From the NCBI RefSeq assembly GCF_020099395.1, contig NZ_CP083590.1:3472001-3536000 (forward strand): a stretch of DNA of 64,000 nt. Direction: 5' to 3'. Position 1 is the first letter of the stretch, and each line of letters starts with the position of its first letter. This document shows, one piece after another, positions 1 through 64,000 of this stretch. Position numbers and translations under genes: made by a program. This DNA comes from Streptomyces mobaraensis (GTDB lineage Bacteria > Actinomycetota > Actinomycetes > Streptomycetales > Streptomycetaceae). The notes beneath the pieces are model-generated. The model saw only the letters and a program-made list of their open reading frames with translations. It searched no databases and was not told the origin of the DNA.

Positions 1-402
1 GCGGTCGCCGTCGAACAGCACGCGCTTGACCGTGACGCCCTCGGTGACGTCGGCGCCCTGCTTGACCGCGTTCTTCAGGAGCACGTGGTCGAAGTCGTCG
101 CGGTCGACCTGCCAGGAGCGCACGTCCGGGCCGAAGATCTTCGGCCAGTCGATGGCCCAGTCCTCCTTGCCCCAGCGCAGCAGCACACCGTTCTTGACCG
201 TGTAGCCGCGGGAGTCGACCTCTTCCAGCGCGCCGACCAGATCGACGATGGTGCGGCAGGACGAGGCGATCGACTCGCCGATGTGATAGCGGGGGAAAGT
301 CTCCCGCTCCAGCAGCTTGACGGACATTCCGGCCTTGCTGAGCAAGGAGGCCGCAGTGGACCCTGCCGGCCCACCGCCGATTACGAGCACTTTTCTGGGC
401 AT
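1..402 (-). CDS. FAD-dependent halogenase/oxygenase, partial (C-terminus outside window)
   Basis: Only the first 134 codons are in the window. The protein opens with a Rossmann FAD-binding motif (VLVIGGGPAGSTAA, residues 5-18), followed by the FPRYHIGES segment (about residues 38-46) typical of FADH2-dependent halogenases and related flavin monooxygenases. The ATG (complement 400-402) is preceded by a good AGGGGG ribosome-binding site. It diverges from the dioxygenase gene, so 403-603 probably holds promoters for both. The halogenase WxWxIP motif would lie outside the window, so halogenation is inferred; a plain FAD oxygenase or geranylgeranyl-reductase-like enzyme is possible. Confidence 0.82.
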   Translation of the reverse strand, partial: MPRKVLVIGGGPAGSTAASLLSKAGMSVKLLERETFPRYHIGESIASSCRTIVDLVGALEEVDSRGYTVKNGVLLRWGKEDWAIDWPKIFGPDVRSWQVDRDDFDHVLLKNAVKQGADVTEGVTVKRVLFDGDR

Positions 403-603
403 CGAGATCCCCCTGAATTCGGGTTTCACATGGCGGCGCGTCACGGATGGATTGCCAACGCCAGGCACGGTCAATTGCGAAATACTTCTCCGAGTGTAGT
501 GAGCACGCTCTAGTGGAATCTCTAGTCCTTCTCCGGTCCCGGCTATGTAGCATCCGCTCCGGGATTAGTGCCGAGCTCGGCGATCGTCCTGCAAAGGAGC
601 GTG

Positions 604-1455
604 ATGGGAACCCGCGTACTGACCGAGGAGCAGGTCGAGAGCTTCGTCTCCGACGGCTTCGTCCACCTGCCGGGTGCGTTCCCGGGGGAGCTCGCCGAGG
701 AGGCGCGCGCCCTGCTGTGGCGGCAGCTGGACATGGACCCCGACGACCCGGGCACCTGGACGCGGGAGGTGGTCCGGCTCGGGGTGCGCGACGACGACGT
801 GTTCGTCCGCGCCGCCAACACCCCGCCGCTGCACGCCGCCTACGACCAGCTCGCCGGGGAGGGCCGCTGGCAGCCGCTGACCCACGTCGGCACGTTCCCG
901 GTGCGGTTCCCCGTGACGAAGCGGCCGGAGGAGACCGAGGACTACGGCTGGCACATCGACGCCAGCTTCCTCGCCGAGGGCGCCGACGCCGACCGGGACT
1001 GGTCCGGTGAGCTGGACGTGATCCCGCCGGACTACGACAAGATCTTCCGGTACAACGTGTGGTCCCGAGGCCGGGCGCTGCTGCTCCTGCTGCTGTTCTC
1101 CGACACCGGCGAGGAGGACGCGCCCACGCTGATCCGCGTCGGCTCCCACCTGGACGTACCGCCGCTGCTGGCGCCGTACGGCGCGGAGGGCACCTACCTG
1201 GAGGCCGGGGAGGTGGGCCGGGACCGGCCGCTGCGGTCCGCGACGGGCAAGGCCGGCGACGCCTACCTCTGCCACCCCTTCCTGGTGCACACGCCGGTGG
1301 CCAACACCGGCACCCGCCCGCGGTTCATGGCCCAGCCGAACCTGCTGCCCGTGGGACAGCTCGAACTCGACCGGCCCGACGGCCGGTACACCCCGGTCGA
1401 ACAGGCCGTGCGCCGGGGCCTGGGCCAGGACGTTCCGCGACGAGAGAACCGGTGA
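604..1455 (+). CDS. phytanoyl-CoA dioxygenase (PhyH) family Fe(II)/2-oxoglutarate oxygenase
   Basis: A 283-aa protein of the usual PhyH length. Metal ligands are visible as HID (H117, D119 in GWHIDASF) with the distal histidine in LCHPFLVHTP (H224 or H229). A downstream arginine (R238 or R240) could bind 2-oxoglutarate. Such enzymes hydroxylate, halogenate or rearrange small molecules, and the neighbours place this one in natural-product tailoring. ATG 604 is preferred because AAAGGAG sits about 6 nt upstream; in-frame starts at 568 and 601 fit less well. The next gene starts 1 nt after its stop, so the two are probably translationally coupled. Confidence 0.85.
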   Translation: MGTRVLTEEQVESFVSDGFVHLPGAFPGELAEEARALLWRQLDMDPDDPGTWTREVVRLGVRDDDVFVRAANTPPLHAAYDQLAGEGRWQPLTHVGTFPVRFPVTKRPEETEDYGWHIDASFLAEGADADRDWSGELDVIPPDYDKIFRYNVWSRGRALLLLLLFSDTGEEDAPTLIRVGSHLDVPPLLAPYGAEGTYLEAGEVGRDRPLRSATGKAGDAYLCHPFLVHTPVANTGTRPRFMAQPNLLPVGQLELDRPDGRYTPVEQAVRRGLGQDVPRRENR

Positions 1456-1456
1456 C

Positions 1457-2509
1457 ATGGAAGAGCGACACGACGCGCAGGCCCCCTGGACGGACGTGAT
1501 CCGGCTGGTGTTCGGCGGCATGGCCACCCAGGTCGTCGGCCTGGCGGTGCGGCTCCGGCTGCCCGACGCCATCGCGGCGGGCGAACGGACCACCGAGGAG
1601 CTGGCCGCCCGCTTCGAGGGCGCACCCGCCGCCATGAACCGGCTGCTGCGCGGCCTGGCCGCGCTCGGGGTGCTCCGCGAGTCCGAGCCGGGGGTGTTCG
1701 GGCTGACGCCGGTCGGCGAGCTGCTGCGCGCCGACCGCACACCGTCCTTCCACGCCCTGTCCCGGATGCTCACCGACCCGGCGGTCTCGACGGCCTGGCA
1801 GCACCTCGACCACAGCGTCCGCACCGGCGGCCCGGCCTTCGACCAGGTCTTCGGCCGCGACTTCTTCGCCCACCTCGCCGACGACCCCGACCTCTCGGGG
1901 CTCTACAACGCCGCGATGAGCCAGGGCACCCGCGGGATCGCCGGCCTCGTCGCGGCGCGCCAGGACTTCTCCGGCGTCCGCACCGTGGTGGACGTCGGCG
2001 GCGGGGACGGGACGCTGCTGGCCGCGGTGCTGCGCGCGCACCCGGCGCTGCGCGGCGTGCTGTACGACACGGCGGCCGGCGTCGCCCGGGCCGGCGAGGA
2101 GCTGGCGGCGGCGGGCGTCGCCGACCGCTCCACGGTGGAGACCGGCGACTTCTTCGCCGCCGTCCCCCCGGGCGGCGACCTCTACCTGCTCAAGAGCGTC
2201 GTCCACGGCTGGGAGGACGAGCGCGCCGCGGCGATCCTGGCGCACTGCCGCCGGGCGCTGCCGGCGCACGGCCGGGTCGTCATGGTCGAGCATGTGCTGC
2301 CCGACACCGTGCCCGCCGACGCGGTGCCGACGACGTACCTCAACGACCTCAACCTGCTCGTCAACGGCAACGGCCTGGAGCGCACCCGCGGTGACTTCGA
2401 GCGGCTCTGCGCGGCGGCGGGACTGACGGCCGGCGCGTTCACCCCGCTGGACGGCACCGACCTGTGGCTGATCGAGGCCGCCCCCGCCGCCGCGGGCCCG
2501 ACGGCCTGA
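1457..2509 (+). CDS. SAM-dependent O-methyltransferase (plant-type/DnrK-like family 2)
   Basis: A 350-aa protein with an N-terminal winged-helix dimerisation domain (about residues 10-100) and a C-terminal Rossmann methyltransferase domain. The SAM motif VDVGGGDG is at 178-185. LKSVVHGWEDE (245-255) matches the conserved LKxxLHDW motif whose histidine (H250) acts as general base in phenol O-methylation. MVEH follows as in the family. It probably methylates a phenol or hydroxyl of the cluster product; the substrate is unknown. It is co-directional with and 1 nt from the dioxygenase gene. Confidence 0.9.
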   Translation: MEERHDAQAPWTDVIRLVFGGMATQVVGLAVRLRLPDAIAAGERTTEELAARFEGAPAAMNRLLRGLAALGVLRESEPGVFGLTPVGELLRADRTPSFHALSRMLTDPAVSTAWQHLDHSVRTGGPAFDQVFGRDFFAHLADDPDLSGLYNAAMSQGTRGIAGLVAARQDFSGVRTVVDVGGGDGTLLAAVLRAHPALRGVLYDTAAGVARAGEELAAAGVADRSTVETGDFFAAVPPGGDLYLLKSVVHGWEDERAAAILAHCRRALPAHGRVVMVEHVLPDTVPADAVPTTYLNDLNLLVNGNGLERTRGDFERLCAAAGLTAGAFTPLDGTDLWLIEAAPAAAGPTA

Positions 2510-2549
2510 ACCGGGAATTCCACCCCGCTCGGCGACTTTTCGTGGGCCG

Positions 2550-2622
2550 TTACGTAATGACCGGACCGGTCCCGAAAAGACGCTAGTGAATTCACTACAC
2601 TGCCTGCGCGGACAGTGAATTA
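2550..2622. promoter_or_regulatory. cluster of palindromes between methyltransferase and sugar genes
   Basis: This unusually AT-rich gap holds several exact palindromes: TTACGTAA (2550-2557), GACCGG-A-CCGGTC (2559-2571) and TAGTGAATTCACTA (2584-2597). The half-site AGTGAATT recurs at 2614 (AGTGAATTA), 29 bp after its first copy at 2585. This looks like operator DNA for the deoxysugar operon. No regulator is identified in the window. Confidence 0.45.
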
Positions 2623-2733
2623 CCTGTGCTTTTCCCGTACCGTTTCCGGTGACCGGTGATACGCATTGCCCCGCGGCGCATGGAATCCAAAACCCATGTG
2701 AATGCCGTTCTGTGGGTTCCTCACGGCTGGGAG

Positions 2734-3780
2734 ATGATTCTGTCTAGGCGAGCGCTCATTACGGGAATCACAGGCCAGGATGGCACTTATCTCGCGCGTC
2801 AGCTCATCGAGTCCGGATACGAGGTGTTCGGAATGGTGCGCGGGCAGGGGCGGCCGTACGCGCGCGACGGGAGCCCCCTGCACCCGGACATCCGGGTGGT
2901 GAGCGGCGACCTGCTGGACCAGACGAGCCTGATAGCCGCCGTCGAGCAGGCCGCCCCCACCGAGGTCTACAACCTCGGCGCCCTGTCGTACGTCCCGGTC
3001 TCCTGGAAGCAGCCCGCCGTCGCCGCGGAGGTGACCGGGAAGGGCGTGCTGCGCATGCTGGAGGCCATCCGCAGCGTGGCGGGGCTCAGCGCCTCCCGGA
3101 CCACCGGCAGCGGCGTCCCGCGCTTCTACCAGGCGTCCACCTCCGAGATGTTCGGAAAGGTGCGGGAGACCCCGCAGAGCGAGACCACGCCCTTCCACCC
3201 CCGCAGCCCCTACGGGGTGGCCAAGGCGTTCGGGCACTACATGGTGCAGAACTACCGCGAGTCCTACGGCATGTTCGCGGTCAGCGGCATCCTGTTCAAC
3301 CACGAGTCCCCCATCCGCGGCCCCGAGTTCGTCACCCGGAAGGTCTCGCTCGGGGTGGCCGCCGTGAAACTCGGCCTGGTGGACAAGCTCCGGCTGGGCA
3401 ACCTCGACGCGGAACGCGACTGGGGCTTCGCCGGGGACTACGTGCGCGGCATGACGATGATGCTCGCCCAGGACGAGCCGGAGGACATCGTCCTCGGCAC
3501 CGGCGTCACCCACAGCGTCCGCGACCTGGTGCAGTACGCCTTCGCGCACGCCGGCCTCGACTGGCGCGACCACGTGGAGGTCGACCCCCGGCTGCTCCGC
3601 CCGGCGGAGGTCGAACTGCTCTGCGCCGACCTGAGCCGCGCCCGGGAGAAGCTCGGCTGGAAGCCCGAGGTCTCGTTCGAGGAACTGATCGCCATGATGG
3701 TCGACAACGACCTGCGCCTGCTCACCGGGAGCGAGAACGCCGCCGCCGAAGCCGTCCTCGAACAGGCCGGTCTGTGGTAA
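2734..3780 (+). CDS. gmd: GDP-mannose 4,6-dehydratase
   Basis: A 348-aa extended short-chain dehydrogenase. The NAD(P) motif GITGQDG is at 11-17, the TSE active-site segment is in QASTSEMFG (T136, S137, E138), and the YxxxK pair is Y160/K164. NHESPIRGPEFVTRK is diagnostic of GDP-mannose 4,6-dehydratases rather than dTDP-glucose 4,6-dehydratases. It converts GDP-D-mannose to GDP-4-keto-6-deoxymannose. The start is uncertain: ATG 2734 fits the family N-terminus but GGGAG lies directly against it; GTG 2656 or ATG 2680 would add 26 or 18 residues. Its stop overlaps the next start, so it heads a sugar operon. Confidence 0.9.
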   Translation: MILSRRALITGITGQDGTYLARQLIESGYEVFGMVRGQGRPYARDGSPLHPDIRVVSGDLLDQTSLIAAVEQAAPTEVYNLGALSYVPVSWKQPAVAAEVTGKGVLRMLEAIRSVAGLSASRTTGSGVPRFYQASTSEMFGKVRETPQSETTPFHPRSPYGVAKAFGHYMVQNYRESYGMFAVSGILFNHESPIRGPEFVTRKVSLGVAAVKLGLVDKLRLGNLDAERDWGFAGDYVRGMTMMLAQDEPEDIVLGTGVTHSVRDLVQYAFAHAGLDWRDHVEVDPRLLRPAEVELLCADLSRAREKLGWKPEVSFEELIAMMVDNDLRLLTGSENAAAEAVLEQAGLW

Positions 3781-5174
3781 CCCTCCCGGCAGGACCGGCC
3801 GACGGACTCGTACGGTCCCTCCCGCCGGAGGCGTATCTCGCGGACTTCGCCGGCGCGGAGTTCATCGACTGGTTCGCCCGGTGCTCCGCCGCCGCGCGGT
3901 GCCGGGTGACCCGGACACCCCTGGACGGGCTGCGGCGCTGGCGGTTCGACCCCGACACCGGAAACCTCGCCCACGACTCCGGGGCCTTCTTCGTCGTCGA
4001 GGGCCTGGAGGTGCGAACCGGTTACGGACCGGTCCGCGCGTGGAGCCAGCCCATCATCAACCAGCCCGAGATCGGCATCCTCGGCATGCTGGTCAAGGAG
4101 GTCGACGGCGTCCCGTACTGCCTCGTGCAGGCCAAGATCGAACCCGGGAACCACAACGGCATCCAGGTGTCGCCGACCGTCCAGGCCACGCGCAGCAACT
4201 ACACGCGGATCCACCAGGGCCGGAGCACCCGCTACCTGGAGTACTTCACCGATCCCGGCGCGGGCCGCACCCTGGTGGACGTCCTCCAGTCCGAGCAGGG
4301 CTCGTGGTTCCTGCGCAAACGCAACCGCAACATGGTCGTACAGGTCACCGAGGACGTCCCCGCCGGCGAGGACCACCACTGGCTGCCGCTGCCCGAACTG
4401 CGGCGGCTGCTGCGCATCGACGGCCTCGTCAACATGGACACCCGGACCGTGCTCGCCTGCCTCCCGGCGGACACCTTCCCCGCGTCCCAGCCGGTGCCGG
4501 CCGGGGACGCCGCGTCGGCGCTCGTCCTCTCCACGACGGGCCGGGGCCCCGCCCTGAACGACACCGCGGCCGTGCTGCGCTGGTTCACCGGCGCCAAGAG
4601 CCGGCACGAACTGTCGGCGCACCGGATCCCCCTGCGCGCCCTGCCCGGCTGGCGCGCCACCCCGGAGGCCATCGCCCACGAGGACGGGCGGCACTTCAGC
4701 ATCATCGGGGTGACCGCGCAGGTCGGCAACCGCGAGGTGGCCGAATGGGACCAGCCCCTGCTCTACCCGGAGGGGCGCGGCGTCGTCGCGTTCGTCATCA
4801 AGGTGATCGAGGGCGTCGCCCACCTGCTCGTCCACGCCCGGTTCCAGCCCGGCCTGCTGGACGGCATGGAGATGGGCCCGACCGTGCAGTGCGTCCCGGA
4901 GAACTACCCCGACGGGCCGCCGCGCTTCCTCGACTACGTCCTGAACGCCCCCCGGGAGCGTGTGCTCTACAACGCCGTCCTGGCCGAGGAGGGTGGCCGC
5001 TTCTACCACTCGCAGAACAACTACCTCCTCGTCGAAGCCGGCGACGACTTCCCCACGGCCGTCCCCGAGGACTACTGCTGGATGACCGCGCACCAGCTCA
5101 CCCTGCTCCTCCGGCACGGCTACTACGTCAACGTCGAGGCGCGCAGCCTGCTGGCCTGCCTGCAGAGTTGGTGA
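3774..5174 (+). CDS. NDP-hexose 2,3-dehydratase
   Basis: A 466-aa protein, the normal size for this family, built as an internal duplication. The block GILGMLVKEVDGVPYCLVQAK (from about residue 98) is echoed by a similar block from about residue 337 (GVVAFVIKVIEGVAHLLVHA). Each is followed by a PTVQ segment. The enzyme removes the C2 hydroxyl of NDP-4-keto-6-deoxyhexose, giving a 3,4-diketo-2,6-dideoxy intermediate that needs the next gene product. It starts with GTG overlapping the gmd stop by 7 nt and has no clear ribosome-binding site, so translation is likely coupled. Family members normally use dTDP sugars. Confidence 0.93.
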   Translation: MVTLPAGPADGLVRSLPPEAYLADFAGAEFIDWFARCSAAARCRVTRTPLDGLRRWRFDPDTGNLAHDSGAFFVVEGLEVRTGYGPVRAWSQPIINQPEIGILGMLVKEVDGVPYCLVQAKIEPGNHNGIQVSPTVQATRSNYTRIHQGRSTRYLEYFTDPGAGRTLVDVLQSEQGSWFLRKRNRNMVVQVTEDVPAGEDHHWLPLPELRRLLRIDGLVNMDTRTVLACLPADTFPASQPVPAGDAASALVLSTTGRGPALNDTAAVLRWFTGAKSRHELSAHRIPLRALPGWRATPEAIAHEDGRHFSIIGVTAQVGNREVAEWDQPLLYPEGRGVVAFVIKVIEGVAHLLVHARFQPGLLDGMEMGPTVQCVPENYPDGPPRFLDYVLNAPRERVLYNAVLAEEGGRFYHSQNNYLLVEAGDDFPTAVPEDYCWMTAHQLTLLLRHGYYVNVEARSLLACLQSW

Positions 5175-5178
5175 ACCC

Positions 5179-6189
5179 ATGAAGAACGAGCGTCCCGTGC
5201 GGCTGGGCATTCTCGGCTGCTCCGACATCGCCCGGCGCCGCACCCTCCCGGCCGCGCTGAAAGTGCCGGAGGTGACGGTGGCCGCCGTCGCCTCCCGGCG
5301 CGAGGACAACGCCCGCGCGGTCGCCGCGCGGTTCGGCGGCGAGGCCGTCGCCGGCTACGAGGCGCTGCTGGAGAGCCCGGACGTCGAGGCGGTCTACGTC
5401 TCGCTGCCCACCGGGCTGCACCACCACTGGATCGAGCGGGCGCTGCGGGCGGGGAAGCACGTGCTCGCGGAGAAACCGCTGACCGCCCGGCACCCGGATA
5501 CCGTGGCGGCGGTCGGCCTCGCGCACTCCCTCGGCCTGACGCTGATGGAGAACATGACCTTCCCCCAGCACTCGATGCACGAAGCCGTGCGCGGAATGCT
5601 GGAGAAGGGCGACATCGGCGAACTGCGGTCCCTCACCGCCGAGTTCGGCTTCCCGCCGCTGCACCCCGGCAACGTCCGCTACCGGGCGGACCTGGCCGGC
5701 GGCAGCCTGCTGGACGCGGGCGTGTACCCGCTCACGGCGGCGAGCATGTTCCTCGGGCCCGAACTCGACGTCGTCGGGGCGACGTTGCGGAAGGGGACCG
5801 CGGTGGACGTGGACGTGGCCGGCGACGCGCTGCTGAGCGCGCCGGACGGCCGCACGGCCCACGTGTCCTTCGGCTTCGAGCACGTCTACCGCTGCGCGTA
5901 CACGCTGTGGGGCAGCGAGGGCCGCATCGTCGTCGACCGCGCCTTCACCCCGCCGCCCGACCTCCGCCCCACGGTCCGGCTGGAACGCGCCGACGAGGTA
6001 CGGGAGCGCCTCCTGCCGGCCGACGACCAGTTCGCCGGCACCCTCGCGCGCTTCGCCCGGGCCATCGCCGGCGGCGGGGCGGCGGCGCACGGCGCCGAGG
6101 TCGTCGCGCGGGCCCGATTGGTACGTCAGGTGCAGGACCGGGCACGACTGCTCGGCAACGGCTGGTCAGGAGGAGCAGATGGCCGATGA
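5179..6189 (+). CDS. NDP-hexose 3-ketoreductase (Gfo/Idh/MocA family)
   Basis: A 336-aa oxidoreductase with an N-terminal NAD(P) Rossmann fold (GILGCSDIA, 10-18) and the signature AEKPLT (K99 in EKP, 98-100). The C-terminal alpha/beta domain has LAGGSLLDAGVYPL. In deoxysugar pathways this family traps the unstable 2,3-dehydratase product by reducing C3. It starts 4 nt after the 2,3-dehydratase stop and overlaps the next gene by 11 nt. Whether it yields an equatorial or axial hydroxyl cannot be told from sequence. Confidence 0.92.
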   Translation: MKNERPVRLGILGCSDIARRRTLPAALKVPEVTVAAVASRREDNARAVAARFGGEAVAGYEALLESPDVEAVYVSLPTGLHHHWIERALRAGKHVLAEKPLTARHPDTVAAVGLAHSLGLTLMENMTFPQHSMHEAVRGMLEKGDIGELRSLTAEFGFPPLHPGNVRYRADLAGGSLLDAGVYPLTAASMFLGPELDVVGATLRKGTAVDVDVAGDALLSAPDGRTAHVSFGFEHVYRCAYTLWGSEGRIVVDRAFTPPPDLRPTVRLERADEVRERLLPADDQFAGTLARFARAIAGGGAAAHGAEVVARARLVRQVQDRARLLGNGWSGGADGR

Positions 6190-7153
6190 GCGCGAGCGTG
6201 TTCTCGTCGCCGGTGGAACCGGGTTCGTGGGCCGCCGGCTCTGCGCGGACCTCGTCGCGGCCGGCGCCGAAGTGGCCGCGGTCGCCCGGCGCGCGCCGGA
6301 CTCACCCCTGCCGTGCCGGATCCTCACCCTGGACGTCACCACGGCCTCGCCCGGCGAACTGGCCGGCCTGATCGACTCGTTCCGCCCGCACACCCTGGTC
6401 AACGCCATCGGCAGCAACTGGGGGATCGCCGAACGGGACCTCGAGGCCAACTGCGCGGTGCCGGCCAGACGCCTGATGGACGCGCTGCGGCGGACCGCCT
6501 GCCGCCCCTACGTCGTCCACCTCGGCTCCGTGCTGGAATACGGCCCGACCCCGCCCGGCGAGACGACCCGCATCGCGTCGCCGGCCCGGCCGACGACCAC
6601 CTACGGCAAGGCCAAGCTCGCGGCGAGCCGCGCCGTACTGGAGGCCGCGGCGGAGGGCGTCGTCGACGCGGGCGTGCTGCGCATCGGCAACGTGGCGGGC
6701 CCGGGAACCCCGGCCGTCAGCCTGCTGGGCCGGGTGGCCGGGCGGCTCGCCGAGGCCGTCGCCCGGGACACCCTCCCGGCGGTCGTGGAGCTGTCCCAGC
6801 TGCGCGCCCACCGCGACTACGTCGACGTGCGCGACGTGTCGGAAGCCGTGCTGGCCGCCACCCGCGCCCGGATACCGGGGCTGGTCGTCCCGATCGGACG
6901 CGGCGAGGCCGTGGCGGTGCGGTGGCTGGTCGACCTCCTCGTGGAGGTCAGCGGCGTGCCCGCCGAGGTCCGGGAGCTTCCCGCCGCCACGACGGGCACC
7001 GCGGGCGACGACTGGGTCCGGATCGACCCCGAACCCGCCCGCCGGCTCCTCGGCTGGACCGCCGTCCGCTCGCTGCGCGAATCGGTGAGCGGACTGTGGG
7101 ACGAGACGCTGCGCGCCCATGGAATCCACGACCCCGCGGGGATGCGGCGGTGA
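6179..7153 (+). CDS. NDP-hexose 4-ketoreductase (NAD-dependent epimerase/dehydratase family)
   Basis: A 324-aa extended SDR protein. The cofactor motif GGTGFVG is at 12-18, a serine in LGSVLEYG (S117) and the TYGKAK motif (Y142, K146) complete the catalytic triad, and RDYVDVRDV follows near residue 215. It is the expected last step of the cassette, reducing C4 to finish a 2,6-dideoxyhexose. ATG 6179 has an AGGAGG site about 5 nt upstream inside the preceding gene. No glycosyltransferase lies in this part of the cluster. Confidence 0.9.
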   Translation: MADERERVLVAGGTGFVGRRLCADLVAAGAEVAAVARRAPDSPLPCRILTLDVTTASPGELAGLIDSFRPHTLVNAIGSNWGIAERDLEANCAVPARRLMDALRRTACRPYVVHLGSVLEYGPTPPGETTRIASPARPTTTYGKAKLAASRAVLEAAAEGVVDAGVLRIGNVAGPGTPAVSLLGRVAGRLAEAVARDTLPAVVELSQLRAHRDYVDVRDVSEAVLAATRARIPGLVVPIGRGEAVAVRWLVDLLVEVSGVPAEVRELPAATTGTAGDDWVRIDPEPARRLLGWTAVRSLRESVSGLWDETLRAHGIHDPAGMRR

Positions 7154-7203
7154 CGGGAGCCGTCGCTTCGCGCCCCTGAGCCGGAAGGAGCGGCTGACGG
7201 GAC

Positions 7204-7488
7204 ATGAGATACATGTCGATCGAAGTAGCGGAGACGGTCCGGGACCGCCTGGCGGTCCTGGCGGCGGAGAAGGGGACCACGATGGCACGGCTGGTCGGCG
7301 ACCTCGCCGCACGCACTCCGACGAAGAGCGAGCGGGCCGCGCTGACGGCGCGGGCGCCCTCCGGGCCGGGACTGCCGGAGAAGCCGGAGAAGCCGGACGG
7401 TGAGGCGGACGCCGAACTGATCCGCCGCATCGGCGACTGCGTCGTCTCGGTCGGCGTGCAGGCCGGGTTCCTCCCGCCGGGCTGGTGA
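7204..7488 (+). CDS. small ribbon-helix-helix (Arc/MetJ-like) protein
   Basis: A 94-aa protein. Its first 45 residues (MSIEVAETVRDRLAVLAAEK then TTMARLVGDLAAR) fit a beta-strand plus two helices, as in RHH antitoxins and small repressors. A Pro/Glu-rich linker leads to a short C-terminal helix. GGAAGGAG lies about 13 nt before ATG 7204; ATG 7213 is an alternative. No toxin-like gene adjoins it, so it may be an orphan antitoxin or a regulator at the border of the cluster. Confidence 0.6.
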   Translation: MRYMSIEVAETVRDRLAVLAAEKGTTMARLVGDLAARTPTKSERAALTARAPSGPGLPEKPEKPDGEADAELIRRIGDCVVSVGVQAGFLPPGW

Positions 7489-7562
7489 ACCGCTGAGCTG
7501 GCGAACCGCTGCGGACCGGTGAACCGCGGCGGGCCCCCTCGCCCTCCTCCCGGCCGTCGCCC

Positions 7563-8801
7563 TCAGCCCGCCCGCAGGGCCATCGTCATGGCCTCGACGG
7601 CGAGCAGGGGCGCCACATTGCGGTCGAGGGCCTGGCGGCAGGCGCCGATGGCTTCTATGCGGCGCAGGGTGTGCTCGGGACGCGAGGCGGCGGCGATCCG
7701 CTGAAGGGTGTCGCGGTCGTCGGCGTTGGCGAGTTCGACGCGGGAGCCGAGCTGGAGGGCGAGGACGTCGCGGTAGAAGCCGGTGAGCTCGGTCAGGGCC
7801 AGGTCCAGGCTGTCGCGCTGGGTACGGGTGGACCGCCGCTTCTGCCGGTCCTGGAGCTCCTTCATGGCACCGGCCGTGCCGCGCGGGAGGCGGCCGCCGG
7901 TGCCGGCCGCGGCGCCGAGCGCGGCGCGCAGCTCCTCGGTCTCCTTGGTGTCGACCTCCTCGGCGACCTGCTTGGCGTCCTCTGTCGCCGCGTCGATCAG
8001 CTCCTGGGCCGCCTTCAGACAGCCGCCCACGTCGTCGACCCGGAGCGGCAGCTTGAGCACGGCGGCGCGGCGCGTCCGGGCGCGCTCGTCCGTCGCCAGG
8101 CGGCGGGCGCGCCCGATGTGACCCTGGGTGGCGCGGGCGACCCGGGCGGCGAGCTCCGGCTCGATGCCGTCCCTGCGGACGAGGACGTCCGCGACGGCGG
8201 CGGTGGACGGCGTACGCAGCGTCAGCGACCGGCAGCGGGAGCGGATCGTCGGGAGGACGTCCTCCAGCGAGGGGGCGCACAGCAGCCACACCGTCCGCGG
8301 AGCGGGCTCCTCCACGGCCTTGAGCAGCACGTTCCCGGCGCCCTCGGTGAGGCGGTCGGCGTCCTCCAGCACGATCACCTGCCACCGGCCGCCGGCCGGT
8401 GAGAGCTGGGCGCGCCGGACGAGCTCGCGGGTCTCCTTGACGCCGATCGACAGCAGGTCGGTACGGACGATCTCGACGTCGGCGTGCGTGCCCACGAGTG
8501 TCGTGTGGCAGCCGTCGCAGAACCCGCAGCCGGGGGCCCCGCCGGGGAGCGCCCGGTCCGGGCTCACGCACTGCAGGGCCGCCGCGAAGGCGCGGGCCGC
8601 GGTGGCCCGGCCGGAACCGGGCGGGCCGGTGAACAGCCACGCGTGCGTCATCCGGGAGCCGGACACGTCGGCGGGCGCGCCGCCCTGCCCCGCCGCGCGA
8701 TCCGCCTCCACGGCCGTGACCAGCGCGTCCGCGTCACGGGCGGCAGCGGAGAGCTGCTCCGTGACCCGGTCCTGCCCGACCAGGTCGTCCCATACCGCCA
8801 T
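7563..8801 (-). CDS. holB: DNA polymerase III delta-prime subunit
   Basis: A 412-aa clamp-loader protein. The P-loop position reads GPPGSGRAT (59-67), with arginine where an active ATPase has lysine, as expected for the non-hydrolysing delta-prime subunit. The zinc module is C78, C92, C95 and C98. LEDADRL and the sensor RSRC motif are present. It helps load the sliding clamp during chromosome replication. GGAGGACAG precedes the ATG. It lies 129 nt downstream of the tmk fusion gene but also has its own damage-type promoter at 8847-8869. Its 3' end faces the biosynthetic cluster. Confidence 0.92.
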   Translation of the reverse strand: MAVWDDLVGQDRVTEQLSAAARDADALVTAVEADRAAGQGGAPADVSGSRMTHAWLFTGPPGSGRATAARAFAAALQCVSPDRALPGGAPGCGFCDGCHTTLVGTHADVEIVRTDLLSIGVKETRELVRRAQLSPAGGRWQVIVLEDADRLTEGAGNVLLKAVEEPAPRTVWLLCAPSLEDVLPTIRSRCRSLTLRTPSTAAVADVLVRRDGIEPELAARVARATQGHIGRARRLATDERARTRRAAVLKLPLRVDDVGGCLKAAQELIDAATEDAKQVAEEVDTKETEELRAALGAAAGTGGRLPRGTAGAMKELQDRQKRRSTRTQRDSLDLALTELTGFYRDVLALQLGSRVELANADDRDTLQRIAAASRPEHTLRRIEAIGACRQALDRNVAPLLAVEAMTMALRAG

Positions 8802-8846
8802 GACTGTCCTCCGCGCCCGTTGGTCCTGCGGTCTCCCCGGTCACCC

Positions 8847-8869
8847 ATTGTGGGGCAGACCACTGACAA
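8847..8869 (-). promoter_or_regulatory. RecA-NDp/PafBC-type promoter of holB
   Basis: On the minus strand the 10-mer TTGTCAGTGG (8869-8860) is followed after exactly 7 nt by CACAAT (8852-8847). This matches the actinobacterial LexA-independent DNA-damage promoter as I recall it (TTGTCRGTGG, then a TAnnnT -10) except for the first -10 base. Transcription would start about 40 nt before the holB ATG, leaving room for its Shine-Dalgarno sequence. Confidence 0.7.
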
Positions 8870-8930
8870 CGGAGCCCGGGCAAGGGCCCCGCCACAGTGC
8901 GGGCGCCCGCTTCCGGGCGCCCTCAGCCGC

Positions 8931-11900
8931 TCAGCGGCCTCCGCGCCGGCCGGAGGCGCCGGAAGCGCCGCCGTCCGGGCCGTCGCCGGAGCCGCCGTCC
9001 CGCCGGCCCAAGAGGTCGTCGGCGAGCGTCGGCGCCTCGGCGTCGTCGCCCTCCCGGCCGCCCTCGGCCCACTCCGGGCGCCGCCGGGCCTTGCGCGCCC
9101 GGTCCGCCGCGTCCGCGGCGTCCGCTCCGGCGCCGGGGCGCGGCATCTCGCGCGTGCGCATGCCGTCCGCGTCGTCCGCCGGAGCGCGCTCCCCCTCGGC
9201 GCCGCCGGACTCCTCCGGGCGGAACAGCCAGTCCGGAACCCGCTCCACCGGGTCCTCGGCCCGCCCGGCGTCCGTCGGCCCCGCGGCCTTGGCACCGTCC
9301 GCGCCCTCCGTGCCGTCCGCGCCGTCCCTGCCGGAGCGCAGCCCCCAGGTGACCCGCTGCACCGGCGGCGGAAGCGTGGGCACGGGCGGCAACACCGTCG
9401 TCTCGTCCTCGCCACCACGGCCCTCGGCCGCTTCCGGAGCACCGGCCTTCCCACCCGACGCCGGCTTCTCCGAACGCACCGGCGGCAGATACGTGGTCTC
9501 GTCCTCCGCGCCGACGGGCTTCCGCTTCCCGGCACGAGCCGGGCCGGTGGCCCGCAGCACGGCCGTCTCGTCCCCCGCACCACGGCCCCCGGCCGCTTCC
9601 GGAGCGCCGGTCTCCTCAGCCGATGCCGACTCGTCCGAACGCACCGGCGGCAGGTAAGCGGTCTCGTCCTCCGCACCGACGGGCTTCCGCTTCCCGGCAC
9701 GAGCCGGGCCGGTGGCCGGCAGCACGGCCGTCTCGTCCCCCGCACCACGGCCCCCGGCCGCTTCCGGAGCGCCGGTCTCCTCACCCGATGCCGACTCGTC
9801 CGAACGCACCGGCGGCAGATACGTGGTCTCGTCCTCCGCACCGACGGGCTTCCGCTTCCCGGCACGAGCCGGGCCGGTGGTCGGCAGCACGGCCGTCTCG
9901 TCCCCCGCGCCGGCCTCGCCGGACGCGGCTTCCGCCCCGCCCGCCCTGTCGGCCTCGTGCGGATCCTTCCGGTGCACCAGCGGCGTCTGGACGGTCACCG
10001 TCTCGTCGGCGTCGCGCATGAGCAGCGTCTCGCGCGGGTCCGGGCGGTGCACGGGCGGGACCCGGAGCTGCTCGGTCCGCTCGGCGTCGGCAGCCCGCGC
10101 CCCGGCCCGAGGCGCGGTGGACCCGGCGTCGGACGCCTTCGCCCGCTTGGTGAGGTCGGCGGCCTTCCCTGCCGCACCGGCACCGCTCTCCCGCAGCGCC
10201 GGCCGCTCGACCGTGGGCACCTCGTCGGCCCCGACGGCGTCGGCCCGCGCCCCGGCGCCGGCCCCCGCCGCACCGCCAGAAGCCACACTGTCAGGAGCCA
10301 CACCGCCAGAAGCCGCTCCGCCACGAGCCACGCCATCCGCGGCCGCACCGCCCGCCGCCGTCCGCGCCTCCTCCGCGCGCAGCAGCGCCTCCTCGGCCTT
10401 CCGCTGCTTCTCGCGCCGCCGCTCCTCGGCCTCGGCGCGCAGCCGCGCCTCCTCCTCGGCCTGCTTGCGCAGCCGCTCCTGCTCGGCGGCCCGGGCGCGC
10501 TCCTCCGCCTCACGGCGCCTGCGCTCCTCGTCCGCGAGCCGGCGCGCCTCCTCGGCGCGCTTCCGCGCCTCCTCCGCCTGCCGTTCGGCCTCCAGGCGCC
10601 GGGCCTCCTCGGCCTCCCGGCGCTTGCGCTCCTCTTCCTCCGCGCGCAGCTTGGCGAGCTGCTCCTGGCGCTCGCGCTCCAGCCGCTCCTCCTCGGCCTT
10701 GCGCGCCGCCTCCTCCTCCGCCTTGCGGCGGGCCTCGGCCTCGGCGGCCCTGCGGGCCTCCTCACGGGCCTCGATCTCCTGGGCGGACAGCGGCAGCACC
10801 TCGTCGAGGCGGTGGCGCACGACGGTGGTGACGGCTTCGGGCTCCTGCCCGGCGTCGACGACGAGGTAGCGCGCCGGGTCGGCGGCGGCCAGGGCGAGGA
10901 AGCCCTTCCGCACCCGCTCGTGGAACTCGGCGGGCTCCGACTCCAGCCGGTCGGGCGCCTCGGTGAAGCGCTCGCGCGCGGTCTCCGGCGAGACGTCCAG
11001 CAGCACCGTCAGGTGCGGAACGAGCCCTTCCGTCGCCCAGCGGTTGATCCGGGCGATCTCGGTCGGGGAGAGGTCGCGGCCGGCGCCCTGGTAGGCGACG
11101 GACGAGTCGATGTAGCGGTCGGAGATGACGACCGCGCCGCGCTCCAGGGCGGGCCGGACGACGGCGTTGATGTGCTCGGCGCGGTCGGCGGCGTACAGCA
11201 GCGCCTCGGCGCGGTCCGAGAGCCCGGCCGACGCGACGTCCAGCAGGATCGCGCGCAGCCGCTTGCCGATGGCGGTGGCGCCGGGTTCGCGGGTGACGAC
11301 CACCTCGTGGCCCTTGGAGCGGATCCACTCGGCGATGGCCTGCACCTGGGTGGACTTGCCGGCGCCGTCGCCGCCGTCGAACACCAGGAAGAAGCCGTTG
11401 GCGGCGGTCGCCTCGGCGGGGTCGCCGTCGCGGACGGCGTCCAGCAGGTCGCGGTGGAACGGCACGCCGTGCCGGTCGTCGGTCTTGCCCAGGACGAGAG
11501 CGCCCACCGGCAGCAGCAGCGCGCCGATCAGCATCAGGGTGAAGGCCGCGCCGCCGTGGTCGAAGACGAAGTTGCCGTTCTCGGCCCGGTGCGGGCCGAT
11601 GAGCGCGGCGAGGACGGGGGCGACGACCGCGGCCGACGCCACGGTGACGCGGACGACCGCGTGCAGGTGCTCCGTGACGCGCGGGCGGCGCTCCTCCTCG
11701 GCCTCCTGGTCGAGGAGGGCGTGCCCGGTGTTCGCGACGACGCCGGCGGCGACGCCCGCGACCAGGATCAGCAGCAGCACGGTCGTGGCGTCGGGCACCA
11801 GCCCGGCCGCCAGCAGCGCGACGCCCGTGACGGCGAGCGAGAGGGCCAGCAGCCTGCGGCGGGAGAACCCGGGCAGGACGCGGCCCGCGCTCCGGATGCC

Positions 11901-12914
11901 GAGGACGGGTCCGCCGGTGAGGGCCAGGGCCAGCAGCCCGAAGGCCACCGGGCCGCCGCCCAGGTCGTAGGCCTGGAGGACGGCGACGCCGAACGCGGCG
12001 GCGACCGCCCCGGCGACGGCCGCGCAGGACAGGACGAAGACGGGGATGCCGCCCGTCCGGCCCTTGTCGGGCGCCTGGTCGCGCTGGGGCCGGCGCAGAC
12101 CCTCCAGCGGGGAGCGCGGGGTCATCTCCCGCGCGCCGGGGAGGGCCAGGAAGTAGACGATCACACCGGAGGCGTTGAACAGGGCCGCGGCGAGGTACGA
12201 GCCGAGCGCCGGCTGGTGCTGGTGGAACCAGTCGATGCCGGACCCCAGCAGATTGCTGACGAGCGTGATGGCGACGAGGGCCGCCGCGGCGGCCGGCAGG
12301 GCGACGAAGGACGTGCGCAGCGTCAGCCGCCGGAGCGCGTCGGCGTGGTCCGGGACGGGCCGGACGGCCGCGCCCTCAAGAGGCGGCCGCGGCAGCAGGG
12401 TAGGCGCCACGCCGTCCTTCGCCACGGTCCACACACGCTCGGCGACACCCAGGACGAACGCCGTGACCAGCAAGGAGACCAGCGCGTTGCTCTCGGTGAA
12501 GTCGATCCACACCGGGGCGACGGCCAGCAGCAGGGCCCGGACGGCGTCGGCGCCGATCATCGTCCAGCGCCGGTCGAGCGGCCCTGAGGGCGCCAGCAGC
12601 GCGTTGAAGGGGCCGAGCAGGACCGTGCCCAGCAGCAGTGTCGCGAGCAGCCGCGCGCCGAGGACGGCGGCCACGGCGAAGGCGGCGCCCCGGTACCCGC
12701 CGCCGAACGATCCGGCGGTGACGGCCGCCTGGAGCGCCAGCAGGAGCAGGACCAGCAGGCCGAGGGCGTCACCGACGCCCCCCGCGGCCTGGGCGCTCCA
12801 CAGCCGCCGCAACGGGGGGATGCGCAGCAGGGCGCGGACGGCACGCTCGCGGGAGTCCGCGGCCAGTGCCCCTGAGGGAGAGGTCACCACTGTTGGCTGC
12901 TCGGCTCGCGTCAT
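8931..12914 (-). CDS. tmk: MFS-like membrane domain / thymidylate kinase fusion with repetitive C-terminal tail
   Basis: A 1327-aa fusion. Residues 1 to about 500 form a transporter-like domain with many hydrophobic helices. The kinase follows: Walker A GGDGAGKST at about 512, TREPG, the SDRYIDSS motif and a complete LID region, so dTMP to dTDP activity is expected. After the kinase comes a roughly 190-residue Glu/Ala/Arg-rich coiled coil. A disordered acidic tail with three 55-residue repeats carrying DETAVLP and DETTYLPP motifs completes the protein. The MFS-tmk fusion is common in Streptomyces. A TAGGCT box 6 nt before the ATG suggests a leaderless mRNA, although GGCAGG also adjoins the start. 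Confidence 0.9.
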   Translation of the reverse strand: MTRAEQPTVVTSPSGALAADSRERAVRALLRIPPLRRLWSAQAAGGVGDALGLLVLLLLALQAAVTAGSFGGGYRGAAFAVAAVLGARLLATLLLGTVLLGPFNALLAPSGPLDRRWTMIGADAVRALLLAVAPVWIDFTESNALVSLLVTAFVLGVAERVWTVAKDGVAPTLLPRPPLEGAAVRPVPDHADALRRLTLRTSFVALPAAAAALVAITLVSNLLGSGIDWFHQHQPALGSYLAAALFNASGVIVYFLALPGAREMTPRSPLEGLRRPQRDQAPDKGRTGGIPVFVLSCAAVAGAVAAAFGVAVLQAYDLGGGPVAFGLLALALTGGPVLGIRSAGRVLPGFSRRRLLALSLAVTGVALLAAGLVPDATTVLLLILVAGVAAGVVANTGHALLDQEAEEERRPRVTEHLHAVVRVTVASAAVVAPVLAALIGPHRAENGNFVFDHGGAAFTLMLIGALLLPVGALVLGKTDDRHGVPFHRDLLDAVRDGDPAEATAANGFFLVFDGGDGAGKSTQVQAIAEWIRSKGHEVVVTREPGATAIGKRLRAILLDVASAGLSDRAEALLYAADRAEHINAVVRPALERGAVVISDRYIDSSVAYQGAGRDLSPTEIARINRWATEGLVPHLTVLLDVSPETARERFTEAPDRLESEPAEFHERVRKGFLALAAADPARYLVVDAGQEPEAVTTVVRHRLDEVLPLSAQEIEAREEARRAAEAEARRKAEEEAARKAEEERLERERQEQLAKLRAEEEERKRREAEEARRLEAERQAEEARKRAEEARRLADEERRRREAEERARAAEQERLRKQAEEEARLRAEAEERRREKQRKAEEALLRAEEARTAAGGAAADGVARGGAASGGVAPDSVASGGAAGAGAGARADAVGADEVPTVERPALRESGAGAAGKAADLTKRAKASDAGSTAPRAGARAADAERTEQLRVPPVHRPDPRETLLMRDADETVTVQTPLVHRKDPHEADRAGGAEAASGEAGAGDETAVLPTTGPARAGKRKPVGAEDETTYLPPVRSDESASGEETGAPEAAGGRGAGDETAVLPATGPARAGKRKPVGAEDETAYLPPVRSDESASAEETGAPEAAGGRGAGDETAVLRATGPARAGKRKPVGAEDETTYLPPVRSEKPASGGKAGAPEAAEGRGGEDETTVLPPVPTLPPPVQRVTWGLRSGRDGADGTEGADGAKAAGPTDAGRAEDPVERVPDWLFRPEESGGAEGERAPADDADGMRTREMPRPGAGADAADAADRARKARRRPEWAEGGREGDDAEAPTLADDLLGRRDGGSGDGPDGGASGASGRRGGR
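9471..9915 (-). repeat. 165-bp in-frame tandem repeat within tmk
   Basis: Three near-identical copies begin at 9471, 9636 and 9801, each starting CGAACGCACC on the plus strand. The 165-bp period equals 55 codons, so copy number can change without a frameshift. Each unit encodes one DETAVL-type and one DET(T/A)YLPP-type motif separated by a basic PARAGKRKPVG stretch. Confidence 0.9.
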
Positions 12915-12920
12915 CCTGCC

Positions 12921-12926
12921 AGCCTA
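12921..12926 (-). promoter_or_regulatory. -10 box of tmk fusion (leaderless type)
   Basis: TAGGCT on the minus strand ends 6 nt before the ATG at 12914, a spacing that puts the transcription start at or next to the start codon. Confidence 0.45.
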
Positions 12927-13003
12927 TCCGGAGCGTCTGAATACCAACCGCCGCCGGGAACACCCGCTCGCATGGCGAGGGGCGCCCGCCTGCGGAAACG
13001 ACC

Positions 13004-13035
13004 GGGCGGCGGAACCGGAATCCGGCCCGCCGCCC
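13004..13035 (-). terminator. hairpin after topA
   Basis: The 9-bp perfect arms GGGCGGCGG (13004-13012) and CCGCCGCCC (13027-13035) lie just downstream of the topA stop. There is no T-tract, which is usual for Streptomyces terminators. Confidence 0.45.
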
Positions 13036-13059
13036 ACTGCGTCCTCTACCTGGCGCCGC

Positions 13060-15909
13060 CTATTCGGCCTTGGCCGCGGCGGCCGTCTTGGCCGCCGTCT
13101 TCTTGGCCGCGGTCTTCTTCGCGGCGGCCGCCTTGGCCGTCGTCGTCTTCTTCGCCGCCGTCTTCTTGGCGGTCGTCGTCTTCTTCGCGGCGGTCTTCTT
13201 GGCCGGGGCCTTCTTGGCCGCCTTCTTCGCGGTCTTCTTGGCCGGCCCCTTGGCCCGCTTCTCCGCGAGCAGCTCGTAGCCACGCTCCGGCGTGATCGTC
13301 TCCACGTCGTCGTCGCGGCGCAGCGTGGCGTTGGTCTCGCCGTCCGTGACGTACGGGCCGAAGCGGCCGTCCTTGACGACCACCGGACGCTCGCTGACCG
13401 GGTCGGTGCCCAGCTCCTTCAGCGGCGGCTTGGCCGCGGCCCGCCCGCGCTGCTTGGGCTGCGCGTAGATCGCGAGGGCCTCCTCCAACGTGATGTCGAA
13501 GATCTGGTCCTCGGTCTCCAGGGAGCGCGAGTCGGTGCCCTTCTTCAGGTACGGGCCGTAGCGGCCGTTCTGCGCGGTGATCTCCACGCCCTCGGCGTCG
13601 GCGCCGACCACGCGCGGCAGGGACATCAGCTTGAGCGCGTCGTCGAGCGTGACCGTGTCGAGGGACATCGACTTGAAGAGCGACGCCGTCCGCGGCTTGA
13701 CCGCGTTCTTGCCGGTCTTCGGCGTGCCCTCGGGCAGCACCTCGGTGACGTAGGGGCCGTAGCGGCCGTCCTTGGCGACGATCGGGTGGCCCGACTCCGG
13801 GTCCGTGCCCAGCTCGTACTCGCCGCTGGGCCGGGCGAACAGCTCCTCCGCGTACTCCACGGTGAGCTCGTCCGGCGCCAGGTCCTCGGGGACGTCCGCG
13901 CGCTGGTGCCCCTCGGTGTCCTTCTCGCCCCGCTCGACGTACGGGCCGTAGCGGCCCACGCGCAGCACGATGCCCTCGCCGACGGGGAACGAGGAGATCT
14001 CCCGGGCGTCGATCGCGCCCAGGTCGGTCACCAGCTCCTTGAGACCGCCGAGGTGGTCGCCGTCGCCGTTGCCCGCCTCGGCGGCACGGCCGGTGACCTC
14101 CCCCGAGCCCTCGCCGAAGTAGAAGCGGCGCAGCCACGGCACGGCCTGGGCCTCGCCGCGGGCGATGCGGTCGAGATCCTCCTCCATGGCGGCGGTGAAG
14201 TCGTAGTCGACGAGCCGGCCGAAGTGCTTCTCCAGCAGGTTGACGACCGCGAAGCTCAGGAAGGACGGGACGAGCGCGGTGCCCTTCTTGAAGACGTAGC
14301 CGCGGTCGAGGATGGTGCCGAGGATGGACGCGTAGGTCGACGGGCGGCCGATCTCGCGCTCTTCCAGCTCCTTGACCAGCGACGCCTCGGTGTAGCGGGC
14401 CGGCGGCTTGGTGGCGTGGCCGTCGGCGGTGATCTCCTCGGCGGTCAGCGCGTCGCCCTCGGTGACCTGCGGCAGCCGGCGCTCGCGGTCGTCGAGCTCG
14501 GCGTTCGGGTCGTCGGCGCCCTCGACGTACGCCTTCATGAAGCCGTGGAAGGTGATCGTCTTGCCGGAGGCGCTGAACTCGGCGTCCCGGCCGTCGGAGG
14601 CGCGGCCCGCGATCTTCACGGTGACCGAGTTGCCCACCGCGTCCTTCATCTGGGAGGCAACGGTCCGCTTCCAGATGAGCTCGTACAGCCGGAACTGGTC
14701 ACCCGTCAGACCGGTCTCCGCGGGGGTGCGGAAACGATCACCCGAAGGACGGATGGCCTCGTGCGCCTCCTGGGCGTTCTTGACCTTCCCCGCGTAGGTG
14801 CGCGGCTTCTCCGGCAGGTAGTCGGCCCCGTAGAGCTGGGTGACCTGCGCCCGGGCGGCGGTAATGGCCGTGTCGGACAGCGTCGTGGAGTCCGTACGCA
14901 TATAGGTGATGAAGCCGTTCTCGTACAGCTTCTGGGCCACCTGCATGGTCGCCTTCGCACCGAAGCCCAGCTTGCGCGACGCCTCCTGCTGGAGGGTCGT
15001 GGTGCGGAAGGGGGCGTACGGGGAGCGGCGGTACGGCTTGGATTCGACCGAGCGCACCGCGAACGAGGTGTCGGCGAGGGCGGCGGCCAGCGCGCGGGCG
15101 TTCGCCTCGTCCAGGTGCAGCACCTGGGCGGCGTCCTTGAGCCGCCCGGTCGAGCCGAAGTCACGGCCCTGGGCGACCCGCCGGCCGTCCACGGAGGACA
15201 GCCGCGCGGCGAAGGTGCCGGGCTCGGCGGCGTCACCGCCGCGGCCGGTGGAGAAGGTGCCGGTGAGGTCCCAGTACTCGGCAGAGCGGAACGCGATCCG
15301 CTCGCGCTCCCGCTCCACGACGAGCCGGGTGGCCACGGACTGCACCCGTCCGGCGGACAGCCGGGGCATGACTTTCTTCCACAGGACCGGCGAGACCTCG
15401 TAGCCGTAGAGGCGGTCGAGGATGCGCCGGGTCTCCTGGGCGTCGACCAGCTTCTTGTTCAGCTCGCGCGGGTGGGCGACGGCGGCCTGGATCGCGTCCT
15501 TGGTGATCTCGTGGAAGACCATCCGGCGGACCGGGACCTTGGGCTTGAGGACCTCCTGCAGGTGCCAGGCGATGGCCTCGCCCTCGCGGTCCTCATCGGT
15601 GGCCAGGAAGAGCTCGTCCGACTCGGCCAACAGCTCCTTGAGCTTCTTGACCTGGTCCTTCTTGTCGGCGTTGACGACGTAGACGGGCTGGAAGTCCGCG
15701 TCCACGTTCACGCCCAGGCGGGCCCACGGCTCGCCCTTGTACTTGGCCGGGACCTCGGCGGCCCCGTTCGGCAGGTCACGGATGTGCCCGACGCTCGCCT
15801 CGACGACGTATCCGGGGCCGAGGTAGCCCTTGATCGTCTTCGCCTTGGCAGGCGACTCGACGATGACGAGTCGGCGGCCGCCCTGTGCGGTCTCGCTGGT
15901 CGGGGACAA
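13060..15909 (-). CDS. topA: DNA topoisomerase I
   Basis: A type IA topoisomerase that relaxes negative supercoils. The Toprim domain opens with RRLVIVESPAKAKTIKGYL and contains TDEDREGEA. The catalytic tyrosine is Y336 in FITYMRTDST. Several repeats with KDGRYGPYV-type motifs form the C-terminal region, which ends in an actinobacterial Lys/Ala tail (AKKTAAKKT type) instead of zinc fingers. I chose the TTG start at 15909 because GGAAGAAG precedes it and the 949-aa product matches Streptomyces TopA; ATG 15939 would add 10 residues. It forms its own transcription unit. Confidence 0.93.
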   Translation of the reverse strand: MSPTSETAQGGRRLVIVESPAKAKTIKGYLGPGYVVEASVGHIRDLPNGAAEVPAKYKGEPWARLGVNVDADFQPVYVVNADKKDQVKKLKELLAESDELFLATDEDREGEAIAWHLQEVLKPKVPVRRMVFHEITKDAIQAAVAHPRELNKKLVDAQETRRILDRLYGYEVSPVLWKKVMPRLSAGRVQSVATRLVVERERERIAFRSAEYWDLTGTFSTGRGGDAAEPGTFAARLSSVDGRRVAQGRDFGSTGRLKDAAQVLHLDEANARALAAALADTSFAVRSVESKPYRRSPYAPFRTTTLQQEASRKLGFGAKATMQVAQKLYENGFITYMRTDSTTLSDTAITAARAQVTQLYGADYLPEKPRTYAGKVKNAQEAHEAIRPSGDRFRTPAETGLTGDQFRLYELIWKRTVASQMKDAVGNSVTVKIAGRASDGRDAEFSASGKTITFHGFMKAYVEGADDPNAELDDRERRLPQVTEGDALTAEEITADGHATKPPARYTEASLVKELEEREIGRPSTYASILGTILDRGYVFKKGTALVPSFLSFAVVNLLEKHFGRLVDYDFTAAMEEDLDRIARGEAQAVPWLRRFYFGEGSGEVTGRAAEAGNGDGDHLGGLKELVTDLGAIDAREISSFPVGEGIVLRVGRYGPYVERGEKDTEGHQRADVPEDLAPDELTVEYAEELFARPSGEYELGTDPESGHPIVAKDGRYGPYVTEVLPEGTPKTGKNAVKPRTASLFKSMSLDTVTLDDALKLMSLPRVVGADAEGVEITAQNGRYGPYLKKGTDSRSLETEDQIFDITLEEALAIYAQPKQRGRAAAKPPLKELGTDPVSERPVVVKDGRFGPYVTDGETNATLRRDDDVETITPERGYELLAEKRAKGPAKKTAKKAAKKAPAKKTAAKKTTTAKKTAAKKTTTAKAAAAKKTAAKKTAAKTAAAAKAE

Positions 15910-15961
15910 CTTCGCTCTTCTTCCGGTCGCAATCGGCATGGGAGTTGCGGTGACGCTGCGG

Positions 15962-15992
15962 AGTGTGACGGTACATCCCGCCCCCGTGTCAA
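15962..15992 (-). promoter_or_regulatory. topA promoter with 19-bp spacer
   Basis: On the minus strand a perfect -35 TTGACA (15992-15987) is separated by 19 bp from CACACT (15967-15962). A long spacer is a feature of supercoiling-sensitive promoters and would suit homeostatic topA control. The rest of the 358-bp gap 15910-16267 shows no further element I can support. Confidence 0.5.
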
Positions 15993-16267
15993 ACGGGGAA
16001 AGCCCGCAACGCCACTCGAACGGTAACCCGACAAGCGTCCTGTCTGCCGCCCGGAGCGTCGGACGCCACATCCGCCGCGTCCCGGCCTCCGCACCGTACG
16101 AGCCGGCGGAGAAGCCGGGAACGCGTCGCGGAGGAGCCGTGGAGGAACCGCGGCGAAAGCCCCGAGCGCCGTGTCGGACCCTGCTGGCAGGATGACCACC
16201 GCACGTCATGCCATCCGATCGTGCGACTGATTTCCGCCAGACCTCACACGGCAGGAGTTTTCCGCCC

Positions 16268-16678
16268 ATGTCCGACCAGACCCCGTACGGGTACCCGCAG
16301 GACCCGTACGGCCGGCCCCAGCAGGGGCAGCAGCCAGGTTACCCGCAGGCGTCGTCCCCTTACGCTCAGCAGCCCGGCTACGCCTACCCGCCGCCGATGG
16401 CTCCGGGCGCGCCGGGGATGTACATGGGAGACCCGAACGCCCCCTACGGCTACGACCCCTACGGGCGGCCCTACTCCGAGAAGTCCAAGATCGTGGCGGG
16501 CGTCCTCCAGCTGTTCCTGGGCAGCTTCGGCATCGGCCGCTTCTACACCGGACACACGGGCATGGCCCTCGGCCAGCTCTTCACCTGCGGCGGTCTAGGC
16601 ATCTGGGCGCTGATCGACGGAATCATGCTGCTGACCGGCAACAGCACCGACTCGGCGGGGCGCCCGCTCCGTGGCTGA
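16268..16678 (+). CDS. TM2 domain membrane protein with Pro/Tyr/Gly-rich N-terminus
   Basis: A 136-aa protein. Residues 1 to about 70 are low-complexity and rich in Pro, Tyr, Gly and Gln. The TM2 domain follows: SEKSKIVAGVLQLFLGSFGI, then GRFYTGHTGMALGQL and a second hydrophobic helix ending in ALIDGIMLLTG. The GxGRFYxG motif between two helices is diagnostic. Function is unknown; TM2 proteins are small inner-membrane proteins. ATG 16268 has GGCAGGAG 10 nt upstream. It overlaps the next gene by 8 nt. Confidence 0.85.
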   Translation: MSDQTPYGYPQDPYGRPQQGQQPGYPQASSPYAQQPGYAYPPPMAPGAPGMYMGDPNAPYGYDPYGRPYSEKSKIVAGVLQLFLGSFGIGRFYTGHTGMALGQLFTCGGLGIWALIDGIMLLTGNSTDSAGRPLRG

Positions 16679-17096
16679 GAAGCCCCGCCGCGGGGCGCGG
16701 GCCGGACTCCCGCGCGCCGTCCGCCACCCGGCCGCGGCACCGCTCGGGGCCCTCGCGGCGGGGGCGGCCGGCGCCGCCTATCTGTGGGGCACCGATCCAC
16801 ACCGCCCCGGGCAGTGGCTCCCCCGCTGCCCGTTCCACTGGGCGACGGGACTGCTCTGCCCGGCCTGCGGCGGCACGCGCATGGCCTACGACCTGCTGCA
16901 CGGGGACCTCGGCGCCGCGTTCCACGACAACGCCCTGCTGCTGCTCCTCGGCCTCCCCGCGGCCGCGTACCTGTGCGGCCGCTGGCTCGCCGAAGGACTC
17001 AGGGGCCGCCGCTACCGGCCGCGGCTGGGCCGGGCCGGGACGGCCGCCGTCCTGGGGACCGCGGTGACCTGGTCGCTGGTGCGCAATCTGATCTGA
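16671..17096 (+). CDS. DUF2752 membrane protein
   Basis: A 141-aa protein with the DUF2752 signature CPFHWATGLLCPACGGTR then MAYDLLHGD (about residues 61-87) and about three hydrophobic segments. The paired CPACGGTR cysteines are conserved in the family, whose function is unknown. The GTG start overlaps the TM2 gene's stop by 8 nt, so the two are translationally coupled. This TM2-DUF2752 pairing suggests a shared membrane role. Confidence 0.85.
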   Translation: MAEKPRRGARAGLPRAVRHPAAAPLGALAAGAAGAAYLWGTDPHRPGQWLPRCPFHWATGLLCPACGGTRMAYDLLHGDLGAAFHDNALLLLLGLPAAAYLCGRWLAEGLRGRRYRPRLGRAGTAAVLGTAVTWSLVRNLI

Positions 17097-17347
17097 CCGG
17101 ATGACGCCGCCGGCCGGCCGCGCTCGCCGACCGACCGGTTTCGGCCAACCGCGCACCTGCCGGATCACCTCACGGATCGCCACATCCGCCCCGCCCGGCC
17201 CGACCTGCGCTCTGTCACCGAATGATCACGATTACCGGTCCGGCACAACTTTCCGCGCGACCTTCCGGTCTGCTTGATCGCCGCCATACAGGCCCTTCCC
17301 CCATTGACGGGCCGGCGGCTTCGTCCCGACCGCTTGAGGAGTCATCC

Positions 17348-17629
17348 ATGTCGTACCCCGCTCCCCCGCCCTACCAGGGCCCGCCGGCCCCCTTCGGCTA
17401 CGCCCCCAACGGGCAGCCGTACTCCGAGAAGTCCAAGATCGTGGCCGGAATCCTCCAGCTCTTCCTGGGCAGCCTCGGCATCGGCCGCTTCTACACCGGC
17501 CACGTGGGCATGGGCGTCGCCCAGCTCCTGACCTGCGGCGGCCTCGGCTTCTGGGCCCTGATCGACGGAATCATCTTCCTCGTCAGCAACACCCGCACCG
17601 ACAAGAACGGCCACGTGCTGCGCGGCTGA
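17348..17629 (+). CDS. TM2 domain membrane protein (paralogue)
   Basis: A 93-aa paralogue of the TM2 protein 1 kb upstream. It has a short Pro-rich N-terminus and nearly the same core (SEKSKIVAGILQLFLGSLGI, then GRFYTGHVG and ALIDGIIFLVS). GAGGAG precedes ATG 17348. The two copies probably arose by local duplication around the DUF2752 gene. A strong hairpin follows the stop. Confidence 0.85.
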   Translation: MSYPAPPPYQGPPAPFGYAPNGQPYSEKSKIVAGILQLFLGSLGIGRFYTGHVGMGVAQLLTCGGLGFWALIDGIIFLVSNTRTDKNGHVLRG

Positions 17630-17651
17630 CGCCCCCGCGAGCGCCGCTGCC

Positions 17652-17677
17652 CCCCGGAGGCGGCCCCGCCTCCGGGG
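17652..17677 (+). terminator. hairpin between TM2 gene and methyltransferase
   Basis: Perfect 12-bp arms (17652-17663 and 17666-17677) of the form CCCCGGAGGCGG / CCGCCTCCGGGG lie between two convergent genes and can serve both. There is no T-tract. Confidence 0.5.
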
Positions 17678-17724
17678 CCGCTCCGAGCTCTCCGGCGACG
17701 AGGCCTCGCGTCCGACGGCTCCCC

Positions 17725-19257
17725 TCACCCCTCCGGGATCAGGAACCCCTGCTCCACCAGCAGCCTGATCGCCTCGGGCGTCCGGTCGCGCAGCAGGACC
17801 GGATCCTCGCCGACGAGCTGGGCGATGGCGTCGAGGATGCGGCCCGCGCTGAGAGTCCCGTCACAGACCCCGGCGAACCCGGCTCCCACGGTGTCGACCT
17901 TGGTGGCGCGGCGCATGCCCCGGTTCTGCCGCAGCACCACATGCTCCGGATCCTCCGCGCCCGGCAGCCCGACCTGCTCCTGGACGACCTCGGGAGCCAG
18001 CCGGAAGCGGGCCTCCAGCAGCGCCGCGTCGTCGTGCGTGCGCAGGAACTCCTGCCGTGCGAAGTGGTCGCGGATGCTCGCGCCCAGCGGCTGCTCCACC
18101 GGGTGCGGCCACTCCTCGGCGATCACCGAGGGCCGCTCGGCCCCCGACTTGCGCAGGGTGATCCAGCCGAAACCGACCCCCTTCGTCCGCCGCTCCTCGA
18201 ACTCCGCGAGCCACGCGTCGTACCGCGCCGCGTACTCCTCGGGGGAGGCCCGGTGGTCCCCCGCGTCCCGCAGCCACAGCTCGGCGTACTGGGCCACGTC
18301 CTGGACCTCCCGCTGGACGATCCAGGCGTCGCAGCCGGCCGGGACCCAGGACGAGAGCCGCTCCCGCCAGTCCTCCCCCTCGACGTGCTGCCAGTTGGCG
18401 AGCAACTGGCAGTAACCGCCGTCGTTGAGCCGGTCCGCCGCCTGGGACACCAGCGTGCGGCAGAGGTCGTCGCCGCCCATGCCGCCGTCCCGGTAGGTGA
18501 GCCGGGCCCCGGGGGAGATGACGAACGGCGGGTTCGAGACGATCAGGTCGTACGTCTCGTCGGCCACCGGCTCGAACAGCGAACCCTGGCGCAGGTCCGC
18601 CTCCGGCGCGCCGGAGAGCGCGAGCGTGAGCCGGGCGAAGCGCAGGGCACGCGGGTTCAGATCGGTCGCGGTGACGCGGCCCGCGTGCTGGGCCGCGTGC
18701 AACGCCTGGATGCCTGAGCCGGTGCCGAGGTCGAGGGCGCTGCCGACCGGCGTACGGACCGTGATGCCGGCGAGCGTGGTGGAGGCGCCGCCGACGCCGA
18801 GGACGAGCTCCGAGCGGTCGATGCCGGACGGGCCCGCCCCGCCCCCGGCGATACCCCCCGCGCCGCCGACCGCGCAGCCCAGGTCGGAGACGATCCACCA
18901 GTCCTGCCCCTCCGGGCCGCCGTAAGGCCGCACGTCGACGCTCGCGCGGACGGCATCACCGTCGCGGACCAGCCAGCCGTCGGCGAGGCAGTCCTCCAGG
19001 GGGAGCGCGGCGGCGGCCCGCGCGGCGGGCACGGACCGCTGCAGCAGGAAGAGCCGGACCAGGGTCTCCAGCGGGCCGTCCCCCCTGGTGGCGCGCAGGG
19101 CGGGAACGGTCTCGCTGCGCGCGAGCGCGGCGTAGGCGGGGGCGCCGAGCAGTTCGAGCAGACCGTCGGCCGTGAAGGCGGCGGCGAGCAGGGCGTCGCG
19201 CAGCCGGTCGGTGCGCGCGGACTGGACGGGTGCGTCGGCGGAAGGCAGCGTACTCAC
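17725..19257 (-). CDS. class I SAM-dependent methyltransferase (RsmC/PrmC-like core)
   Basis: A 510-aa protein. A helical N-terminal region of about 170 residues precedes a Rossmann fold with SAM motif ALDLGTGSGIQALHA and the catalytic motif VSNPPF, typical of N-methyltransferases acting on amino groups of nucleic acids or glutamine. A C-terminal extension follows. The target is not recognisable. The GTG start lies 6 nt after a -10 box of a damage-type promoter, with no Shine-Dalgarno sequence, so leaderless translation is likely. That promoter hints at a DNA-damage role. Confidence 0.82.
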   Translation of the reverse strand: MSTLPSADAPVQSARTDRLRDALLAAAFTADGLLELLGAPAYAALARSETVPALRATRGDGPLETLVRLFLLQRSVPAARAAAALPLEDCLADGWLVRDGDAVRASVDVRPYGGPEGQDWWIVSDLGCAVGGAGGIAGGGAGPSGIDRSELVLGVGGASTTLAGITVRTPVGSALDLGTGSGIQALHAAQHAGRVTATDLNPRALRFARLTLALSGAPEADLRQGSLFEPVADETYDLIVSNPPFVISPGARLTYRDGGMGGDDLCRTLVSQAADRLNDGGYCQLLANWQHVEGEDWRERLSSWVPAGCDAWIVQREVQDVAQYAELWLRDAGDHRASPEEYAARYDAWLAEFEERRTKGVGFGWITLRKSGAERPSVIAEEWPHPVEQPLGASIRDHFARQEFLRTHDDAALLEARFRLAPEVVQEQVGLPGAEDPEHVVLRQNRGMRRATKVDTVGAGFAGVCDGTLSAGRILDAIAQLVGEDPVLLRDRTPEAIRLLVEQGFLIPEG

Positions 19258-19263
19258 GGAACC

Positions 19264-19286
19264 ATTGTCGGGGGCACCACTGACAA
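19264..19286 (-). promoter_or_regulatory. RecA-NDp/PafBC-type promoter of the 510-aa methyltransferase
   Basis: Minus strand: TTGTCAGTGG (19286-19277), 7 nt, GACAAT (19269-19264), 6 nt, then the GTG start. The 10-mer is identical to that at holB. Confidence 0.7.
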
Positions 19287-19331
19287 TCCGTGACAGCCCG
19301 CCGCCACCTCCCGCGCCGGCGCCCCGGGGGA

Positions 19332-19904
19332 TCAGACCTGCGCGGGCGGCGTGGCCGCCGGGATCTTGCAGGACTCCTGCTTCGCCATCGCCTGACCGGC
19401 GTCGCCCGACTGGAACTTCTTGAGCGCGTCACCACTCTTGCCGCTCAGCTTGCCGAGGTCCGCGGCCATGTTCTTGAGGCCCTCGGAGAACTTGGCCCGG
19501 TCGGACGTGTCGAGCGCGTCGACCTTCGTCTTCAGGGTCTTGTACGACGCGGAGAGGTCCTTGAGCGCCTTGACGGCGTCCTCCTGGTTGGTCTTTCCGT
19601 CGTCGACGGGCGGCGCGCCCGCGTTCTGCACGGACTGGGCGAGGGCGTTGTACGCGTCGACGTTGGCCTGGAAGGCGGCCGAGTCCGTCCGCTGGACCTT
19701 CTTCGAGTCCTCCTCCGTGCGCACGGAGGTGATCGAGGCGTTGGCCTGCTGGATCTTCTTGACCTGGGGCTGCATCGTGTCGCAGACCTTCTTGGCCCAG
19801 TCGTCGAGCTTCTTGCCCTTGTCCTCGCCGCCGCCACCGCATCCCGTCAGCGCCAGGACGAGCGCCGCACCGCCGGACAGTGCGGCCAAAAGCTTCTTGT
19901 TCAC
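19332..19904 (-). CDS. small secreted lipoprotein, helical
   Basis: A 190-aa protein with a lipoprotein signal: MNKKLLAALSGGAALVLALT followed by GC, giving lipobox ALTGC with modified cysteine at about residue 22. The mature part is Lys/Asp/Ala-rich and predicted helical, with a conserved late cysteine (KQESCKIP). It would sit on the outer face of the membrane. No enzymatic motif is visible. The GTG start (19904) has AAGGGACC upstream. Confidence 0.8.
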   Translation of the reverse strand: MNKKLLAALSGGAALVLALTGCGGGGEDKGKKLDDWAKKVCDTMQPQVKKIQQANASITSVRTEEDSKKVQRTDSAAFQANVDAYNALAQSVQNAGAPPVDDGKTNQEDAVKALKDLSASYKTLKTKVDALDTSDRAKFSEGLKNMAADLGKLSGKSGDALKKFQSGDAGQAMAKQESCKIPAATPPAQV

Positions 19905-20173
19905 CGGATCGGTCCCTTCAATGGCTCTCGGCCCCGGAACTTACACGTCCCACCGGCACGGCCCGCGAGCCGAGCATCCCATATGACCTCCTACCTCGCC
20001 ATTTACGGCAATCTCGATGTGGCGTTCGCCGCGCCGGACCCGCCCGTCCGGAAGCGCGCGGGGCCGCCGGACGGACACGCGCGAGCGGGACGGCACCCGG
20101 CCGGAACGGCTGATGACACACCGTCCGGCGTACGGACCACGCCGTCCCGCCCGCGCTCCCGCCGCCGTCCGCG

Positions 20174-22633
20174 TCAGGACACCACCGCCGGATCGGTCGA
20201 CTTGGCCGACCGGTCGGCACCGCCGTCGACGGTGACACTGCGCCGCTTGGACACGTACACGGCGGCGACGATCACCAGCGCGGCCAGCACCGCCACACCG
20301 ATCCGCAGCGGCCTGCTCGCGTCGGCTCCGTAGGAGAACTTCACCACCGCCGGCGCGATGAGCAGCGCCACCAGGTTCATCACCTTGAGCAGCGGGTTGA
20401 TGGCCGGTCCCGCGGTGTCCTTGAACGGATCGCCGACCGTGTCGCCGATGACCGTGGCGGCGTGCGCCTCGCCGCCCTTGCCGCCGTGGTGCCCGTCCTC
20501 CACCAGCTTCTTGGCGTTGTCCCAGGCGCCACCGGAGTTGGCCAGGAACACGGCCATCAGCGTGCCGGCGCCGATCGCGCCCGCCAGGTACGAGCCGAGC
20601 GCGCCGACGCCCAGGGCGAAGCCGACCGCGATCGGCGCCATGACCGCGAGCAGCCCCGGAGTGGCCAGTTCCCGCAGCGCGTCCTTGGTACAGATGTCGA
20701 CGACCCGGCCGTACTCCGGCTTCTCGGTGTAATCCATGATCCCCGGGTGCTCACGGAACTGCCGCCGCACCTCGTACACCACCGAACCCGCCGACCGCGA
20801 CACCGCGTTGATGGCCAGTCCGGAGAAGAGGAAGACGACGGCCGCCCCGAGGATCAGGCCCACCAGGTTGTTCGGCTGCGAGATGTCCAGACTCAGGTTC
20901 ATCTCGGTCGACTTCGCGCCCACGTCCTCGACGGCCGTCCCGATCGCGTCCCGGTACGAGCCGAAGAGCGCGGACGCGGCCAGGACGGCCGTGGCGATGG
21001 CGATGCCCTTGGTGATGGCCTTGGTGGTGTTGCCCACCGCGTCGAGCTCGGTCAGCACCTGCGCCCCGGCGCCCTCGACGTCCCCGGACATCTCGGCGAT
21101 GCCCTGGGCGTTGTCGGAGACCGGGCCGAAGGTGTCCATCGCGACGATGACGCCCACCGTGGTCAGCAGGCCGGTGCCGGCCAGGGCCACCGCGAACAGC
21201 GCGAGCATGATGGACGTGCCGCCCAGCAGGAACGCCCCGTAGACGCCGAGGGCGATCAGCACGGCGGAGTAGACGGCCGACTCCAGCCCCACCGAGATGC
21301 CCGCGAGGATGACGGTCGCGGGACCGGTGAGCGAGGTCTTGCCGATGTCGCGCACGGGCCGCCTGCCGGTCTCCGTGAAGTAACCCGTGAGCTGCTGGAT
21401 GAGCGCCGCCAGGACGATGCCGATGGCGACGGCGACCAGCGCCAGCACCCGCGGGTCGCCGTCGCGGCCGCTGATGGACGGGTCGCCGAGACCGTCCAGA
21501 TCCGCGTAGCTGGACGGCAGGTAGGTGTAGACGGCCACGGCGACGAGCGCGAGGGAGATGACGGCCGAGACGAAGAAACCCCGGTTGATGGCGGTCATCC
21601 CGCTCCGGTCGGCCCGGCGCGGCGCCACCGCGAAGATGCCGATCATGGCGGTGACCACGCCGATCGCGGGCACGAGGAGGGGGAAGGCGAGCCCGGAGTC
21701 GCCGAAGGCCGCCTTGCCGAGGATCAGCGCGGCGACCAGGGTCACGGCGTACGACTCGAAGAGGTCGGCCGCCATGCCCGCACAGTCGCCGACGTTGTCG
21801 CCCACGTTGTCGGCGATGGTGGCGGCGTTGCGCGGGTCGTCCTCGGGGATCCCCTGCTCCACCTTGCCCACCAGGTCGGCGCCCACGTCGGCCGCCTTGG
21901 TGAAGATGCCGCCGCCGACCCGCATGAACATGGCCAGCAGCGCCGCCCCGAAGCCGAAGCCCTCCAGCACCTTGGGCGCGTCAGCCGCGTAGACCAGCAC
22001 CACGCAGGAGGCGCCGAGCAGACCGAGGCCGACGGTGAACATGCCGACGACGCCACCCGTACGAAACGCGATCTTCATGGCCCGGTGGGAGGCGGCCGTG
22101 GCACCCGTGTCCCCGGCGACCGGGGAGTCCCCCGGCCCCGGGACGGCGGGGGAACCCACAGGGGAACCCACGGAGGAACCCGCGGGGGGTGCGGCCGCGG
22201 AAAGCGCCGCCTCCCGCGCCGCGGCGGCCACGCGCACGTTACTGCGCACCGCGAGCCACATACCGATATAGCCGGTGGCCGCGGAGAAAAGCGCACCGAC
22301 CAGAAAGAATGCCGAACGCCCCAGACGCTGCGACCAGTTGTCCGCCGGGAGAAGCATGAGGAGGAAGAACACGATCACGGCGAACGCACTGAGCGTCCGC
22401 AACTGCCGCGCCAGGTAGGCATTCGCGCCTTCCTGTACAGCCGCGGCGATTCTCTTCATGTTCTCGGTGCCTTCTCCGGCCGCCAGCACCTGCCGCACCA
22501 ACACCACGGCCACCACGAGGGCCGCGAGGGCCACGGCCGCGATGACGATCACGAGGACGCGGTTGCCGCCGGTGAGCTCAACCGCGAGATTCTGAGTGAA
22601 GACCACCTGTTCAGGGGTGAAGGGCCCCGCCAT
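20174..22633 (-). CDS. hppA: membrane-bound H+-translocating pyrophosphatase, K+-independent type
   Basis: An 819-aa integral membrane pump that couples PPi hydrolysis to proton export. About 16 helices are expected. The PPi-binding loop (FTKAADVGADLVGKVE, then the DNVGDNVGDCAG segment) is intact. GNTTKAIT places lysine (K538) and threonine (T541) at the positions that distinguish K+-independent enzymes (alanine in K+-dependent ones). ATG 22633 has an excellent AAGGAGGACGA site. A roughly 45-residue Gly/Pro-rich insert (about residues 130-180) lies between early helices. Confidence 0.95.
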   Translation of the reverse strand: MAGPFTPEQVVFTQNLAVELTGGNRVLVIVIAAVALAALVVAVVLVRQVLAAGEGTENMKRIAAAVQEGANAYLARQLRTLSAFAVIVFFLLMLLPADNWSQRLGRSAFFLVGALFSAATGYIGMWLAVRSNVRVAAAAREAALSAAAPPAGSSVGSPVGSPAVPGPGDSPVAGDTGATAASHRAMKIAFRTGGVVGMFTVGLGLLGASCVVLVYAADAPKVLEGFGFGAALLAMFMRVGGGIFTKAADVGADLVGKVEQGIPEDDPRNAATIADNVGDNVGDCAGMAADLFESYAVTLVAALILGKAAFGDSGLAFPLLVPAIGVVTAMIGIFAVAPRRADRSGMTAINRGFFVSAVISLALVAVAVYTYLPSSYADLDGLGDPSISGRDGDPRVLALVAVAIGIVLAALIQQLTGYFTETGRRPVRDIGKTSLTGPATVILAGISVGLESAVYSAVLIALGVYGAFLLGGTSIMLALFAVALAGTGLLTTVGVIVAMDTFGPVSDNAQGIAEMSGDVEGAGAQVLTELDAVGNTTKAITKGIAIATAVLAASALFGSYRDAIGTAVEDVGAKSTEMNLSLDISQPNNLVGLILGAAVVFLFSGLAINAVSRSAGSVVYEVRRQFREHPGIMDYTEKPEYGRVVDICTKDALRELATPGLLAVMAPIAVGFALGVGALGSYLAGAIGAGTLMAVFLANSGGAWDNAKKLVEDGHHGGKGGEAHAATVIGDTVGDPFKDTAGPAINPLLKVMNLVALLIAPAVVKFSYGADASRPLRIGVAVLAALVIVAAVYVSKRRSVTVDGGADRSAKSTDPAVVS

Positions 22634-22727
22634 TCGTCCTCCTTGACGTTTGGCACATGGGCGCGCGGCCGGACCGTGCACACGGGACGGCCACCACGCT
22701 CAGGCGTCCTGAGCTCAAGATGGACGG

Positions 22728-22754
22728 ATTGTAGGGAGCATGACGAGGTCCCAA
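22728..22754 (-). promoter_or_regulatory. candidate hppA promoter
   Basis: Minus-strand TACAAT (22733-22728) is a good -10 box about 95 nt before the ATG. TTGGGA lies 15 bp upstream, a weak -35 with short spacing. The remainder of the gap 22634-23017 (384 bp) shows no other element I can support. Confidence 0.4.
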
Positions 22755-23017
22755 CAGGGCGCCACAAACGGAATGAGTCTTCTCCGGTGGAGAATCCGTG
22801 GATGATCCGTACACTCGACGGGCCGCCCGTGAAGATCGGGAAATGCGCCGCACCCGTTTCCGGCCCGGCGCCCCTTTCCTGACGGGACCGGCGGAACCGG
22901 TGTCCGCGCGACCGGGAAAACCCGACAGAAAAGCACGGCTAGACAAGCGAATTCCGCCATCGCCCACGGCTACGGCGGATCCGGCAGCCGCCACTGGGCC
23001 GAACGGCGGACGCGGGG

Positions 23018-23467
23018 CTACGGCAGGACGGCCGCCGAGGCCGTCGGCCAGCTCATCCGGATGACGCCGCCGTTCTCGTCGGCGGACACCTCGACGTCGT
23101 CGACCAGGCCGCTGATGACGGCGAGGCCCATGTCGTCCTCGCCCTCGGAGCCCGCGTCGTCGTGCTCGGCCGTCGTCACCGTGGTGCCGCCCACCACGAC
23201 CTCGGTGACGACCGGGTGCGGCGCGTCGTCGCCCACCTCGATGGAGAACTTCTTCTCGTCCTCCGTGAGCCGGACCCGGACCGGGGAGGAAATGCCACCG
23301 TTCCTGTGCAGGCCGACGGCGCGCGAGCAGGCTTCGCCCACGGCCAGCCGCACCTCGTCCAGCACGGCCTCGTCGACACCCGCCCGACGCGCCACCGCCG
23401 CCGCCACCAGGCGGGCGGTGCGGACGTGCTCGGGAAGGGCACTGAAGAGCAGTTCGACGGTGGCCAT
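23018..23467 (-). CDS. RsbW-like anti-sigma factor (HATPase) partner of BldG
   Basis: A 149-aa GHKL-type ATP-binding protein. The N-box region reads RLAVGEACSRAV and a G-box-like DDMGLAVISGLVDDVEV follows. Such proteins bind sigma factors and phosphorylate anti-anti-sigma factors. It lies 112 bp downstream of bldG on the same strand, the arrangement known in Streptomyces where the two are cotranscribed. An acidic insert (EHDDAGSEGEDD) precedes the G-box. Confidence 0.88.
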   Translation of the reverse strand: MATVELLFSALPEHVRTARLVAAAVARRAGVDEAVLDEVRLAVGEACSRAVGLHRNGGISSPVRVRLTEDEKKFSIEVGDDAPHPVVTEVVVGGTTVTTAEHDDAGSEGEDDMGLAVISGLVDDVEVSADENGGVIRMSWPTASAAVLP

Positions 23468-23579
23468 CCCATCCCCCTCAGTCGTACGTGCCCTCCCCCT
23501 CGCCTCCGGGGCAGGGCGACATCACGGAGGAACCGAGCGGCCTGCCCGGCGCCCCCGCGTACCAGTCCTGCGGCGACCG

Positions 23580-23921
23580 TCAGTCGGTCGCCGACACCGC
23601 GTCGTCGACCGAGGTGTGGATCGGGAACACCTTGGTCAGACCGGTGATACGGAAAATCTTGAGAATGCGCTCCTGGTTGCAGACCAGGCGCAGCGAGCCC
23701 TCGTGCGCCCGCACTCGCTTCAGGCCGCCGACCAGCACGCCGAGACCGGTCGAGTCGAGGAAGTCGACCCGCTCCATGTCCACGACGAGGTGGTAGCTGC
23801 CGTCGTTGACAAGCTCGACCAGCTGCTCCCGCAGCTTGGGCGCGGTGTACACATCAATCTCGCCACCCACCTCGACAACCGTACGGTCGCCAACGGTCCG
23901 GGTCGACAGGGACAGGTCCAC
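23580..23921 (-). CDS. bldG: anti-anti-sigma factor BldG (STAS domain)
   Basis: A 113-aa protein matching BldG in length and sequence. The phosphorylated serine is S57 in [13 protein letters not shown]. BldG controls sporulation, antibiotic production and stress responses in Streptomyces by partner switching with anti-sigma factors. The GTG start at 23921 has a strong GGAGGATCC immediately upstream. It diverges from the helicase gene with only 54 bp between starts, so bldG promoters probably lie within the 5' end of the helicase reading frame. Confidence 0.96.
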
Positions 23922-23975
23922 GGATCCTCCAGCACCTTGCATCGAGCGGTCGCCCCCCATGGATCGGCAGCCGCG

Positions 23976-26453
23976 ATGGCATTCAATCACTTACCGGCAG
24001 GCGCGCACGACGCCTTGACGCCATTGTCCGTCACGCCAGTGACACACTCGATGTCGATGGCCCACGATCAACTCCCGCCGGAGGCGGGCGTACATCCCAC
24101 TCCCCGGGCGGTCCTCGACCGACTCGCCGCCGGGGCAGGCCGGGCTGCACGCATCACTCATACGGAGCACTTGCCCCCTCGTCCCGGACGTCATGCCCCC
24201 TGGCCCGAGAAGATCCGGCCGGAAGTGACCGACGCCATCCGGACCGCCGGCATCGCCCGGCCGTGGGCGCACCAGGCGCTCATGGCCGAGCACGCGCTGC
24301 GCGGCGAATCGGCCGTGGTGGCCACCGGTACCGCCTCCGGGAAGTCCCTCGCGTACCTGGCGCCCGTCCTGAGCACCCTGCTGGACGGCTCCGAGGCCCC
24401 CAACGGCCGCGGCGCCACCGCCCTCTACCTGGCGCCCACCAAGGCGCTCGCCGCCGACCAGCGGCGTGCCGTACGGGAGCTCGCCGCGCCGCTCGGCAAG
24501 GCCATCCGGCCCGCCGTCTACGACGGGGACACCCCGTTCGAGGAACGGGAGTGGGTGCGGCAGTACGCCAACTACGCGCTCACCAATCCCGACATGCTCC
24601 ACCGCTCGATCCTGCCCTCGCACCCCCGATGGGCCTCCTTCCTGCGCGCCCTGCGCTATGTCGTCGTCGACGAGTGCCACACCTACCGCGGCGTCTTCGG
24701 CTCCCACGTCGCCCAGGTGCTGCGCCGGCTGCGCCGGCTCTGCGCCCGCTACGGCTCCGAACCCGTCTTCCTGCTCGCCTCCGCCACCGCCTCGGAACCG
24801 GCCGCCGCGGCGACCCGCCTCACGGGGGTGCCGGTGGTGGAGATCACCGACGACGCCTCCCCGCGCGGCGAACTCGTCTTCGCCCTCTGGGAGCCGCCGC
24901 TCACCGAGCTCCACGGCGAACGGGGCGCCCCCGTCCGCCGCACCGCCACCGCCGAGACCGCCGACCTTCTCACCGACCTCGCCGTGCAGGGCGTCCGCAC
25001 CGTCGCCTTCGTCCGCTCCCGGCGCGGCGCCGAACTGATCGCCCTCATAGCCCAGGAACGCCTGGCGGCCGTCGACCGCTCCCTCCCCTCCCGTGTCGCC
25101 GCCTACCGCGGCGGCTACCTGCCCGAGGAACGCCGCGCCATCGAGCGCGCCCTCCACACCGGCGAACTGCTCGGCCTGTCCGCCACCACCGCCCTGGAGC
25201 TCGGCGTGGACGTCGCCGGCCTCGACGCCGTCGTCCTCTCCGGCTACCCCGGCACCCGCGCCTCGGTGTGGCAGCAGGCGGGCCGCGCGGGCCGCCGGGG
25301 CCAGGGCGCCCTCGCCGTGCTCGTCGCCCGTGACGACCCGCTGGACACCTACCTCGTGCACCACCCGGACGCCCTCTTCCGGCAGCCCGTGGAGGCCACC
25401 GTCCTCGACCCGGACAACCCCTACGTCCTGACGCCGCACCTGTGCGCGGCGGCCGAGGAACTGCCGCTCACCGAGGCCGACCTGTCACTCTTCGGCCCGG
25501 AGACGCGGAGCCTGCTCACCCGGCTGGAACTCCGCAAGCTGCTGCGCCGCCGCGGCTCCGCCTGGCACTGGACCCGCCGGGAACGCGCCGCCGACCTCAC
25601 CGGCATCCGCGGCGAGGACGGGCGGCCCGTCCAGGTCGTCGAGGAGGGCACCGGACGGCTGCTGGGCACCGTGGACGCCTCCGCCGCGCACACCACCGTC
25701 CACGAAGGCGCGGTCCACCTCCACCAGGGCCGCAGCTACCTCGTCCGCCACCTGGATCTCGACGACTCCGTCGCCCTGGTCGAGGAGGCCGACCCGCCCT
25801 ACTCGACGACCGCCCGCGACACCACCGCCATCTCCATCCTGGAGACCAGCCGGGAGGTCCCCTGGGGTGACGCACGGCTCTGCTTCGGCTCGGTCGAGGT
25901 CACCAACCAGGTCGTCTCCTTCCTCCGGCGCCGGCTCATCACCAACGAGATCCTCGGCGAGTCCAAGCTGGACCTGCCACCGCGCACCCTGCGCACCCGA
26001 GCCGTGTGGTGGACGGTCACCGAGGACCAGCTCGACGACGCCCGCATCCCGCAGGAGGCCCTCGGCGGGGCCCTGCACGCCGCGGAGCACGCCTCCATCG
26101 GCATGCTGCCGCTCTTCGCCACCTGCGACCGCTGGGACATCGGGGGCGTCTCCGTGCCCCTCCATCCCGACACGCTCCTGCCCACCGTCTTCGTCTACGA
26201 CGGCCACCCGGGAGGCGCCGGCTTCGCCGAACGCGCCTTCCACACGGCCGCGCGCTGGCTCGCCGCCACCCGTGAGGCCATCGCCGCCTGCGAGTGCGAC
26301 ACCGGCTGCCCGTCCTGCATCCAGTCGCCCAAGTGCGGCAACGGCAACGACCCCCTCGACAAGCGGGCCGCGATCCGCCTCCTCACCCGCCTGCTGGCCG
26401 ACGCGCCGCGACCGGTGGACGACCCGCCGGCGGAGGCCGGGCAGCAGCCCTGA
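23976..26453 (+). CDS. DEAD/DEAH-box helicase with DUF1998 domain (MrfA/YprA-like)
   Basis: An 825-aa SF2 helicase. Walker A is ATGTASGKS (116-124), the DEAH-type box is DECH (232-235), and ASAT and a QxxGRAGRR motif VI are present. The C-terminal DUF1998 region has a cysteine cluster ([17 protein letters not shown], from about 771) matching the zinc site of MrfA, a helicase linked to repair of mitomycin adducts in Bacillus. With ATG 23976, codon 6 is TTA (23991-23993), so translation would need the bldA tRNA. ATGs at 24051 or 24057 would avoid TTA. Confidence 0.9.
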
Positions 26454-26902
26454 TCCGCCCTCAAGCCCCCCCTCTCCGCCGCCCTGCCCGGCGGCCCGGC
26501 CTCCGCGTCCACCGGGGCCTTCGCGTCCGCCGGGGCCCCCGCGGCCGAGGCGGGACCCGCCCGCGAGCGGACCCGGACCGTGTAAGGGCCGGCTCCCGCC
26601 TCGGCCGCCACCTCGGCGGTCCCACCCGTCACGGCGCACCCGACCACGGCCGCCCGCTGGGCGTCGGCGACCCGGCGGGCGAAGCCACAGGCCGCTTCCT
26701 GGCCCAGCAGGGCGTGGTCGGCGGCGGCCAGGGCCGCCAGGTCGGCGGCACCACCGGCGCGGTGCCGGGCCAGCACCGCCTGGCTCATGGCCAGCAGGGC
26801 CAGGAAGACCGCGCAGAGCGCCGTGGTGGCGACCGCCGTCCAGACCGTGGCGGAACCCCGGTCGGGACCGGCCCAACGGTCAGCCCACCGTCTCCTCCGC
26901 AA
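26195..26902 (-). CDS. TadE-like/Rv3654c-type protein (tadG position), probable 3' frameshift
   Basis: The N-terminus (GSATVWTAVATTALCAVFLA, then an ADLAALAAADHAL segment) is that of the helicase/secretion-neighbourhood TadE-like family, with one membrane helix. As written the frame runs 259 bp antisense into the helicase 3' end. Removing one G from the G7 run (plus-strand C run 26466-26472) gives ...AERGA and a TGA at 26463-26461, 7 bp beyond the helicase stop. The natural product is therefore probably about 146 aa. The TTG start at 26902 is uncertain but no better in-frame start exists. Confidence 0.65.
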   Translation of the reverse strand: MRRRRWADRWAGPDRGSATVWTAVATTALCAVFLALLAMSQAVLARHRAGGAADLAALAAADHALLGQEAACGFARRVADAQRAAVVGCAVTGGTAEVAAEAGAGPYTVRVRSRAGPASAAGAPADAKAPVDAEAGPPGRAAERGGLRADQGCCPASAGGSSTGRGASASRRVRRRIAARLSRGSLPLPHLGDWMQDGQPVSHSQAAMASRVAASQRAAVWKARSAKPAPPGWPS

Positions 26903-27224
26903 GGGCCACCGCCTCTCCGTCGAGCCGGACCGCGAGCGGACCCGGACCGGCCGCCCGGGCCTCCACCCGCACTCTCACCAGGTCTCCTTCCCTCGTCAGC
27001 GCCACCCGGGCGCCGGCGGGCGCCGCCGACCGCGCGGCGGCGACCACTGCGGGACCGGGTTCGGACCGGGCCGCCGCACGGGCCCCGGCCCGCGCGGCGT
27101 CCACGCACTGGAGCTGCGCCGATGCGGCCACCAGCCCCCACATGAGAGCCGTTCCGACCAGCACCAGCGCCGGCAGCACCAGCGCGGCCTCCGCGGTGAC
27201 CTGACCCCCGTCAGAACGCCGCAT
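26880..27224 (-). CDS. TadE family pilus assembly protein (Rv3655c-like)
   Basis: A 114-aa protein. After a short polar head, GGQVTAEAALVLPALVLVGT and the following hydrophobic stretch form the single membrane helix, with the conserved (T)AE motif at its start as in TadE minor pseudopilins. Several Ala/Arg-rich stretches follow. It overlaps the Flp-like gene by 14 bp and the next gene by 23 bp, so the genes are tightly coupled. Confidence 0.82.
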   Translation of the reverse strand: MRRSDGGQVTAEAALVLPALVLVGTALMWGLVAASAQLQCVDAARAGARAAARSEPGPAVVAAARSAAPAGARVALTREGDLVRVRVEARAAGPGPLAVRLDGEAVALAEETVG

Positions 27225-27402
27225 GAAGCCCCTTTTCGATCAGGGCCTGCAGCGCCGCGCTCACGGCGCCGCTGGTGACCACCTTGTAGAGCACCGCCGC
27301 CAGCGCGCACGCCGCGAGCGTGCCCACCGCGTACTCGGCCGTCGTCATGCCGGCCTCCCCCGCCGACCCGGCCCGGCACCGGGCCCTCTTCCACCACCGC
27401 AT
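27211..27402 (-). CDS. Flp-like prepilin (DUF4244)
   Basis: A 63-aa precursor. A basic leader (MRWWKRARCRAGSAGEAG) is followed by MTTAEYAVGTLAACALAAVL. The G/MTTAEY junction fits the Flp prepilin cleavage motif (Gly, four residues, Glu-Tyr), leaving a mature pilin of about 45 residues with one hydrophobic helix. It is the probable structural subunit of the Tad pilus encoded by this operon. GTGGAG precedes the ATG. Confidence 0.82.
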   Translation of the reverse strand: MRWWKRARCRAGSAGEAGMTTAEYAVGTLAACALAAVLYKVVTSGAVSAALQALIEKGLHAAF

Positions 27403-27521
27403 GTCCGTCTCCACCCCTTCGTTCGCCGTTCTTCCGCTCCGGACCTGTCGCCCGGACGTCTTCGCGTTCCGTTCCCTCACCGGCCCTGTGTGCCGAGCCG
27501 TCCGGACCTCCCACAGGCTGC

Positions 27522-28361
27522 TCACCGGCCTGTCAGCAACCCGCTCGCCAGACCGATCACCATGGGCACCACTCCGACCGCCAGGAAGGCCGGCAGGAAG
27601 CACAGCCCCAGGGGAGCCGTGGCCAGCACGCCGGCGCGTCTCGCCCCGGCCGCCGCCGTACGGCCCCGGGCGGCCCGCAGACGGCCGGCCAGCCGCGCCA
27701 TCGTGTCCACCGCCGGAACTCCCGTCGCCTGCGCCCGTTCCAGACTCAGGGCCAGCCCCCGGGCACCCGGCAGTTCACCGAGCCGTCCCCAGGCGACCGC
27801 CGGGTCCCCGCCGAGGCGTACCTCCGCGGCGGAGCGGGCCAGCCGTTCGCCGACCGGGCCGCCGAGCGAGCCGCCGACCGCTTCGGCCGCCTCCCCCGGT
27901 CCGGCCCCGGCGGCAAGGCACGCCGCCAGCAGATCCGCCGCCAGGGGCAGTTGGCGGAGCACGTCGTCCACCGGAAGAACCGCGCGCACCGCGGCAGCGC
28001 GCGCCGCCCTGCCGCACCACCACCAGGCCGCGCCGGCGGCGGCCACGCCGACCGCCCCGCCCCCGGCGCCGTCCACCAGGACGAGCCCCGCGCCACCCGC
28101 CGCCATCGCCGGCAGCACCCTTCGGGTGACGACCGGCCTCGTCATCCACGATCGGAGCCGGGAGGGCCCGCGAGGGCCGCCGTCCGGGGTGGCGGTGGCG
28201 AAGAGCCGTGCCGGGCGCCGTCGGGCGGCGTTCCGCCGGTGTGACGTGCGCAGTGCCGTCACCGCGCCGGCCGCGACAACCGCCAGGACGGCGGCCAGCA
28301 CGAGCGCCGGCCCCAGTGCCGGTCCGAGCGTCGGGACTCCCTCTCCCCCCGTCCCGGTCAT
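27522..28361 (-). CDS. TadC-like type II secretion F-domain membrane protein
   Basis: A 279-aa membrane protein with an N-terminal helix, a central GspF/TadC domain (VDDVLRQLPLAADLLAACLA, then GPGEAAEAVGGSLGG), and two C-terminal helices. It acts with TadB as the inner-membrane platform for pilus assembly. ATG 28361 overlaps the tadB stop as ATGA. A 119-bp gap separates it from the downstream pilin gene. Confidence 0.82.
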   Translation of the reverse strand: MTGTGGEGVPTLGPALGPALVLAAVLAVVAAGAVTALRTSHRRNAARRRPARLFATATPDGGPRGPSRLRSWMTRPVVTRRVLPAMAAGGAGLVLVDGAGGGAVGVAAAGAAWWWCGRAARAAAVRAVLPVDDVLRQLPLAADLLAACLAAGAGPGEAAEAVGGSLGGPVGERLARSAAEVRLGGDPAVAWGRLGELPGARGLALSLERAQATGVPAVDTMARLAGRLRAARGRTAAAGARRAGVLATAPLGLCFLPAFLAVGVVPMVIGLASGLLTGR

Positions 28362-29257
28362 GTGCCCTCCCCTCCCCCGGCCGCGGCACGCACGATGCGC
28401 CGTGTCCAGGCCAGACCCGCTGCTTCGAGCAGCCCGCCGAGGGCGAGGCAGCCGAGGCCGGCCGGTGTGTGCAGCAGAACCCTCAAGGGCTCGGCGCCGA
28501 GGGCCGTTCCCATGGCCAGGGCGACGGCGGGCAGCAGGGCGAGCATCACGGCGGTGGACCTGGTGCCCGCCAACTGCGCCGCGAGCTCCTCCCGCTGGTC
28601 GCGCTCGACGGAGAGGGCGTGCCCGACCCGTTCGAGGCCGGCCGCGAGCGCCGCACCCCCGTCGACCGCGACCTGCCAACAGGCGGCCACCCCGGCCAGC
28701 CCTTCGGCGCCCTGCTGCCGCCCCGCCTCCCGCAGCGCGGCGGGGACGTCACCGCCGAAGCGCGCGGCGGCCGGTACCGCGGCCCAGGCCGGCCCGAGCG
28801 CCTCGCCGTCGAAGGCCCGCACCGCCTCACCGGGCTGGCGGCCCGCCCGCAGCTCGCCCGCGACGGCCCCGCACAGCTCGATCACCGCCTCGGAACGCCG
28901 CTCACGGGCGCGCCGGCGCGCCCGGGCGTCCAGCCGGCGTCTCACCAGCGGCACGGCCACCAGCGCGGCGAGCGGTGGAAGAAGCGAGTCGCCCCACCAA
29001 CCGATCAAGCACCCCGCCGGCAGACAGAGCAACTCCCGTCGCCGTCGCGCCGTTTCCGCGACTCGGTCGGTCCCCGCGCGGATCCGCGCCGACAGGGCGG
29101 GGGCCCAGGGCCCCAAGGGGCCGCCTCCTCCGGCCAGGATGACCCTGGCGCGCCGGAGTTCCTGGCCGCGCCGTGCCAGTTGCCAGGCCATCAGGGCGGC
29201 GCAGAGAAGCAGGGCGACGGCGAACACCGGCGGGACAAGTGCGCCTTGCGCCTTCAT
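28358..29257 (-). CDS. TadB-like type II secretion F-domain membrane protein
   Basis: A 299-aa protein: an N-terminal helix, a second hydrophobic segment (LLPPLAALVAVPLV), then the F domain with SEAVIELCGAVAGELRAGRQ and PGEAVRAF, and C-terminal helices. It is the partner of the adjacent TadC-like protein. ATGA overlaps join it to tadA on one side and tadC on the other. Confidence 0.82.
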   Translation of the reverse strand: MKAQGALVPPVFAVALLLCAALMAWQLARRGQELRRARVILAGGGGPLGPWAPALSARIRAGTDRVAETARRRRELLCLPAGCLIGWWGDSLLPPLAALVAVPLVRRRLDARARRRARERRSEAVIELCGAVAGELRAGRQPGEAVRAFDGEALGPAWAAVPAAARFGGDVPAALREAGRQQGAEGLAGVAACWQVAVDGGAALAAGLERVGHALSVERDQREELAAQLAGTRSTAVMLALLPAVALAMGTALGAEPLRVLLHTPAGLGCLALGGLLEAAGLAWTRRIVRAAAGGGEGT

Positions 29258-30453
29258 GACAGCACTCCGTCCGCTCCCGGCCGGACACCGGCGTGATCCG
29301 GTACGTATCCGCCGCGTCCGCACAGCGCCATCAACCGGTCCCATCCCGTGGCCCGTCGGAATCCGTCCGGTCCCCACAGCGCGGCCGGTACGGTCGTCAC
29401 GAATCCGGCCGGATCCCGGTCCAGGACATGCACCTCGGCGACCCTGCGGCGGCCGTCACGGCCCCGCACCAGATGGATCACCACCGACAGCGCCGCGGCC
29501 AACTGGCTGTGCAGCGCCGCCCGGTCCAGCCCCGCCGTGGACCCGAGTGCCTCCAGCCGGGCGGGAACGTCCGCCGCGGCGTTGGCGTGGACCGTGCCGC
29601 ATCCGCCCTCGTGGCCCGTGTTGAGCGCCGCCAGGAGGTCGGTGACCTCCGGGCCGCGCACCTCGCCCACGACGAGCCGGTCCGGTCGCATGCGCAGTGC
29701 CTGCCGCACCAGATCCCGCAAGGTCACCCGCCCGGTGCCTTCCTGGTTGGCGGGCCGGCTCTCCAGCCGGACCACGTGCGGGTGGTCGGGCCGGAGCTCG
29801 GCCGAGTCCTCGGCGAGGACGATCCGTTCGTCCGGCGCGACCAGCCCCAGCAGGCTCGAGAGCAGGGTGGTCTTTCCCGACCCCGTGCCGCCACTGATCA
29901 CGAAGGAGAGGCGGGCGTCCAGCACGGCCCGGAGGAGCCACTGGCCACTGGGCGGCAGCGTGCCGGCCGCGGCCAGTTCGCCCAAGGTGAAGGCCCGGGG
30001 GCGCACGACGCGCAGGGAGAGGCAGGTGGAGCCGACGGCCACCGGGGGAAGGACGGCGTGCAGCCGGGTGCCGTCGGGCAGCCGCGCGTCCACCCAGGGC
30101 CGGGCGTCGTCCAGCCGCCGGCCGGCGACGGCGGCGAGGCGCTGCGCGAGCCGTCGGACGGCGGTGGCGTCGGGGAAGGAGACGTCGGCCCGGCGCAGTC
30201 CGGCGCCGCGGTCCACCCAGACCCGGTCGGGGGCGGTGACGAGGACGTCGGTGACGTCCGGTTCGGCGAGGAGCGGCTCCAGTGGTCCGGTTCCGACGAG
30301 TTCGGAGCGCAGCCGGGTGGCGATGCCCAGCACTTCCGTGTCGCCGAGGAGCCGGCCCTCCTGGCGCAGGGCCTCGGCGACCCGGGCGGGTGTGGGCTCG
30401 GCGCCCGTGCCGGCCAGTCGCAGCCGTACGGCGTCCAGCAGTGCGGTGCTCAT
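29254..30453 (-). CDS. TadA/CpaF-type secretion ATPase
   Basis: A 399-aa type II/IV secretion ATPase that powers pilus assembly. Walker A is GGTGSGKTT (188-196), an Asp box region reads VLAEDSAEL, Walker B is RLVVGEVRGPE (E264), and the conserved TGHEG and HAN motifs follow. It corresponds to Rv3659c in the Mycobacterium tuberculosis ssd-tad locus. It overlaps ssd and tadB by 4 bp each. Confidence 0.92.
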   Translation of the reverse strand: MSTALLDAVRLRLAGTGAEPTPARVAEALRQEGRLLGDTEVLGIATRLRSELVGTGPLEPLLAEPDVTDVLVTAPDRVWVDRGAGLRRADVSFPDATAVRRLAQRLAAVAGRRLDDARPWVDARLPDGTRLHAVLPPVAVGSTCLSLRVVRPRAFTLGELAAAGTLPPSGQWLLRAVLDARLSFVISGGTGSGKTTLLSSLLGLVAPDERIVLAEDSAELRPDHPHVVRLESRPANQEGTGRVTLRDLVRQALRMRPDRLVVGEVRGPEVTDLLAALNTGHEGGCGTVHANAAADVPARLEALGSTAGLDRAALHSQLAAALSVVIHLVRGRDGRRRVAEVHVLDRDPAGFVTTVPAALWGPDGFRRATGWDRLMALCGRGGYVPDHAGVRPGADGVLS

Positions 30454-31556
30454 GCCGGCACCTCCGGTCCCTCGGGCAGGGCGCGGGCCCAGAACTCCGC
30501 GCAGAAGGCGGCCAGCGGTCCTCGTTCGGCGCCGCCGGGCGGACGTCCGCTGATCAGTGCCTGGGCCAGGCCGGGCTCCTGCGGGACCTCGCCCGCCAGC
30601 GGGATGTCCAGGAGCCGTGCGATCTCCTCGCCGTCGAGTCCGGGTCCGCACGGGCCCCGGACGACCAGCCGGAGGTCGCCCATCATCAGGCCGATCGCCG
30701 ACGCGACGCGGTGGGCGGCGGCCACGGCGCGCAGTTCGGAGGGGACCACGAGCAGGCCCAGGTCCAGTTGTCTGAGGACCTCGACCGCGGCGCCGTCGGT
30801 CCCGCGCGGAAGGTCCACGACCACCACGCCGCCTCGCCTCCGAGCGGCCGCGAGGACGGCGCGCACGGCCTCGGGCGGCACCTCCGAGTCGCCGCGGTCC
30901 CAGCTCAGCAGACGCAGTCCGTGCGGCTCGGGCAGCACCTCCTCCAGGGCCCGGCCCGCCATCCGGCCCCGGGACCCGGCGAACGCGGGCCATCTCAGTC
31001 CGTCGATCCGCTCGGCCCCCAACAGGACGTCGAGGCCGCCGCCCAGTGGGTCGGCGTCGACCAGCATCGTCCGCCGGCCGGTCCGGGCCGCCCCGATCGC
31101 CAGGGCGCAGGCGAGCGTGCTCGCCCCGGCGCCGCCCCGGCCGCCGATCACGCCGACGGTGAGCGCCGGCCCGTCCACGTCCTCGACCGTGTCGGCGATC
31201 CGGTCGACGAGCCAGCCCTCTTCGTCGGGCAGCAGCGCGACGTTCCGGGCGCCGACGAGGACGGCTCGCCGCCAGAGGTCCGGATCGGCGGGCTCGCGGC
31301 CGACGAGCACCACGTTCTCGCGGTGCGGCAGGCCGGCCAGCCGGCCGGTGCAGTCGCCGCCGACCAGGACCAGGGAGGCCCGCTCCCAGGTGCCGCGGTG
31401 GGTGGACGTGCCATGGCAGACCTCCGGCATCGCTCCCGCCGCCGCGCACAATCGCAGCAGATCGTCGAGCAGATCCTCGTCCTCGGTGGCAATCAAAGGG
31501 CCGCCCCGCGTTGTGGCGGCGGCCCGCGCCCAATCGGATGTCTCGGGTCCGGTCAT
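30450..31556 (-). CDS. ssd: septum-site-determining/CpaE-like protein Ssd
   Basis: A 368-aa protein with a receiver-like N-terminal domain and a MinD/CpaE-type ATPase domain. The P-loop is a deviant GGRGGAGAST (138-147) followed by MLVDADPLGGGLD. Its mycobacterial counterpart Rv3660c influences septation; CpaE-like proteins place Tad pili at the pole. It is the first gene of the tad operon. ATG 31556 is preceded by a GGAGAAGG/GAGGGG-rich stretch. The upstream region carries DnaA-box-like sequences. Confidence 0.85.
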   Translation of the reverse strand: MTGPETSDWARAAATTRGGPLIATEDEDLLDDLLRLCAAAGAMPEVCHGTSTHRGTWERASLVLVGGDCTGRLAGLPHRENVVLVGREPADPDLWRRAVLVGARNVALLPDEEGWLVDRIADTVEDVDGPALTVGVIGGRGGAGASTLACALAIGAARTGRRTMLVDADPLGGGLDVLLGAERIDGLRWPAFAGSRGRMAGRALEEVLPEPHGLRLLSWDRGDSEVPPEAVRAVLAAARRRGGVVVVDLPRGTDGAAVEVLRQLDLGLLVVPSELRAVAAAHRVASAIGLMMGDLRLVVRGPCGPGLDGEEIARLLDIPLAGEVPQEPGLAQALISGRPPGGAERGPLAAFCAEFWARALPEGPEVPA

Positions 31557-31666
31557 GGCCCCTCCCCCTTCTCCGGTGCTTCTCCAGCGCGCCCCATGGC
31601 GCGCTCTCGCATCCGCGGTCATCGCGGAACTCGTGGGGAATCACCGTGCGGCGGCGCGGGAAATCG

Positions 31667-31734
31667 TGTGGATCTTGGTGAAAAACTGTGGACAACTCAC
31701 CGGTTGTGGATATCCCGCTCACCTATACCGGTGA
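31667..31734. promoter_or_regulatory. DnaA-box-like cluster and TCACCGGT inverted repeat upstream of ssd
   Basis: TGTGGACAA (31687-31695) is a perfect complement of the Streptomyces DnaA box TTGTCCACA. Near matches TGTGGATCT (31667-31675) and TGTGGATAT (31705-31713) lie 20 and 18 bp away in the same orientation. An 8-bp inverted repeat TCACCGGT (31697-31704) / ACCGGTGA (31727-31734) overlaps the array. Confidence 0.5.
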
Positions 31735-31854
31735 CTTCCCCAGCGCAGCGCGGCGATTACACACAGTCACGTGTATGAAGGGGAGAGGACGGGCGCCGAG
31801 CGGGGCCCGCGGAGGGCGGAGGAGGCCCGGAGTGACACACGAAACGCGTCCGGA

Positions 31855-31935
31855 CATGCGACGACCCCCGCCGGGGGGGAGAGCGGGGGTCGTCCCCACG
31901 GCCGACTCGGGGGGGGAGGAGTCGGACCGGGTTAG
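31855..31935 (-). ncRNA. 6C small RNA
   Basis: Read on the minus strand, two adjacent hairpins each have a C-rich loop. The first has arms CCGACTC/GAGTCGG (31925-31902) with a C8 run in the loop. The second has 12-bp arms GACGACCCCCGC / GCGGGGGTCGTC (31894-31860) with a C7 run. Two hairpins with at least six loop cytosines define the actinobacterial 6C RNA. The setting between ssd (Rv3660c) and the SerB-like gene (Rv3661) matches the mycobacterial B11/6C locus. Exact ends are estimated. Confidence 0.88.
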
Positions 31936-32030
31936 ACACGGTCGCGAACGATCCGTGACTTCCATGGTGTACCCGAGAGGCTTCTCAGGCAAACCCACAC
32001 GCCTCAGCTTACGCCGAATGGAGGGCCCCT

Positions 32031-32882
32031 ATGCTCGGCGACGTGGAAAACCACTCCTCTCGCCGAACGGCCGCCTTCTTTGATCTGGACAAGACGGTCA
32101 TTGCCAAGTCGAGCACGCTCACCTTCGGCAAGTCCTTCTACCAAGGCGGTTTGATCAACCGGCGCGCCGCACTGCGTACGGCATACATCCAGTTCGTCTT
32201 CCTCCTGGGCGGGGCCGACCACGAGCAGATGGAGCGGATGAGGAAGTACCTCTCCGAGCTCTGCCGGGGCTGGAATGTCCACCAGGTCCGCGAGATCGTC
32301 GCCGAGACGCTCCACCAACTCATCGACCCGATCATTTACGACGAGGCCGCCTCGCTCATCGAGGAGCACCATGCCGCCGGCCGGGACGTGGTGATCGTCA
32401 GCACGTCGGGAGCCGAGGTCGTCGAACCCATCGGCCGGATGCTCGGCGCTGACCGCGTCGTCGCCACCCGGATGGTCGTCGAGGACGGTGTCTTCACCGG
32501 CGAGGTGGAGTATTACGCGTACGGCCCGACGAAGGCCGAAGCCGTCCGGGAACTCGCCGCGTCGGAGGGATACGACCTCGCGGGCTGCTACGCGTACAGC
32601 GACTCGGCGACCGACCTGCCCATGCTGGAGGCCGTCGGCCACCCGCACGCGGTCAATCCGGACCGGGCCCTGCGCCGCGAGGCCGCGGCACGGGAATGGC
32701 CCGTGCTCACCTTCGACCGCCCCGTCCGGCTCAAGCAGCGTGTCGCCGCGCTGCGCATGCCGTCCCGCCCCGCCCTGATGACGGCGGCGACGGTCGGCGC
32801 CGCGCTGGCGGCCGCGGGCCTTTTCTGGCTGGCGAGCCGCCGCCGCACCCCCGAGAGGGGTGCCCGGAATACCCGTCTTTGA
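32031..32882 (+). CDS. HAD-superfamily subfamily IB phosphatase (SerB-like)
   Basis: A 283-aa protein. HAD motif I is FFDLDKT, motif II is IVSTSG, and motif IV is YSDSATDLPML. A C-terminal hydrophobic helix (MTAATVGAALAAAGLFWLA) followed by Arg residues suggests membrane anchoring. The substrate is unknown; SerB-like enzymes cleave phosphoserine or similar. ATG 32031 has GGAGGG upstream. However, TATGCT (32030-32035) lies 7 nt before an in-frame GTG at 32043, so a leaderless start four codons later is equally possible. It is the homologue of Rv3661. Confidence 0.87.
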   Translation: MLGDVENHSSRRTAAFFDLDKTVIAKSSTLTFGKSFYQGGLINRRAALRTAYIQFVFLLGGADHEQMERMRKYLSELCRGWNVHQVREIVAETLHQLIDPIIYDEAASLIEEHHAAGRDVVIVSTSGAEVVEPIGRMLGADRVVATRMVVEDGVFTGEVEYYAYGPTKAEAVRELAASEGYDLAGCYAYSDSATDLPMLEAVGHPHAVNPDRALRREAAAREWPVLTFDRPVRLKQRVAALRMPSRPALMTAATVGAALAAAGLFWLASRRRTPERGARNTRL

Positions 32883-32904
32883 AGCTAAAAGTAAAGAAGT
32901 GCGC

Positions 32905-32934
32905 CTCCGCCTTCCGCTTGAGCGGGGAGCGGAG
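32905..32934 (+). terminator. hairpin after HAD gene
   Basis: A GC-rich imperfect stem with CTCCGC arm at 32905-32910 and GCGGAG arm at 32929-32934 lies 22 bp past the stop. A-rich DNA follows on the plus strand. The gap 32883-33229 otherwise holds only the hairpin at 33142. Confidence 0.45.
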
Positions 32935-33141
32935 TAAAAAGGAGTCAACGGCCCGCGAGACCAGGGACATCCGAGAGGACGCCCTTCACGCACCATGGCC
33001 CCACGGACCGATTGCATGAACGCCGGGCACCCACGCGACGCCGACCCGTCGAATACGGGCCTGTCGCACCAGGCGGAGCAAAGTACCCCCGCCTGATGGA
33101 CGCCATTTCGTGCACGCACTGGTAACCCGGCGAACATGCCA

Positions 33142-33174
33142 GCGGCGGTACCAAGGCACAACCGGTACCGCCGC
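33142..33174 (-). terminator. hairpin after Fic-like gene
   Basis: Perfect 11-bp arms GCGGCGGTACC (33142-33152) and GGTACCGCCGC (33164-33174) with an 11-nt loop lie 55 bp beyond the stop of the minus-strand Fic-like gene. There is no T-tract. Confidence 0.5.
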
Positions 33175-33229
33175 AACCCTGTCCACGCCCGGGGCGTACA
33201 CCGCCCGTCGGCGATCGTCCCCGTGAAGC

Positions 33230-34051
33230 TCAGGCCGCGCCGCGCTGCAGGGCCTCGCACACGGCCGTCGACTCCCGCACCCCCAGCTCCGCCGCCCGGC
33301 CGCAGTGGGCGATCCAGGCCGCCACTCCGTCAGGCGTACCGGAGGCATAGCCCGCGAGGGCGGCCGCGTAGGCGTCCCGCCCCAGCTCCGCGTGGCCCAC
33401 CTCCGCCGGGCAGATCGACTTCGGGTCGAGCCCGCTGCCCACCAGCACGATGCGTTCGGCCGCCCGCGCCACCAGCCCGTTGCACGAGCCGAACGGGCGC
33501 AGGGCCAGGAGTTCACCGTGCACCACGGCCGCCGTCACCAGGGCGGGCGCCTCGGTCCCCGCGATCAGCAGGGCGGCCAGGCCCTCGAGACGGCCCGACA
33601 TCTCGTCCGCGTCGGGCAGCGGAAGGTCGACGAGCGGCTCGTCGACGGACTCGCCCCGCAGCCGGGGCCGGCCCACCGCGTCGTCGGGCTGCGCACCACC
33701 CGCGGCCACCAGGTGCAGCCGGGCCAGCACCCGCAGCGGCGACTGCCGCCACACGCTCAGCAACTGCCCCGCCTCGGCGGTCAGCCGCAGGGCCGCCCCG
33801 ACCGTGCGCGGCTCGCCGTCCCCGCTGAAGTCGGTGCGGCGGCGCACCTCTTCCAACGCCCAGTCGGCACCGGAGAGCGCGGCCGACCCTCGGGCGCCCC
33901 GGAGGGCCGCCTCGGACGTCACCTCGTTGCTGCGCCGGCGCATCACCCGGTGGCCGTACACGCGGTCCACCGCCTTGCGCACGGACTCCACGGATGCGGC
34001 GACGCCCGGCAGGGAACCCAGAGCGGCCAGGGGATCGGCAGTCGTACTCAT
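33230..34051 (-). CDS. degenerate Fic-domain protein (probable pseudoenzyme)
   Basis: A 273-aa helical protein. RPFGSCNGLVAR (185-196) aligns with the Fic motif HPFxxGNGRxxR. The catalytic histidine is arginine (R185) and the acidic metal ligand and first glycine are changed. The N-terminal segment GSAALSGADW resembles the SxxxEG inhibitory motif with Glu replaced. AMP-transfer activity is therefore unlikely; a binding or scaffold role is more plausible. A TAGTGT box 7 nt before the ATG suggests a leaderless mRNA. It diverges from the CooC-like gene. Confidence 0.7.
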   Translation of the reverse strand: MSTTADPLAALGSLPGVAASVESVRKAVDRVYGHRVMRRRSNEVTSEAALRGARGSAALSGADWALEEVRRRTDFSGDGEPRTVGAALRLTAEAGQLLSVWRQSPLRVLARLHLVAAGGAQPDDAVGRPRLRGESVDEPLVDLPLPDADEMSGRLEGLAALLIAGTEAPALVTAAVVHGELLALRPFGSCNGLVARAAERIVLVGSGLDPKSICPAEVGHAELGRDAYAAALAGYASGTPDGVAAWIAHCGRAAELGVRESTAVCEALQRGAA

Positions 34052-34152
34052 GAGTACGACACTACGCACTTCAGCCTTACACCCCCCGAAGGAGTGGTCT
34101 TCTTCACTCACCGCTCTCACTCCACGCACCCCCGCACCTACTCTTGGTGAAC

Positions 34153-35145
34153 ATGAAGATCGCTTTCGTAGGCAAGGGCGGCAGCGGAAAGACCACGCTG
34201 TCCTCGTTGTTCATCCGCCGGCTCGCCGCCCACCGGGTCCCGGTCATCGCCGTGGACGCCGACATCAACCAGCATCTGGGGGCCGCGCTCGGGCTGGACG
34301 AGACGGAGGCCGCCGCCCTGCCCGCGATGGGCGCGCACCTCCCACTGATCAAGGAATATCTCCGCGGTACCAACCCGCGGATCGCCTCCGCCGACACGAT
34401 GATCAAGACGACGCCGCCCGGGCAGGGTTCCCGACTGCTCCGCGTCGACGAGGACAACCCGGTCTACGCGGCCTGCGCGCGGACGGTCACCCTCGACGAC
34501 GGGGCATCCGTACGCCTCATGGCCACCGGCCCGTTCACCGAGTCGGACCTGGGCGTCGCCTGCTACCACTCCAAGGTGGGAGCCGTGGAGCTCTGCCTCA
34601 ACCACCTCGTCGACGGGCCGGGCGAGTACGTCGTGGTGGACATGACGGCGGGCAGCGACTCCTTCGCCTCCGGGATGTTCACCCGCTTCGACATGACGTT
34701 CCTGGTGGCGGAGCCCACCCGCAAGGGGGTGTCGGTCTACCGCCAGTACAAGGAGTACGCCCGGGATTTCGGGGTCCGTCTGAAGGTGGTGGGGAACAAG
34801 GTGCAGGGCCAGGACGATCTGGACTTCCTGCGGGACGAGGTCGGGGACGACCTGCTGACCACTTTCGGCCACTCCGACTGGGTCCGGGCCATGGAGAAGG
34901 GCCGGCCACCCCTCTTCGAGCTGCTCGAAAAGGCCAACCACCAGGCGCTGGACACCCTTCAGACGGCGGCGGACGCGGCCTACGAGCGGCGGGACTGGCA
35001 CCGGTACACCCGCCAGATGGTGCACTTCCACCTCAAGAACGCCGAGAGCTGGGGCAACGCGAAGACGGGCGCCGACCTGGCGGCCCAGGTCGACCCCGCC
35101 TTCGTGCTCGGGGAGCGGATGTCGGCTACTCCGCAGCCGGCCTGA
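34153..35145 (+). CDS. CooC/MinD-like P-loop ATPase
   Basis: A 330-aa SIMIBI-class ATPase. It opens MKIAFVGKGGSGKTTLSSLF with the deviant Walker A GKGGSGKTT, then AVDADINQHLGAALGL and a VVVDMTAGSD Walker B region. CooC-type proteins drive metal insertion or cofactor delivery; the client here is unknown. ATG 34153 fits the family N-terminus; TTG 34144 and GTG 34147 are alternatives. TACTCT lies 9 nt upstream and no Shine-Dalgarno is seen. Its 3' end overlaps the convergent lipoprotein gene by 20 bp. Confidence 0.83.
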   Translation: MKIAFVGKGGSGKTTLSSLFIRRLAAHRVPVIAVDADINQHLGAALGLDETEAAALPAMGAHLPLIKEYLRGTNPRIASADTMIKTTPPGQGSRLLRVDEDNPVYAACARTVTLDDGASVRLMATGPFTESDLGVACYHSKVGAVELCLNHLVDGPGEYVVVDMTAGSDSFASGMFTRFDMTFLVAEPTRKGVSVYRQYKEYARDFGVRLKVVGNKVQGQDDLDFLRDEVGDDLLTTFGHSDWVRAMEKGRPPLFELLEKANHQALDTLQTAADAAYERRDWHRYTRQMVHFHLKNAESWGNAKTGADLAAQVDPAFVLGERMSATPQPA

Positions 35146-36505
35146 CCAGGACGGGCCTGATCCGCATCGGCTTGTCGTCGTCCTCCTCGTCATCGCCCTG
35201 GGAGCTCTCGTACGGCTCGTGCGTCGAGGGCTCCTGCGAGGAGGGGGCGTGCCACGAGGGCAGGTGCGGGGTGGGCTGGTGGGGCGCGGACGACCGCGCG
35301 TCACCGAGGTGGGCCCAGCCGCCCCTCGGCGCCTCGCCGACCTCCAACCGGCGCAGCTTGGCGAGCACTTCGGGATCCTGGGCGTCCAGCCAGTCGGCGA
35401 GCTGCTTGAACGACACGCAGCGCACGCCCTCCTTGGTGCAGATCCGGGCCATGACGCTCTCGACGGCCTTCATATAGATGCCGCCGTTCCACGACTCGAA
35501 GTGGTCACCGATGAACAGGGGGGCGCGGTTGCCGTGATACGCCCGCTCGAAGCCGGCCAGCAGCCCGTCGCGCATCTGCCGCCCCCAGGCCTCGCGCCGT
35601 GAGGGGTCGCCCTTGGTGGTCCCCGACTGGTTCGCCAGGAAGTTGTAGTCCATCGACAGGGTTTCGAAGCCCCGGCCGGGGACGGGGACATCCTGGAGCG
35701 GGAAGTCCCACAGGCCGCCGATCTTCGACGGCCAGACCTGCCGGCCTCCCGCCGAGCTGGCGTCGTAGCGGAAGCCCAACGACCGCGCGGCCTTGATGAG
35801 GTTGTGCTGCCCCTCCAGGCACGGAGCACGCCCGCCGACCAGCTCCTTGGCGTAGTCGAAGGGCAGCGGGGGTTCGTTCTTCAGCCCGGCGTTGGTCTTC
35901 CAGTTGCGGACGAACGACAGGGCCTGCCGGATCTCGCTCTTCCACTCCGCCGGCGACCAGGTTCCCACTCCCCTGTCCTGGCCACAGAAGTGGCCGTTGA
36001 AGTGGGTGCCGATCTCGCTGCCGTCCAGCCAGGCGCCCCGCAGCTGCTCCACGGTGTCACGGACGCCCCGTACGTCGTTGAAGCCGATGTCCGATGCCCC
36101 GGCGGCGTGTTGGGGCGGCTCATAGAGGGTGCGTTTGTCCTCGGGGAGCATGTAGACGCCGCTGAGGAAGTACGTCATCGTCGCGTGGTACTTCTTGCCG
36201 ACCTTGCGGAAGTGGGAGAACAGCCGCTGGCTGTCCTCACCCGCGCCGTCCCAGGAGAAGACGACGAACTGCGGCGGTTTCTCGCCGGACGCCATCCGCC
36301 GGGGCTTCGGCTGCCGGGGCTGGGGGCCGGTGTCGGCGGTGGAGCCGTCACCGAGGAGGCGGACCGGACGCTCGACCGTGTTGGGCCCGGGGGCGGCCTG
36401 CGGGCCGCTCGGCTCCGGAGGCCCGGTACCGGAGCAGGCCGCGGTCCCGGTCGCCAGCGACAGCGCGGCGAGCGCGCCCAGTGTGTATCTCCATGCAGCC
36501 GCCAT
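35126..36505 (-). CDS. secreted lipoprotein with NodB/polysaccharide-deacetylase-like domain
   Basis: A 459-aa exported protein. MAAAWRYTLGALAALSLATG leads to a lipobox-like TAACSG, and a Pro-rich linker follows. The catalytic-like region starts FVVFSWDGAGED (compare NodB TFDDG) and has GSEIGTHFNGHF, whose two histidines fit the NodB HxxxH motif. The C-terminus is Ser/His/Pro-rich and then acidic (DDEEDDDK). It may deacetylate a cell-wall glycan; some catalytic residues differ from classical deacetylases. The last 20 bp overlap the convergent CooC-like gene. Confidence 0.75.
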   Translation of the reverse strand: MAAAWRYTLGALAALSLATGTAACSGTGPPEPSGPQAAPGPNTVERPVRLLGDGSTADTGPQPRQPKPRRMASGEKPPQFVVFSWDGAGEDSQRLFSHFRKVGKKYHATMTYFLSGVYMLPEDKRTLYEPPQHAAGASDIGFNDVRGVRDTVEQLRGAWLDGSEIGTHFNGHFCGQDRGVGTWSPAEWKSEIRQALSFVRNWKTNAGLKNEPPLPFDYAKELVGGRAPCLEGQHNLIKAARSLGFRYDASSAGGRQVWPSKIGGLWDFPLQDVPVPGRGFETLSMDYNFLANQSGTTKGDPSRREAWGRQMRDGLLAGFERAYHGNRAPLFIGDHFESWNGGIYMKAVESVMARICTKEGVRCVSFKQLADWLDAQDPEVLAKLRRLEVGEAPRGGWAHLGDARSSAPHQPTPHLPSWHAPSSQEPSTHEPYESSQGDDEEDDDKPMRIRPVLVRPAAE

Positions 36506-36779
36506 CAGGCACCTCACCTTTCGACCCGCTCGGCCGATCCCTCGGTGGGCGTTCGGACGCCCTGAGCCGCCGTCAACCTCGCATGCACGAAGAACAGAGA
36601 AAAGTATGACAAGCCGATAAAAGTGCATATTCACCTGATAGGAGGAAGCTCCCCCTTGACTCCTGTCTGCCCCTTCCCCCGGCCTTTACTCAGCATTACG
36701 ATTCATTTACCGAGAGTTGCCATTGCGCTCCTCTCGCCCAACGCTCCCGCCGGCCGCCGACGATGAAGACGGGACCGAC

Positions 36780-38999
36780 ATGCACGTTCAGCCGAGAGAT
36801 CCGACCCGGCCCGCCCAGGGGCCCGCCGACGACGCTCCGGACCGGCCGCGCCGCGTCGCGTGGCAGCGGGACCTGGTCCGTTCCGTCGCCCTGGCCCTGG
36901 CCGCCGCGCCGCTCTGCCTGGGCATCGCCCTGGCGGCGGGCGCACCGCCGCGGGCGGGGCTGGTCGCGGCGGCCGCCGCCGGTCTGGTGGCGGGTGGCCT
37001 GGGGCGGGCGCCTTTCCGGGCGGGAGGTCCGACCGTCGCGCTCGTGGCGGTCACGGCGGAGCTGACCCAGCGGTACGGCTGGCGTGCGACCTGCGCGATC
37101 ACCGTGCTGGCCGGTCTGGCGCACATCGCCCTGGGTGCCCTTCGGGTGGCGCGGGCCGTACCCGTCGTCGCCCCCGGGCTCGTCCACGGCGCGCTGGCCG
37201 GCCTGGGACTGACGGTCGCGCTGGGCCAACTGCGGTGCGTCCTGGGCGTGGCGGGCACCGAAGCGTCCACGCTGCGGAATCTGGTGGCGCTGCCCGGGGA
37301 CATGGCGCACCCATGGCTCAGGGGCGCGCTGGTCGGGACGGCCACGGTCGCCGTCCTCCTCGTGTGGCGGAGGCTGCCGAGATGGGCCGGCCGCTGGGCG
37401 GGAGCCGTGCCGGCGCCACTCGCCGCGCTGGCCGTCGTGACCGCGGTGAGCACGGGGCTGCCGCTGCCACGGGTGGAGTTGTCCGGATGGGAGACGCACA
37501 CCCTGCCCGGGCTGCCGTCCGGTTCCGTCCTCGCGGTGGCCTCCGCCGTGCTCGGTGTGGCGCTCGTGGCCGGCATGGCGACGCTGGCTCCGGAGCACGG
37601 CGACCGGCAGGCGGAACGTCCGGACCGGGAGCTGATCTGCCATGGGGCGGCCACCGCCGTCTCCGGGCTGCTGGGAGGCCTGCCGGTCGCAGGGGGCACG
37701 CTCCGGCCCGGCGGCCCGGCGGGCGGGGACCGGCCGGCGGTGTCACGAACCTCGTTGGTGCTGTACGGACTCTGGGTCCCCCTGGGGGCGGTGCTCTTCG
37801 CGACCGCTCTGGAACGCATCCCCGTGGTCGCACTCTCGGCGCTGGTCATGGCGGCCGCTGTGCGGATGGCCTGCCACGCGCACACTCACCGGCCCCGCGG
37901 CGGTGCGGCCCGGGCCGGCTACCCGGTCGCCTTCGCGGCCGTCGCGTTGTTCGGCGTGGTGCCCGGGCTGGCGGTCGCGGCCGTGGTGCCCGCCGTCATG
38001 GCGGTGCGGAAGTCCGCTCGCGCAGGGCGCACGGCGGCGGGAGAGCAGCGCGGCCATGCCGAAGAAGGCGGACGCCGGGACCGACCTGAACGCCATGAGG
38101 GGTCCGGCCGACCGGACCTGACGGAACATCGGGATCGGTCGGAACGCTCCGAAGGAGCCGGCCGGCGGCCCGCCCCGGTTTCCACGCCCGGTGCGGCATC
38201 CCCCGCCTTGCGGCCGTGGACGTCCTGGCGCCACCACCGCTTCACCCGACCGCTGCCCGGGCCCGGCGGGAGCCCCGGCGGGCGGCAGCTGATCGGCGGG
38301 GTGAGCGCGTTCCAACGGGATACCGCGCCGCTGGTCCGCGACGAGCTGGCGCGGCTCGCCCGGGATGGGCAGAGCCCCAGCCAGCTCTTCCTGACCTGCG
38401 CCGACTCCCGCCTGGTGACCAGCATGATCACGTCGAGTGGGCCCGGCGACCTCTTCACCGTGCGCAACGTCGGCAACCTCATGCCCCCGCCCGGCGCCGA
38501 CACCTCCTGCGACTCGGTGGCCGCCGCGGTGGAGTACGCCGTCGAGGTGCTGAAGGTCGGGAGCATCACCGTCTGCGGGCACTCCGGCTGCGGAGCGATG
38601 CAGGCGCTGCTGGACACCGTGCCGCGTCCGCCGGCGGCCCGCCCGGGAGCGGCGGACGGCTCCGGGACGGCCGCGGGCCCGGAGACCCCGCTCGCCCGCT
38701 GGCTGCGGCACGGCCGGCCGAGTCTGGCCCGGATGCAGCGGATCGGGCGGCTCGGACGCGGTGAGGTGGCGCTCGCCGACCGGCCCGTGGCGGACGACAT
38801 CGAGCGGCTCGCCCTCGTCAACGTCATGCAGCAGCTCGACCACCTGCGGGCGCATTCCTGTGTCGCCCGGCGGGTGGCGGAAGGCACGCTCCATCTCCAG
38901 GGCATGTACTTCCATGTGGGCGAGGCCCAGGCATACGTCCTCGACCAGCGGTCCCGCACGTTCGCCGCCGTCCGGCCGGAGGTGCTCGATGCCGTCTGA
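36780..38999 (+). CDS. SulP-type transporter fused to beta-carbonic anhydrase
   Basis: A 739-aa fusion. Residues about 45-430 form a SulP-like membrane domain with about ten hydrophobic segments. A charged linker leads to a complete beta-carbonic anhydrase with zinc ligands C540 and C604, the D542/R544 dyad in CADSR, and H601 in CGHSGCG. It probably imports bicarbonate (or another anion) and equilibrates it with CO2 at the membrane. No STAS domain is present, unlike most SulP proteins. ATG 36780 has only a weak GGGA upstream; TTG 36717 would extend it. Confidence 0.88.
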
Positions 39000-39133
39000 C
39001 CTCGGACGACCTCCCACCACCCGGACGGGTACAGGTCTACACCAATCAATCGCCAACACCCCTTGTCAGGGTGTGCCCCGGGCTGGTGAGCTATGCCCGG
39101 GACGCAACGAGCCCCCTGGGAAAGGGAGATGTC

Positions 39134-41110
<1,977 letters not shown>

Positions 41111-41133
41111 CCCCGCTGGGGAGCCACGAGACG

Positions 41134-41167
41134 GAAGGGCGCTCGGTGTGCGCACCGGGCGCCCTTC
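41134..41167 (+). terminator. hairpin after acsA
   Basis: Arms GAAGGGCGC (41134-41142) and GCGCCCTTC (41159-41167) plus an inner GGTG/CACC pairing give a stable stem 23 bp past the acsA stop. Confidence 0.6.
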
Positions 41168-41252
41168 ACCTGTTCGGGCTAAAGTAAAGACACATCGCGT
41201 AGAAATCTCGACAAGAATCACAGGCGCGCCGGGAAGTCTGGTCGGCACTCGG

Positions 41253-41272
41253 CACACGTGGCCCCACGTGTG
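41253..41272. promoter_or_regulatory. 20-bp perfect palindrome in nhaA leader
   Basis: CACACGTGG (41253-41261), CC, CCACGTGTG (41264-41272) forms an exact dyad 30 bp before the nhaA GTG. It contains two CACGTG hexamers and looks like an operator for a dimeric repressor. Confidence 0.55.
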
Positions 41273-41302
41273 TCCGTCGATCGACCCCAGGAGGTCTCCA
41301 CC

Positions 41303-42700
41303 GTGGCCGCGCCCCAGAAGAACCGTTCCGTCCTCCTCGGCCGGCTGCCGCTGCCCGAGCGGAACCACCTCGCGGACGCGCTGCGCACCGAGACCGTCGG
41401 CGGCGTTCTGCTGCTGGCCGCCGCCGTCGCCGCTCTGATCTGGGCGAACACTCCGCTCAAGGACAGCTACGAGTCCATAAGCGGCTTCCACCTGGGACCC
41501 GGCGCGCTCGGGCTGAACCTCTCCGTCCAGCACTGGGCCGCCGACGGGCTGCTGGCCGTCTTCTTCTTCGTCGCCGGCATCGAGCTCAAACGCGAACTCG
41601 TCGCGGGGGAACTCCGCGACCCCAAGGCGGCCATCCTCCCGGTGGTCGCCGCCCTCTGCGGCATGGCGATCCCCGCCGTCGTCTACACCGCGGTCGCGAG
41701 CAGCGGCGGCGGCTCCCTCCAGGGCTGGGCCGTCCCCACCGCCACGGACATCGCCTTCGCCCTCGCCGTCCTCGCCGTCATCGGCACGGCCCTGCCGTCC
41801 GCGCTGCGCGCCTTCCTGCTCACCCTCGCCGTCGTCGACGACCTCTTCGCGATCCTGATCATCGCCGTCTTCTTCACCTCGCAGATCGACTTCGTCGCCC
41901 TCGGCTTCGCGGTGCTCGGCCTCGCGGTCTTCCGGCTGCTGCTGTGGAAGGGCGTGCGCGGCTGGTACGTCTACGTCCCGCTGGCCGTCGTCAACTGGGC
42001 GCTGATGTACAACAGCGGGGTCCACGCGACGATCGCCGGTGTCGCCATGGGACTGATGCTCCGCTGCCACCGGCACGACGACGAGCGGGTCTCCCCGGGG
42101 GAGCACATCGAACACCTCGTACGCCCGTTGTCGGCCGGACTCGCCGTACCGCTCTTCGCCCTGTTCTCCGCGGGCGTCTCGCTCTCCGGCGGCGCGCTCT
42201 CCGACATCTTCCGCAGGCCCGAGACGCTGGGTGTCGTACTCGGCCTGGTACTCGGCAAGGCGATCGGGGTCTTCGGCGGCACCTGGCTGGCGGCCCGCTT
42301 CACCCGGGCCGAGCTGAACCCCGACCTGAAGTGGCCCGACGTCCTCGCGGTCGCCTCGCTGGCCGGCATCGGCTTCACCGTCTCCCTGCTCATCGGTGAG
42401 CTGGCCTTCGGCGACGATCCGGTCCTGGGCGGCGAGATCAAGGCGGCGGTCCTGGTGGGCTCGCTGATCGCCGCGGTCCTCGCGAGCATCCTGCTGAAGC
42501 TCCGCGACAACAAATACAAGAAGCTGTGCGCCGAGGAGGACCGGGACGAGGACCAGGACGGCATCCCGGACATCTACGAACAGGACGACCCGGCGTACCA
42601 CCTGCGCATGGCGGCGATCCTCGAAGCGAAGGCCGCGGAACACCGCCGCCGGGCGGAAGTCGCCTCCGGGCGCACCACCGGCGACGATGGTCCGGCATGA
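41303..42700 (+). CDS. nhaA: Na+/H+ antiporter NhaA
   Basis: A 465-aa antiporter with about 12 membrane helices. The ion-binding aspartate pair is D179/D180 in LAVVDDLFAI, equivalent to D163/D164 of E. coli NhaA. It exports Na+ in exchange for H+. A hydrophilic C-terminal extension of about 70 residues (EDRDEDQDGIPDIYEQDD) resembles a calcium-binding acidic stretch and is longer than in E. coli. The GTG start has AGGAGGT upstream. Confidence 0.94.
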   Translation: MAAPQKNRSVLLGRLPLPERNHLADALRTETVGGVLLLAAAVAALIWANTPLKDSYESISGFHLGPGALGLNLSVQHWAADGLLAVFFFVAGIELKRELVAGELRDPKAAILPVVAALCGMAIPAVVYTAVASSGGGSLQGWAVPTATDIAFALAVLAVIGTALPSALRAFLLTLAVVDDLFAILIIAVFFTSQIDFVALGFAVLGLAVFRLLLWKGVRGWYVYVPLAVVNWALMYNSGVHATIAGVAMGLMLRCHRHDDERVSPGEHIEHLVRPLSAGLAVPLFALFSAGVSLSGGALSDIFRRPETLGVVLGLVLGKAIGVFGGTWLAARFTRAELNPDLKWPDVLAVASLAGIGFTVSLLIGELAFGDDPVLGGEIKAAVLVGSLIAAVLASILLKLRDNKYKKLCAEEDRDEDQDGIPDIYEQDDPAYHLRMAAILEAKAAEHRRRAEVASGRTTGDDGPA

Positions 42701-42808
42701 TCTGAGTGTCCTCACCACCGCCGAAGGCGGGCGGAACACCCAGGCCGGACCCGGTCCGGGCCGCCGAGGACGCGCAGACGAGGGAGCGACGACGATGAGG
42801 GAGCAGCG

Positions 42809-43267
42809 ATGAGCGCAGCCGACGACGGTGCCGAACGCAGCCTCGGCCAGCTGGTGGCGACGGCCACCGCGGAGCTGTCCGCGCTGGTGCACGACGAGAT
42901 CGCGCTGGCCAAGGCCGAACTGCGGGAGGACGCCAAGCGGGTCGGCGTGGGCGGCGGCGCGATCGCCGCGGCGGGGACCCTGGCGCTCTTCTCACTGCCG
43001 GTGCTGAGCTTCGCGGCGGCGTACGGCATCCACAACCTGGGCCTCGGCCTCGCCTGGTCGTTCCTGATCACGGGCGGTGCGTTCCTGGTACTGGCGGGTC
43101 TGCTGGGGCTGCTGGCCATCAGCAAGCTGAAGAAGATCAGCAAGCCGGAGCGAACCATGGCGTCGGCCAAGGAGACGGCGGCCGTTCTGAGCACGGTCAA
43201 GCCGCATCCCCGTCCTGTGACGGACACGCGCCCTGCGGACGCATCTGTGACACGCTCGTCCGTATGA
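42809..43267 (+). CDS. phage-holin-family/DUF1469 membrane protein
   Basis: A 152-aa protein with an amphipathic N-terminal helix (LGQLVATATAELSALVHDEI, then ALAKAEL) followed by two membrane helices near residues 48-75 and 82-105 and a basic tail. It belongs to the actinobacterial putative holin superfamily III (DUF1469). No phage genes adjoin it, so lysis function is not implied. It overlaps the next gene by 4 bp (ATGA), suggesting cotranslation. Confidence 0.82.
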   Translation: MSAADDGAERSLGQLVATATAELSALVHDEIALAKAELREDAKRVGVGGGAIAAAGTLALFSLPVLSFAAAYGIHNLGLGLAWSFLITGGAFLVLAGLLGLLAISKLKKISKPERTMASAKETAAVLSTVKPHPRPVTDTRPADASVTRSSV

Positions 43268-44262
43268 CGGTGCCCGATACCTCCGCAGCGCCCGCGTCTC
43301 CCGAACCCGCCAAGGCCCCGGACCCGTCCGCGCCGGCGGTCTCCGCCGCGTCGCCGACGGCGGTGGTGCGCCCGGACGGGCCGTGGACGCACCGGGACGT
43401 CGCGGCGAACGGGGCGCGGTTCCATATCGCCGAGATGGGCGAGGGGCCGCTGGTGCTGCTGCTGCACGGCTTCCCGCAGTTCTGGTGGACGTGGCGGAAC
43501 CAGCTGCCCGCGCTGGCGGAGGCCGGGTTCCGGGCGGTCGCGATGGACCTGCGCGGTGTGGGCGGCAGCGACCGCACGCCGCGGGGCTACGATCCGGCCA
43601 ATCTCGCCCTGGACATCACCGGGGTGATCCGCTCGCTCGGCGAGCCGGACGCGGCCCTGGTCGGCCACGACCTCGGCGGCTATCTGGCGTGGACGGCGGC
43701 CGTGATGCGGCCGCAGCTGGTACGACGGCTGGTGGTGTCGTCGATGCCGCACCCCAGGCGGTGGCGCTCGGCGATGCTCACCGACCCGCAGCAGACCGCC
43801 GCCGGGTCGTACGTCTGGGGCTTCCAGCGGCCGTGGATCCCGGAGCGCCGGCTGGTCGCGGACGACGCGACGCTGGTCGGCCGGCTGATCCGGGACTGGT
43901 CCGGGCCGCGGCAGCCGGAGGATGCGGCGGTCGACGTGTACCGGCGCGCGATGACGATCCCGTCGACGGCGCACTGCTCGGTCGAGCCGTACCGGTGGAT
44001 GGTGCGGTCGATGGCGCGGCCGGACGGCATCCAGTTCAACCGGCGGATGAAGCGGCCGGTGCGCGTCCCGACGCTGCATGTCCACGGGTCGCTCGATCCG
44101 GTGATGCGGACCCGGAGCGCGGCGGGCTCGGGCGAGTACGTGGAGGCTCCCTACCGCTGGCGCCTCTTCGACGGCCTGGGGCACTTCCCGCACGAGGAGG
44201 ACCCGGCCGCGTTCTCGGCGGAGCTGATCGGCTGGCTGAAGGACCCCGAACCGGACCGGTAG
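43264..44262 (+). CDS. alpha/beta hydrolase, epoxide-hydrolase-like
   Basis: A 332-aa protein. After a disordered Ala/Pro-rich head of about 40 residues comes the hydrolase fold: LLLHGFPQFWWTW with the oxyanion HGFP motif, VGHDLGGYLAW with aspartate as nucleophile, and a late GLGHFPHEEDP histidine. An Asp nucleophile indicates epoxide hydrolase or haloalkane dehalogenase chemistry rather than esterase. It is coupled to the upstream membrane protein by an ATGA overlap. Confidence 0.85.
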   Translation: MTVPDTSAAPASPEPAKAPDPSAPAVSAASPTAVVRPDGPWTHRDVAANGARFHIAEMGEGPLVLLLHGFPQFWWTWRNQLPALAEAGFRAVAMDLRGVGGSDRTPRGYDPANLALDITGVIRSLGEPDAALVGHDLGGYLAWTAAVMRPQLVRRLVVSSMPHPRRWRSAMLTDPQQTAAGSYVWGFQRPWIPERRLVADDATLVGRLIRDWSGPRQPEDAAVDVYRRAMTIPSTAHCSVEPYRWMVRSMARPDGIQFNRRMKRPVRVPTLHVHGSLDPVMRTRSAAGSGEYVEAPYRWRLFDGLGHFPHEEDPAAFSAELIGWLKDPEPDR

Positions 44263-44299
44263 GGGGCGGGCCCGCGGGCTACCGGAGCAACGGGTCGAA

Positions 44300-44343
44300 C
44301 AATTGGCCGACGATCGGTCATTGCCTCGTGCATAGGCCAATTG
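44300..44343. promoter_or_regulatory. 9-bp inverted repeat upstream of small ORF
   Basis: CAATTGGCC (44300-44308) and GGCCAATTG (44335-44343) are perfect arms separated by 26 bp. The AT-containing arms stand out in this GC-rich DNA and lie 51 bp before a small candidate gene. It could be an operator or an RNA stem. Confidence 0.35.
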
Positions 44344-44393
44344 CCCGTCGCGTCGGCGATTACCGACCTTCGACCCCGGGCACAGGACCGGGT

Positions 44394-44615
44394 ATGGGCT
44401 GGACGCACGACCATCGCGACCTGACTCAGCAGCGCGGCGCCGATGACGATGCCGCGGTGACTGTGGTGACCGAAGCATCCGAGAGGATGGAGGGACCGCA
44501 CGGCGGCTTCCTCCGGCCGGGGGAGGGCACGGACCCCCAGCTCGGCATCCCGCGCATCATCCGGCGCCGCGCGCGCTGGGTGTCGGCGCGGCTGCGCCAT
44601 CCTCGCGGGCGCTGA
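44394..44615 (+). CDS. hypothetical small protein
   Basis: A 73-aa frame beginning MGWTHDHRDL, acidic in the first half (GADDDAAVTVVTEASERMEG) and ending in an Arg-rich amphipathic segment (IPRIIRRRARWVSARLRHP). Third codon positions are mostly G or C as in real genes here. No clear ribosome-binding site and no recognised family. It is the only plausible gene in the 505-bp gap 44263-44767. Confidence 0.4.
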   Translation: MGWTHDHRDLTQQRGADDDAAVTVVTEASERMEGPHGGFLRPGEGTDPQLGIPRIIRRRARWVSARLRHPRGR

Positions 44616-44767
44616 GCGCCGGGCCGTCGCCCGGTACGGCTCGGCCGGCCCCCGCGGCGCTGACATAGCGCGGGGCTCACGCCCGTAGCGCAGACCCCCT
44701 TTACGCCCCTTTCGCGCCCCCGGAGCGCGCCCTCACGCGCCCCGGACCGGGCGCCTCTGGGGCGCGC

Positions 44768-45967
44768 TCAGAGGGCGCACCCCTGGGTGTCGGCCCGTTC
44801 CACGGCCGTACGCCCCTCCACGACGTCCTCGTGCACCTCGTCCGCCGTCAGCGCGTACCCGGTGTCCGCGTCGTCGAGCGACTTGGCGAAGACCACGCCG
44901 TACACCCGCCCGTCCGGTGTGAGCAGCGGGCCGCCGGAATTGCCCTGCCGCACGGTCGCGTACAGCGAGTAGACGTCACGCCGGACGTAACCGCGGTGGT
45001 AGATGTCGGGGCCGTTGGCGTCCACACGGCTGCGGATGCGGGCGGACCGGACGTCGTAGGCGCCGTTCTCCGGGAAGCCCGCGACGATGGCGCTCATCCC
45101 GCTCTCCGCCTCCGCGCGGGCGAAGCGCAGCTCGGGGGCGCGCAGGTCGGGGACCTGGAGGACGGCGATGTCGCGCTTCCAGTCGTAGAGCACCACCTTG
45201 GCGTCGAGGAGCCGGCCACGCCCGCCGACCTGCACGGTCGGATCCGTCACCCCGCCCACGACGTGGGCGTTGGTCATCACCCGCTGCGGGGCGAAGACGA
45301 AGCCGCTGCCCTCCAGCACCTTCCCGCAGCCCGGCGCGTTGCCGACCACCTTCACGACGCTCCGCTGCGCCTCGGCGGCGACGGCGCTGCCCGAGAGCGC
45401 GGGATCGGGGGCCGGGACGGAGGTGATGGGCTCGGTCGAGAAGGGGGCGAAGACCTGCGGGAAGCCGTTCTGGGCGAGGGCCGTGCTGAAGTCCGCGAAC
45501 CAGGTGTTGGCCTCCGCCGGCACCACCCGGGCCACGCCGAGCAGCACCTTCGACGTGCGGACCTGCTTGCCGAGCGTCGGCAGCGACGTCCCCGCCAGGG
45601 CGGAGCCGATCACCCAGGCGACCAGCAGCATGGCCACCACGTTGACCAGCGCGCCGCCCGTCGCGTCCAGGGCGCGGGCCGGGGACCAGGTGATGTGGCG
45701 GCGCAGCCGGTTCCCCAGGTGGGTGGTGGCGGCCTGGCCCACCGAGGCGCAGACGATCACGATGACCACCGCCGCGACGGCCGCCGGGGTGCCCGGCGTG
45801 CGGTCCCCGGTCGCGTTGTCCCAGATCACGGGCAGTGCGTAGAGGGCGGCCAGCCCGCCGCCGAGGAAACCGATCACCGAGAGCACGCCGACCACGAACC
45901 CCTGGCGGTAGCCGATGACCGCGAACCAGGCGGCGGCCAGCAGCAGCACGATGTCCAGAACGTTCAC
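44768..45967 (-). CDS. MarP-like membrane serine protease (CvpA-type helices plus trypsin domain)
   Basis: A 399-aa protein. Four N-terminal membrane helices (residues about 1-125) precede an extracytoplasmic chymotrypsin-fold protease with catalytic triad H235 (TNAHVV), D266 (DWKRDIAVL) and S344 (RQGNSGGP). C214 and C397 match the positions of the regulatory disulfide reported in mycobacterial MarP, a protease needed for acid resistance. The start is GTG 45967 (VNVLDIVLLL), consistent with homologues. Confidence 0.9.
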   Translation of the reverse strand: MNVLDIVLLLAAAWFAVIGYRQGFVVGVLSVIGFLGGGLAALYALPVIWDNATGDRTPGTPAAVAAVVIVIVCASVGQAATTHLGNRLRRHITWSPARALDATGGALVNVVAMLLVAWVIGSALAGTSLPTLGKQVRTSKVLLGVARVVPAEANTWFADFSTALAQNGFPQVFAPFSTEPITSVPAPDPALSGSAVAAEAQRSVVKVVGNAPGCGKVLEGSGFVFAPQRVMTNAHVVGGVTDPTVQVGGRGRLLDAKVVLYDWKRDIAVLQVPDLRAPELRFARAEAESGMSAIVAGFPENGAYDVRSARIRSRVDANGPDIYHRGYVRRDVYSLYATVRQGNSGGPLLTPDGRVYGVVFAKSLDDADTGYALTADEVHEDVVEGRTAVERADTQGCAL

Positions 45968-46074
45968 CGAAGGGTGCCTCGCATTGCGGTTGTCGACGGT
46001 GGTGACGCGGCGGGGTGTGAGGTGCGGGGGCGACGGGGGGCGCGTGTGACGGTACGGGCTGGCCGCCGGCGTGG

Positions 46075-46767
46075 TCAGGCCGTCCGGTCCAGCAGCACCT
46101 CCCGGCCGGCGTCCCAGGGCCGCTCCCAGCCCGCGTAGTGCAGGATGCGGTCGATCACCCCGGCGGTGAAGCCCCAGACCGTCGCCGAGCCCACGTGGAA
46201 GACGGGGCCCCGGTGGCCGCTGGGGTGGACGGCGGTCGCCCGGTTCGCCGGGTCGGTGAGCTCGGCGACGGGGACGGTGAAGACGCGGGCCGTCTCCGCG
46301 GGGTCGACCGGCCCGACCGGGCTGGGCTCGCGCCACCAGCCGAGGACCGGGGTCACGACGAACCCGCTCACGGGGATGTAGAGGTCCGGCAGCACGCCGA
46401 AGACCTGCACGCCCGAGGGGTCGAGGCCGGTCTCCTCCTCGGCCTCGCGCAGCGCCGCGCGGACCAGGCCGCCATCGGCCGGCTCGCCGTCCTCCGGATC
46501 GAGGGCGCCCCCGGGGAACGACGCCTGGCCGGCGTGCGAGCGCAGGGTTCCGGACCGTTCGAGGAGCAGCAGCTCGGGGCCGTCCTGCCCTTCGCCGAAG
46601 AGGACCAGCACCGCGGAGAGGCGCCCTCCGGTCTCCGGCGGCAGGAAGCGGCTCAGCTGGTGCGGCTCGACGGTCGTCAGGAAGCGCGCCACCGGTTCCA
46701 GCCACTCGGGCAGCCCCTCGGCGGTCACGGTGATCTCACGGCTGTCGCGGCCGTACGTGCTCCTCAT
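46075..46767 (-). CDS. Nudix hydrolase, CoA pyrophosphatase-like
   Basis: A 230-aa protein with a Nudix box starting at GGALDPEDGE and ending RAALREAEEETGLD, the Glu cluster for metal binding being intact. The upstream SFPGGALD context resembles the UPF0035 CoA-diphosphatase signature, so it may cleave CoA or related nucleotides. ATG 46767 is preceded by GGGGAAG. It lies between marP and nth on the same strand; 107 bp separate it from marP. Confidence 0.85.
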   Translation of the reverse strand: MRSTYGRDSREITVTAEGLPEWLEPVARFLTTVEPHQLSRFLPPETGGRLSAVLVLFGEGQDGPELLLLERSGTLRSHAGQASFPGGALDPEDGEPADGGLVRAALREAEEETGLDPSGVQVFGVLPDLYIPVSGFVVTPVLGWWREPSPVGPVDPAETARVFTVPVAELTDPANRATAVHPSGHRGPVFHVGSATVWGFTAGVIDRILHYAGWERPWDAGREVLLDRTA

Positions 46768-46864
46768 GCGCTTCCCCAATGTTCCCGACGATCTCCCCGG
46801 CGGCTGCCGGGCGTTTCCTGGTCTTCTGGCGGAATCCGCGCCGTGCCTCCGCGCGGCAGCTCCC

Positions 46865-48091
46865 TCACTCGGCTCCCAGCGGGGGCGCGGGCGGGCCCGG
46901 GAAGTCCGGCGGAGGCTTCAGGCGCTGGCCCGGCAGGCCGCCCTTCTCGTACTTGAGCAGCTTCCGCGCCTTCTCCGGGTCGGTCTCGCCCTCGCCGTAC
47001 GCGGGGCAGAGCGGGGCGATCGGGCAGGCACCGCAGGCGGGCTTGCGGGAGTGGCAGATGCGGCGGCCGTGGAAGATGACACGGTGCGAGAGCATCGTCC
47101 AGTCGCTCTTCGGAAAGAGCGCGCAGACCTCGGCCTCGATCTTCTCCGGGTCGGTCTCCGCCGTCCACCGCCAGCGCCGGACGAGCCGCTGGAAGTGCGT
47201 GTCGACCGTTATGCCGGGGACGCCGAAGGCGTTGCCCAAGACGACGTTGGCCGTCTTGCGCCCCACGCCCGGGAGCTTGACGAGGTCCTGGAGGCGGCCG
47301 GGCACCTCACCGCCGAAGTCGTCGCGGAGGGCGGCGGAGAGCCCGAGCAGGGACCGGGCCTTGGCACGGAAGAAGCCCGTCGGGCGGATCAGCTGCTCCA
47401 GCCGCTCCGGGTCGGCCGCCGCCATGTCCTCGGGTGTGGGGTACGCCTCGAAGAGGGCCGGGGTGGTCTGGTTGACGCGCAGGTCGGTGGTCTGGGCGGA
47501 GAGGACCGTGGCCACGAGGAGCTGGAACGGGTTCTCGAAGTCCAGCTCGGGGTGGGCGTACGGGTACACCTCGGCGAGCTCGCGGTTGATCCGCCGGGCG
47601 CGCCGGACGAGCGCGGTCCGCGACTCGGCGGAGGCGCCGCTGCCGCTCGCGGGCGGCGTCGTGCTCTTCCCGGCGGCGGCCTCCTTGGCGCCCACGGTCT
47701 TCTTGGTGGCTGCGGTCTTCTTGGCGCCCACTGTCTTCTTGGTGACGGCGGCCTTCTCGGGGGCAGCGGTCTTCTTCGCCGTGGGCTTCCTCGCCACGGC
47801 CTTCTTCGCCGCCGTTCTCCCGGCGGTGGCGCTCCGGCCGCCGGCCGCCGCCGTCGGGGCGGCGTTCACCACCCCGCCGTCACCGTCGGCCGTCCGCGCC
47901 CCCCGTTCGGCCGACGGCGCCGCCTTCGCCTTCCCGCCCGCCGTCCGGCCGCTCTCTCCACGGGCCTGCGATTTGGTGGTATCTGCGTCTTTTGCGGTTT
48001 TCGCCGCAGGCTGTTCGCCCACAGCGGAATCGCGGGTCGAGGTCACCCTCCCGGCCCCCTTGCCCTGTGCTCTCACCGGCGTATTGGACAC
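46865..48091 (-). CDS. nth: endonuclease III with long basic N-terminal extension
   Basis: A 408-aa DNA glycosylase/AP lyase for oxidised pyrimidines. The HhH-GPD core covers about residues 165-390 with [13 protein letters not shown] (catalytic K279) and VDTHFQRL (D297), spaced 18 apart as in E. coli. The [4Fe-4S] motif is [17 protein letters not shown]. About 150 N-terminal residues are Ala/Lys/Thr-rich with repeats such as KKTVGAKK, like the TopA tail. The GTG start is supported by a damage-type promoter whose -10 box ends 6 nt before it, so the extension is probably translated. Confidence 0.92.
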
Positions 48092-48097
48092 CCGGCC

Positions 48098-48120
48098 AGA
48101 CTAAAGCCCGGCACTGACAT
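48098..48120 (-). promoter_or_regulatory. RecA-NDp/PafBC-type promoter of nth
   Basis: Minus strand: ATGTCAGTGC (48120-48111), 7 nt, TAGTCT (48103-48098), 6 nt, GTG start of nth. The TGTCAGTG core is exact and the -10 fits TAnnnT. Confidence 0.75.
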
Positions 48121-48272
48121 CCGCCCCGAGCGCGGGAAAAGCACAGCCCAATCGGACCCCTGCCGTAGGGCTTCCGTCGACGATGCGCCACACTTGTGTT
48201 TGATCACACAGTTTTACCGACGGGCATCATGGGGACCACGGTCCTCTGTGCATGTCGACAAGGAGAGAACTC

Positions 48273-48947
48273 GTGGACGACGTTCTGCGGCGCGCCCCGC
48301 TCTTCGCGGCGCTCGATGACGAGCAGGCCGCTGAGCTGCGCGCCTCCATGGGCGAGGTCACTCTCGCGAGGGGCGACGCCCTGTTCCACGAAGGCGACCC
48401 GGGCGACCGCCTCTACGTGGTGACCGAGGGCAAGGTGAAGCTTCACCGCACCTCCCCCGACGGCCGCGAGAACATGCTCGCCGTCCTGGGGCCCGGCGAG
48501 CTGATCGGCGAACTGTCCCTCTTCGACCCCGGGCCGCGTACCGCCACCGCGACCGCGCTCACCGAGGTCAAGCTCCTCGGCCTGGGCCACGGCGACCTTC
48601 AGCCGTGGCTGAACGCCCGCCCGGAGGTGGCCACCGCCCTGCTGCGCGCCGTCGCGCGCCGGCTGCGCCGCACCAACGACTCCATGTCGGACCTCGTCTT
48701 CTCGGACGTCCCCGGCCGTGTCGCCAAGGCGCTGCTGGACCTGTCGCGCCGCTTCGGCGTGCAGTCCGAGGAGGGCATCCACGTGGTGCACGACCTCACC
48801 CAGGAGGAGCTGGCCCAGCTCGTGGGCGCCTCCCGGGAGACGGTCAACAAGGCCCTCGCCGACTTCGCCGGCCGCGGCTGGCTGCGCCTGGAGGCGCGCG
48901 CCGTGATCCTGCTGGACGTCGAGCGGCTGGCCAAGCGCTCGCGCTGA
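48273..48947 (+). CDS. crp: CRP/FNR-family cAMP receptor protein
   Basis: A 224-aa regulator with an N-terminal cyclic-nucleotide-binding beta-barrel (FHEGDPGDRLYVVTEGKVKL, then GELIGELSLFDPGPRTATATA) and a C-terminal winged helix (LTQEELAQLVGASRETVNKA). In Streptomyces Crp controls germination, growth and antibiotic production. GTG 48273 is chosen because AAGGAGAG lies 6 nt upstream and the length equals that of S. coelicolor Crp; ATG 48252 would add seven residues. It diverges from nth. Confidence 0.95.
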   Translation: MDDVLRRAPLFAALDDEQAAELRASMGEVTLARGDALFHEGDPGDRLYVVTEGKVKLHRTSPDGRENMLAVLGPGELIGELSLFDPGPRTATATALTEVKLLGLGHGDLQPWLNARPEVATALLRAVARRLRRTNDSMSDLVFSDVPGRVAKALLDLSRRFGVQSEEGIHVVHDLTQEELAQLVGASRETVNKALADFAGRGWLRLEARAVILLDVERLAKRSR

Positions 48948-48973
48948 CCCCGCGGGCGCCGAGGCGCGCCCGC

Positions 48974-49011
48974 CCGTAGGAGGGTCCCGTTCCGGCGGGG
49001 CCCTCCTACGG
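48974..49011. terminator. hairpin between crp and MBL gene
   Basis: Arms CCGTAGGAGGG (48974-48984) and CCCTCCTACGG (49001-49011) form a strong stem between convergent genes and can act in both directions. Confidence 0.65.
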
Positions 49012-49046
49012 CGTGCTCGGGCGCTTCGTCTCGCGGCCCTGGGCTG

Positions 49047-49886
49047 CTAGATCAGCCCGTGCTCGCTCAGATAGTCCAGCTGCGCCCTGACCGACAGCTC
49101 CGCCGCCGGCCACACCGCGCGGTCCACGTCCGCGTACACGTGCGCCACCACCTCGGCCGGAGTCCGGTGCCCCGCCTCGACGGCGGTCTCCACCTGGGCG
49201 AGGCGCTTGGCCCGGTGGGCCAGGTAGAACTCCAGGGCGCCGCGCGCGTCCTCCAGGACGGGGCCGTGGGCGGGCAGGACCGTCCGTACGTCCTCCTCGA
49301 CGACGAGCGACCGCAGCCGGCGCAGTGAGTCGAGGTAGTCGCCGAGCCGCCCGTCCGGGTGGGCGACGACGGTGGTGCCCCGGCCGAGGACGGTGTCCCC
49401 GGTGATCACGGCCCGGTCCGCGGGCAGGTGGAGGCAGACGGAGTCCGCCGTGTGGCCGGGCGCGGGGACGACCCGCAGTTCCAGGCCTCCGACGGTGATG
49501 ACGTCGCCTGCGGCGAGCCCGTCGCCGCCCACGCGCAGGGCCGGGTCCACCGCCCGCACCGGCGCGCCCGTCAGCTCGGCGAAGCGCTCGGCGCCGCCGG
49601 AGTGGTCCAGGTGGCCGTGGGTGAGCAGGGCCAGGGCGATCCGCCGGCCCGATTCCTCGGCCGCGGCGATGACGGCCCGCAGGTGGGACTCGTCCAGCGG
49701 GCCGGGGTCGACGACCACCGCCTGGTCGGACCCGGGCTCGGCCAGCAGCCAGGTGTTGGTGCCGTCGAGCGTCATCGCGGACGGGTTGGGCGCGAGGACG
49801 CAGGTCGCGCGCGGGGTGGCGGGACCGGCCGGGCTGCCCGCCCGGGGGCGCCCCGGCGGTTCGGCGGGTACGGCTGCGTACGTCAT
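49047..49886 (-). CDS. MBL-fold metallohydrolase
   Basis: A 279-aa metallo-beta-lactamase-fold protein with the metal motif THGHLDH, further ligand regions around APGHTADSV and TGDTVLG, and a C-terminal helical domain as in LACTB2-type nucleases or glyoxalase II-like enzymes. The substrate is unknown. Its ATG overlaps the stop of the upstream Nudix gene (ATGA), so the two form an operon. Confidence 0.88.
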   Translation of the reverse strand: MTYAAVPAEPPGRPRAGSPAGPATPRATCVLAPNPSAMTLDGTNTWLLAEPGSDQAVVVDPGPLDESHLRAVIAAAEESGRRIALALLTHGHLDHSGGAERFAELTGAPVRAVDPALRVGGDGLAAGDVITVGGLELRVVPAPGHTADSVCLHLPADRAVITGDTVLGRGTTVVAHPDGRLGDYLDSLRRLRSLVVEEDVRTVLPAHGPVLEDARGALEFYLAHRAKRLAQVETAVEAGHRTPAEVVAHVYADVDRAVWPAAELSVRAQLDYLSEHGLI

Positions 49887-50848
49887 GCGTCGGCTCCCGG
49901 AGTCGCGGTCGCTGGGGTCTGCGGAGGGTCCTGAGGGCGGGACGAGAGGTGCTTGGTGAACTCCTCGTGCCCGGGCCAGCTCAGCACGATCTCTTCCCCC
50001 ACGAGCCGGGCCCGTGCGAGCACCGGGGTGAGATCCCGCTCACCCGCCGCCGCCAGCACCGCGGGCACGTCCCCGTACGGCAGCAGCGCACGCAGCGTGG
50101 AGACGGTGGGCGGCATCATCAGCAGCTCGCCGCGGTCGTATCCGGTGACGGCCTCGGCGGGGCGGATCCAGACGGCCCGGTCGGCCTCGGTGGAGACGCC
50201 GGCGGTGCGCTGGCCTTCGGGCAGGGCCGCCACGAAGAACCAGGTGTCGTACCGCCGGGGTTCGAACTCCGGGGTGATCCAGCGGGCCCAGCCGCCCAGC
50301 AGGTCGCTGCGGAGCAGCAGCCCACGGCGTTCCAGGAAGTCGCCGAACGACAGCTCGTGGCCGGCGAGCGCGGCACGGTCGGCCTCCCACTCCGCGCCGG
50401 TGGTGTCCGCGACGACCGTGGCCGGGTCCGGGCCGGCGAGCAGTACGCCCGCCTCCTCGAAGGTCTCGCGGACGGCCGCGCAGACGACGGCCTGTGCCAC
50501 CTCCGGCTCGACACCAAGCCGGGCGGCCCACTCCCGCGGCGAGGGTCCGGCCCAGGGCACGTCGCGTTCGTCGCGGGGATCGACCGCACCGCCCGGATAC
50601 GCGTACGCGCCGCCGGCGAAGGCCATGGAGGTGCGTCTGCGCAGCATGTGCACGGCCAGGGCGCCGTCGGTGTCCGTCCGCAGCAGCAGGACGGTGGAGG
50701 CGCGCCGGGGCGGTACGGGTTCGAGCTCGCCGTGCGCGAGCCGCCGGATCCGGTCGGGCCACTCGGGCGGGTACCACTGGCCGTTCCCGCGGCCGCTCGC
50801 GCGGTCGTCCGCTCCGTCGCCGCCCGTCCGGCCGTTCGTCGTCACCAT
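49883..50848 (-). CDS. Nudix hydrolase (NUDT19-like)
   Basis: A 321-aa Nudix protein. The box is interrupted: YPGGAVDPRDERD is separated by about 30 residues from VCAAVRETFEEAGVLLA, an insertion typical of the NUDT7/NUDT19-like group. Substrate is unknown, possibly a CoA ester or nucleotide sugar. TAGCAT ends 6 nt before ATG 50848, suggesting a leaderless transcript covering this gene and the MBL gene; GTG 50845 immediately follows the ATG. Confidence 0.85.
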   Translation of the reverse strand: MVTTNGRTGGDGADDRASGRGNGQWYPPEWPDRIRRLAHGELEPVPPRRASTVLLLRTDTDGALAVHMLRRRTSMAFAGGAYAYPGGAVDPRDERDVPWAGPSPREWAARLGVEPEVAQAVVCAAVRETFEEAGVLLAGPDPATVVADTTGAEWEADRAALAGHELSFGDFLERRGLLLRSDLLGGWARWITPEFEPRRYDTWFFVAALPEGQRTAGVSTEADRAVWIRPAEAVTGYDRGELLMMPPTVSTLRALLPYGDVPAVLAAAGERDLTPVLARARLVGEEIVLSWPGHEEFTKHLSSRPQDPPQTPATATPGADA

Positions 50849-50854
50849 GGCCGG

Positions 50855-50860
50855 ATGCTA
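50855..50860 (-). promoter_or_regulatory. -10 box of Nudix-MBL operon (leaderless type)
   Basis: Minus-strand TAGCAT fits TAnnnT and ends 6 nt before the ATG at 50848. Confidence 0.45.
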
Positions 50861-51037
50861 TGCGCTGGTGCGCGGATGTTCGAGGGGGCGCGAAAGGCCC
50901 GGGGCGCCCGGCGCCACGGACCTCCACGCCCGGAACTCCTCACGGCGCGACGGGACTCGGCCGGTCCGCGCCGCACGCCCTGACCGATCCCGGCCCGGCG
51001 ACGGAAGGATCCGGCCGCCCTCGAAACGAAGCGGACG

Positions 51038-51502
51038 TCAGTCCGCGACCTCCACCTGGAGCTCGACCTCGACGGGCGCGTCCAGCGGCAGCACCGCGAC
51101 GCCCACCGCGGAGCGCGCGTGCACGCCCTTGTCGCCGAGGACTTCGCCCAGCAGCTCGCTGGCACCGTTCAGCACGCCGGGCTGGCCGGTGAAGTCGGGC
51201 GCGGAGGCGACGAAGCCCACCACCTTCACCACCCGGACGATCCGGTCCAGATCACCGACGACCGACTTCACGGCGGCCAGGGCGTTCAGCGCGCAGACGC
51301 CCGCCAGCTCCTTGGCCTGCTCGGGGCTGACCTCGGCGCCGACCTTGCCCGTGACGGGAATGGACCCCTTGACCATGGGCAGTTGGCCCGCGGTGAAGAC
51401 GTACGCGCCACTGCGCACGGCCGGCTGGTAGGCGGCCAGCGGAGGAACGACGTCCGGCAGGGTCAGCCCGAGCTCCGCGAGCCTGTCCTCGACGGCACTC
51501 AC
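51038..51502 (-). CDS. RidA family protein
   Basis: A 154-aa member of the YjgF/YER057c/UK114 family. RidA proteins deaminate reactive enamine/imine intermediates such as 2-aminoacrylate. This sequence has the broader RidA_2-like form (TAGQLPMVKGSIPVTGKVGA, later VGVAVLPLDAPVEVELQVEV) and lacks an obvious catalytic arginine in the usual C-terminal context, so it may be non-canonical. The GTG start overlaps the DUF4177 stop (GTGA). Confidence 0.85.
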   Translation of the reverse strand: MSAVEDRLAELGLTLPDVVPPLAAYQPAVRSGAYVFTAGQLPMVKGSIPVTGKVGAEVSPEQAKELAGVCALNALAAVKSVVGDLDRIVRVVKVVGFVASAPDFTGQPGVLNGASELLGEVLGDKGVHARSAVGVAVLPLDAPVEVELQVEVAD

Positions 51503-51657
51503 GCCTTTTCCCGCTTCAGGTAGGCCACGAGCTGCTCGGGGTTGTTCGGCCCGGGAACGACCTGGACGAGCTCCCAGCCGTCCTCGCCCCAGGTGTCCAG
51601 AATCTGCTTGGTCGCGTGCACCAGAAGCGGCACCGTCGCGTATTCCCACTTGGTCAT
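51499..51657 (-). CDS. DUF4177 small protein
   Basis: A 52-aa protein starting MTKWEYATVPLLVHATKQIL and ending EQLVAYLKREKA, with GWELVQVVPG typical of DUF4177. Function is unknown. It is the first gene of a two-gene operon with ridA. The ATG lies 6 nt after a TACAGT -10 box and has no Shine-Dalgarno sequence, so it is likely leaderless. Its divergent neighbour is the first ArsA-type ATPase. Confidence 0.85.
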   Translation of the reverse strand: MTKWEYATVPLLVHATKQILDTWGEDGWELVQVVPGPNNPEQLVAYLKREKA

Positions 51658-51663
51658 GGCCCG

Positions 51664-51686
51664 ACTGTAATGCCTCACACTGACAG
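51664..51686 (-). promoter_or_regulatory. RecA-NDp/PafBC-type promoter of DUF4177-ridA
   Basis: Minus strand: CTGTCAGTGT (51686-51677), 7 nt, TACAGT (51669-51664), 6 nt, ATG of the DUF4177 gene. The core TGTCAGTG is exact; only the outer bases of the 10-mer differ from the holB copy. Confidence 0.7.
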
Positions 51687-51715
51687 CCTCGTGCGTAGCC
51701 CGCGCGGCGACTGGT

Positions 51716-51721
51716 TAGGCT
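51716..51721 (+). promoter_or_regulatory. -10 box of arsA-type operon (leaderless type)
   Basis: TAGGCT ends 7 nt before ATG 51729. No Shine-Dalgarno sequence is present. Confidence 0.5.
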
Positions 51722-51728
51722 CCGCACC

Positions 51729-52835
51729 ATGAGCAGGCTCCATGTCGTCAGTGGCAAGGGCGGTACCGGCAAGACCACCGTCGCCGCCGCTCTCGCCCTC
51801 GCCCTCGCGGCCGAGGGAAAACGCGCACTGCTGGTCGAGGTCGAGGGCCGGCAGGGCATCGCCCAGCTCTTCGAGACGGAGGCGCTCCCCTACGAGGAAC
51901 GCAAGATCGCGGTCGCTCCCGGTGGCGGGGAGGTGTACGCGCTGGCCATCGACGCCGAGCGCGCCCTCCTCGACTACCTCCACATGTTCTACAAGCTCGG
52001 CAGCGCCGGCCGGGCCCTGAAGAAGCTCGGCGCGATCGACTTCGCGACGACCATCGCCCCGGGGCTGCGGGACGTCCTGCTGACCGGCAAGGCGTGCGAG
52101 GCCGTGCGCCGGAAGGACCGCGCGGGCCGCTTCGTCTACGACCACGTCGTGATGGACGCCCCGCCGACCGGCCGCATCACCCGCTTCCTCAACGTCAACG
52201 ACGAGGTGGCGGGCCTGGCCCGGATCGGTCCGATCCACAACCAGGCGCAGGCCGTGATGCGCGTCCTCAAGTCGCCCCAGACGGCGGTGCACCTGGTGAC
52301 GCTGCTGGAGGAGATGCCGGTCCAGGAGACGGTGGACGGGGTGGCGGAACTGCGCGCCGCCGGGCTGCCGGTCGGGGGCGTGGTCATCAACATGGTGCGT
52401 CCCGAGGTCCTCGACGAGGCCGCCGTCGAGGAGGCCGCGAACGGCCGGCGCGACGCCGTCGCCGCGGCCCTCGCCGAGGCCCTGGCCCGGACGTCGTCCG
52501 GCGGCGGGAGCCGGGCGGGTGCGGCGGGCGCCCTGGTCGGGCCGCTGCTCGACGAGGCACGCGAGCACACCGGACGGCTGGCGCTGGAACGCCTCGGCCG
52601 CTCCCGGCTGGCGGAACTGTCCCTTCCCACCAGCGAATTGCGGCTGCTCGGCGACGGCGTGGACCTGGCCGGCCTGTACCGCATGGCGCGCGCGCTGCGG
52701 GAACAGGACATCGTCCGGCGGGACGCCGGCGAGCGGGAGGGCGCGGCGCGGCGGACCACCGCGTCGCACGGCGGCACGTCCTACGACGGCACGTCGCACG
52801 ACGTCACCAGCCGAACGACCGAGGGGGCCCAGTGA
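51729..52835 (+). CDS. ArsA/GET3-family ATPase (first of pair)
   Basis: A 368-aa SIMIBI ATPase. The N-terminus [20 protein letters not shown] carries the deviant Walker [23 protein letters not shown] segment forms the Walker B/switch II region. The last 30 residues are Thr/Ser/His-rich and probably disordered. No arsenic genes adjoin it; actinobacteria keep this pair next to wblA, and its role is unknown. It overlaps the second ATPase gene by 4 bp (GTGA), so the two may form a heterodimer. Confidence 0.88.
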
Positions 52836-54505
52836 GCCTGGACAGGACGACAGCGCTCGACATCGACCCCATCCTGGACGACCGCCGCACCCGGATCGTG
52901 GTCTGCTGCGGCTCGGGCGGGGTCGGCAAGACGACGACCGCCGCCGCGCTGGGCCTGCGGGCGGCGGAGCGCGGCCGGCGGGTGGTCGTGCTCACCATCG
53001 ACCCGGCGCGCCGGCTCGCGCAGTCGATGGGGATCGAGGAGCTGGACAACGTGCCGCGCCGGGTGCCCGGCGTCGACGCGGCCGCCGGCGGCGAACTGCA
53101 CGCCATGATGCTGGACATGAAGGGGACCTTCGACGAGATCGTCGAGGCGCACGCCGACAGGGAACGCGCCCGGGCGATCCTGGAGAACCCCTTCTACCAG
53201 TCACTGTCGGCCGGCTTCGCCGGGACGCAGGAGTACATGGCCATGGAGAAGCTCGGCCAGCTCCGCTCCCGCGACGAGTGGGACCTGATCGTCGTCGACA
53301 CCCCGCCGAGCCGTTCGGCGCTGGACTTCCTGGACGCGCCGAGCCGGCTGGGGTCGTTCCTGGACGGCAAGCTCATCAAGCTGCTGATGGCCCCGGCGAA
53401 GATCGGCGGACGGGCCGGGATGAAGTTCCTGGGCGTCGGGATGTCCGTGATGAGCGGGCCCCTGAACAAACTGATGGGCGCCCAACTGCTGCGTGACGTA
53501 CAGACCTTCGTGGCGGCGATGGACACCATGTTCGGCGGATTCCGTACCCGTGCCGATGCCACGTACCGCCTGCTCCAGGCTCCGGGAACGGCGTTCCTCG
53601 TCGTCGCCGCCCCCGAGCGGGACGCGCTGCGGGAGGCCGCCTACTTCGTCCAGCGACTGGCCGCCGAGCGAATGCCGCTGGCGGGGCTGGTGCTGAACCG
53701 GGTGCACGGCAGCGGTGCCGCACGGCTCTCCGCCGAGCGGGCGCTCGCGGCGGCCGAGGCCCTGGCCGACGAGGCCGGCGGGCCGGACGAGCCCGTACGG
53801 TCCCCGGCGCACGCGGGTGGCACCGCGACGGCGGATTACACAGAAAATCTTGCCGGTTCCGGCATTGTGGATCGTGGCAGCGGGCAAGCTGGGACACGTA
53901 CCGCTGACGACCCTGGCACCGTCACTCCCCTCGACACATCCTCTCCCGAGAGCGGCTTCCCCCAGCCCGTGTCACCCGGAGTGCCCACGATGTCGGCAGA
54001 CTCCGCGGCACCGTCAGGAACAGCAGCTCCGGCAGCGCCGGCACCATCGGGATCCGCATCCGCGCCGTCGTCTTCGTCACCGGTGTCGTCCACGTCATCG
54101 AGGTCGTCGACGTCATCGAGCGCGGACGCGGATTCCGTCGGTGCCGCGCAGGCGGGTTCCGACGCGGAGTCGGTCATCACGGAATCCGTCACAGCGGAAA
54201 CCACGGATTCGGCCGGAGGGGGCACCACTCTCTCCACCGAGAAGCTCGCCGCCGGGCTTCTGCGTCTGCACGCGGAGCGCATGCGGGTACTCACGCGCGA
54301 GCGGCGCACCCGGGACCGTTTCACCGCGCTGCACCCGGACGTTCCGGTGGCCGAGGTGCCGGCGCTCCCCGGTGACGTGCACGACCTGTCCGGGCTGCGG
54401 GCCATCGGCGACCGGCTGGCCGGGCAGCCGGTTCCGGCCGACGGGCCGGGTAGGGCGGCCGAGGGCGCGGTGCCGTCCCAGCCGGGGGCGGACCGGGCGG
54501 AGTAG
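52832..54505 (+). CDS. ArsA/GET3-family ATPase (second of pair) with low-complexity insert
   Basis: A 557-aa protein. The P-loop is [16 protein letters not shown] and the [15 protein letters not shown] switch region follows. An insert of about 148 residues (roughly 320-467), rich in Ser, Ala, Thr and Pro with long serine runs, separates the ATPase core from the C-terminal helical part ([19 protein letters not shown]). The insert looks disordered and makes this protein longer than I expect for the family. It is translationally coupled to the first ATPase. Confidence 0.88.
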
Positions 54506-54516
54506 CCGCGGCCGCG

Positions 54517-54609
54517 GGCCGTAGTGCTGCGGACCATAGCGCTGCTGCGAGCCGTAATGCTGCGGGCCATAGCGCCGCGGCCCGTAGCGCCCTGAGCCGT
54601 AGCGCGCGT
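54517..54609. repeat. six imperfect 15-bp tandem repeats downstream of the ArsA pair
   Basis: Units start at 54517, 54532, 54550, 54565, 54580 and 54595 with consensus near GGCCGTAGCGCTGCG; the second is 18 bp. They occupy the gap between the ATPase stop and the convergent wblA gene. On the minus strand they would encode repeated RYGP/HYGS peptides, but no start or complete gene supports that. The rest of the 219-bp gap shows nothing else. Confidence 0.7.
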
Positions 54610-54724
54610 GACAGTGGAAGGACCGGGTCCGGTCCGACGGCCCGGGCGGCGTGGTGGAAAGGAGCGGCCGGAGGGGCCACAGGGAGCGGCAGGCCCTGAC
54701 GCCGACCCGCGTCAGCCCGGCGGT

Positions 54725-55060
54725 CTACCCGGCCGCCGCGTACGCGTCGTACTCCTCCTCGCCCAGCGGCAGGAGGCCGGCGCCGCGCTCGTACTCGGTG
54801 CGGGCGGTCTCCAGCAGCCTGCGCCAGGACGTGACCGTCGGCCTGCGGCGCAGCAGTGCCCGCCGCTCGCGCTCGGTCATCCCGCCCCAGACGCCGAACT
54901 CGACGCGATTGTCGAGCGCGTCGGCCAGGCACTCGGTGCGGACCGGACACCCGGTGCAGACCGCCTTGGCCCTGTTCTGCGCTGCGCCCTGAACGAACAG
55001 TTCATCCGGATCGGTAGTGCGGCAGGCGGCCTGCGCACTCCAGTCGGTTACCCAGCCCAT
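54725..55060 (-). CDS. wblA: WhiB-like iron-sulfur regulator WblA
   Basis: A 111-aa Wbl protein. The [4Fe-4S] cysteines are C13, C35, C38 and C44 (CTGCPVRTEC) and the GVWGG turn is at 56-60, followed by a basic DNA-binding region (ERERRALLRRRP). The sequence MGWVTDWSAQAACRTTDPDE is characteristic of WblA, a pleiotropic regulator that represses antibiotic production and promotes sporulation in Streptomyces. ATG 55060 has GGGAGAGGAC about 11 nt upstream; an in-frame GTG at 55117 is a poorer start. Confidence 0.93.
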   Translation of the reverse strand: MGWVTDWSAQAACRTTDPDELFVQGAAQNRAKAVCTGCPVRTECLADALDNRVEFGVWGGMTERERRALLRRRPTVTSWRRLLETARTEYERGAGLLPLGEEEYDAYAAAG

Positions 55061-55431
55061 GCTGGCGCCGTCCTCTCCCGAATTGAGGCTCCCCCACGGC
55101 GGCAGCGGCATATTCACCGTTGCCAGTTGAGGACGTTACGGAAGCAGGACAGGGGGCAACACCCCCTTCGGGCCCAATCTTGAATGGCCCGAACGGACTA
55201 TGCGTACGCGGCAGATCACCCAACGGAGTGACCTGACGACATCAAAGACTTTCCTGTGCAGACAGGGACACTTCACCCTTCTCGCACGGGACGCCCAGTG
55301 ACACATACGGCAATACGGACACACCTCATCACCTACAGGAGTGAAGGCACGGGTGATGCTGAAGAAGCCGCAGTGGCTGGCGTAAAACAGCGTAGGCGAA
55401 CACACGGGCGTCTGTCCGCCGAATGAGAACG

Positions 55432-55437
55432 TAGGCT
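55432..55437 (+). promoter_or_regulatory. -10 box of class A PBP gene (leaderless type)
   Basis: TAGGCT ends 7 nt before ATG 55445, the same box and spacing as at the arsA-type gene. Nothing else in the 384-bp gap 55061-55444 can be supported, although the wblA promoter must lie there. Confidence 0.5.
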
Positions 55438-55444
55438 TTCCTTC

Positions 55445-57637
55445 ATGGCTATGAAGCGCTCGGGCGGGGGGGCCTCTTCAGGGGCCCAGCAGGCCGCCAA
55501 GTTCCTCGGCGTCAGCGTCCTCTCCGGAGTTCTGCTGGCCGGTCTGGCCCTGCCGGCCGTCGGCGCGTTCGGCCTGGCGGCCAAGGGAACGGTGGAAGGG
55601 TTCGACGAACTCCCCGCCAACCTCAAGACGCCGCCGCTCAGCCAGCGCACGATCATCCTCGACTCCGAAGGCGGGGAGATAGCCAAGGTCTACTCCCGCG
55701 ACCGCACGGTCGTCCCGCTGAGCCGGATCTCCCCGTACATGCAGAAGGCGATCGTCGCCATCGAGGACGCGCGCTTCTACGAGCACGGCGCGGTCGACCT
55801 CAAGGGCGTGCTCCGCGCCGTCAACCGCAACGCCCAGAGCGGCGGCGTCTCCGAGGGCGCGTCCACCCTCACCCAGCAGTACGTGAAGAACGTCTTCATC
55901 GAGGAGGCCGGCGACGATCCCGACAAGGTCGCCGTCGCCACGCAGCAGACCATCGGCCGCAAGGTCAAGGAGCTGAAGTACGCCATCCAGGTGGAGAAGG
56001 AGCTGGGCAAGCAGCGCATCCTCGCCAACTACCTGAACATCACCTTCTTCGGGCAGCAGGCGTACGGCGTCGAGGCCGCCTCCCAGCGCTACTTCAGCAA
56101 GCACGCCAAGGACCTCACCCTCGGGGAGTCCGCGTTGCTCGCCGGGATCGTCCAGTCGCCCAGCCGCTTCGACCCGGTCAACGCACCCAAGGAGGCCGTC
56201 AAGCGGCGGAACTTGGTCCTCCAGCGGATGGCGGACCTGAAGAACATCACCCCCGCGCAGCTGGCCGCCGAGAAGGCGAAGCCGATCAAGCTCAACGTCA
56301 GCCGCCCCAAGAGCGGCTGCATCACCGCCGTCAACGGCGCCGGCTTCTTCTGCGACTACGTCCGGCAGACCTTCCTCCAGGACCCCGCCTTCGGCAAGAC
56401 GAAGGAAGCCCGTGCCAAGCGGTGGAACGAGGGCGGGATGACGATCCGCACCACCCTCGACCCGCAGACGCAGAAGTCGGTGCAGAAGTCGATCAGCGAG
56501 CACGTCTACCAGAGCGACACGGTGGCCACGGCGATCTCGATCGTGGAACCGGGGTCGGGCAAGGTGCTCGGCATGGGCCAGTCGAAGCCGTACGGCTTCG
56601 GCAAGAACCAGACCCAGATCAACCTGTCGACCAACTTCTCGCAGGGCGGGTCCAACGGGTTCCAGCCCGGCTCGACCTTCAAGCCGATCATCGCCGCCGC
56701 CGCCCTGGAAGAGGGCAAGTCGGCCAACCAGTCGTACTCCTCCCCGTTCTCCATGCCCTACCCGGACGAGGTGGAGACCTGCGGCACCTCCTGGAAGAAC
56801 GGCGGCGAGTCGCTCACCAACGAGAACAAGAGCGAGGTCGGCCCGTACGGCATGGCGGAGGCGACGGCGAAGTCGGTCAACACCTACTTCGTCCAGCTGC
56901 TCGGTGACATCGGGCTCTGCCCGGTGCAGAAGATGACCGAGAAGCTCGGCCTCAAGCGGGCCGACGGCAGGAAGTTCGAGGCCGTCCCGTCGATCGCGCT
57001 GGGCTCCCAGCCGATGTCCCCGCTGAGCATGGCCTCCGCCTATGCGGCCTTCGCCAACCGCGGCACCTACTGCACGCCGGTTGTCGTCTCCTCCGCGCTC
57101 GGCCCGAACGGCAAGCCGCTGAACGTGCCGAAGTCGAACTGCTCCCGGGCCATGTCCGAGGAGACCGCCCAGACGATCAGCACGCTGCTGAAGGGCGTCG
57201 TCGAGGACGGCACGGGCAAGGAGGCCGGCCTCGGCGGTCGCGACAGCGCGGGCAAGACCGGTACGACGGACGGCCGCAAGGCGGCGTGGTTCGTCGGCTA
57301 CACCCCCAACATGGCCGGGGCCGTCTGGGTCGGTGGAGCGGGCGAGACCCAGGTCTCGATGGAGGACATCACCATCGGCGGCGTCTACCACGCCCAGGTC
57401 TACGGCGGTGACACCCCGGGCCCGATCTGGCGGGACGCCATGAACGGCGCCCTGGAGAGCAGGTCCGCCCCCACCTTCGACACGGTGCCCGGCATCGACA
57501 CCGGGGACTCCGACAAGGGGGACAAGAAGGGGAAGGGCAAGAAGGGCGGCGACTCGGGCCGGCAGGGCAACAAGCCCGGCAAGAACGGGAAGAACGGAAA
57601 GCCCGGCGGGAACGACAAGCCGGGCCGGGGGCACTGA
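55445..57637 (+). CDS. class A penicillin-binding protein (transglycosylase/transpeptidase)
   Basis: A 730-aa bifunctional cell-wall synthase. After a cytoplasmic basic head and one membrane helix (about 20-46) comes the GT51 transglycosylase with E107 in EDARFYEHG and the GASTLTQQYVKN motif. The transpeptidase domain carries SxxK (S410/K413 in GSTFKP), SxN (S477/N479 in SVNTY) and KTG (K604 in GKTGTTDG). The C-terminal 60 residues are a Lys/Gly/Asp/Asn-rich disordered tail. It polymerises and cross-links peptidoglycan. A strong terminator follows. Confidence 0.94.
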   Translation: MAMKRSGGGASSGAQQAAKFLGVSVLSGVLLAGLALPAVGAFGLAAKGTVEGFDELPANLKTPPLSQRTIILDSEGGEIAKVYSRDRTVVPLSRISPYMQKAIVAIEDARFYEHGAVDLKGVLRAVNRNAQSGGVSEGASTLTQQYVKNVFIEEAGDDPDKVAVATQQTIGRKVKELKYAIQVEKELGKQRILANYLNITFFGQQAYGVEAASQRYFSKHAKDLTLGESALLAGIVQSPSRFDPVNAPKEAVKRRNLVLQRMADLKNITPAQLAAEKAKPIKLNVSRPKSGCITAVNGAGFFCDYVRQTFLQDPAFGKTKEARAKRWNEGGMTIRTTLDPQTQKSVQKSISEHVYQSDTVATAISIVEPGSGKVLGMGQSKPYGFGKNQTQINLSTNFSQGGSNGFQPGSTFKPIIAAAALEEGKSANQSYSSPFSMPYPDEVETCGTSWKNGGESLTNENKSEVGPYGMAEATAKSVNTYFVQLLGDIGLCPVQKMTEKLGLKRADGRKFEAVPSIALGSQPMSPLSMASAYAAFANRGTYCTPVVVSSALGPNGKPLNVPKSNCSRAMSEETAQTISTLLKGVVEDGTGKEAGLGGRDSAGKTGTTDGRKAAWFVGYTPNMAGAVWVGGAGETQVSMEDITIGGVYHAQVYGGDTPGPIWRDAMNGALESRSAPTFDTVPGIDTGDSDKGDKKGKGKKGGDSGRQGNKPGKNGKNGKPGGNDKPGRGH

Positions 57638-57664
57638 GGCGCGAGGCGTAAGAGGGACAAAAGA

Positions 57665-57706
57665 GGAGGGGCCTGCCGGACCATGAACGGTCCGGCAGGC
57701 CCCTCC
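57665..57706. terminator. bidirectional intrinsic terminator
   Basis: A perfect 18-bp stem (57665-57682 with 57689-57706) with a 6-nt ATGAAC loop is followed by TTTCTCTTT on the plus strand and preceded by an A-rich stretch, so it suits both the PBP gene and the convergent YqeY gene. Confidence 0.92.
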
Positions 57707-57720
57707 TTTCTCTTTCGGCT

Positions 57721-57758
57721 CTTACGAAAGCTGCCGCTTCTTAAGAAAGCTGCCGCTT
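57721..57758. repeat. 19-bp tandem duplication at the yqeY 3' end
   Basis: Copies 57721-57739 and 57740-57758 differ at one base (CTTACGAAAG versus CTTAAGAAAG, both continuing CTGCCGCTT). The inner copy encodes the last YqeY codons and its TAA; the outer copy is a relic just beyond the stop. Confidence 0.85.
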
Positions 57759-58202
57759 GACCTCGGCGGAGATCCGGCCGCCCTCGGCGCGGTTGCCGAC
57801 CTTGGGCTTGACGATCTTCATCACGGCGCCCATGGCCTTCGGCCCCTCGGCCCCACCGCTCTTCGCCTCGGCCACGGCCTCGGCGACGAGCGCGGTGAGC
57901 TCCTCGTCCGACAGCTGCTGCGGCAGGTACCCGGCGAGCACCTCGCCCTCCGCCCGCTCCCGCTCGGCGGAGTCGGCCCGGCCGCCCTTCGCGAACGCGT
58001 CCGCGGCCTCACGGCGCTTCTTCGCCTCGCGCGTGATCACCTTCAGGACCTCGTCGTCGGAGAGCTCACGGGCCTGCTTGCCCGCGGTCTCCTCGTAACC
58101 GATCGCGGAGAGGGTGAGACGGAGAGTGGCGGAGCGCAGCTCGTCGCGCGCCTTGATGGCGGCCGTGAGGTCTTCCTGGAGCTTTGCCTTGAGCGTGGTC
58201 AT
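57741..58202 (-). CDS. GatB/YqeY-domain protein
   Basis: A 153-aa YqeY-like protein starting MTTLKAKLQEDLTAAIKARD, with LPQQLSDEEL and GAVMKIVKPKVGNRAEGGRI as in the family. The domain is related to the tRNA-binding tail of GatB amidotransferase, but free-standing members have no proven function. GAAGAT lies 6 nt before the ATG. The gene ends in a 19-bp duplication and shares a terminator with the PBP gene. Confidence 0.9.
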   Translation of the reverse strand: MTTLKAKLQEDLTAAIKARDELRSATLRLTLSAIGYEETAGKQARELSDDEVLKVITREAKKRREAADAFAKGGRADSAERERAEGEVLAGYLPQQLSDEELTALVAEAVAEAKSGGAEGPKAMGAVMKIVKPKVGNRAEGGRISAEVKRQLS

Positions 58203-58343
58203 GCCGCAATCTTCGCATCCCGCCCCCGCCCGCGCCCCGCATTAACGAAGGCACCTGCCTCCAGAGCCGCTCGCGGCCCACAACTCCCCTTGGCCACCCG
58301 GCCCGTGACACGGCCGCCCCCCGCCGTCTGCGACCATGGCCGT

Positions 58344-59273
58344 ATGCGCGCGCGATACGCAGTACCCCTGGGAATCACAGCAGTCGGCGCGGCGGGCATC
58401 GCCTACGCCGCCGGCTTCGAAGTCCGCTCCTTCCGGCTCCGGCGGGTGACCGTGCCCGTCCTGCCGCCCGGGATGCGGCCGCTGCGGGTGCTGCAGGTCT
58501 CGGACATCCACATGGTGAGCGGGCAGCGCAAGAAGCAGCGCTGGCTGCAGTCCCTCGCCGGCCTGCGCCCCGACTTCGTGATCAACACCGGCGACAACCT
58601 CTCCGACCCGGAGGGCGTCCCCGAGACCCTGGACGCGCTCGGTCCGCTGATGCGGTTCCCCGGCGCCTACGTCTTCGGCTCGAACGACTACTACGGGCCC
58701 AAGCTGCGGAACCCGGCCCGCTACCTCTTCGAGAAGGCCAGCGGACGGCACGGCCTCAACGGCAACGCACCGGCCGTCGGCGTGATCCACAACCCCTGGG
58801 AGGGACTGCGGGACTCCTTCGACAAGGCCGGCTGGGTCAACCTCACCAACACCCGGGGCCACCTGAAGATCGGCAGCACCGAGATCGCGCTCACCGGGCT
58901 CGACGACCCGCACATCAAGCGCGACCGGTACGACGCCGTCCAGGGCGGCCCGGTCCAGGACGCCGACTTCTCCATCGGCGTCGTCCACGCCCCCTACCTG
59001 CGGGTTCTGGACGCCTTCACGGCCGACGGCTACCCCCTGATCCTCGCCGGCCACACCCACGGCGGCCAGCTCTGCATCCCCTTCTACGGGGCGCTGGTCA
59101 CCAACTGCGACATCGACACCGACCGGGTCAAGGGCCTCTCCACCCACCGCGCCGGCGGCCACCGCTCGTACCTCCACGTCTCGGCCGGCTGCGGCACCAA
59201 CCGCTACACCCCCGTCCGCTTCGCCTGCCCCCCCGAGGCCACCCTCCTCACCCTCACCCCACGCGACGCCTGA
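58344..59273 (+). CDS. membrane-anchored metallophosphoesterase
   Basis: A 309-aa calcineurin-like phosphoesterase. An N-terminal hydrophobic helix (PLGITAVGAAGIAYAAGF) anchors it. Metal motifs are VSDIHMV, NTGDNLSD, GSNDYYG and LAGHTHGGQL, complete for a two-metal site. The substrate is unknown; similar YkuE-like proteins act at the cell surface. ATG 58344 fits the family start and GACCAT lies 6 nt upstream, compatible with a leaderless mRNA. Confidence 0.9.
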   Translation: MRARYAVPLGITAVGAAGIAYAAGFEVRSFRLRRVTVPVLPPGMRPLRVLQVSDIHMVSGQRKKQRWLQSLAGLRPDFVINTGDNLSDPEGVPETLDALGPLMRFPGAYVFGSNDYYGPKLRNPARYLFEKASGRHGLNGNAPAVGVIHNPWEGLRDSFDKAGWVNLTNTRGHLKIGSTEIALTGLDDPHIKRDRYDAVQGGPVQDADFSIGVVHAPYLRVLDAFTADGYPLILAGHTHGGQLCIPFYGALVTNCDIDTDRVKGLSTHRAGGHRSYLHVSAGCGTNRYTPVRFACPPEATLLTLTPRDA

Positions 59274-59389
59274 CCCGCGCCGCCGCCGAAGCCCCACCGG
59301 GCCGCCCTCGAACGACGAGGGCGGCCCCTTCCGCTCCCCCCACCTGCACCTCCCTGAGAACCGGATTTCGCCTCCCGGCTCCAGTCCGC

Positions 59390-59395
59390 TAAAGT
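59390..59395 (+). promoter_or_regulatory. -10 box of tRNA-Pro gene
   Basis: TAAAGT fits TAnnnT and lies 14 bp before the tRNA 5' end. The -35 is unclear (TTTCGC, 18 bp upstream). Confidence 0.45.
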
Positions 59396-59409
59396 AGAGC
59401 TCGTTGCAG

Positions 59410-59483
59410 CGGGGTGTAGCGCAGCTTGGCAGCGCGCTTCGTTCGGGACGAAGAGGTCGTGGGTTCAAATCCCGCCACCCCGA
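59410..59483 (+). tRNA. tRNA-Pro (anticodon CGG)
   Basis: The 74-nt cloverleaf has acceptor arms CGGGGTG / CACCCCG, a D arm, anticodon stem CTTCG / CGAAG with loop TTCGGGA (anticodon CGG, codon CCG), and the T-loop GGTTCAAATCC. The discriminator is A and no CCA is encoded. It stands alone, followed by its own terminator; I see no att-site duplication or integrase nearby. Confidence 0.95.
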
Positions 59484-59496
59484 CTTGGTTGCACAG

Positions 59497-59540
59497 GCCG
59501 GAGCCCTGATCCACAGAGTGGATCAGGGCTCCGGCTTTTT
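59497..59540 (+). terminator. intrinsic terminator of tRNA-Pro
   Basis: A perfect 18-bp stem (59497-59514 with 59518-59535) with a 3-nt AGA loop is followed by TTTTT. Confidence 0.93.
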
Positions 59541-59738
59541 GGCATGGTCGACTGGGTGGCCGCTGGGGCGCGGCGGGGTGCGTTGTGATGCGGGTCACGA
59601 GGTGTTCGGCTCTGTGAAAGCAGGTTCCGCGGAGGGGGCGTCAACCCGTGGGTTGAGATGGTTCTCCACCCGGTTTCCACCCGGTGGTCAACCCGGGGGC
59701 CGACGATCGGAAGGGCCGTTCGCAGCAGTCTTGGAGTT

Positions 59739-60245
59739 GTGAACACCACCGATTACATCGTCAACGGCATCCTCGTCCTGATCGTCCTGCGCCAGGTGCG
59801 CGGCGGGCGGCTCGACCTGTCCAACCTGGTGCTGCCGGTCGTGCTGGTCGGCGCCACCGCCGCGTACTACCTGCGGGACGTGCCGACGGCCGGGAACGAC
59901 CTCGTGCTGGAGCTGGTGCTGGCCGGCGCGGGGGCTGTGCTGGGGGTGCTCTGCGGGATCACGACGCGGCTCTGGCGCCGGAACGACGGGGTGTACGCCA
60001 AGGCGGGCGTCGCCGCCGCCGCGTTCTGGGTCTTCGGGATGGCATTCCGGATGGGCTTCGTCTTCGCCGCCGACCATGGCGCGGGTGACGCCATAGCCGA
60101 CTTCAGCCGGACGCACGAGATCACCTCGTCCCAGGCATGGGTGGCGGCCTTCGTCCTGATGGCGCTGTCCGAGGCGGTAGCCCGCCTGGTGGTGATCCGG
60201 TACCGGGGCTACCGAATGTCCTCCTCCCCCGCGGTGTCGGTGTGA
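59739..60245 (+). CDS. integral membrane protein, unknown function
   Basis: A 168-aa protein starting VNTTDYIVNGILVLIVLRQV with about four hydrophobic segments (near 8-20, 27-45, 52-72 and 88-110) and a last helix before a basic tail. It resembles CcdC/DUF1453-type membrane proteins, which is a weak call. GTG 59739 has CAGTCT ending 7 nt upstream and only TTGGAG as a possible Shine-Dalgarno sequence. The gap 59541-59738 holds nothing else I can identify. Confidence 0.75.
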   Translation: MNTTDYIVNGILVLIVLRQVRGGRLDLSNLVLPVVLVGATAAYYLRDVPTAGNDLVLELVLAGAGAVLGVLCGITTRLWRRNDGVYAKAGVAAAAFWVFGMAFRMGFVFAADHGAGDAIADFSRTHEITSSQAWVAAFVLMALSEAVARLVVIRYRGYRMSSSPAVSV

Positions 60246-60294
60246 TCGCCGCACGTCAGAGGCCGGGCTCGCGTTTCGCGGGCCCGGCCGCGCC

Positions 60295-60300
60295 TATGCT
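60295..60300 (+). promoter_or_regulatory. -10 box of two-component operon (leaderless type)
   Basis: TATGCT, near the ideal -10, ends 7 nt before ATG 60308. Confidence 0.5.
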
Positions 60301-60307
60301 GTCCGAC

Positions 60308-61567
60308 ATGAGTTCGACGCCGCCCGGCGGTCGTGCGGGGGACAGTCCGAGGGTCGCGGAGGCACGGTCGCGCGCGACCCTGCGCGCTCTGCGTCAGGGC
60401 ACACGCCTGCACCTGGCGCTCTGGGCGATCATGGTTTCCACCGCGCTGTCCGCCGCCCAGAGCCAGCCCGGTCCGGGTGTCACCGGCGAACGCCTCGTCG
60501 TCAGCCTGGCGTTGGCCGCATGCCTACTGTCCCTGGCCTTCGCGGCGCTGATCCGCCGCAGGCAGCCCGAGGCGGTCACCGTCGCGCTGTCGCTGGTCCT
60601 GGGGGGTGGCGGCAGCGTCCTGGCGTTCCTTCAGTCGGGTTCGCTGATGGTCGTCCCCGTCTCCGCCGCCGTCGCGCTGCTCTTCGCGCGTCTGCGGCCC
60701 GGACTCGCCGTGCTGCCGGCGGTACCGCTGACCGCGGCGATCACCGTCGTCACCGCGTGCGTCAGCACGTCCGGCAACGCGTTCCAGGAGGGGACGGCAG
60801 CAGCCCTGCTGTGCGCGGTGCTCGGTGCCGTCTGCATGTTCGCCCGCCAAGCCCGGCTGCGGCACGATCAGGCCGAGTTGCTGCTCGCCGAGCTGGAGGA
60901 CTCCCGGGAAGCGCAGGCGCGGGCCGCCGCCGTCGCCGAGCGCACGCGCATCGCCCGGGAGCTGCACGATGTCCTCGCGCAGTCCCTGTCCGCGCTCGCC
61001 GTGCAGTTGGAAGGGGCCCGCAAGCTCGCCGAGCGGGACGAAGTCGACCCGGTCCTGCGGCAACTGATCGTTCGCAGCGGCGAACTGACCCGGGAGGGCC
61101 TCTCCGACGCGCGGCAGGCCGTCGCCGCCCTGCGTGGGGACGACGCGCCCGTGGCGGACCAACTCACCGCGCTGGTCGGCCGGTGCCGTCGCGACCTCGC
61201 GCTGCCCATCACGCTGTCGGTCTCCGGACAGCCCCGGACGCTGACGCCGGAGGCGAACCTCGCGCTGTACCGGGGTGCGCAGGAGGCGCTGACCAACGCC
61301 GCTCGCTACGCCCCCGGTTCGCCCACCACCGTCGTGCTGCGCTACACGCCGCAGGCCACCACGCTGACCGTCTCGGACGAAGGACGGGCCGCGGGCGCGC
61401 GGGACGACGACACCGGCGACGGCGTTCCGGCACCGCCCGCCGAAGCGTGGACGGGCGGCGGAAACGGTCTGCGGGGGATGCGCGAGCGCATCGAACGTGT
61501 CGGCGGCCGCAGCCACGCGGGACCCGCCGGGGAAGGGTGGACCGTGGAGATGGAGATACCGGTATGA
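60308..61567 (+). CDS. NarL-type sensor histidine kinase
   Basis: A 419-aa membrane kinase with about four to five N-terminal membrane helices (residues about 35-170), a coiled coil, then a HisKA_3 domain with RIARELHDVLAQSLSAL (phospho-acceptor H220). The ATPase N-box ALTNAARYAPG and a G-box GGGNGLRGMRERIE complete it. There is no large extracellular sensor, so it probably senses a membrane signal. The stop overlaps the regulator start (ATGA). Confidence 0.92.
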   Translation: MSSTPPGGRAGDSPRVAEARSRATLRALRQGTRLHLALWAIMVSTALSAAQSQPGPGVTGERLVVSLALAACLLSLAFAALIRRRQPEAVTVALSLVLGGGGSVLAFLQSGSLMVVPVSAAVALLFARLRPGLAVLPAVPLTAAITVVTACVSTSGNAFQEGTAAALLCAVLGAVCMFARQARLRHDQAELLLAELEDSREAQARAAAVAERTRIARELHDVLAQSLSALAVQLEGARKLAERDEVDPVLRQLIVRSGELTREGLSDARQAVAALRGDDAPVADQLTALVGRCRRDLALPITLSVSGQPRTLTPEANLALYRGAQEALTNAARYAPGSPTTVVLRYTPQATTLTVSDEGRAAGARDDDTGDGVPAPPAEAWTGGGNGLRGMRERIERVGGRSHAGPAGEGWTVEMEIPV

Positions 61568-62367
61568 GCGATTCCGTGGCTCCCATCAGGGTGCTGGTGG
61601 CCGACGACCAGCGGGTGACCCGTGAGGGTCTGATGCTGTTGGTCGGCCTGAACGAGGGCATGGAGGTCGTGGGCGGGGCGGCCGACGGCGCGGAGGCGGT
61701 GGCCCTGGCCTGCGAACACCGGCCGGACGTCGTGCTCATGGACCTGGCGATGCCGGGGACGGACGGACTCGCCGCGACCCGGATGCTCCGCGAGCAGGCG
61801 CCGGGGATCGCCGTCCTGGTGCTGACGACGTACGCGGACGACTCGTCGGTCTTCCCCGCGCTGCGGGCGGGGGCGAAGGGGTACCTCACCAAGGACGCGG
61901 GCGCGGACGAGATCGAACGGGCGATCCGGGCCGTGCACGGGGGACGGATCTGGATGGACCCGGTGGTGCAGGAACGCCTGATCGCGGTCGTCACCGCCGG
62001 GGACCAGCCTCCCCTGTCCGAGGCGGCCCCGGGCGGCTCCCCGCAGGACTCTCCAGCAGCCGCGCCCCGGCCGGTTCAGCCGAGTCGGCCGTCGCACGCG
62101 ACTCAGACTCCTCCGACGTCGCAGGTGCCGCAGACGTCCCAGTCGGCGCGGGACGTCTCCGTGCCTCCGCAGGATCGGCTGACCGCCCGGGAGACGGAGA
62201 TCCTCACCCTGATCGCGGAGGGGCTGTCCAACGCCGAGATCAGCGAACGCCTCTTCCTCAGCCGCGCCACGGTCAAGACGCACATCAACCGCGTCTTCGC
62301 GAAGACCGGCGCCCGCGACCGCGCCCAGGCCGTCCGCTACGCCTACCGCTCCGGGCTGGTCGGCTGA
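61564..62367 (+). CDS. NarL/FixJ-family response regulator
   Basis: A 267-aa regulator. The receiver domain has phospho-acceptor D60 in VVLMDLAMPG and a conserved lysine in LTKDAG. A LuxR-type HTH (LTARETEILTLIAEGLSNAE, then ISERLFLSRATVKTHINRV) ends the protein. The linker between them (about residues 145-200) is long and rich in Pro, Gln and Ser. It is cotranscribed with the kinase; its targets are unknown. Confidence 0.93.
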   Translation: MSDSVAPIRVLVADDQRVTREGLMLLVGLNEGMEVVGGAADGAEAVALACEHRPDVVLMDLAMPGTDGLAATRMLREQAPGIAVLVLTTYADDSSVFPALRAGAKGYLTKDAGADEIERAIRAVHGGRIWMDPVVQERLIAVVTAGDQPPLSEAAPGGSPQDSPAAAPRPVQPSRPSHATQTPPTSQVPQTSQSARDVSVPPQDRLTARETEILTLIAEGLSNAEISERLFLSRATVKTHINRVFAKTGARDRAQAVRYAYRSGLVG

Positions 62368-62408
62368 CGCCCGGCACCCGACACCTCGGCGCCTCGCGCC
62401 CCGGGTCG

Positions 62409-62864
62409 TCAGGCGCGTCGGCGGTCGGTCGCGTCCTGCTGTTCCAGGGTGACCAGCAGGTCGGCCAGGGCGGGCAGAGCGTCGTCGATGGCCAGGCGGC
62501 CGGCCGGGGGCAGGGCGTCGAGGGCGCGGCGGAGGGCGGCGGTGCTGGTGCGGTCGTAGCGGTCCAGCATGTCGAGGGCGCGCGGGGTGGCGGACAGGTG
62601 GACCGTGCGCAGGTCGGTGGCGGACGGGGTGCGCTCGACCAGCTCCGCGGCGGCCATGGTGCGGACGAGGTTGCTGATCGTGGAGGGGGCGGCGCGGAGG
62701 CGTATCGACGCCTCGCGCGGGGTGATGCTCCCGGTTTCGGCGAGTACGCGCAGCAGCTCGATCTGCGCTTCCGGGAGGTCGGGGAGCCCTTCCGAACGGC
62801 GGGTGCGCAGCACGGCGCGGCGCAGGGGGCCGAGCAGCCGTCCGAGCTCTGTCGCGGTGTCCAT
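62409..62864 (-). CDS. MarR-family transcriptional regulator
   Basis: A 151-aa winged-helix regulator (PEAQIELLRVLAETGSITPR, then ASIRLRAAPSTISNLVRTM as the recognition region and a DLRTVHL wing). It diverges from a phenolic acid decarboxylase gene and a 29-bp dyad lies between them, so it probably represses itself and padC and responds to phenolic acids. CACAAT lies 6 nt before the ATG, suggesting a leaderless mRNA. An upstream ATG in the same frame would read through the operator and is unlikely. Confidence 0.88.
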   Translation of the reverse strand: MDTATELGRLLGPLRRAVLRTRRSEGLPDLPEAQIELLRVLAETGSITPREASIRLRAAPSTISNLVRTMAAAELVERTPSATDLRTVHLSATPRALDMLDRYDRTSTAALRRALDALPPAGRLAIDDALPALADLLVTLEQQDATDRRRA

Positions 62865-62888
62865 GACTCCATTGTGCCGGTGAGGTTG

Positions 62889-62917
62889 TTTTGCATCAAA
62901 CATGTTTTGTTGCAAAA
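62889..62917. promoter_or_regulatory. MarR operator between marR and padC
   Basis: Arms TTTTGCA (62889-62895) and TGCAAAA (62911-62917) are perfect and share their centre (62903) with the inner dyad CAAACATGTTTTG (62897-62909). The AT-rich block sits in the -35 region of the marR promoter, so repressor binding would block it. Confidence 0.8.
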
Positions 62918-62957
62918 TGAAGTAGCCCGCACTTCAACAGCTCCTTGGAGGTAGATC

Positions 62958-63476
62958 ATGGGTGCGCTCAGCGACCTCGTCCCGGCGCAGGACCTCTCCG
63001 GCATCGTCGGCCACCGGTTCATCTACACGTACGCCAACGGCTGGCAGTACGAGATGTACGTCAAGAACGACCACACCATCGACTACCGCATCCACAGCGG
63101 CCACGTCGGCGGGCGCTGGGTCAAGGACCAGGAAGTCGATCTGGTCCAGCTCGGCGAGGACAGCTTCAAGGTGTCCTGGACCGAGCCCACCGGCACCTCG
63201 GTCGCCGTCAACATCATGCCGGGCAAGCGGCGGCTGCACGGCGTGATCTTCTTCCCGGACTGGATCCGGCAGCACGGCGAGCGGACCGTCTGCTTCCAGA
63301 ACGACCACCTGGACGAGATGCGCGCCTACCGTGACGCCGGGCCGACCTACCCCATCTACGTCGTCCCGGAGTTCGCCCGGATCACGCTCGACGAATACGT
63401 CGGTCCGGACGACGACTCGGTCATCTCCGTGGCTCCCGGGGACCTTCCGGAGGGCTGGGCCGAGCGCGTCGGCTGA
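62958..63476 (+). CDS. padC: phenolic acid decarboxylase
   Basis: A 172-aa beta-barrel enzyme converting hydroxycinnamic acids such as p-coumaric and ferulic acid to vinylphenols without a cofactor. [35 protein letters not shown] and [12 protein letters not shown] match the PadC family along the length. It detoxifies plant phenolics, fitting a soil bacterium. TTGGAGG precedes ATG 62958, and a MarR-type operator lies 41 bp upstream. Confidence 0.93.
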
Positions 63477-63510
63477 GCGGACGGCACCCCGAGGCGCCCC
63501 GACGCGCCCG

Positions 63511-63564
63511 GACCGGTCGGACCGCCCAGACCGGTCGGACCGCCCAGACCGGTCGGACCGATCG
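63511..63564. repeat. three 18-bp tandem repeats after padC
   Basis: Units of GACCGGTCGGACCGCCCA start at 63511 and 63529, with a diverged third at 63547. They lie between the convergent padC and PNPOx-like genes. Each contains the dyad GACCGGTC, so the block can fold and may act as a terminator. Confidence 0.75.
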
Positions 63565-63609
63565 AACCGGTCAGGGGAGCCCGCTCGGGATCGGCCCTCA
63601 TGGCTCCCC

Positions 63610-63996
63610 CTACGGCTCGGGGTTGCGGAAGGTGAACATCTTTCCGGGATCGATCCGGGCCCACGCCATGTCCTTGAGCCATCCGTCCCACAGCGCCCTC
63701 CCGTGCAACTCGATCAGGTAGTTCTCCAGGTCCGGGTCCTCCGTCGGCGACACCTGAACGGCCTTGCCGTGCACGGTGATCTGCAGCCGCTGCCCGTCGA
63801 AGAAGGTGGCGCTGACCGCGGGGCGGGCGCGGATGTGACGGACCCGGACGGAATCCGGACCGGATCCGAAGTGGAAGCGGCCCCGGTAGAAGTGCCCGTC
63901 GACGGGGCCGACCCGGGGGTCGCCCGAGGTGCCGGCGGTGGCCAGCGCCATGATCTTGATGCCGTCGAGCGCGGCCACGACTCCGGTCGCGTCCAT
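63610..63996 (-). CDS. pyridoxamine 5'-phosphate oxidase-like flavin/F420-binding protein, possibly partial
   Basis: At least 128 aa of a split-barrel protein: IKIMALATAGTSGDPRVGPV, FHFGSGPDSVRVRHIRARPA and VSATFFDGQRLQITVHGKAV fit the PNPOx-like family, whose members bind FMN, F420 or heme. The C-terminus WARIDPGKMFTFRNPEP is also family-like. The ATG at 63996 is 4 bp from the window edge and may be internal, so the true N-terminus could lie outside. The stop is 133 bp from the padC stop. Confidence 0.75.
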   Translation of the reverse strand: MDATGVVAALDGIKIMALATAGTSGDPRVGPVDGHFYRGRFHFGSGPDSVRVRHIRARPAVSATFFDGQRLQITVHGKAVQVSPTEDPDLENYLIELHGRALWDGWLKDMAWARIDPGKMFTFRNPEP

Positions 63997-64000
63997 CCGG

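Follow-up and report, generated by a model that had tools for sequence, protein, structure and literature searches.

Do four similarly built promoters in one stretch of the Streptomyces mobaraensis genome belong to a common DNA-damage regulon? The window analysed here is the whole stretch of 64,000 nucleotides. An earlier note had proposed that one minus-strand layout recurs in it upstream of holB, a 510-aa methyltransferase gene, nth and a DUF4177-ridA gene pair, and that this layout is the LexA-independent damage promoter recognized through PafBC in mycobacteria. Our search of the window located the four 23-mers exactly where they had been placed, all on the minus strand and each ahead of a gene. 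The motif TGTCAGTG is present in four copies, each inside a 10-mer that is followed by 7 nt and by an xAnnnT hexamer. The core TGTCRG occurs at all four sites, and its distance to the -10 is exactly 10 nt at every one of them. The sites read TTGTCAGTGG-7-CACAAT at holB, TTGTCAGTGG-7-GACAAT-6-GTG at the methyltransferase gene, ATGTCAGTGC-7-TAGTCT-6-GTG at nth and CTGTCAGTGT-7-TACAGT-6-ATG at DUF4177; the -10 is thus TAnnnT at nth and DUF4177, and the other two lack the first T. The elements and their genes are:

8860..8869, minus strand: candidate -26 (PafBC-type) box of holB, TTGTCAGTGG (matrix score and footprint)
8847..8852, minus strand: predicted -10 box of holB, CACAAT, 45 nt before the ATG (from the sequence)
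7563..8801, minus strand: holB, DNA polymerase III delta-prime subunit (NCBIfam NF005926, 541 bits, cut-off 300; Pfam PF13177)
19277..19286, minus strand: candidate -26 box of the methyltransferase gene, TTGTCAGTGG (matrix score)
19264..19269, minus strand: predicted -10 box of the methyltransferase gene, GACAAT, 6 nt before the GTG (leaderless type)
17725..19257, minus strand: 510-aa class I methyltransferase, DUF7059-MTS-DUF7782 (Pfam PF23186, PF05175 and PF25004; NPPF motif seen)
48111..48120, minus strand: candidate -26 box of nth, ATGTCAGTGC (matrix score and footprint)
48098..48103, minus strand: predicted -10 box of nth, TAGTCT, 6 nt before the GTG (leaderless type)
46865..48091, minus strand: nth, endonuclease III with an N-terminal extension (TIGR01083, 251.9 bits, cut-off 211.7, match from residue 164; PF00730)
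51677..51686, minus strand: -26-like box of DUF4177-ridA, CTGTCAGTGT (matrix score; absent from most of the genus)
51664..51669, minus strand: predicted -10 box of DUF4177-ridA, TACAGT, 6 nt before the ATG (leaderless type)
51499..51657, minus strand: DUF4177 protein, 52 aa (PF13783, 28.0 bits, cut-off 25)
51038..51502, minus strand: RidA-family protein, 154 aa, after the DUF4177 gene in the same direction (PF14588 and PF01042, matched in the enclosing 273-aa frame 51038-51859)

The earlier note had also placed the end of the -10 exactly 6 nt before the start codon in three of the four cases, which holds for the methyltransferase gene, nth and DUF4177. The average distance from the -10 to the transcription start is 6.3 nt in S. 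lividans (PMC8079986), so this arrangement suits promoters of a leaderless type at the three sites. At holB, 45 nt separate the end of the -10 from the ATG, with GGAGG a little ahead of the start codon.

In the window, four copies of TGTCAGTG compare with an expectation of 0.86, and four were reached in one of 100 shuffles. We built a matrix from 54 sites elsewhere in the genome, omitting nth and DUF4177 (holB and the methyltransferase site were never part of the set). With this matrix the four window sites took ranks 1-4 (scores of 21.5-26.0), ahead of the next window match at 13.9; the highest score in 60 order-2 Markov sequences was 18.3. Genome-wide, TGTCRGTG-N{4,13}-TAnnnT gave 58 matches against seven for the reversed control, and 56 of the 58 had the N8 spacing among the ten spacings allowed. 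Under even spacing, the probability of such a concentration is near 1e-53 for one named spacing. When any first base of the -10 was allowed (xAnnnT), 124 matches were obtained, compared with 12 for the reversed control. The genome scan that the earlier note had suggested therefore yields a clear excess, nearly all of it at one spacing.

The architecture has precedents. The RecA-NDp promoter of S. rimosus recA is TTGTCAGTGGC-N6-TAGggT (Ahel et al. 2002, quoted in PMC2375139), and the S. mobaraensis recA promoter is TTGTCAGTGGC-N6-TAGCGT; 10-mer, spacing and TAnnnT -10 agree with those of the S. mobaraensis sites. As quoted there, however, RecA-NDp was described for recA, and the -10 at two of the window sites is CACAAT or GACAAT. 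The mycobacterial PafBC motif is given as TGTCGG-N10-TAnnnT (PMC8151990), which equals the geometry found here and bears out the likeness to PafBC promoters claimed in the earlier note, now for a genome-wide set rich in repair genes. The mycobacterial motif has TGTCGG, whereas 45 of the 56 N8 sites of S. mobaraensis have TGTCA, and PafBC is a predicted reader here. The SIGffRid study of 2008 described TGTCAGT motifs in S. coelicolor and S. avermitilis, with 67 S. coelicolor genes, 13-20 of them for DNA repair; ung, uvrB, radA, dinG and polymerase I are named (PMC2375139). It reports the same box, but its main-text section gives loose spacers and no regulator, and leaves holB, nth, the methyltransferase and DUF4177-RidA unnamed (the full gene table is in its supplement). 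The motif is thus already in print for Streptomyces, for recA since 2002 and for 67 S. coelicolor genes since 2008, and what is new is the additional members. In the open-licence literature we found no experimental PafBC regulon for Streptomyces. According to a 2022 paper, a first search indicated that S. venezuelae does not conserve the PafBC motif of M. smegmatis, and the paper leaves the question open (PMC9380542).

As targets we took the next coding-like frame after each match by a rough GC-position rule, with the second-best frame picked by hand in three cases. The earlier note had expected such motifs near start codons, and at 29 of the 56 N8 sites a start codon follows the -10 by 6-9 nt (by the same kind of rough rule, so that a few starts are probably not true). 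For 13 of the 56 targets, nth included, the family assignment to DNA repair, recombination or replication is firm: RecA, two UvrD/PcrA-type helicases, RadA, Nth, DnaX, an AlkZ-like glycosylase, UvrB, UvrC, an exonuclease with BRCT, RuvC, RarA/MgsA and uracil-DNA glycosylase. Further likely targets are rpsF followed by an ssb-like frame (identified by eye) and a protein with weak similarity to the DarG macrodomain antitoxin (32 bits against a model cut-off of 250). The S. coelicolor macrodomain protein SCO6735 has a RecA-NDp promoter and is UV-inducible, as reported in PMC5087735. We regard the set as a candidate list only, since no Pfam family was matched (E 0.001) by 15 of the 56 targets, and many of the remainder, such as transporters, peptidases and kinases, have no evident damage link.

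Two side observations concern these targets. Three families that remove ADP-ribose each stand behind such a box, namely NADAR (L371), an ADP-ribosylglycohydrolase (L365) and the weakly DarG-macrodomain-like protein (L055), as would fit a response that includes reversing ADP-ribosylation. Moreover, two DUF7691 proteins (L022 and L393) each follow a leaderless-type box, one with a TAnnnT -10 and one with an extended -10.

The sites lacking the first T may represent a second kind of -10. Of 100 listed among the 124 xAnnnT matches, 43 were TAnnnT and 57 lacked the first T. An extended -10, with TG one base ahead of the hexamer, was present in 16 of 35 TGTCA sites without the first T among the matches listed, and in none of the 56 TAnnnT sites (Fisher p 1.6e-8, for a comparison picked after viewing the list). 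None of the 22 TGTCG sites without the first T among the matches listed carried the extended TG, and these may be mostly chance matches. The holB and methyltransferase sites are also without it. Two of the 35 non-T TGTCA sites lie in the window; from the others we chose 20 by eye and scanned their targets. The families found include NADAR, an ADP-ribosylglycohydrolase, a DEAD helicase, a topoisomerase IV/gyrase A subunit, a 5'-3' exonuclease of the DNA polymerase I type and a further exonuclease; three of the 20 had no family match. On these data we lean slightly towards a full Streptomyces PafBC response of roughly 56 to 100 promoters, which would comprise repair genes, the clamp-loader genes dnaX and holB, and the macrodomain, ADP-ribosylglycohydrolase and NADAR genes. 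Its -10 would be either TAnnnT or, with the help of an extended TGN element, xAnnnT.

Conservation of the four boxes was compared in related genomes. The nth sample comprised 110 loci, from 30 genomes of the genus (its own included), 79 Streptomyces and one '[Kitasatospora] papulosa', which are not mutually independent; the 80 named loci do not include S. venezuelae. The nth box TGTCRGTG was exact in 70 of the 110 loci and had one mismatch in 27 (97 within one mismatch). In the 101 loci anchored on the -10 and the start, it was exact in 66 and had one mismatch in 26, and the shorter TGTCRG was exact in 91. When the box was slid from -8 to +6 in the anchored loci, no other offset gave a match. 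Four of the nine unanchored loci had the exact box, one had it with one mismatch and four had none. For holB we examined 30 loci, two of them clipped by a contig end. The anchor CACA[AC]T lay upstream of holB in 28 of the 30, and TGTCRG was exact, at the same distance from the anchor, in 26 of these 28; TGTCRGTG was exact in 15 anchored loci and had one mismatch in six. The flanks of the holB loci and the distance to the ATG vary, and at both genes the box stays while spacer and flanks drift. Since the anchors include the -10, constancy of the -10 itself is partly by construction.

The other two boxes are not conserved genus-wide. At the methyltransferase gene TGTCRG was found in 12 of 30 loci (11 of 27 anchored on the -10 and start, and one of three unanchored), and five of five orthologues from outside the genus (16 genomes searched) had no box. 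At DUF4177-RidA, TGTCRG occurred in three of 30 loci (one of the 30 being a second copy in the same genome), all among the 25 anchored loci and in none of the five unanchored ones; TGTCRGTG was exact in two of 30 and had one mismatch in two. A TA[CA]AGT -10 with the start codon was kept in 25 of these 30 loci, mostly without a box. DUF4177-RidA thus serves as a contrast within the data, in that relatedness by itself does not preserve the box.

Because of their footprints across the genus, we regard nth and holB as sound new members by comparative evidence, with a promoter that is conserved and probably functional; the earlier note had considered both to be plausible damage genes. Its two new candidates fared differently. 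The methyltransferase gene is a plausible member in part of the genus, and the DUF4177-RidA box may be a recent gain or chance, so that membership of this gene pair is doubtful.

We then considered the candidate regulator. The genes pafB and pafC are adjacent in the S. mobaraensis genome, in one locus with an AAA ATPase frame (near the stretch edge), two Pup-ligase-family proteins, Pup, two proteasome subunits, an FKBP protein and TatA:

L187:11416-12492: pafB, in the S. mobaraensis genome

The best matches of PafB and PafC were the PafBC chains of 7p5x, 9fnd and 6sj9. The sequence FxRMFER of the PafB recognition helix was present in 17 of 18 PafB loci (the best 18 of 30), the eighteenth coming from family f12, outside the class. 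Arginines R44 and R48 of this helix are present in S. mobaraensis PafB, and the key helix residues are identical to those of the mycobacterial protein. In M. smegmatis, a double mutant of the two equivalent arginines has the deletion phenotype (PMC6789036); PafBC is activated by single-stranded DNA, with PafB on the -26 motif and PafC in contact with sigma domain 4 (PMC11804915). S. mobaraensis PafB has about 40 extra residues just ahead of the recognition helix, an insert that is missing in four and shorter in two of six other Streptomyces.

We scanned 148 genomes of the phylum with the N8 and N9 forms of the motif, comparing only these two spacings. The N8 form gave 29-70 matches in all seven genomes of the genus (controls 0-3) and 14-21 in eight of nine genomes from the rest of the class (controls 0-3), with three matches in the ninth, G008, where PafB is present. 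Among the matches listed, sites in these other class genomes were mostly TGTCG. The N9 form gave 0-2 matches in genomes of the genus, 0-1 in eight of the nine other class genomes and six in G044. A mycobacterial spacer one base longer than that of Streptomyces was ruled out, as the N9 form is nearly empty in the genus and in eight of the nine other class genomes, and the printed mycobacterial motif has the same spacing. At least five sites were found in 19 of 54 genomes with a PafB-like match versus two of 94 without, an association that tracks phylogeny and is weak evidence. Upstream of recA, box and spacing were exact in 11 of 12 class genomes (three of the genus) and the twelfth had one mismatch; seven genomes outside the class had 2-3 mismatches in their best match. 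The recA of genome G125 is split by about 1 kb in an intein-like manner. Five genomes of family f12, which lies outside the class, had TGTCRGACC at the same spacing as best match upstream of recA (within 400 nt and partly chosen). This variant, which contains the near-palindrome GTCRGAC, is also found at holB in some Streptomyces. A scan of 400 kb from one f12 genome gave a single TGTCRGAC-TAnnnT match at the expected spacing and one at another, and we did not treat the variant as a genome-wide class.

It is very likely that the four window sites belong to a genome-wide set of RecA-NDp/PafBC-type promoters, with PafBC as the predicted activator. In the mechanism that we propose, the heterodimeric WYL activator PafBC would be switched on by single-stranded DNA arising in damage and would join RNA polymerase carrying the housekeeping sigma factor, which we take to be HrdB in Streptomyces. 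PafB would read TGTCRG(TG) at about -26 via its FxRMFER helix while PafC holds sigma domain 4, and sigma would open a -10 that starts exactly 10 nt after TGTCRG, so that a -35 would not be needed. About half of the sites would have their transcription start directly on the start codon. For Streptomyces we infer PafBC binding, damage induction and these start sites from the sequence features described above.

The box could instead be a damage promoter element that is read in Streptomyces by another WYL activator or by a special sigma factor. The genome has eight WYL matches, and PafBC dependence was left open for Streptomyces in the 2022 paper (PMC9380542), but box and spacing equal the mycobacterial PafBC motif (PMC8151990). 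Moreover, the PafB recognition helix is unchanged, pafBC lies in its usual locus and the -10 is of the housekeeping type. The box is too close to the -10 for a -35, and the distance between them thus also speaks against such a regulator, which we consider unlikely.

It is very improbable that the window sites as a group are chance matches next to ordinary housekeeping promoters whose -10 is of the TAnnnT type. Most DUF4177-RidA promoters of the genus keep the -10 and the start without the box, and chance is possible for that one site. Against chance in general stand the genome-wide excess at a fixed spacing, window scores unmatched in the Markov sequences and the persistence of the nth and holB boxes amid drifting surroundings, which already makes chance unlikely for both. 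Even less probable is that the genes are damage-inducible through LexA and that the box is incidental. The sequence GAACNNNNGTTC, which we take to be the LexA-type palindrome, is absent at up to one mismatch within 200 bp of all four sites; its nearest match at that threshold lies upstream of the DUF4177 box, at 51897 and thus 211 bp away. In favour of LexA, 175 LexA sites in S. venezuelae have been linked to genes that respond to damage (PMC9380542).

Finding a box in a single genome is insufficient as evidence, as two of the four boxes in the window lack genus-wide conservation, and nth and holB emerge as two well-kept candidate targets of the predicted PafBC-type promoter set. Streptomyces, for which a LexA-independent damage response had been left open in 2022, conserves the element with its exact geometry as well as the recognition helix of PafB, the likely regulator. 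With about 56 boxes, often before repair genes, and the nth and holB copies kept, our findings suggest that Streptomyces has a second damage response.
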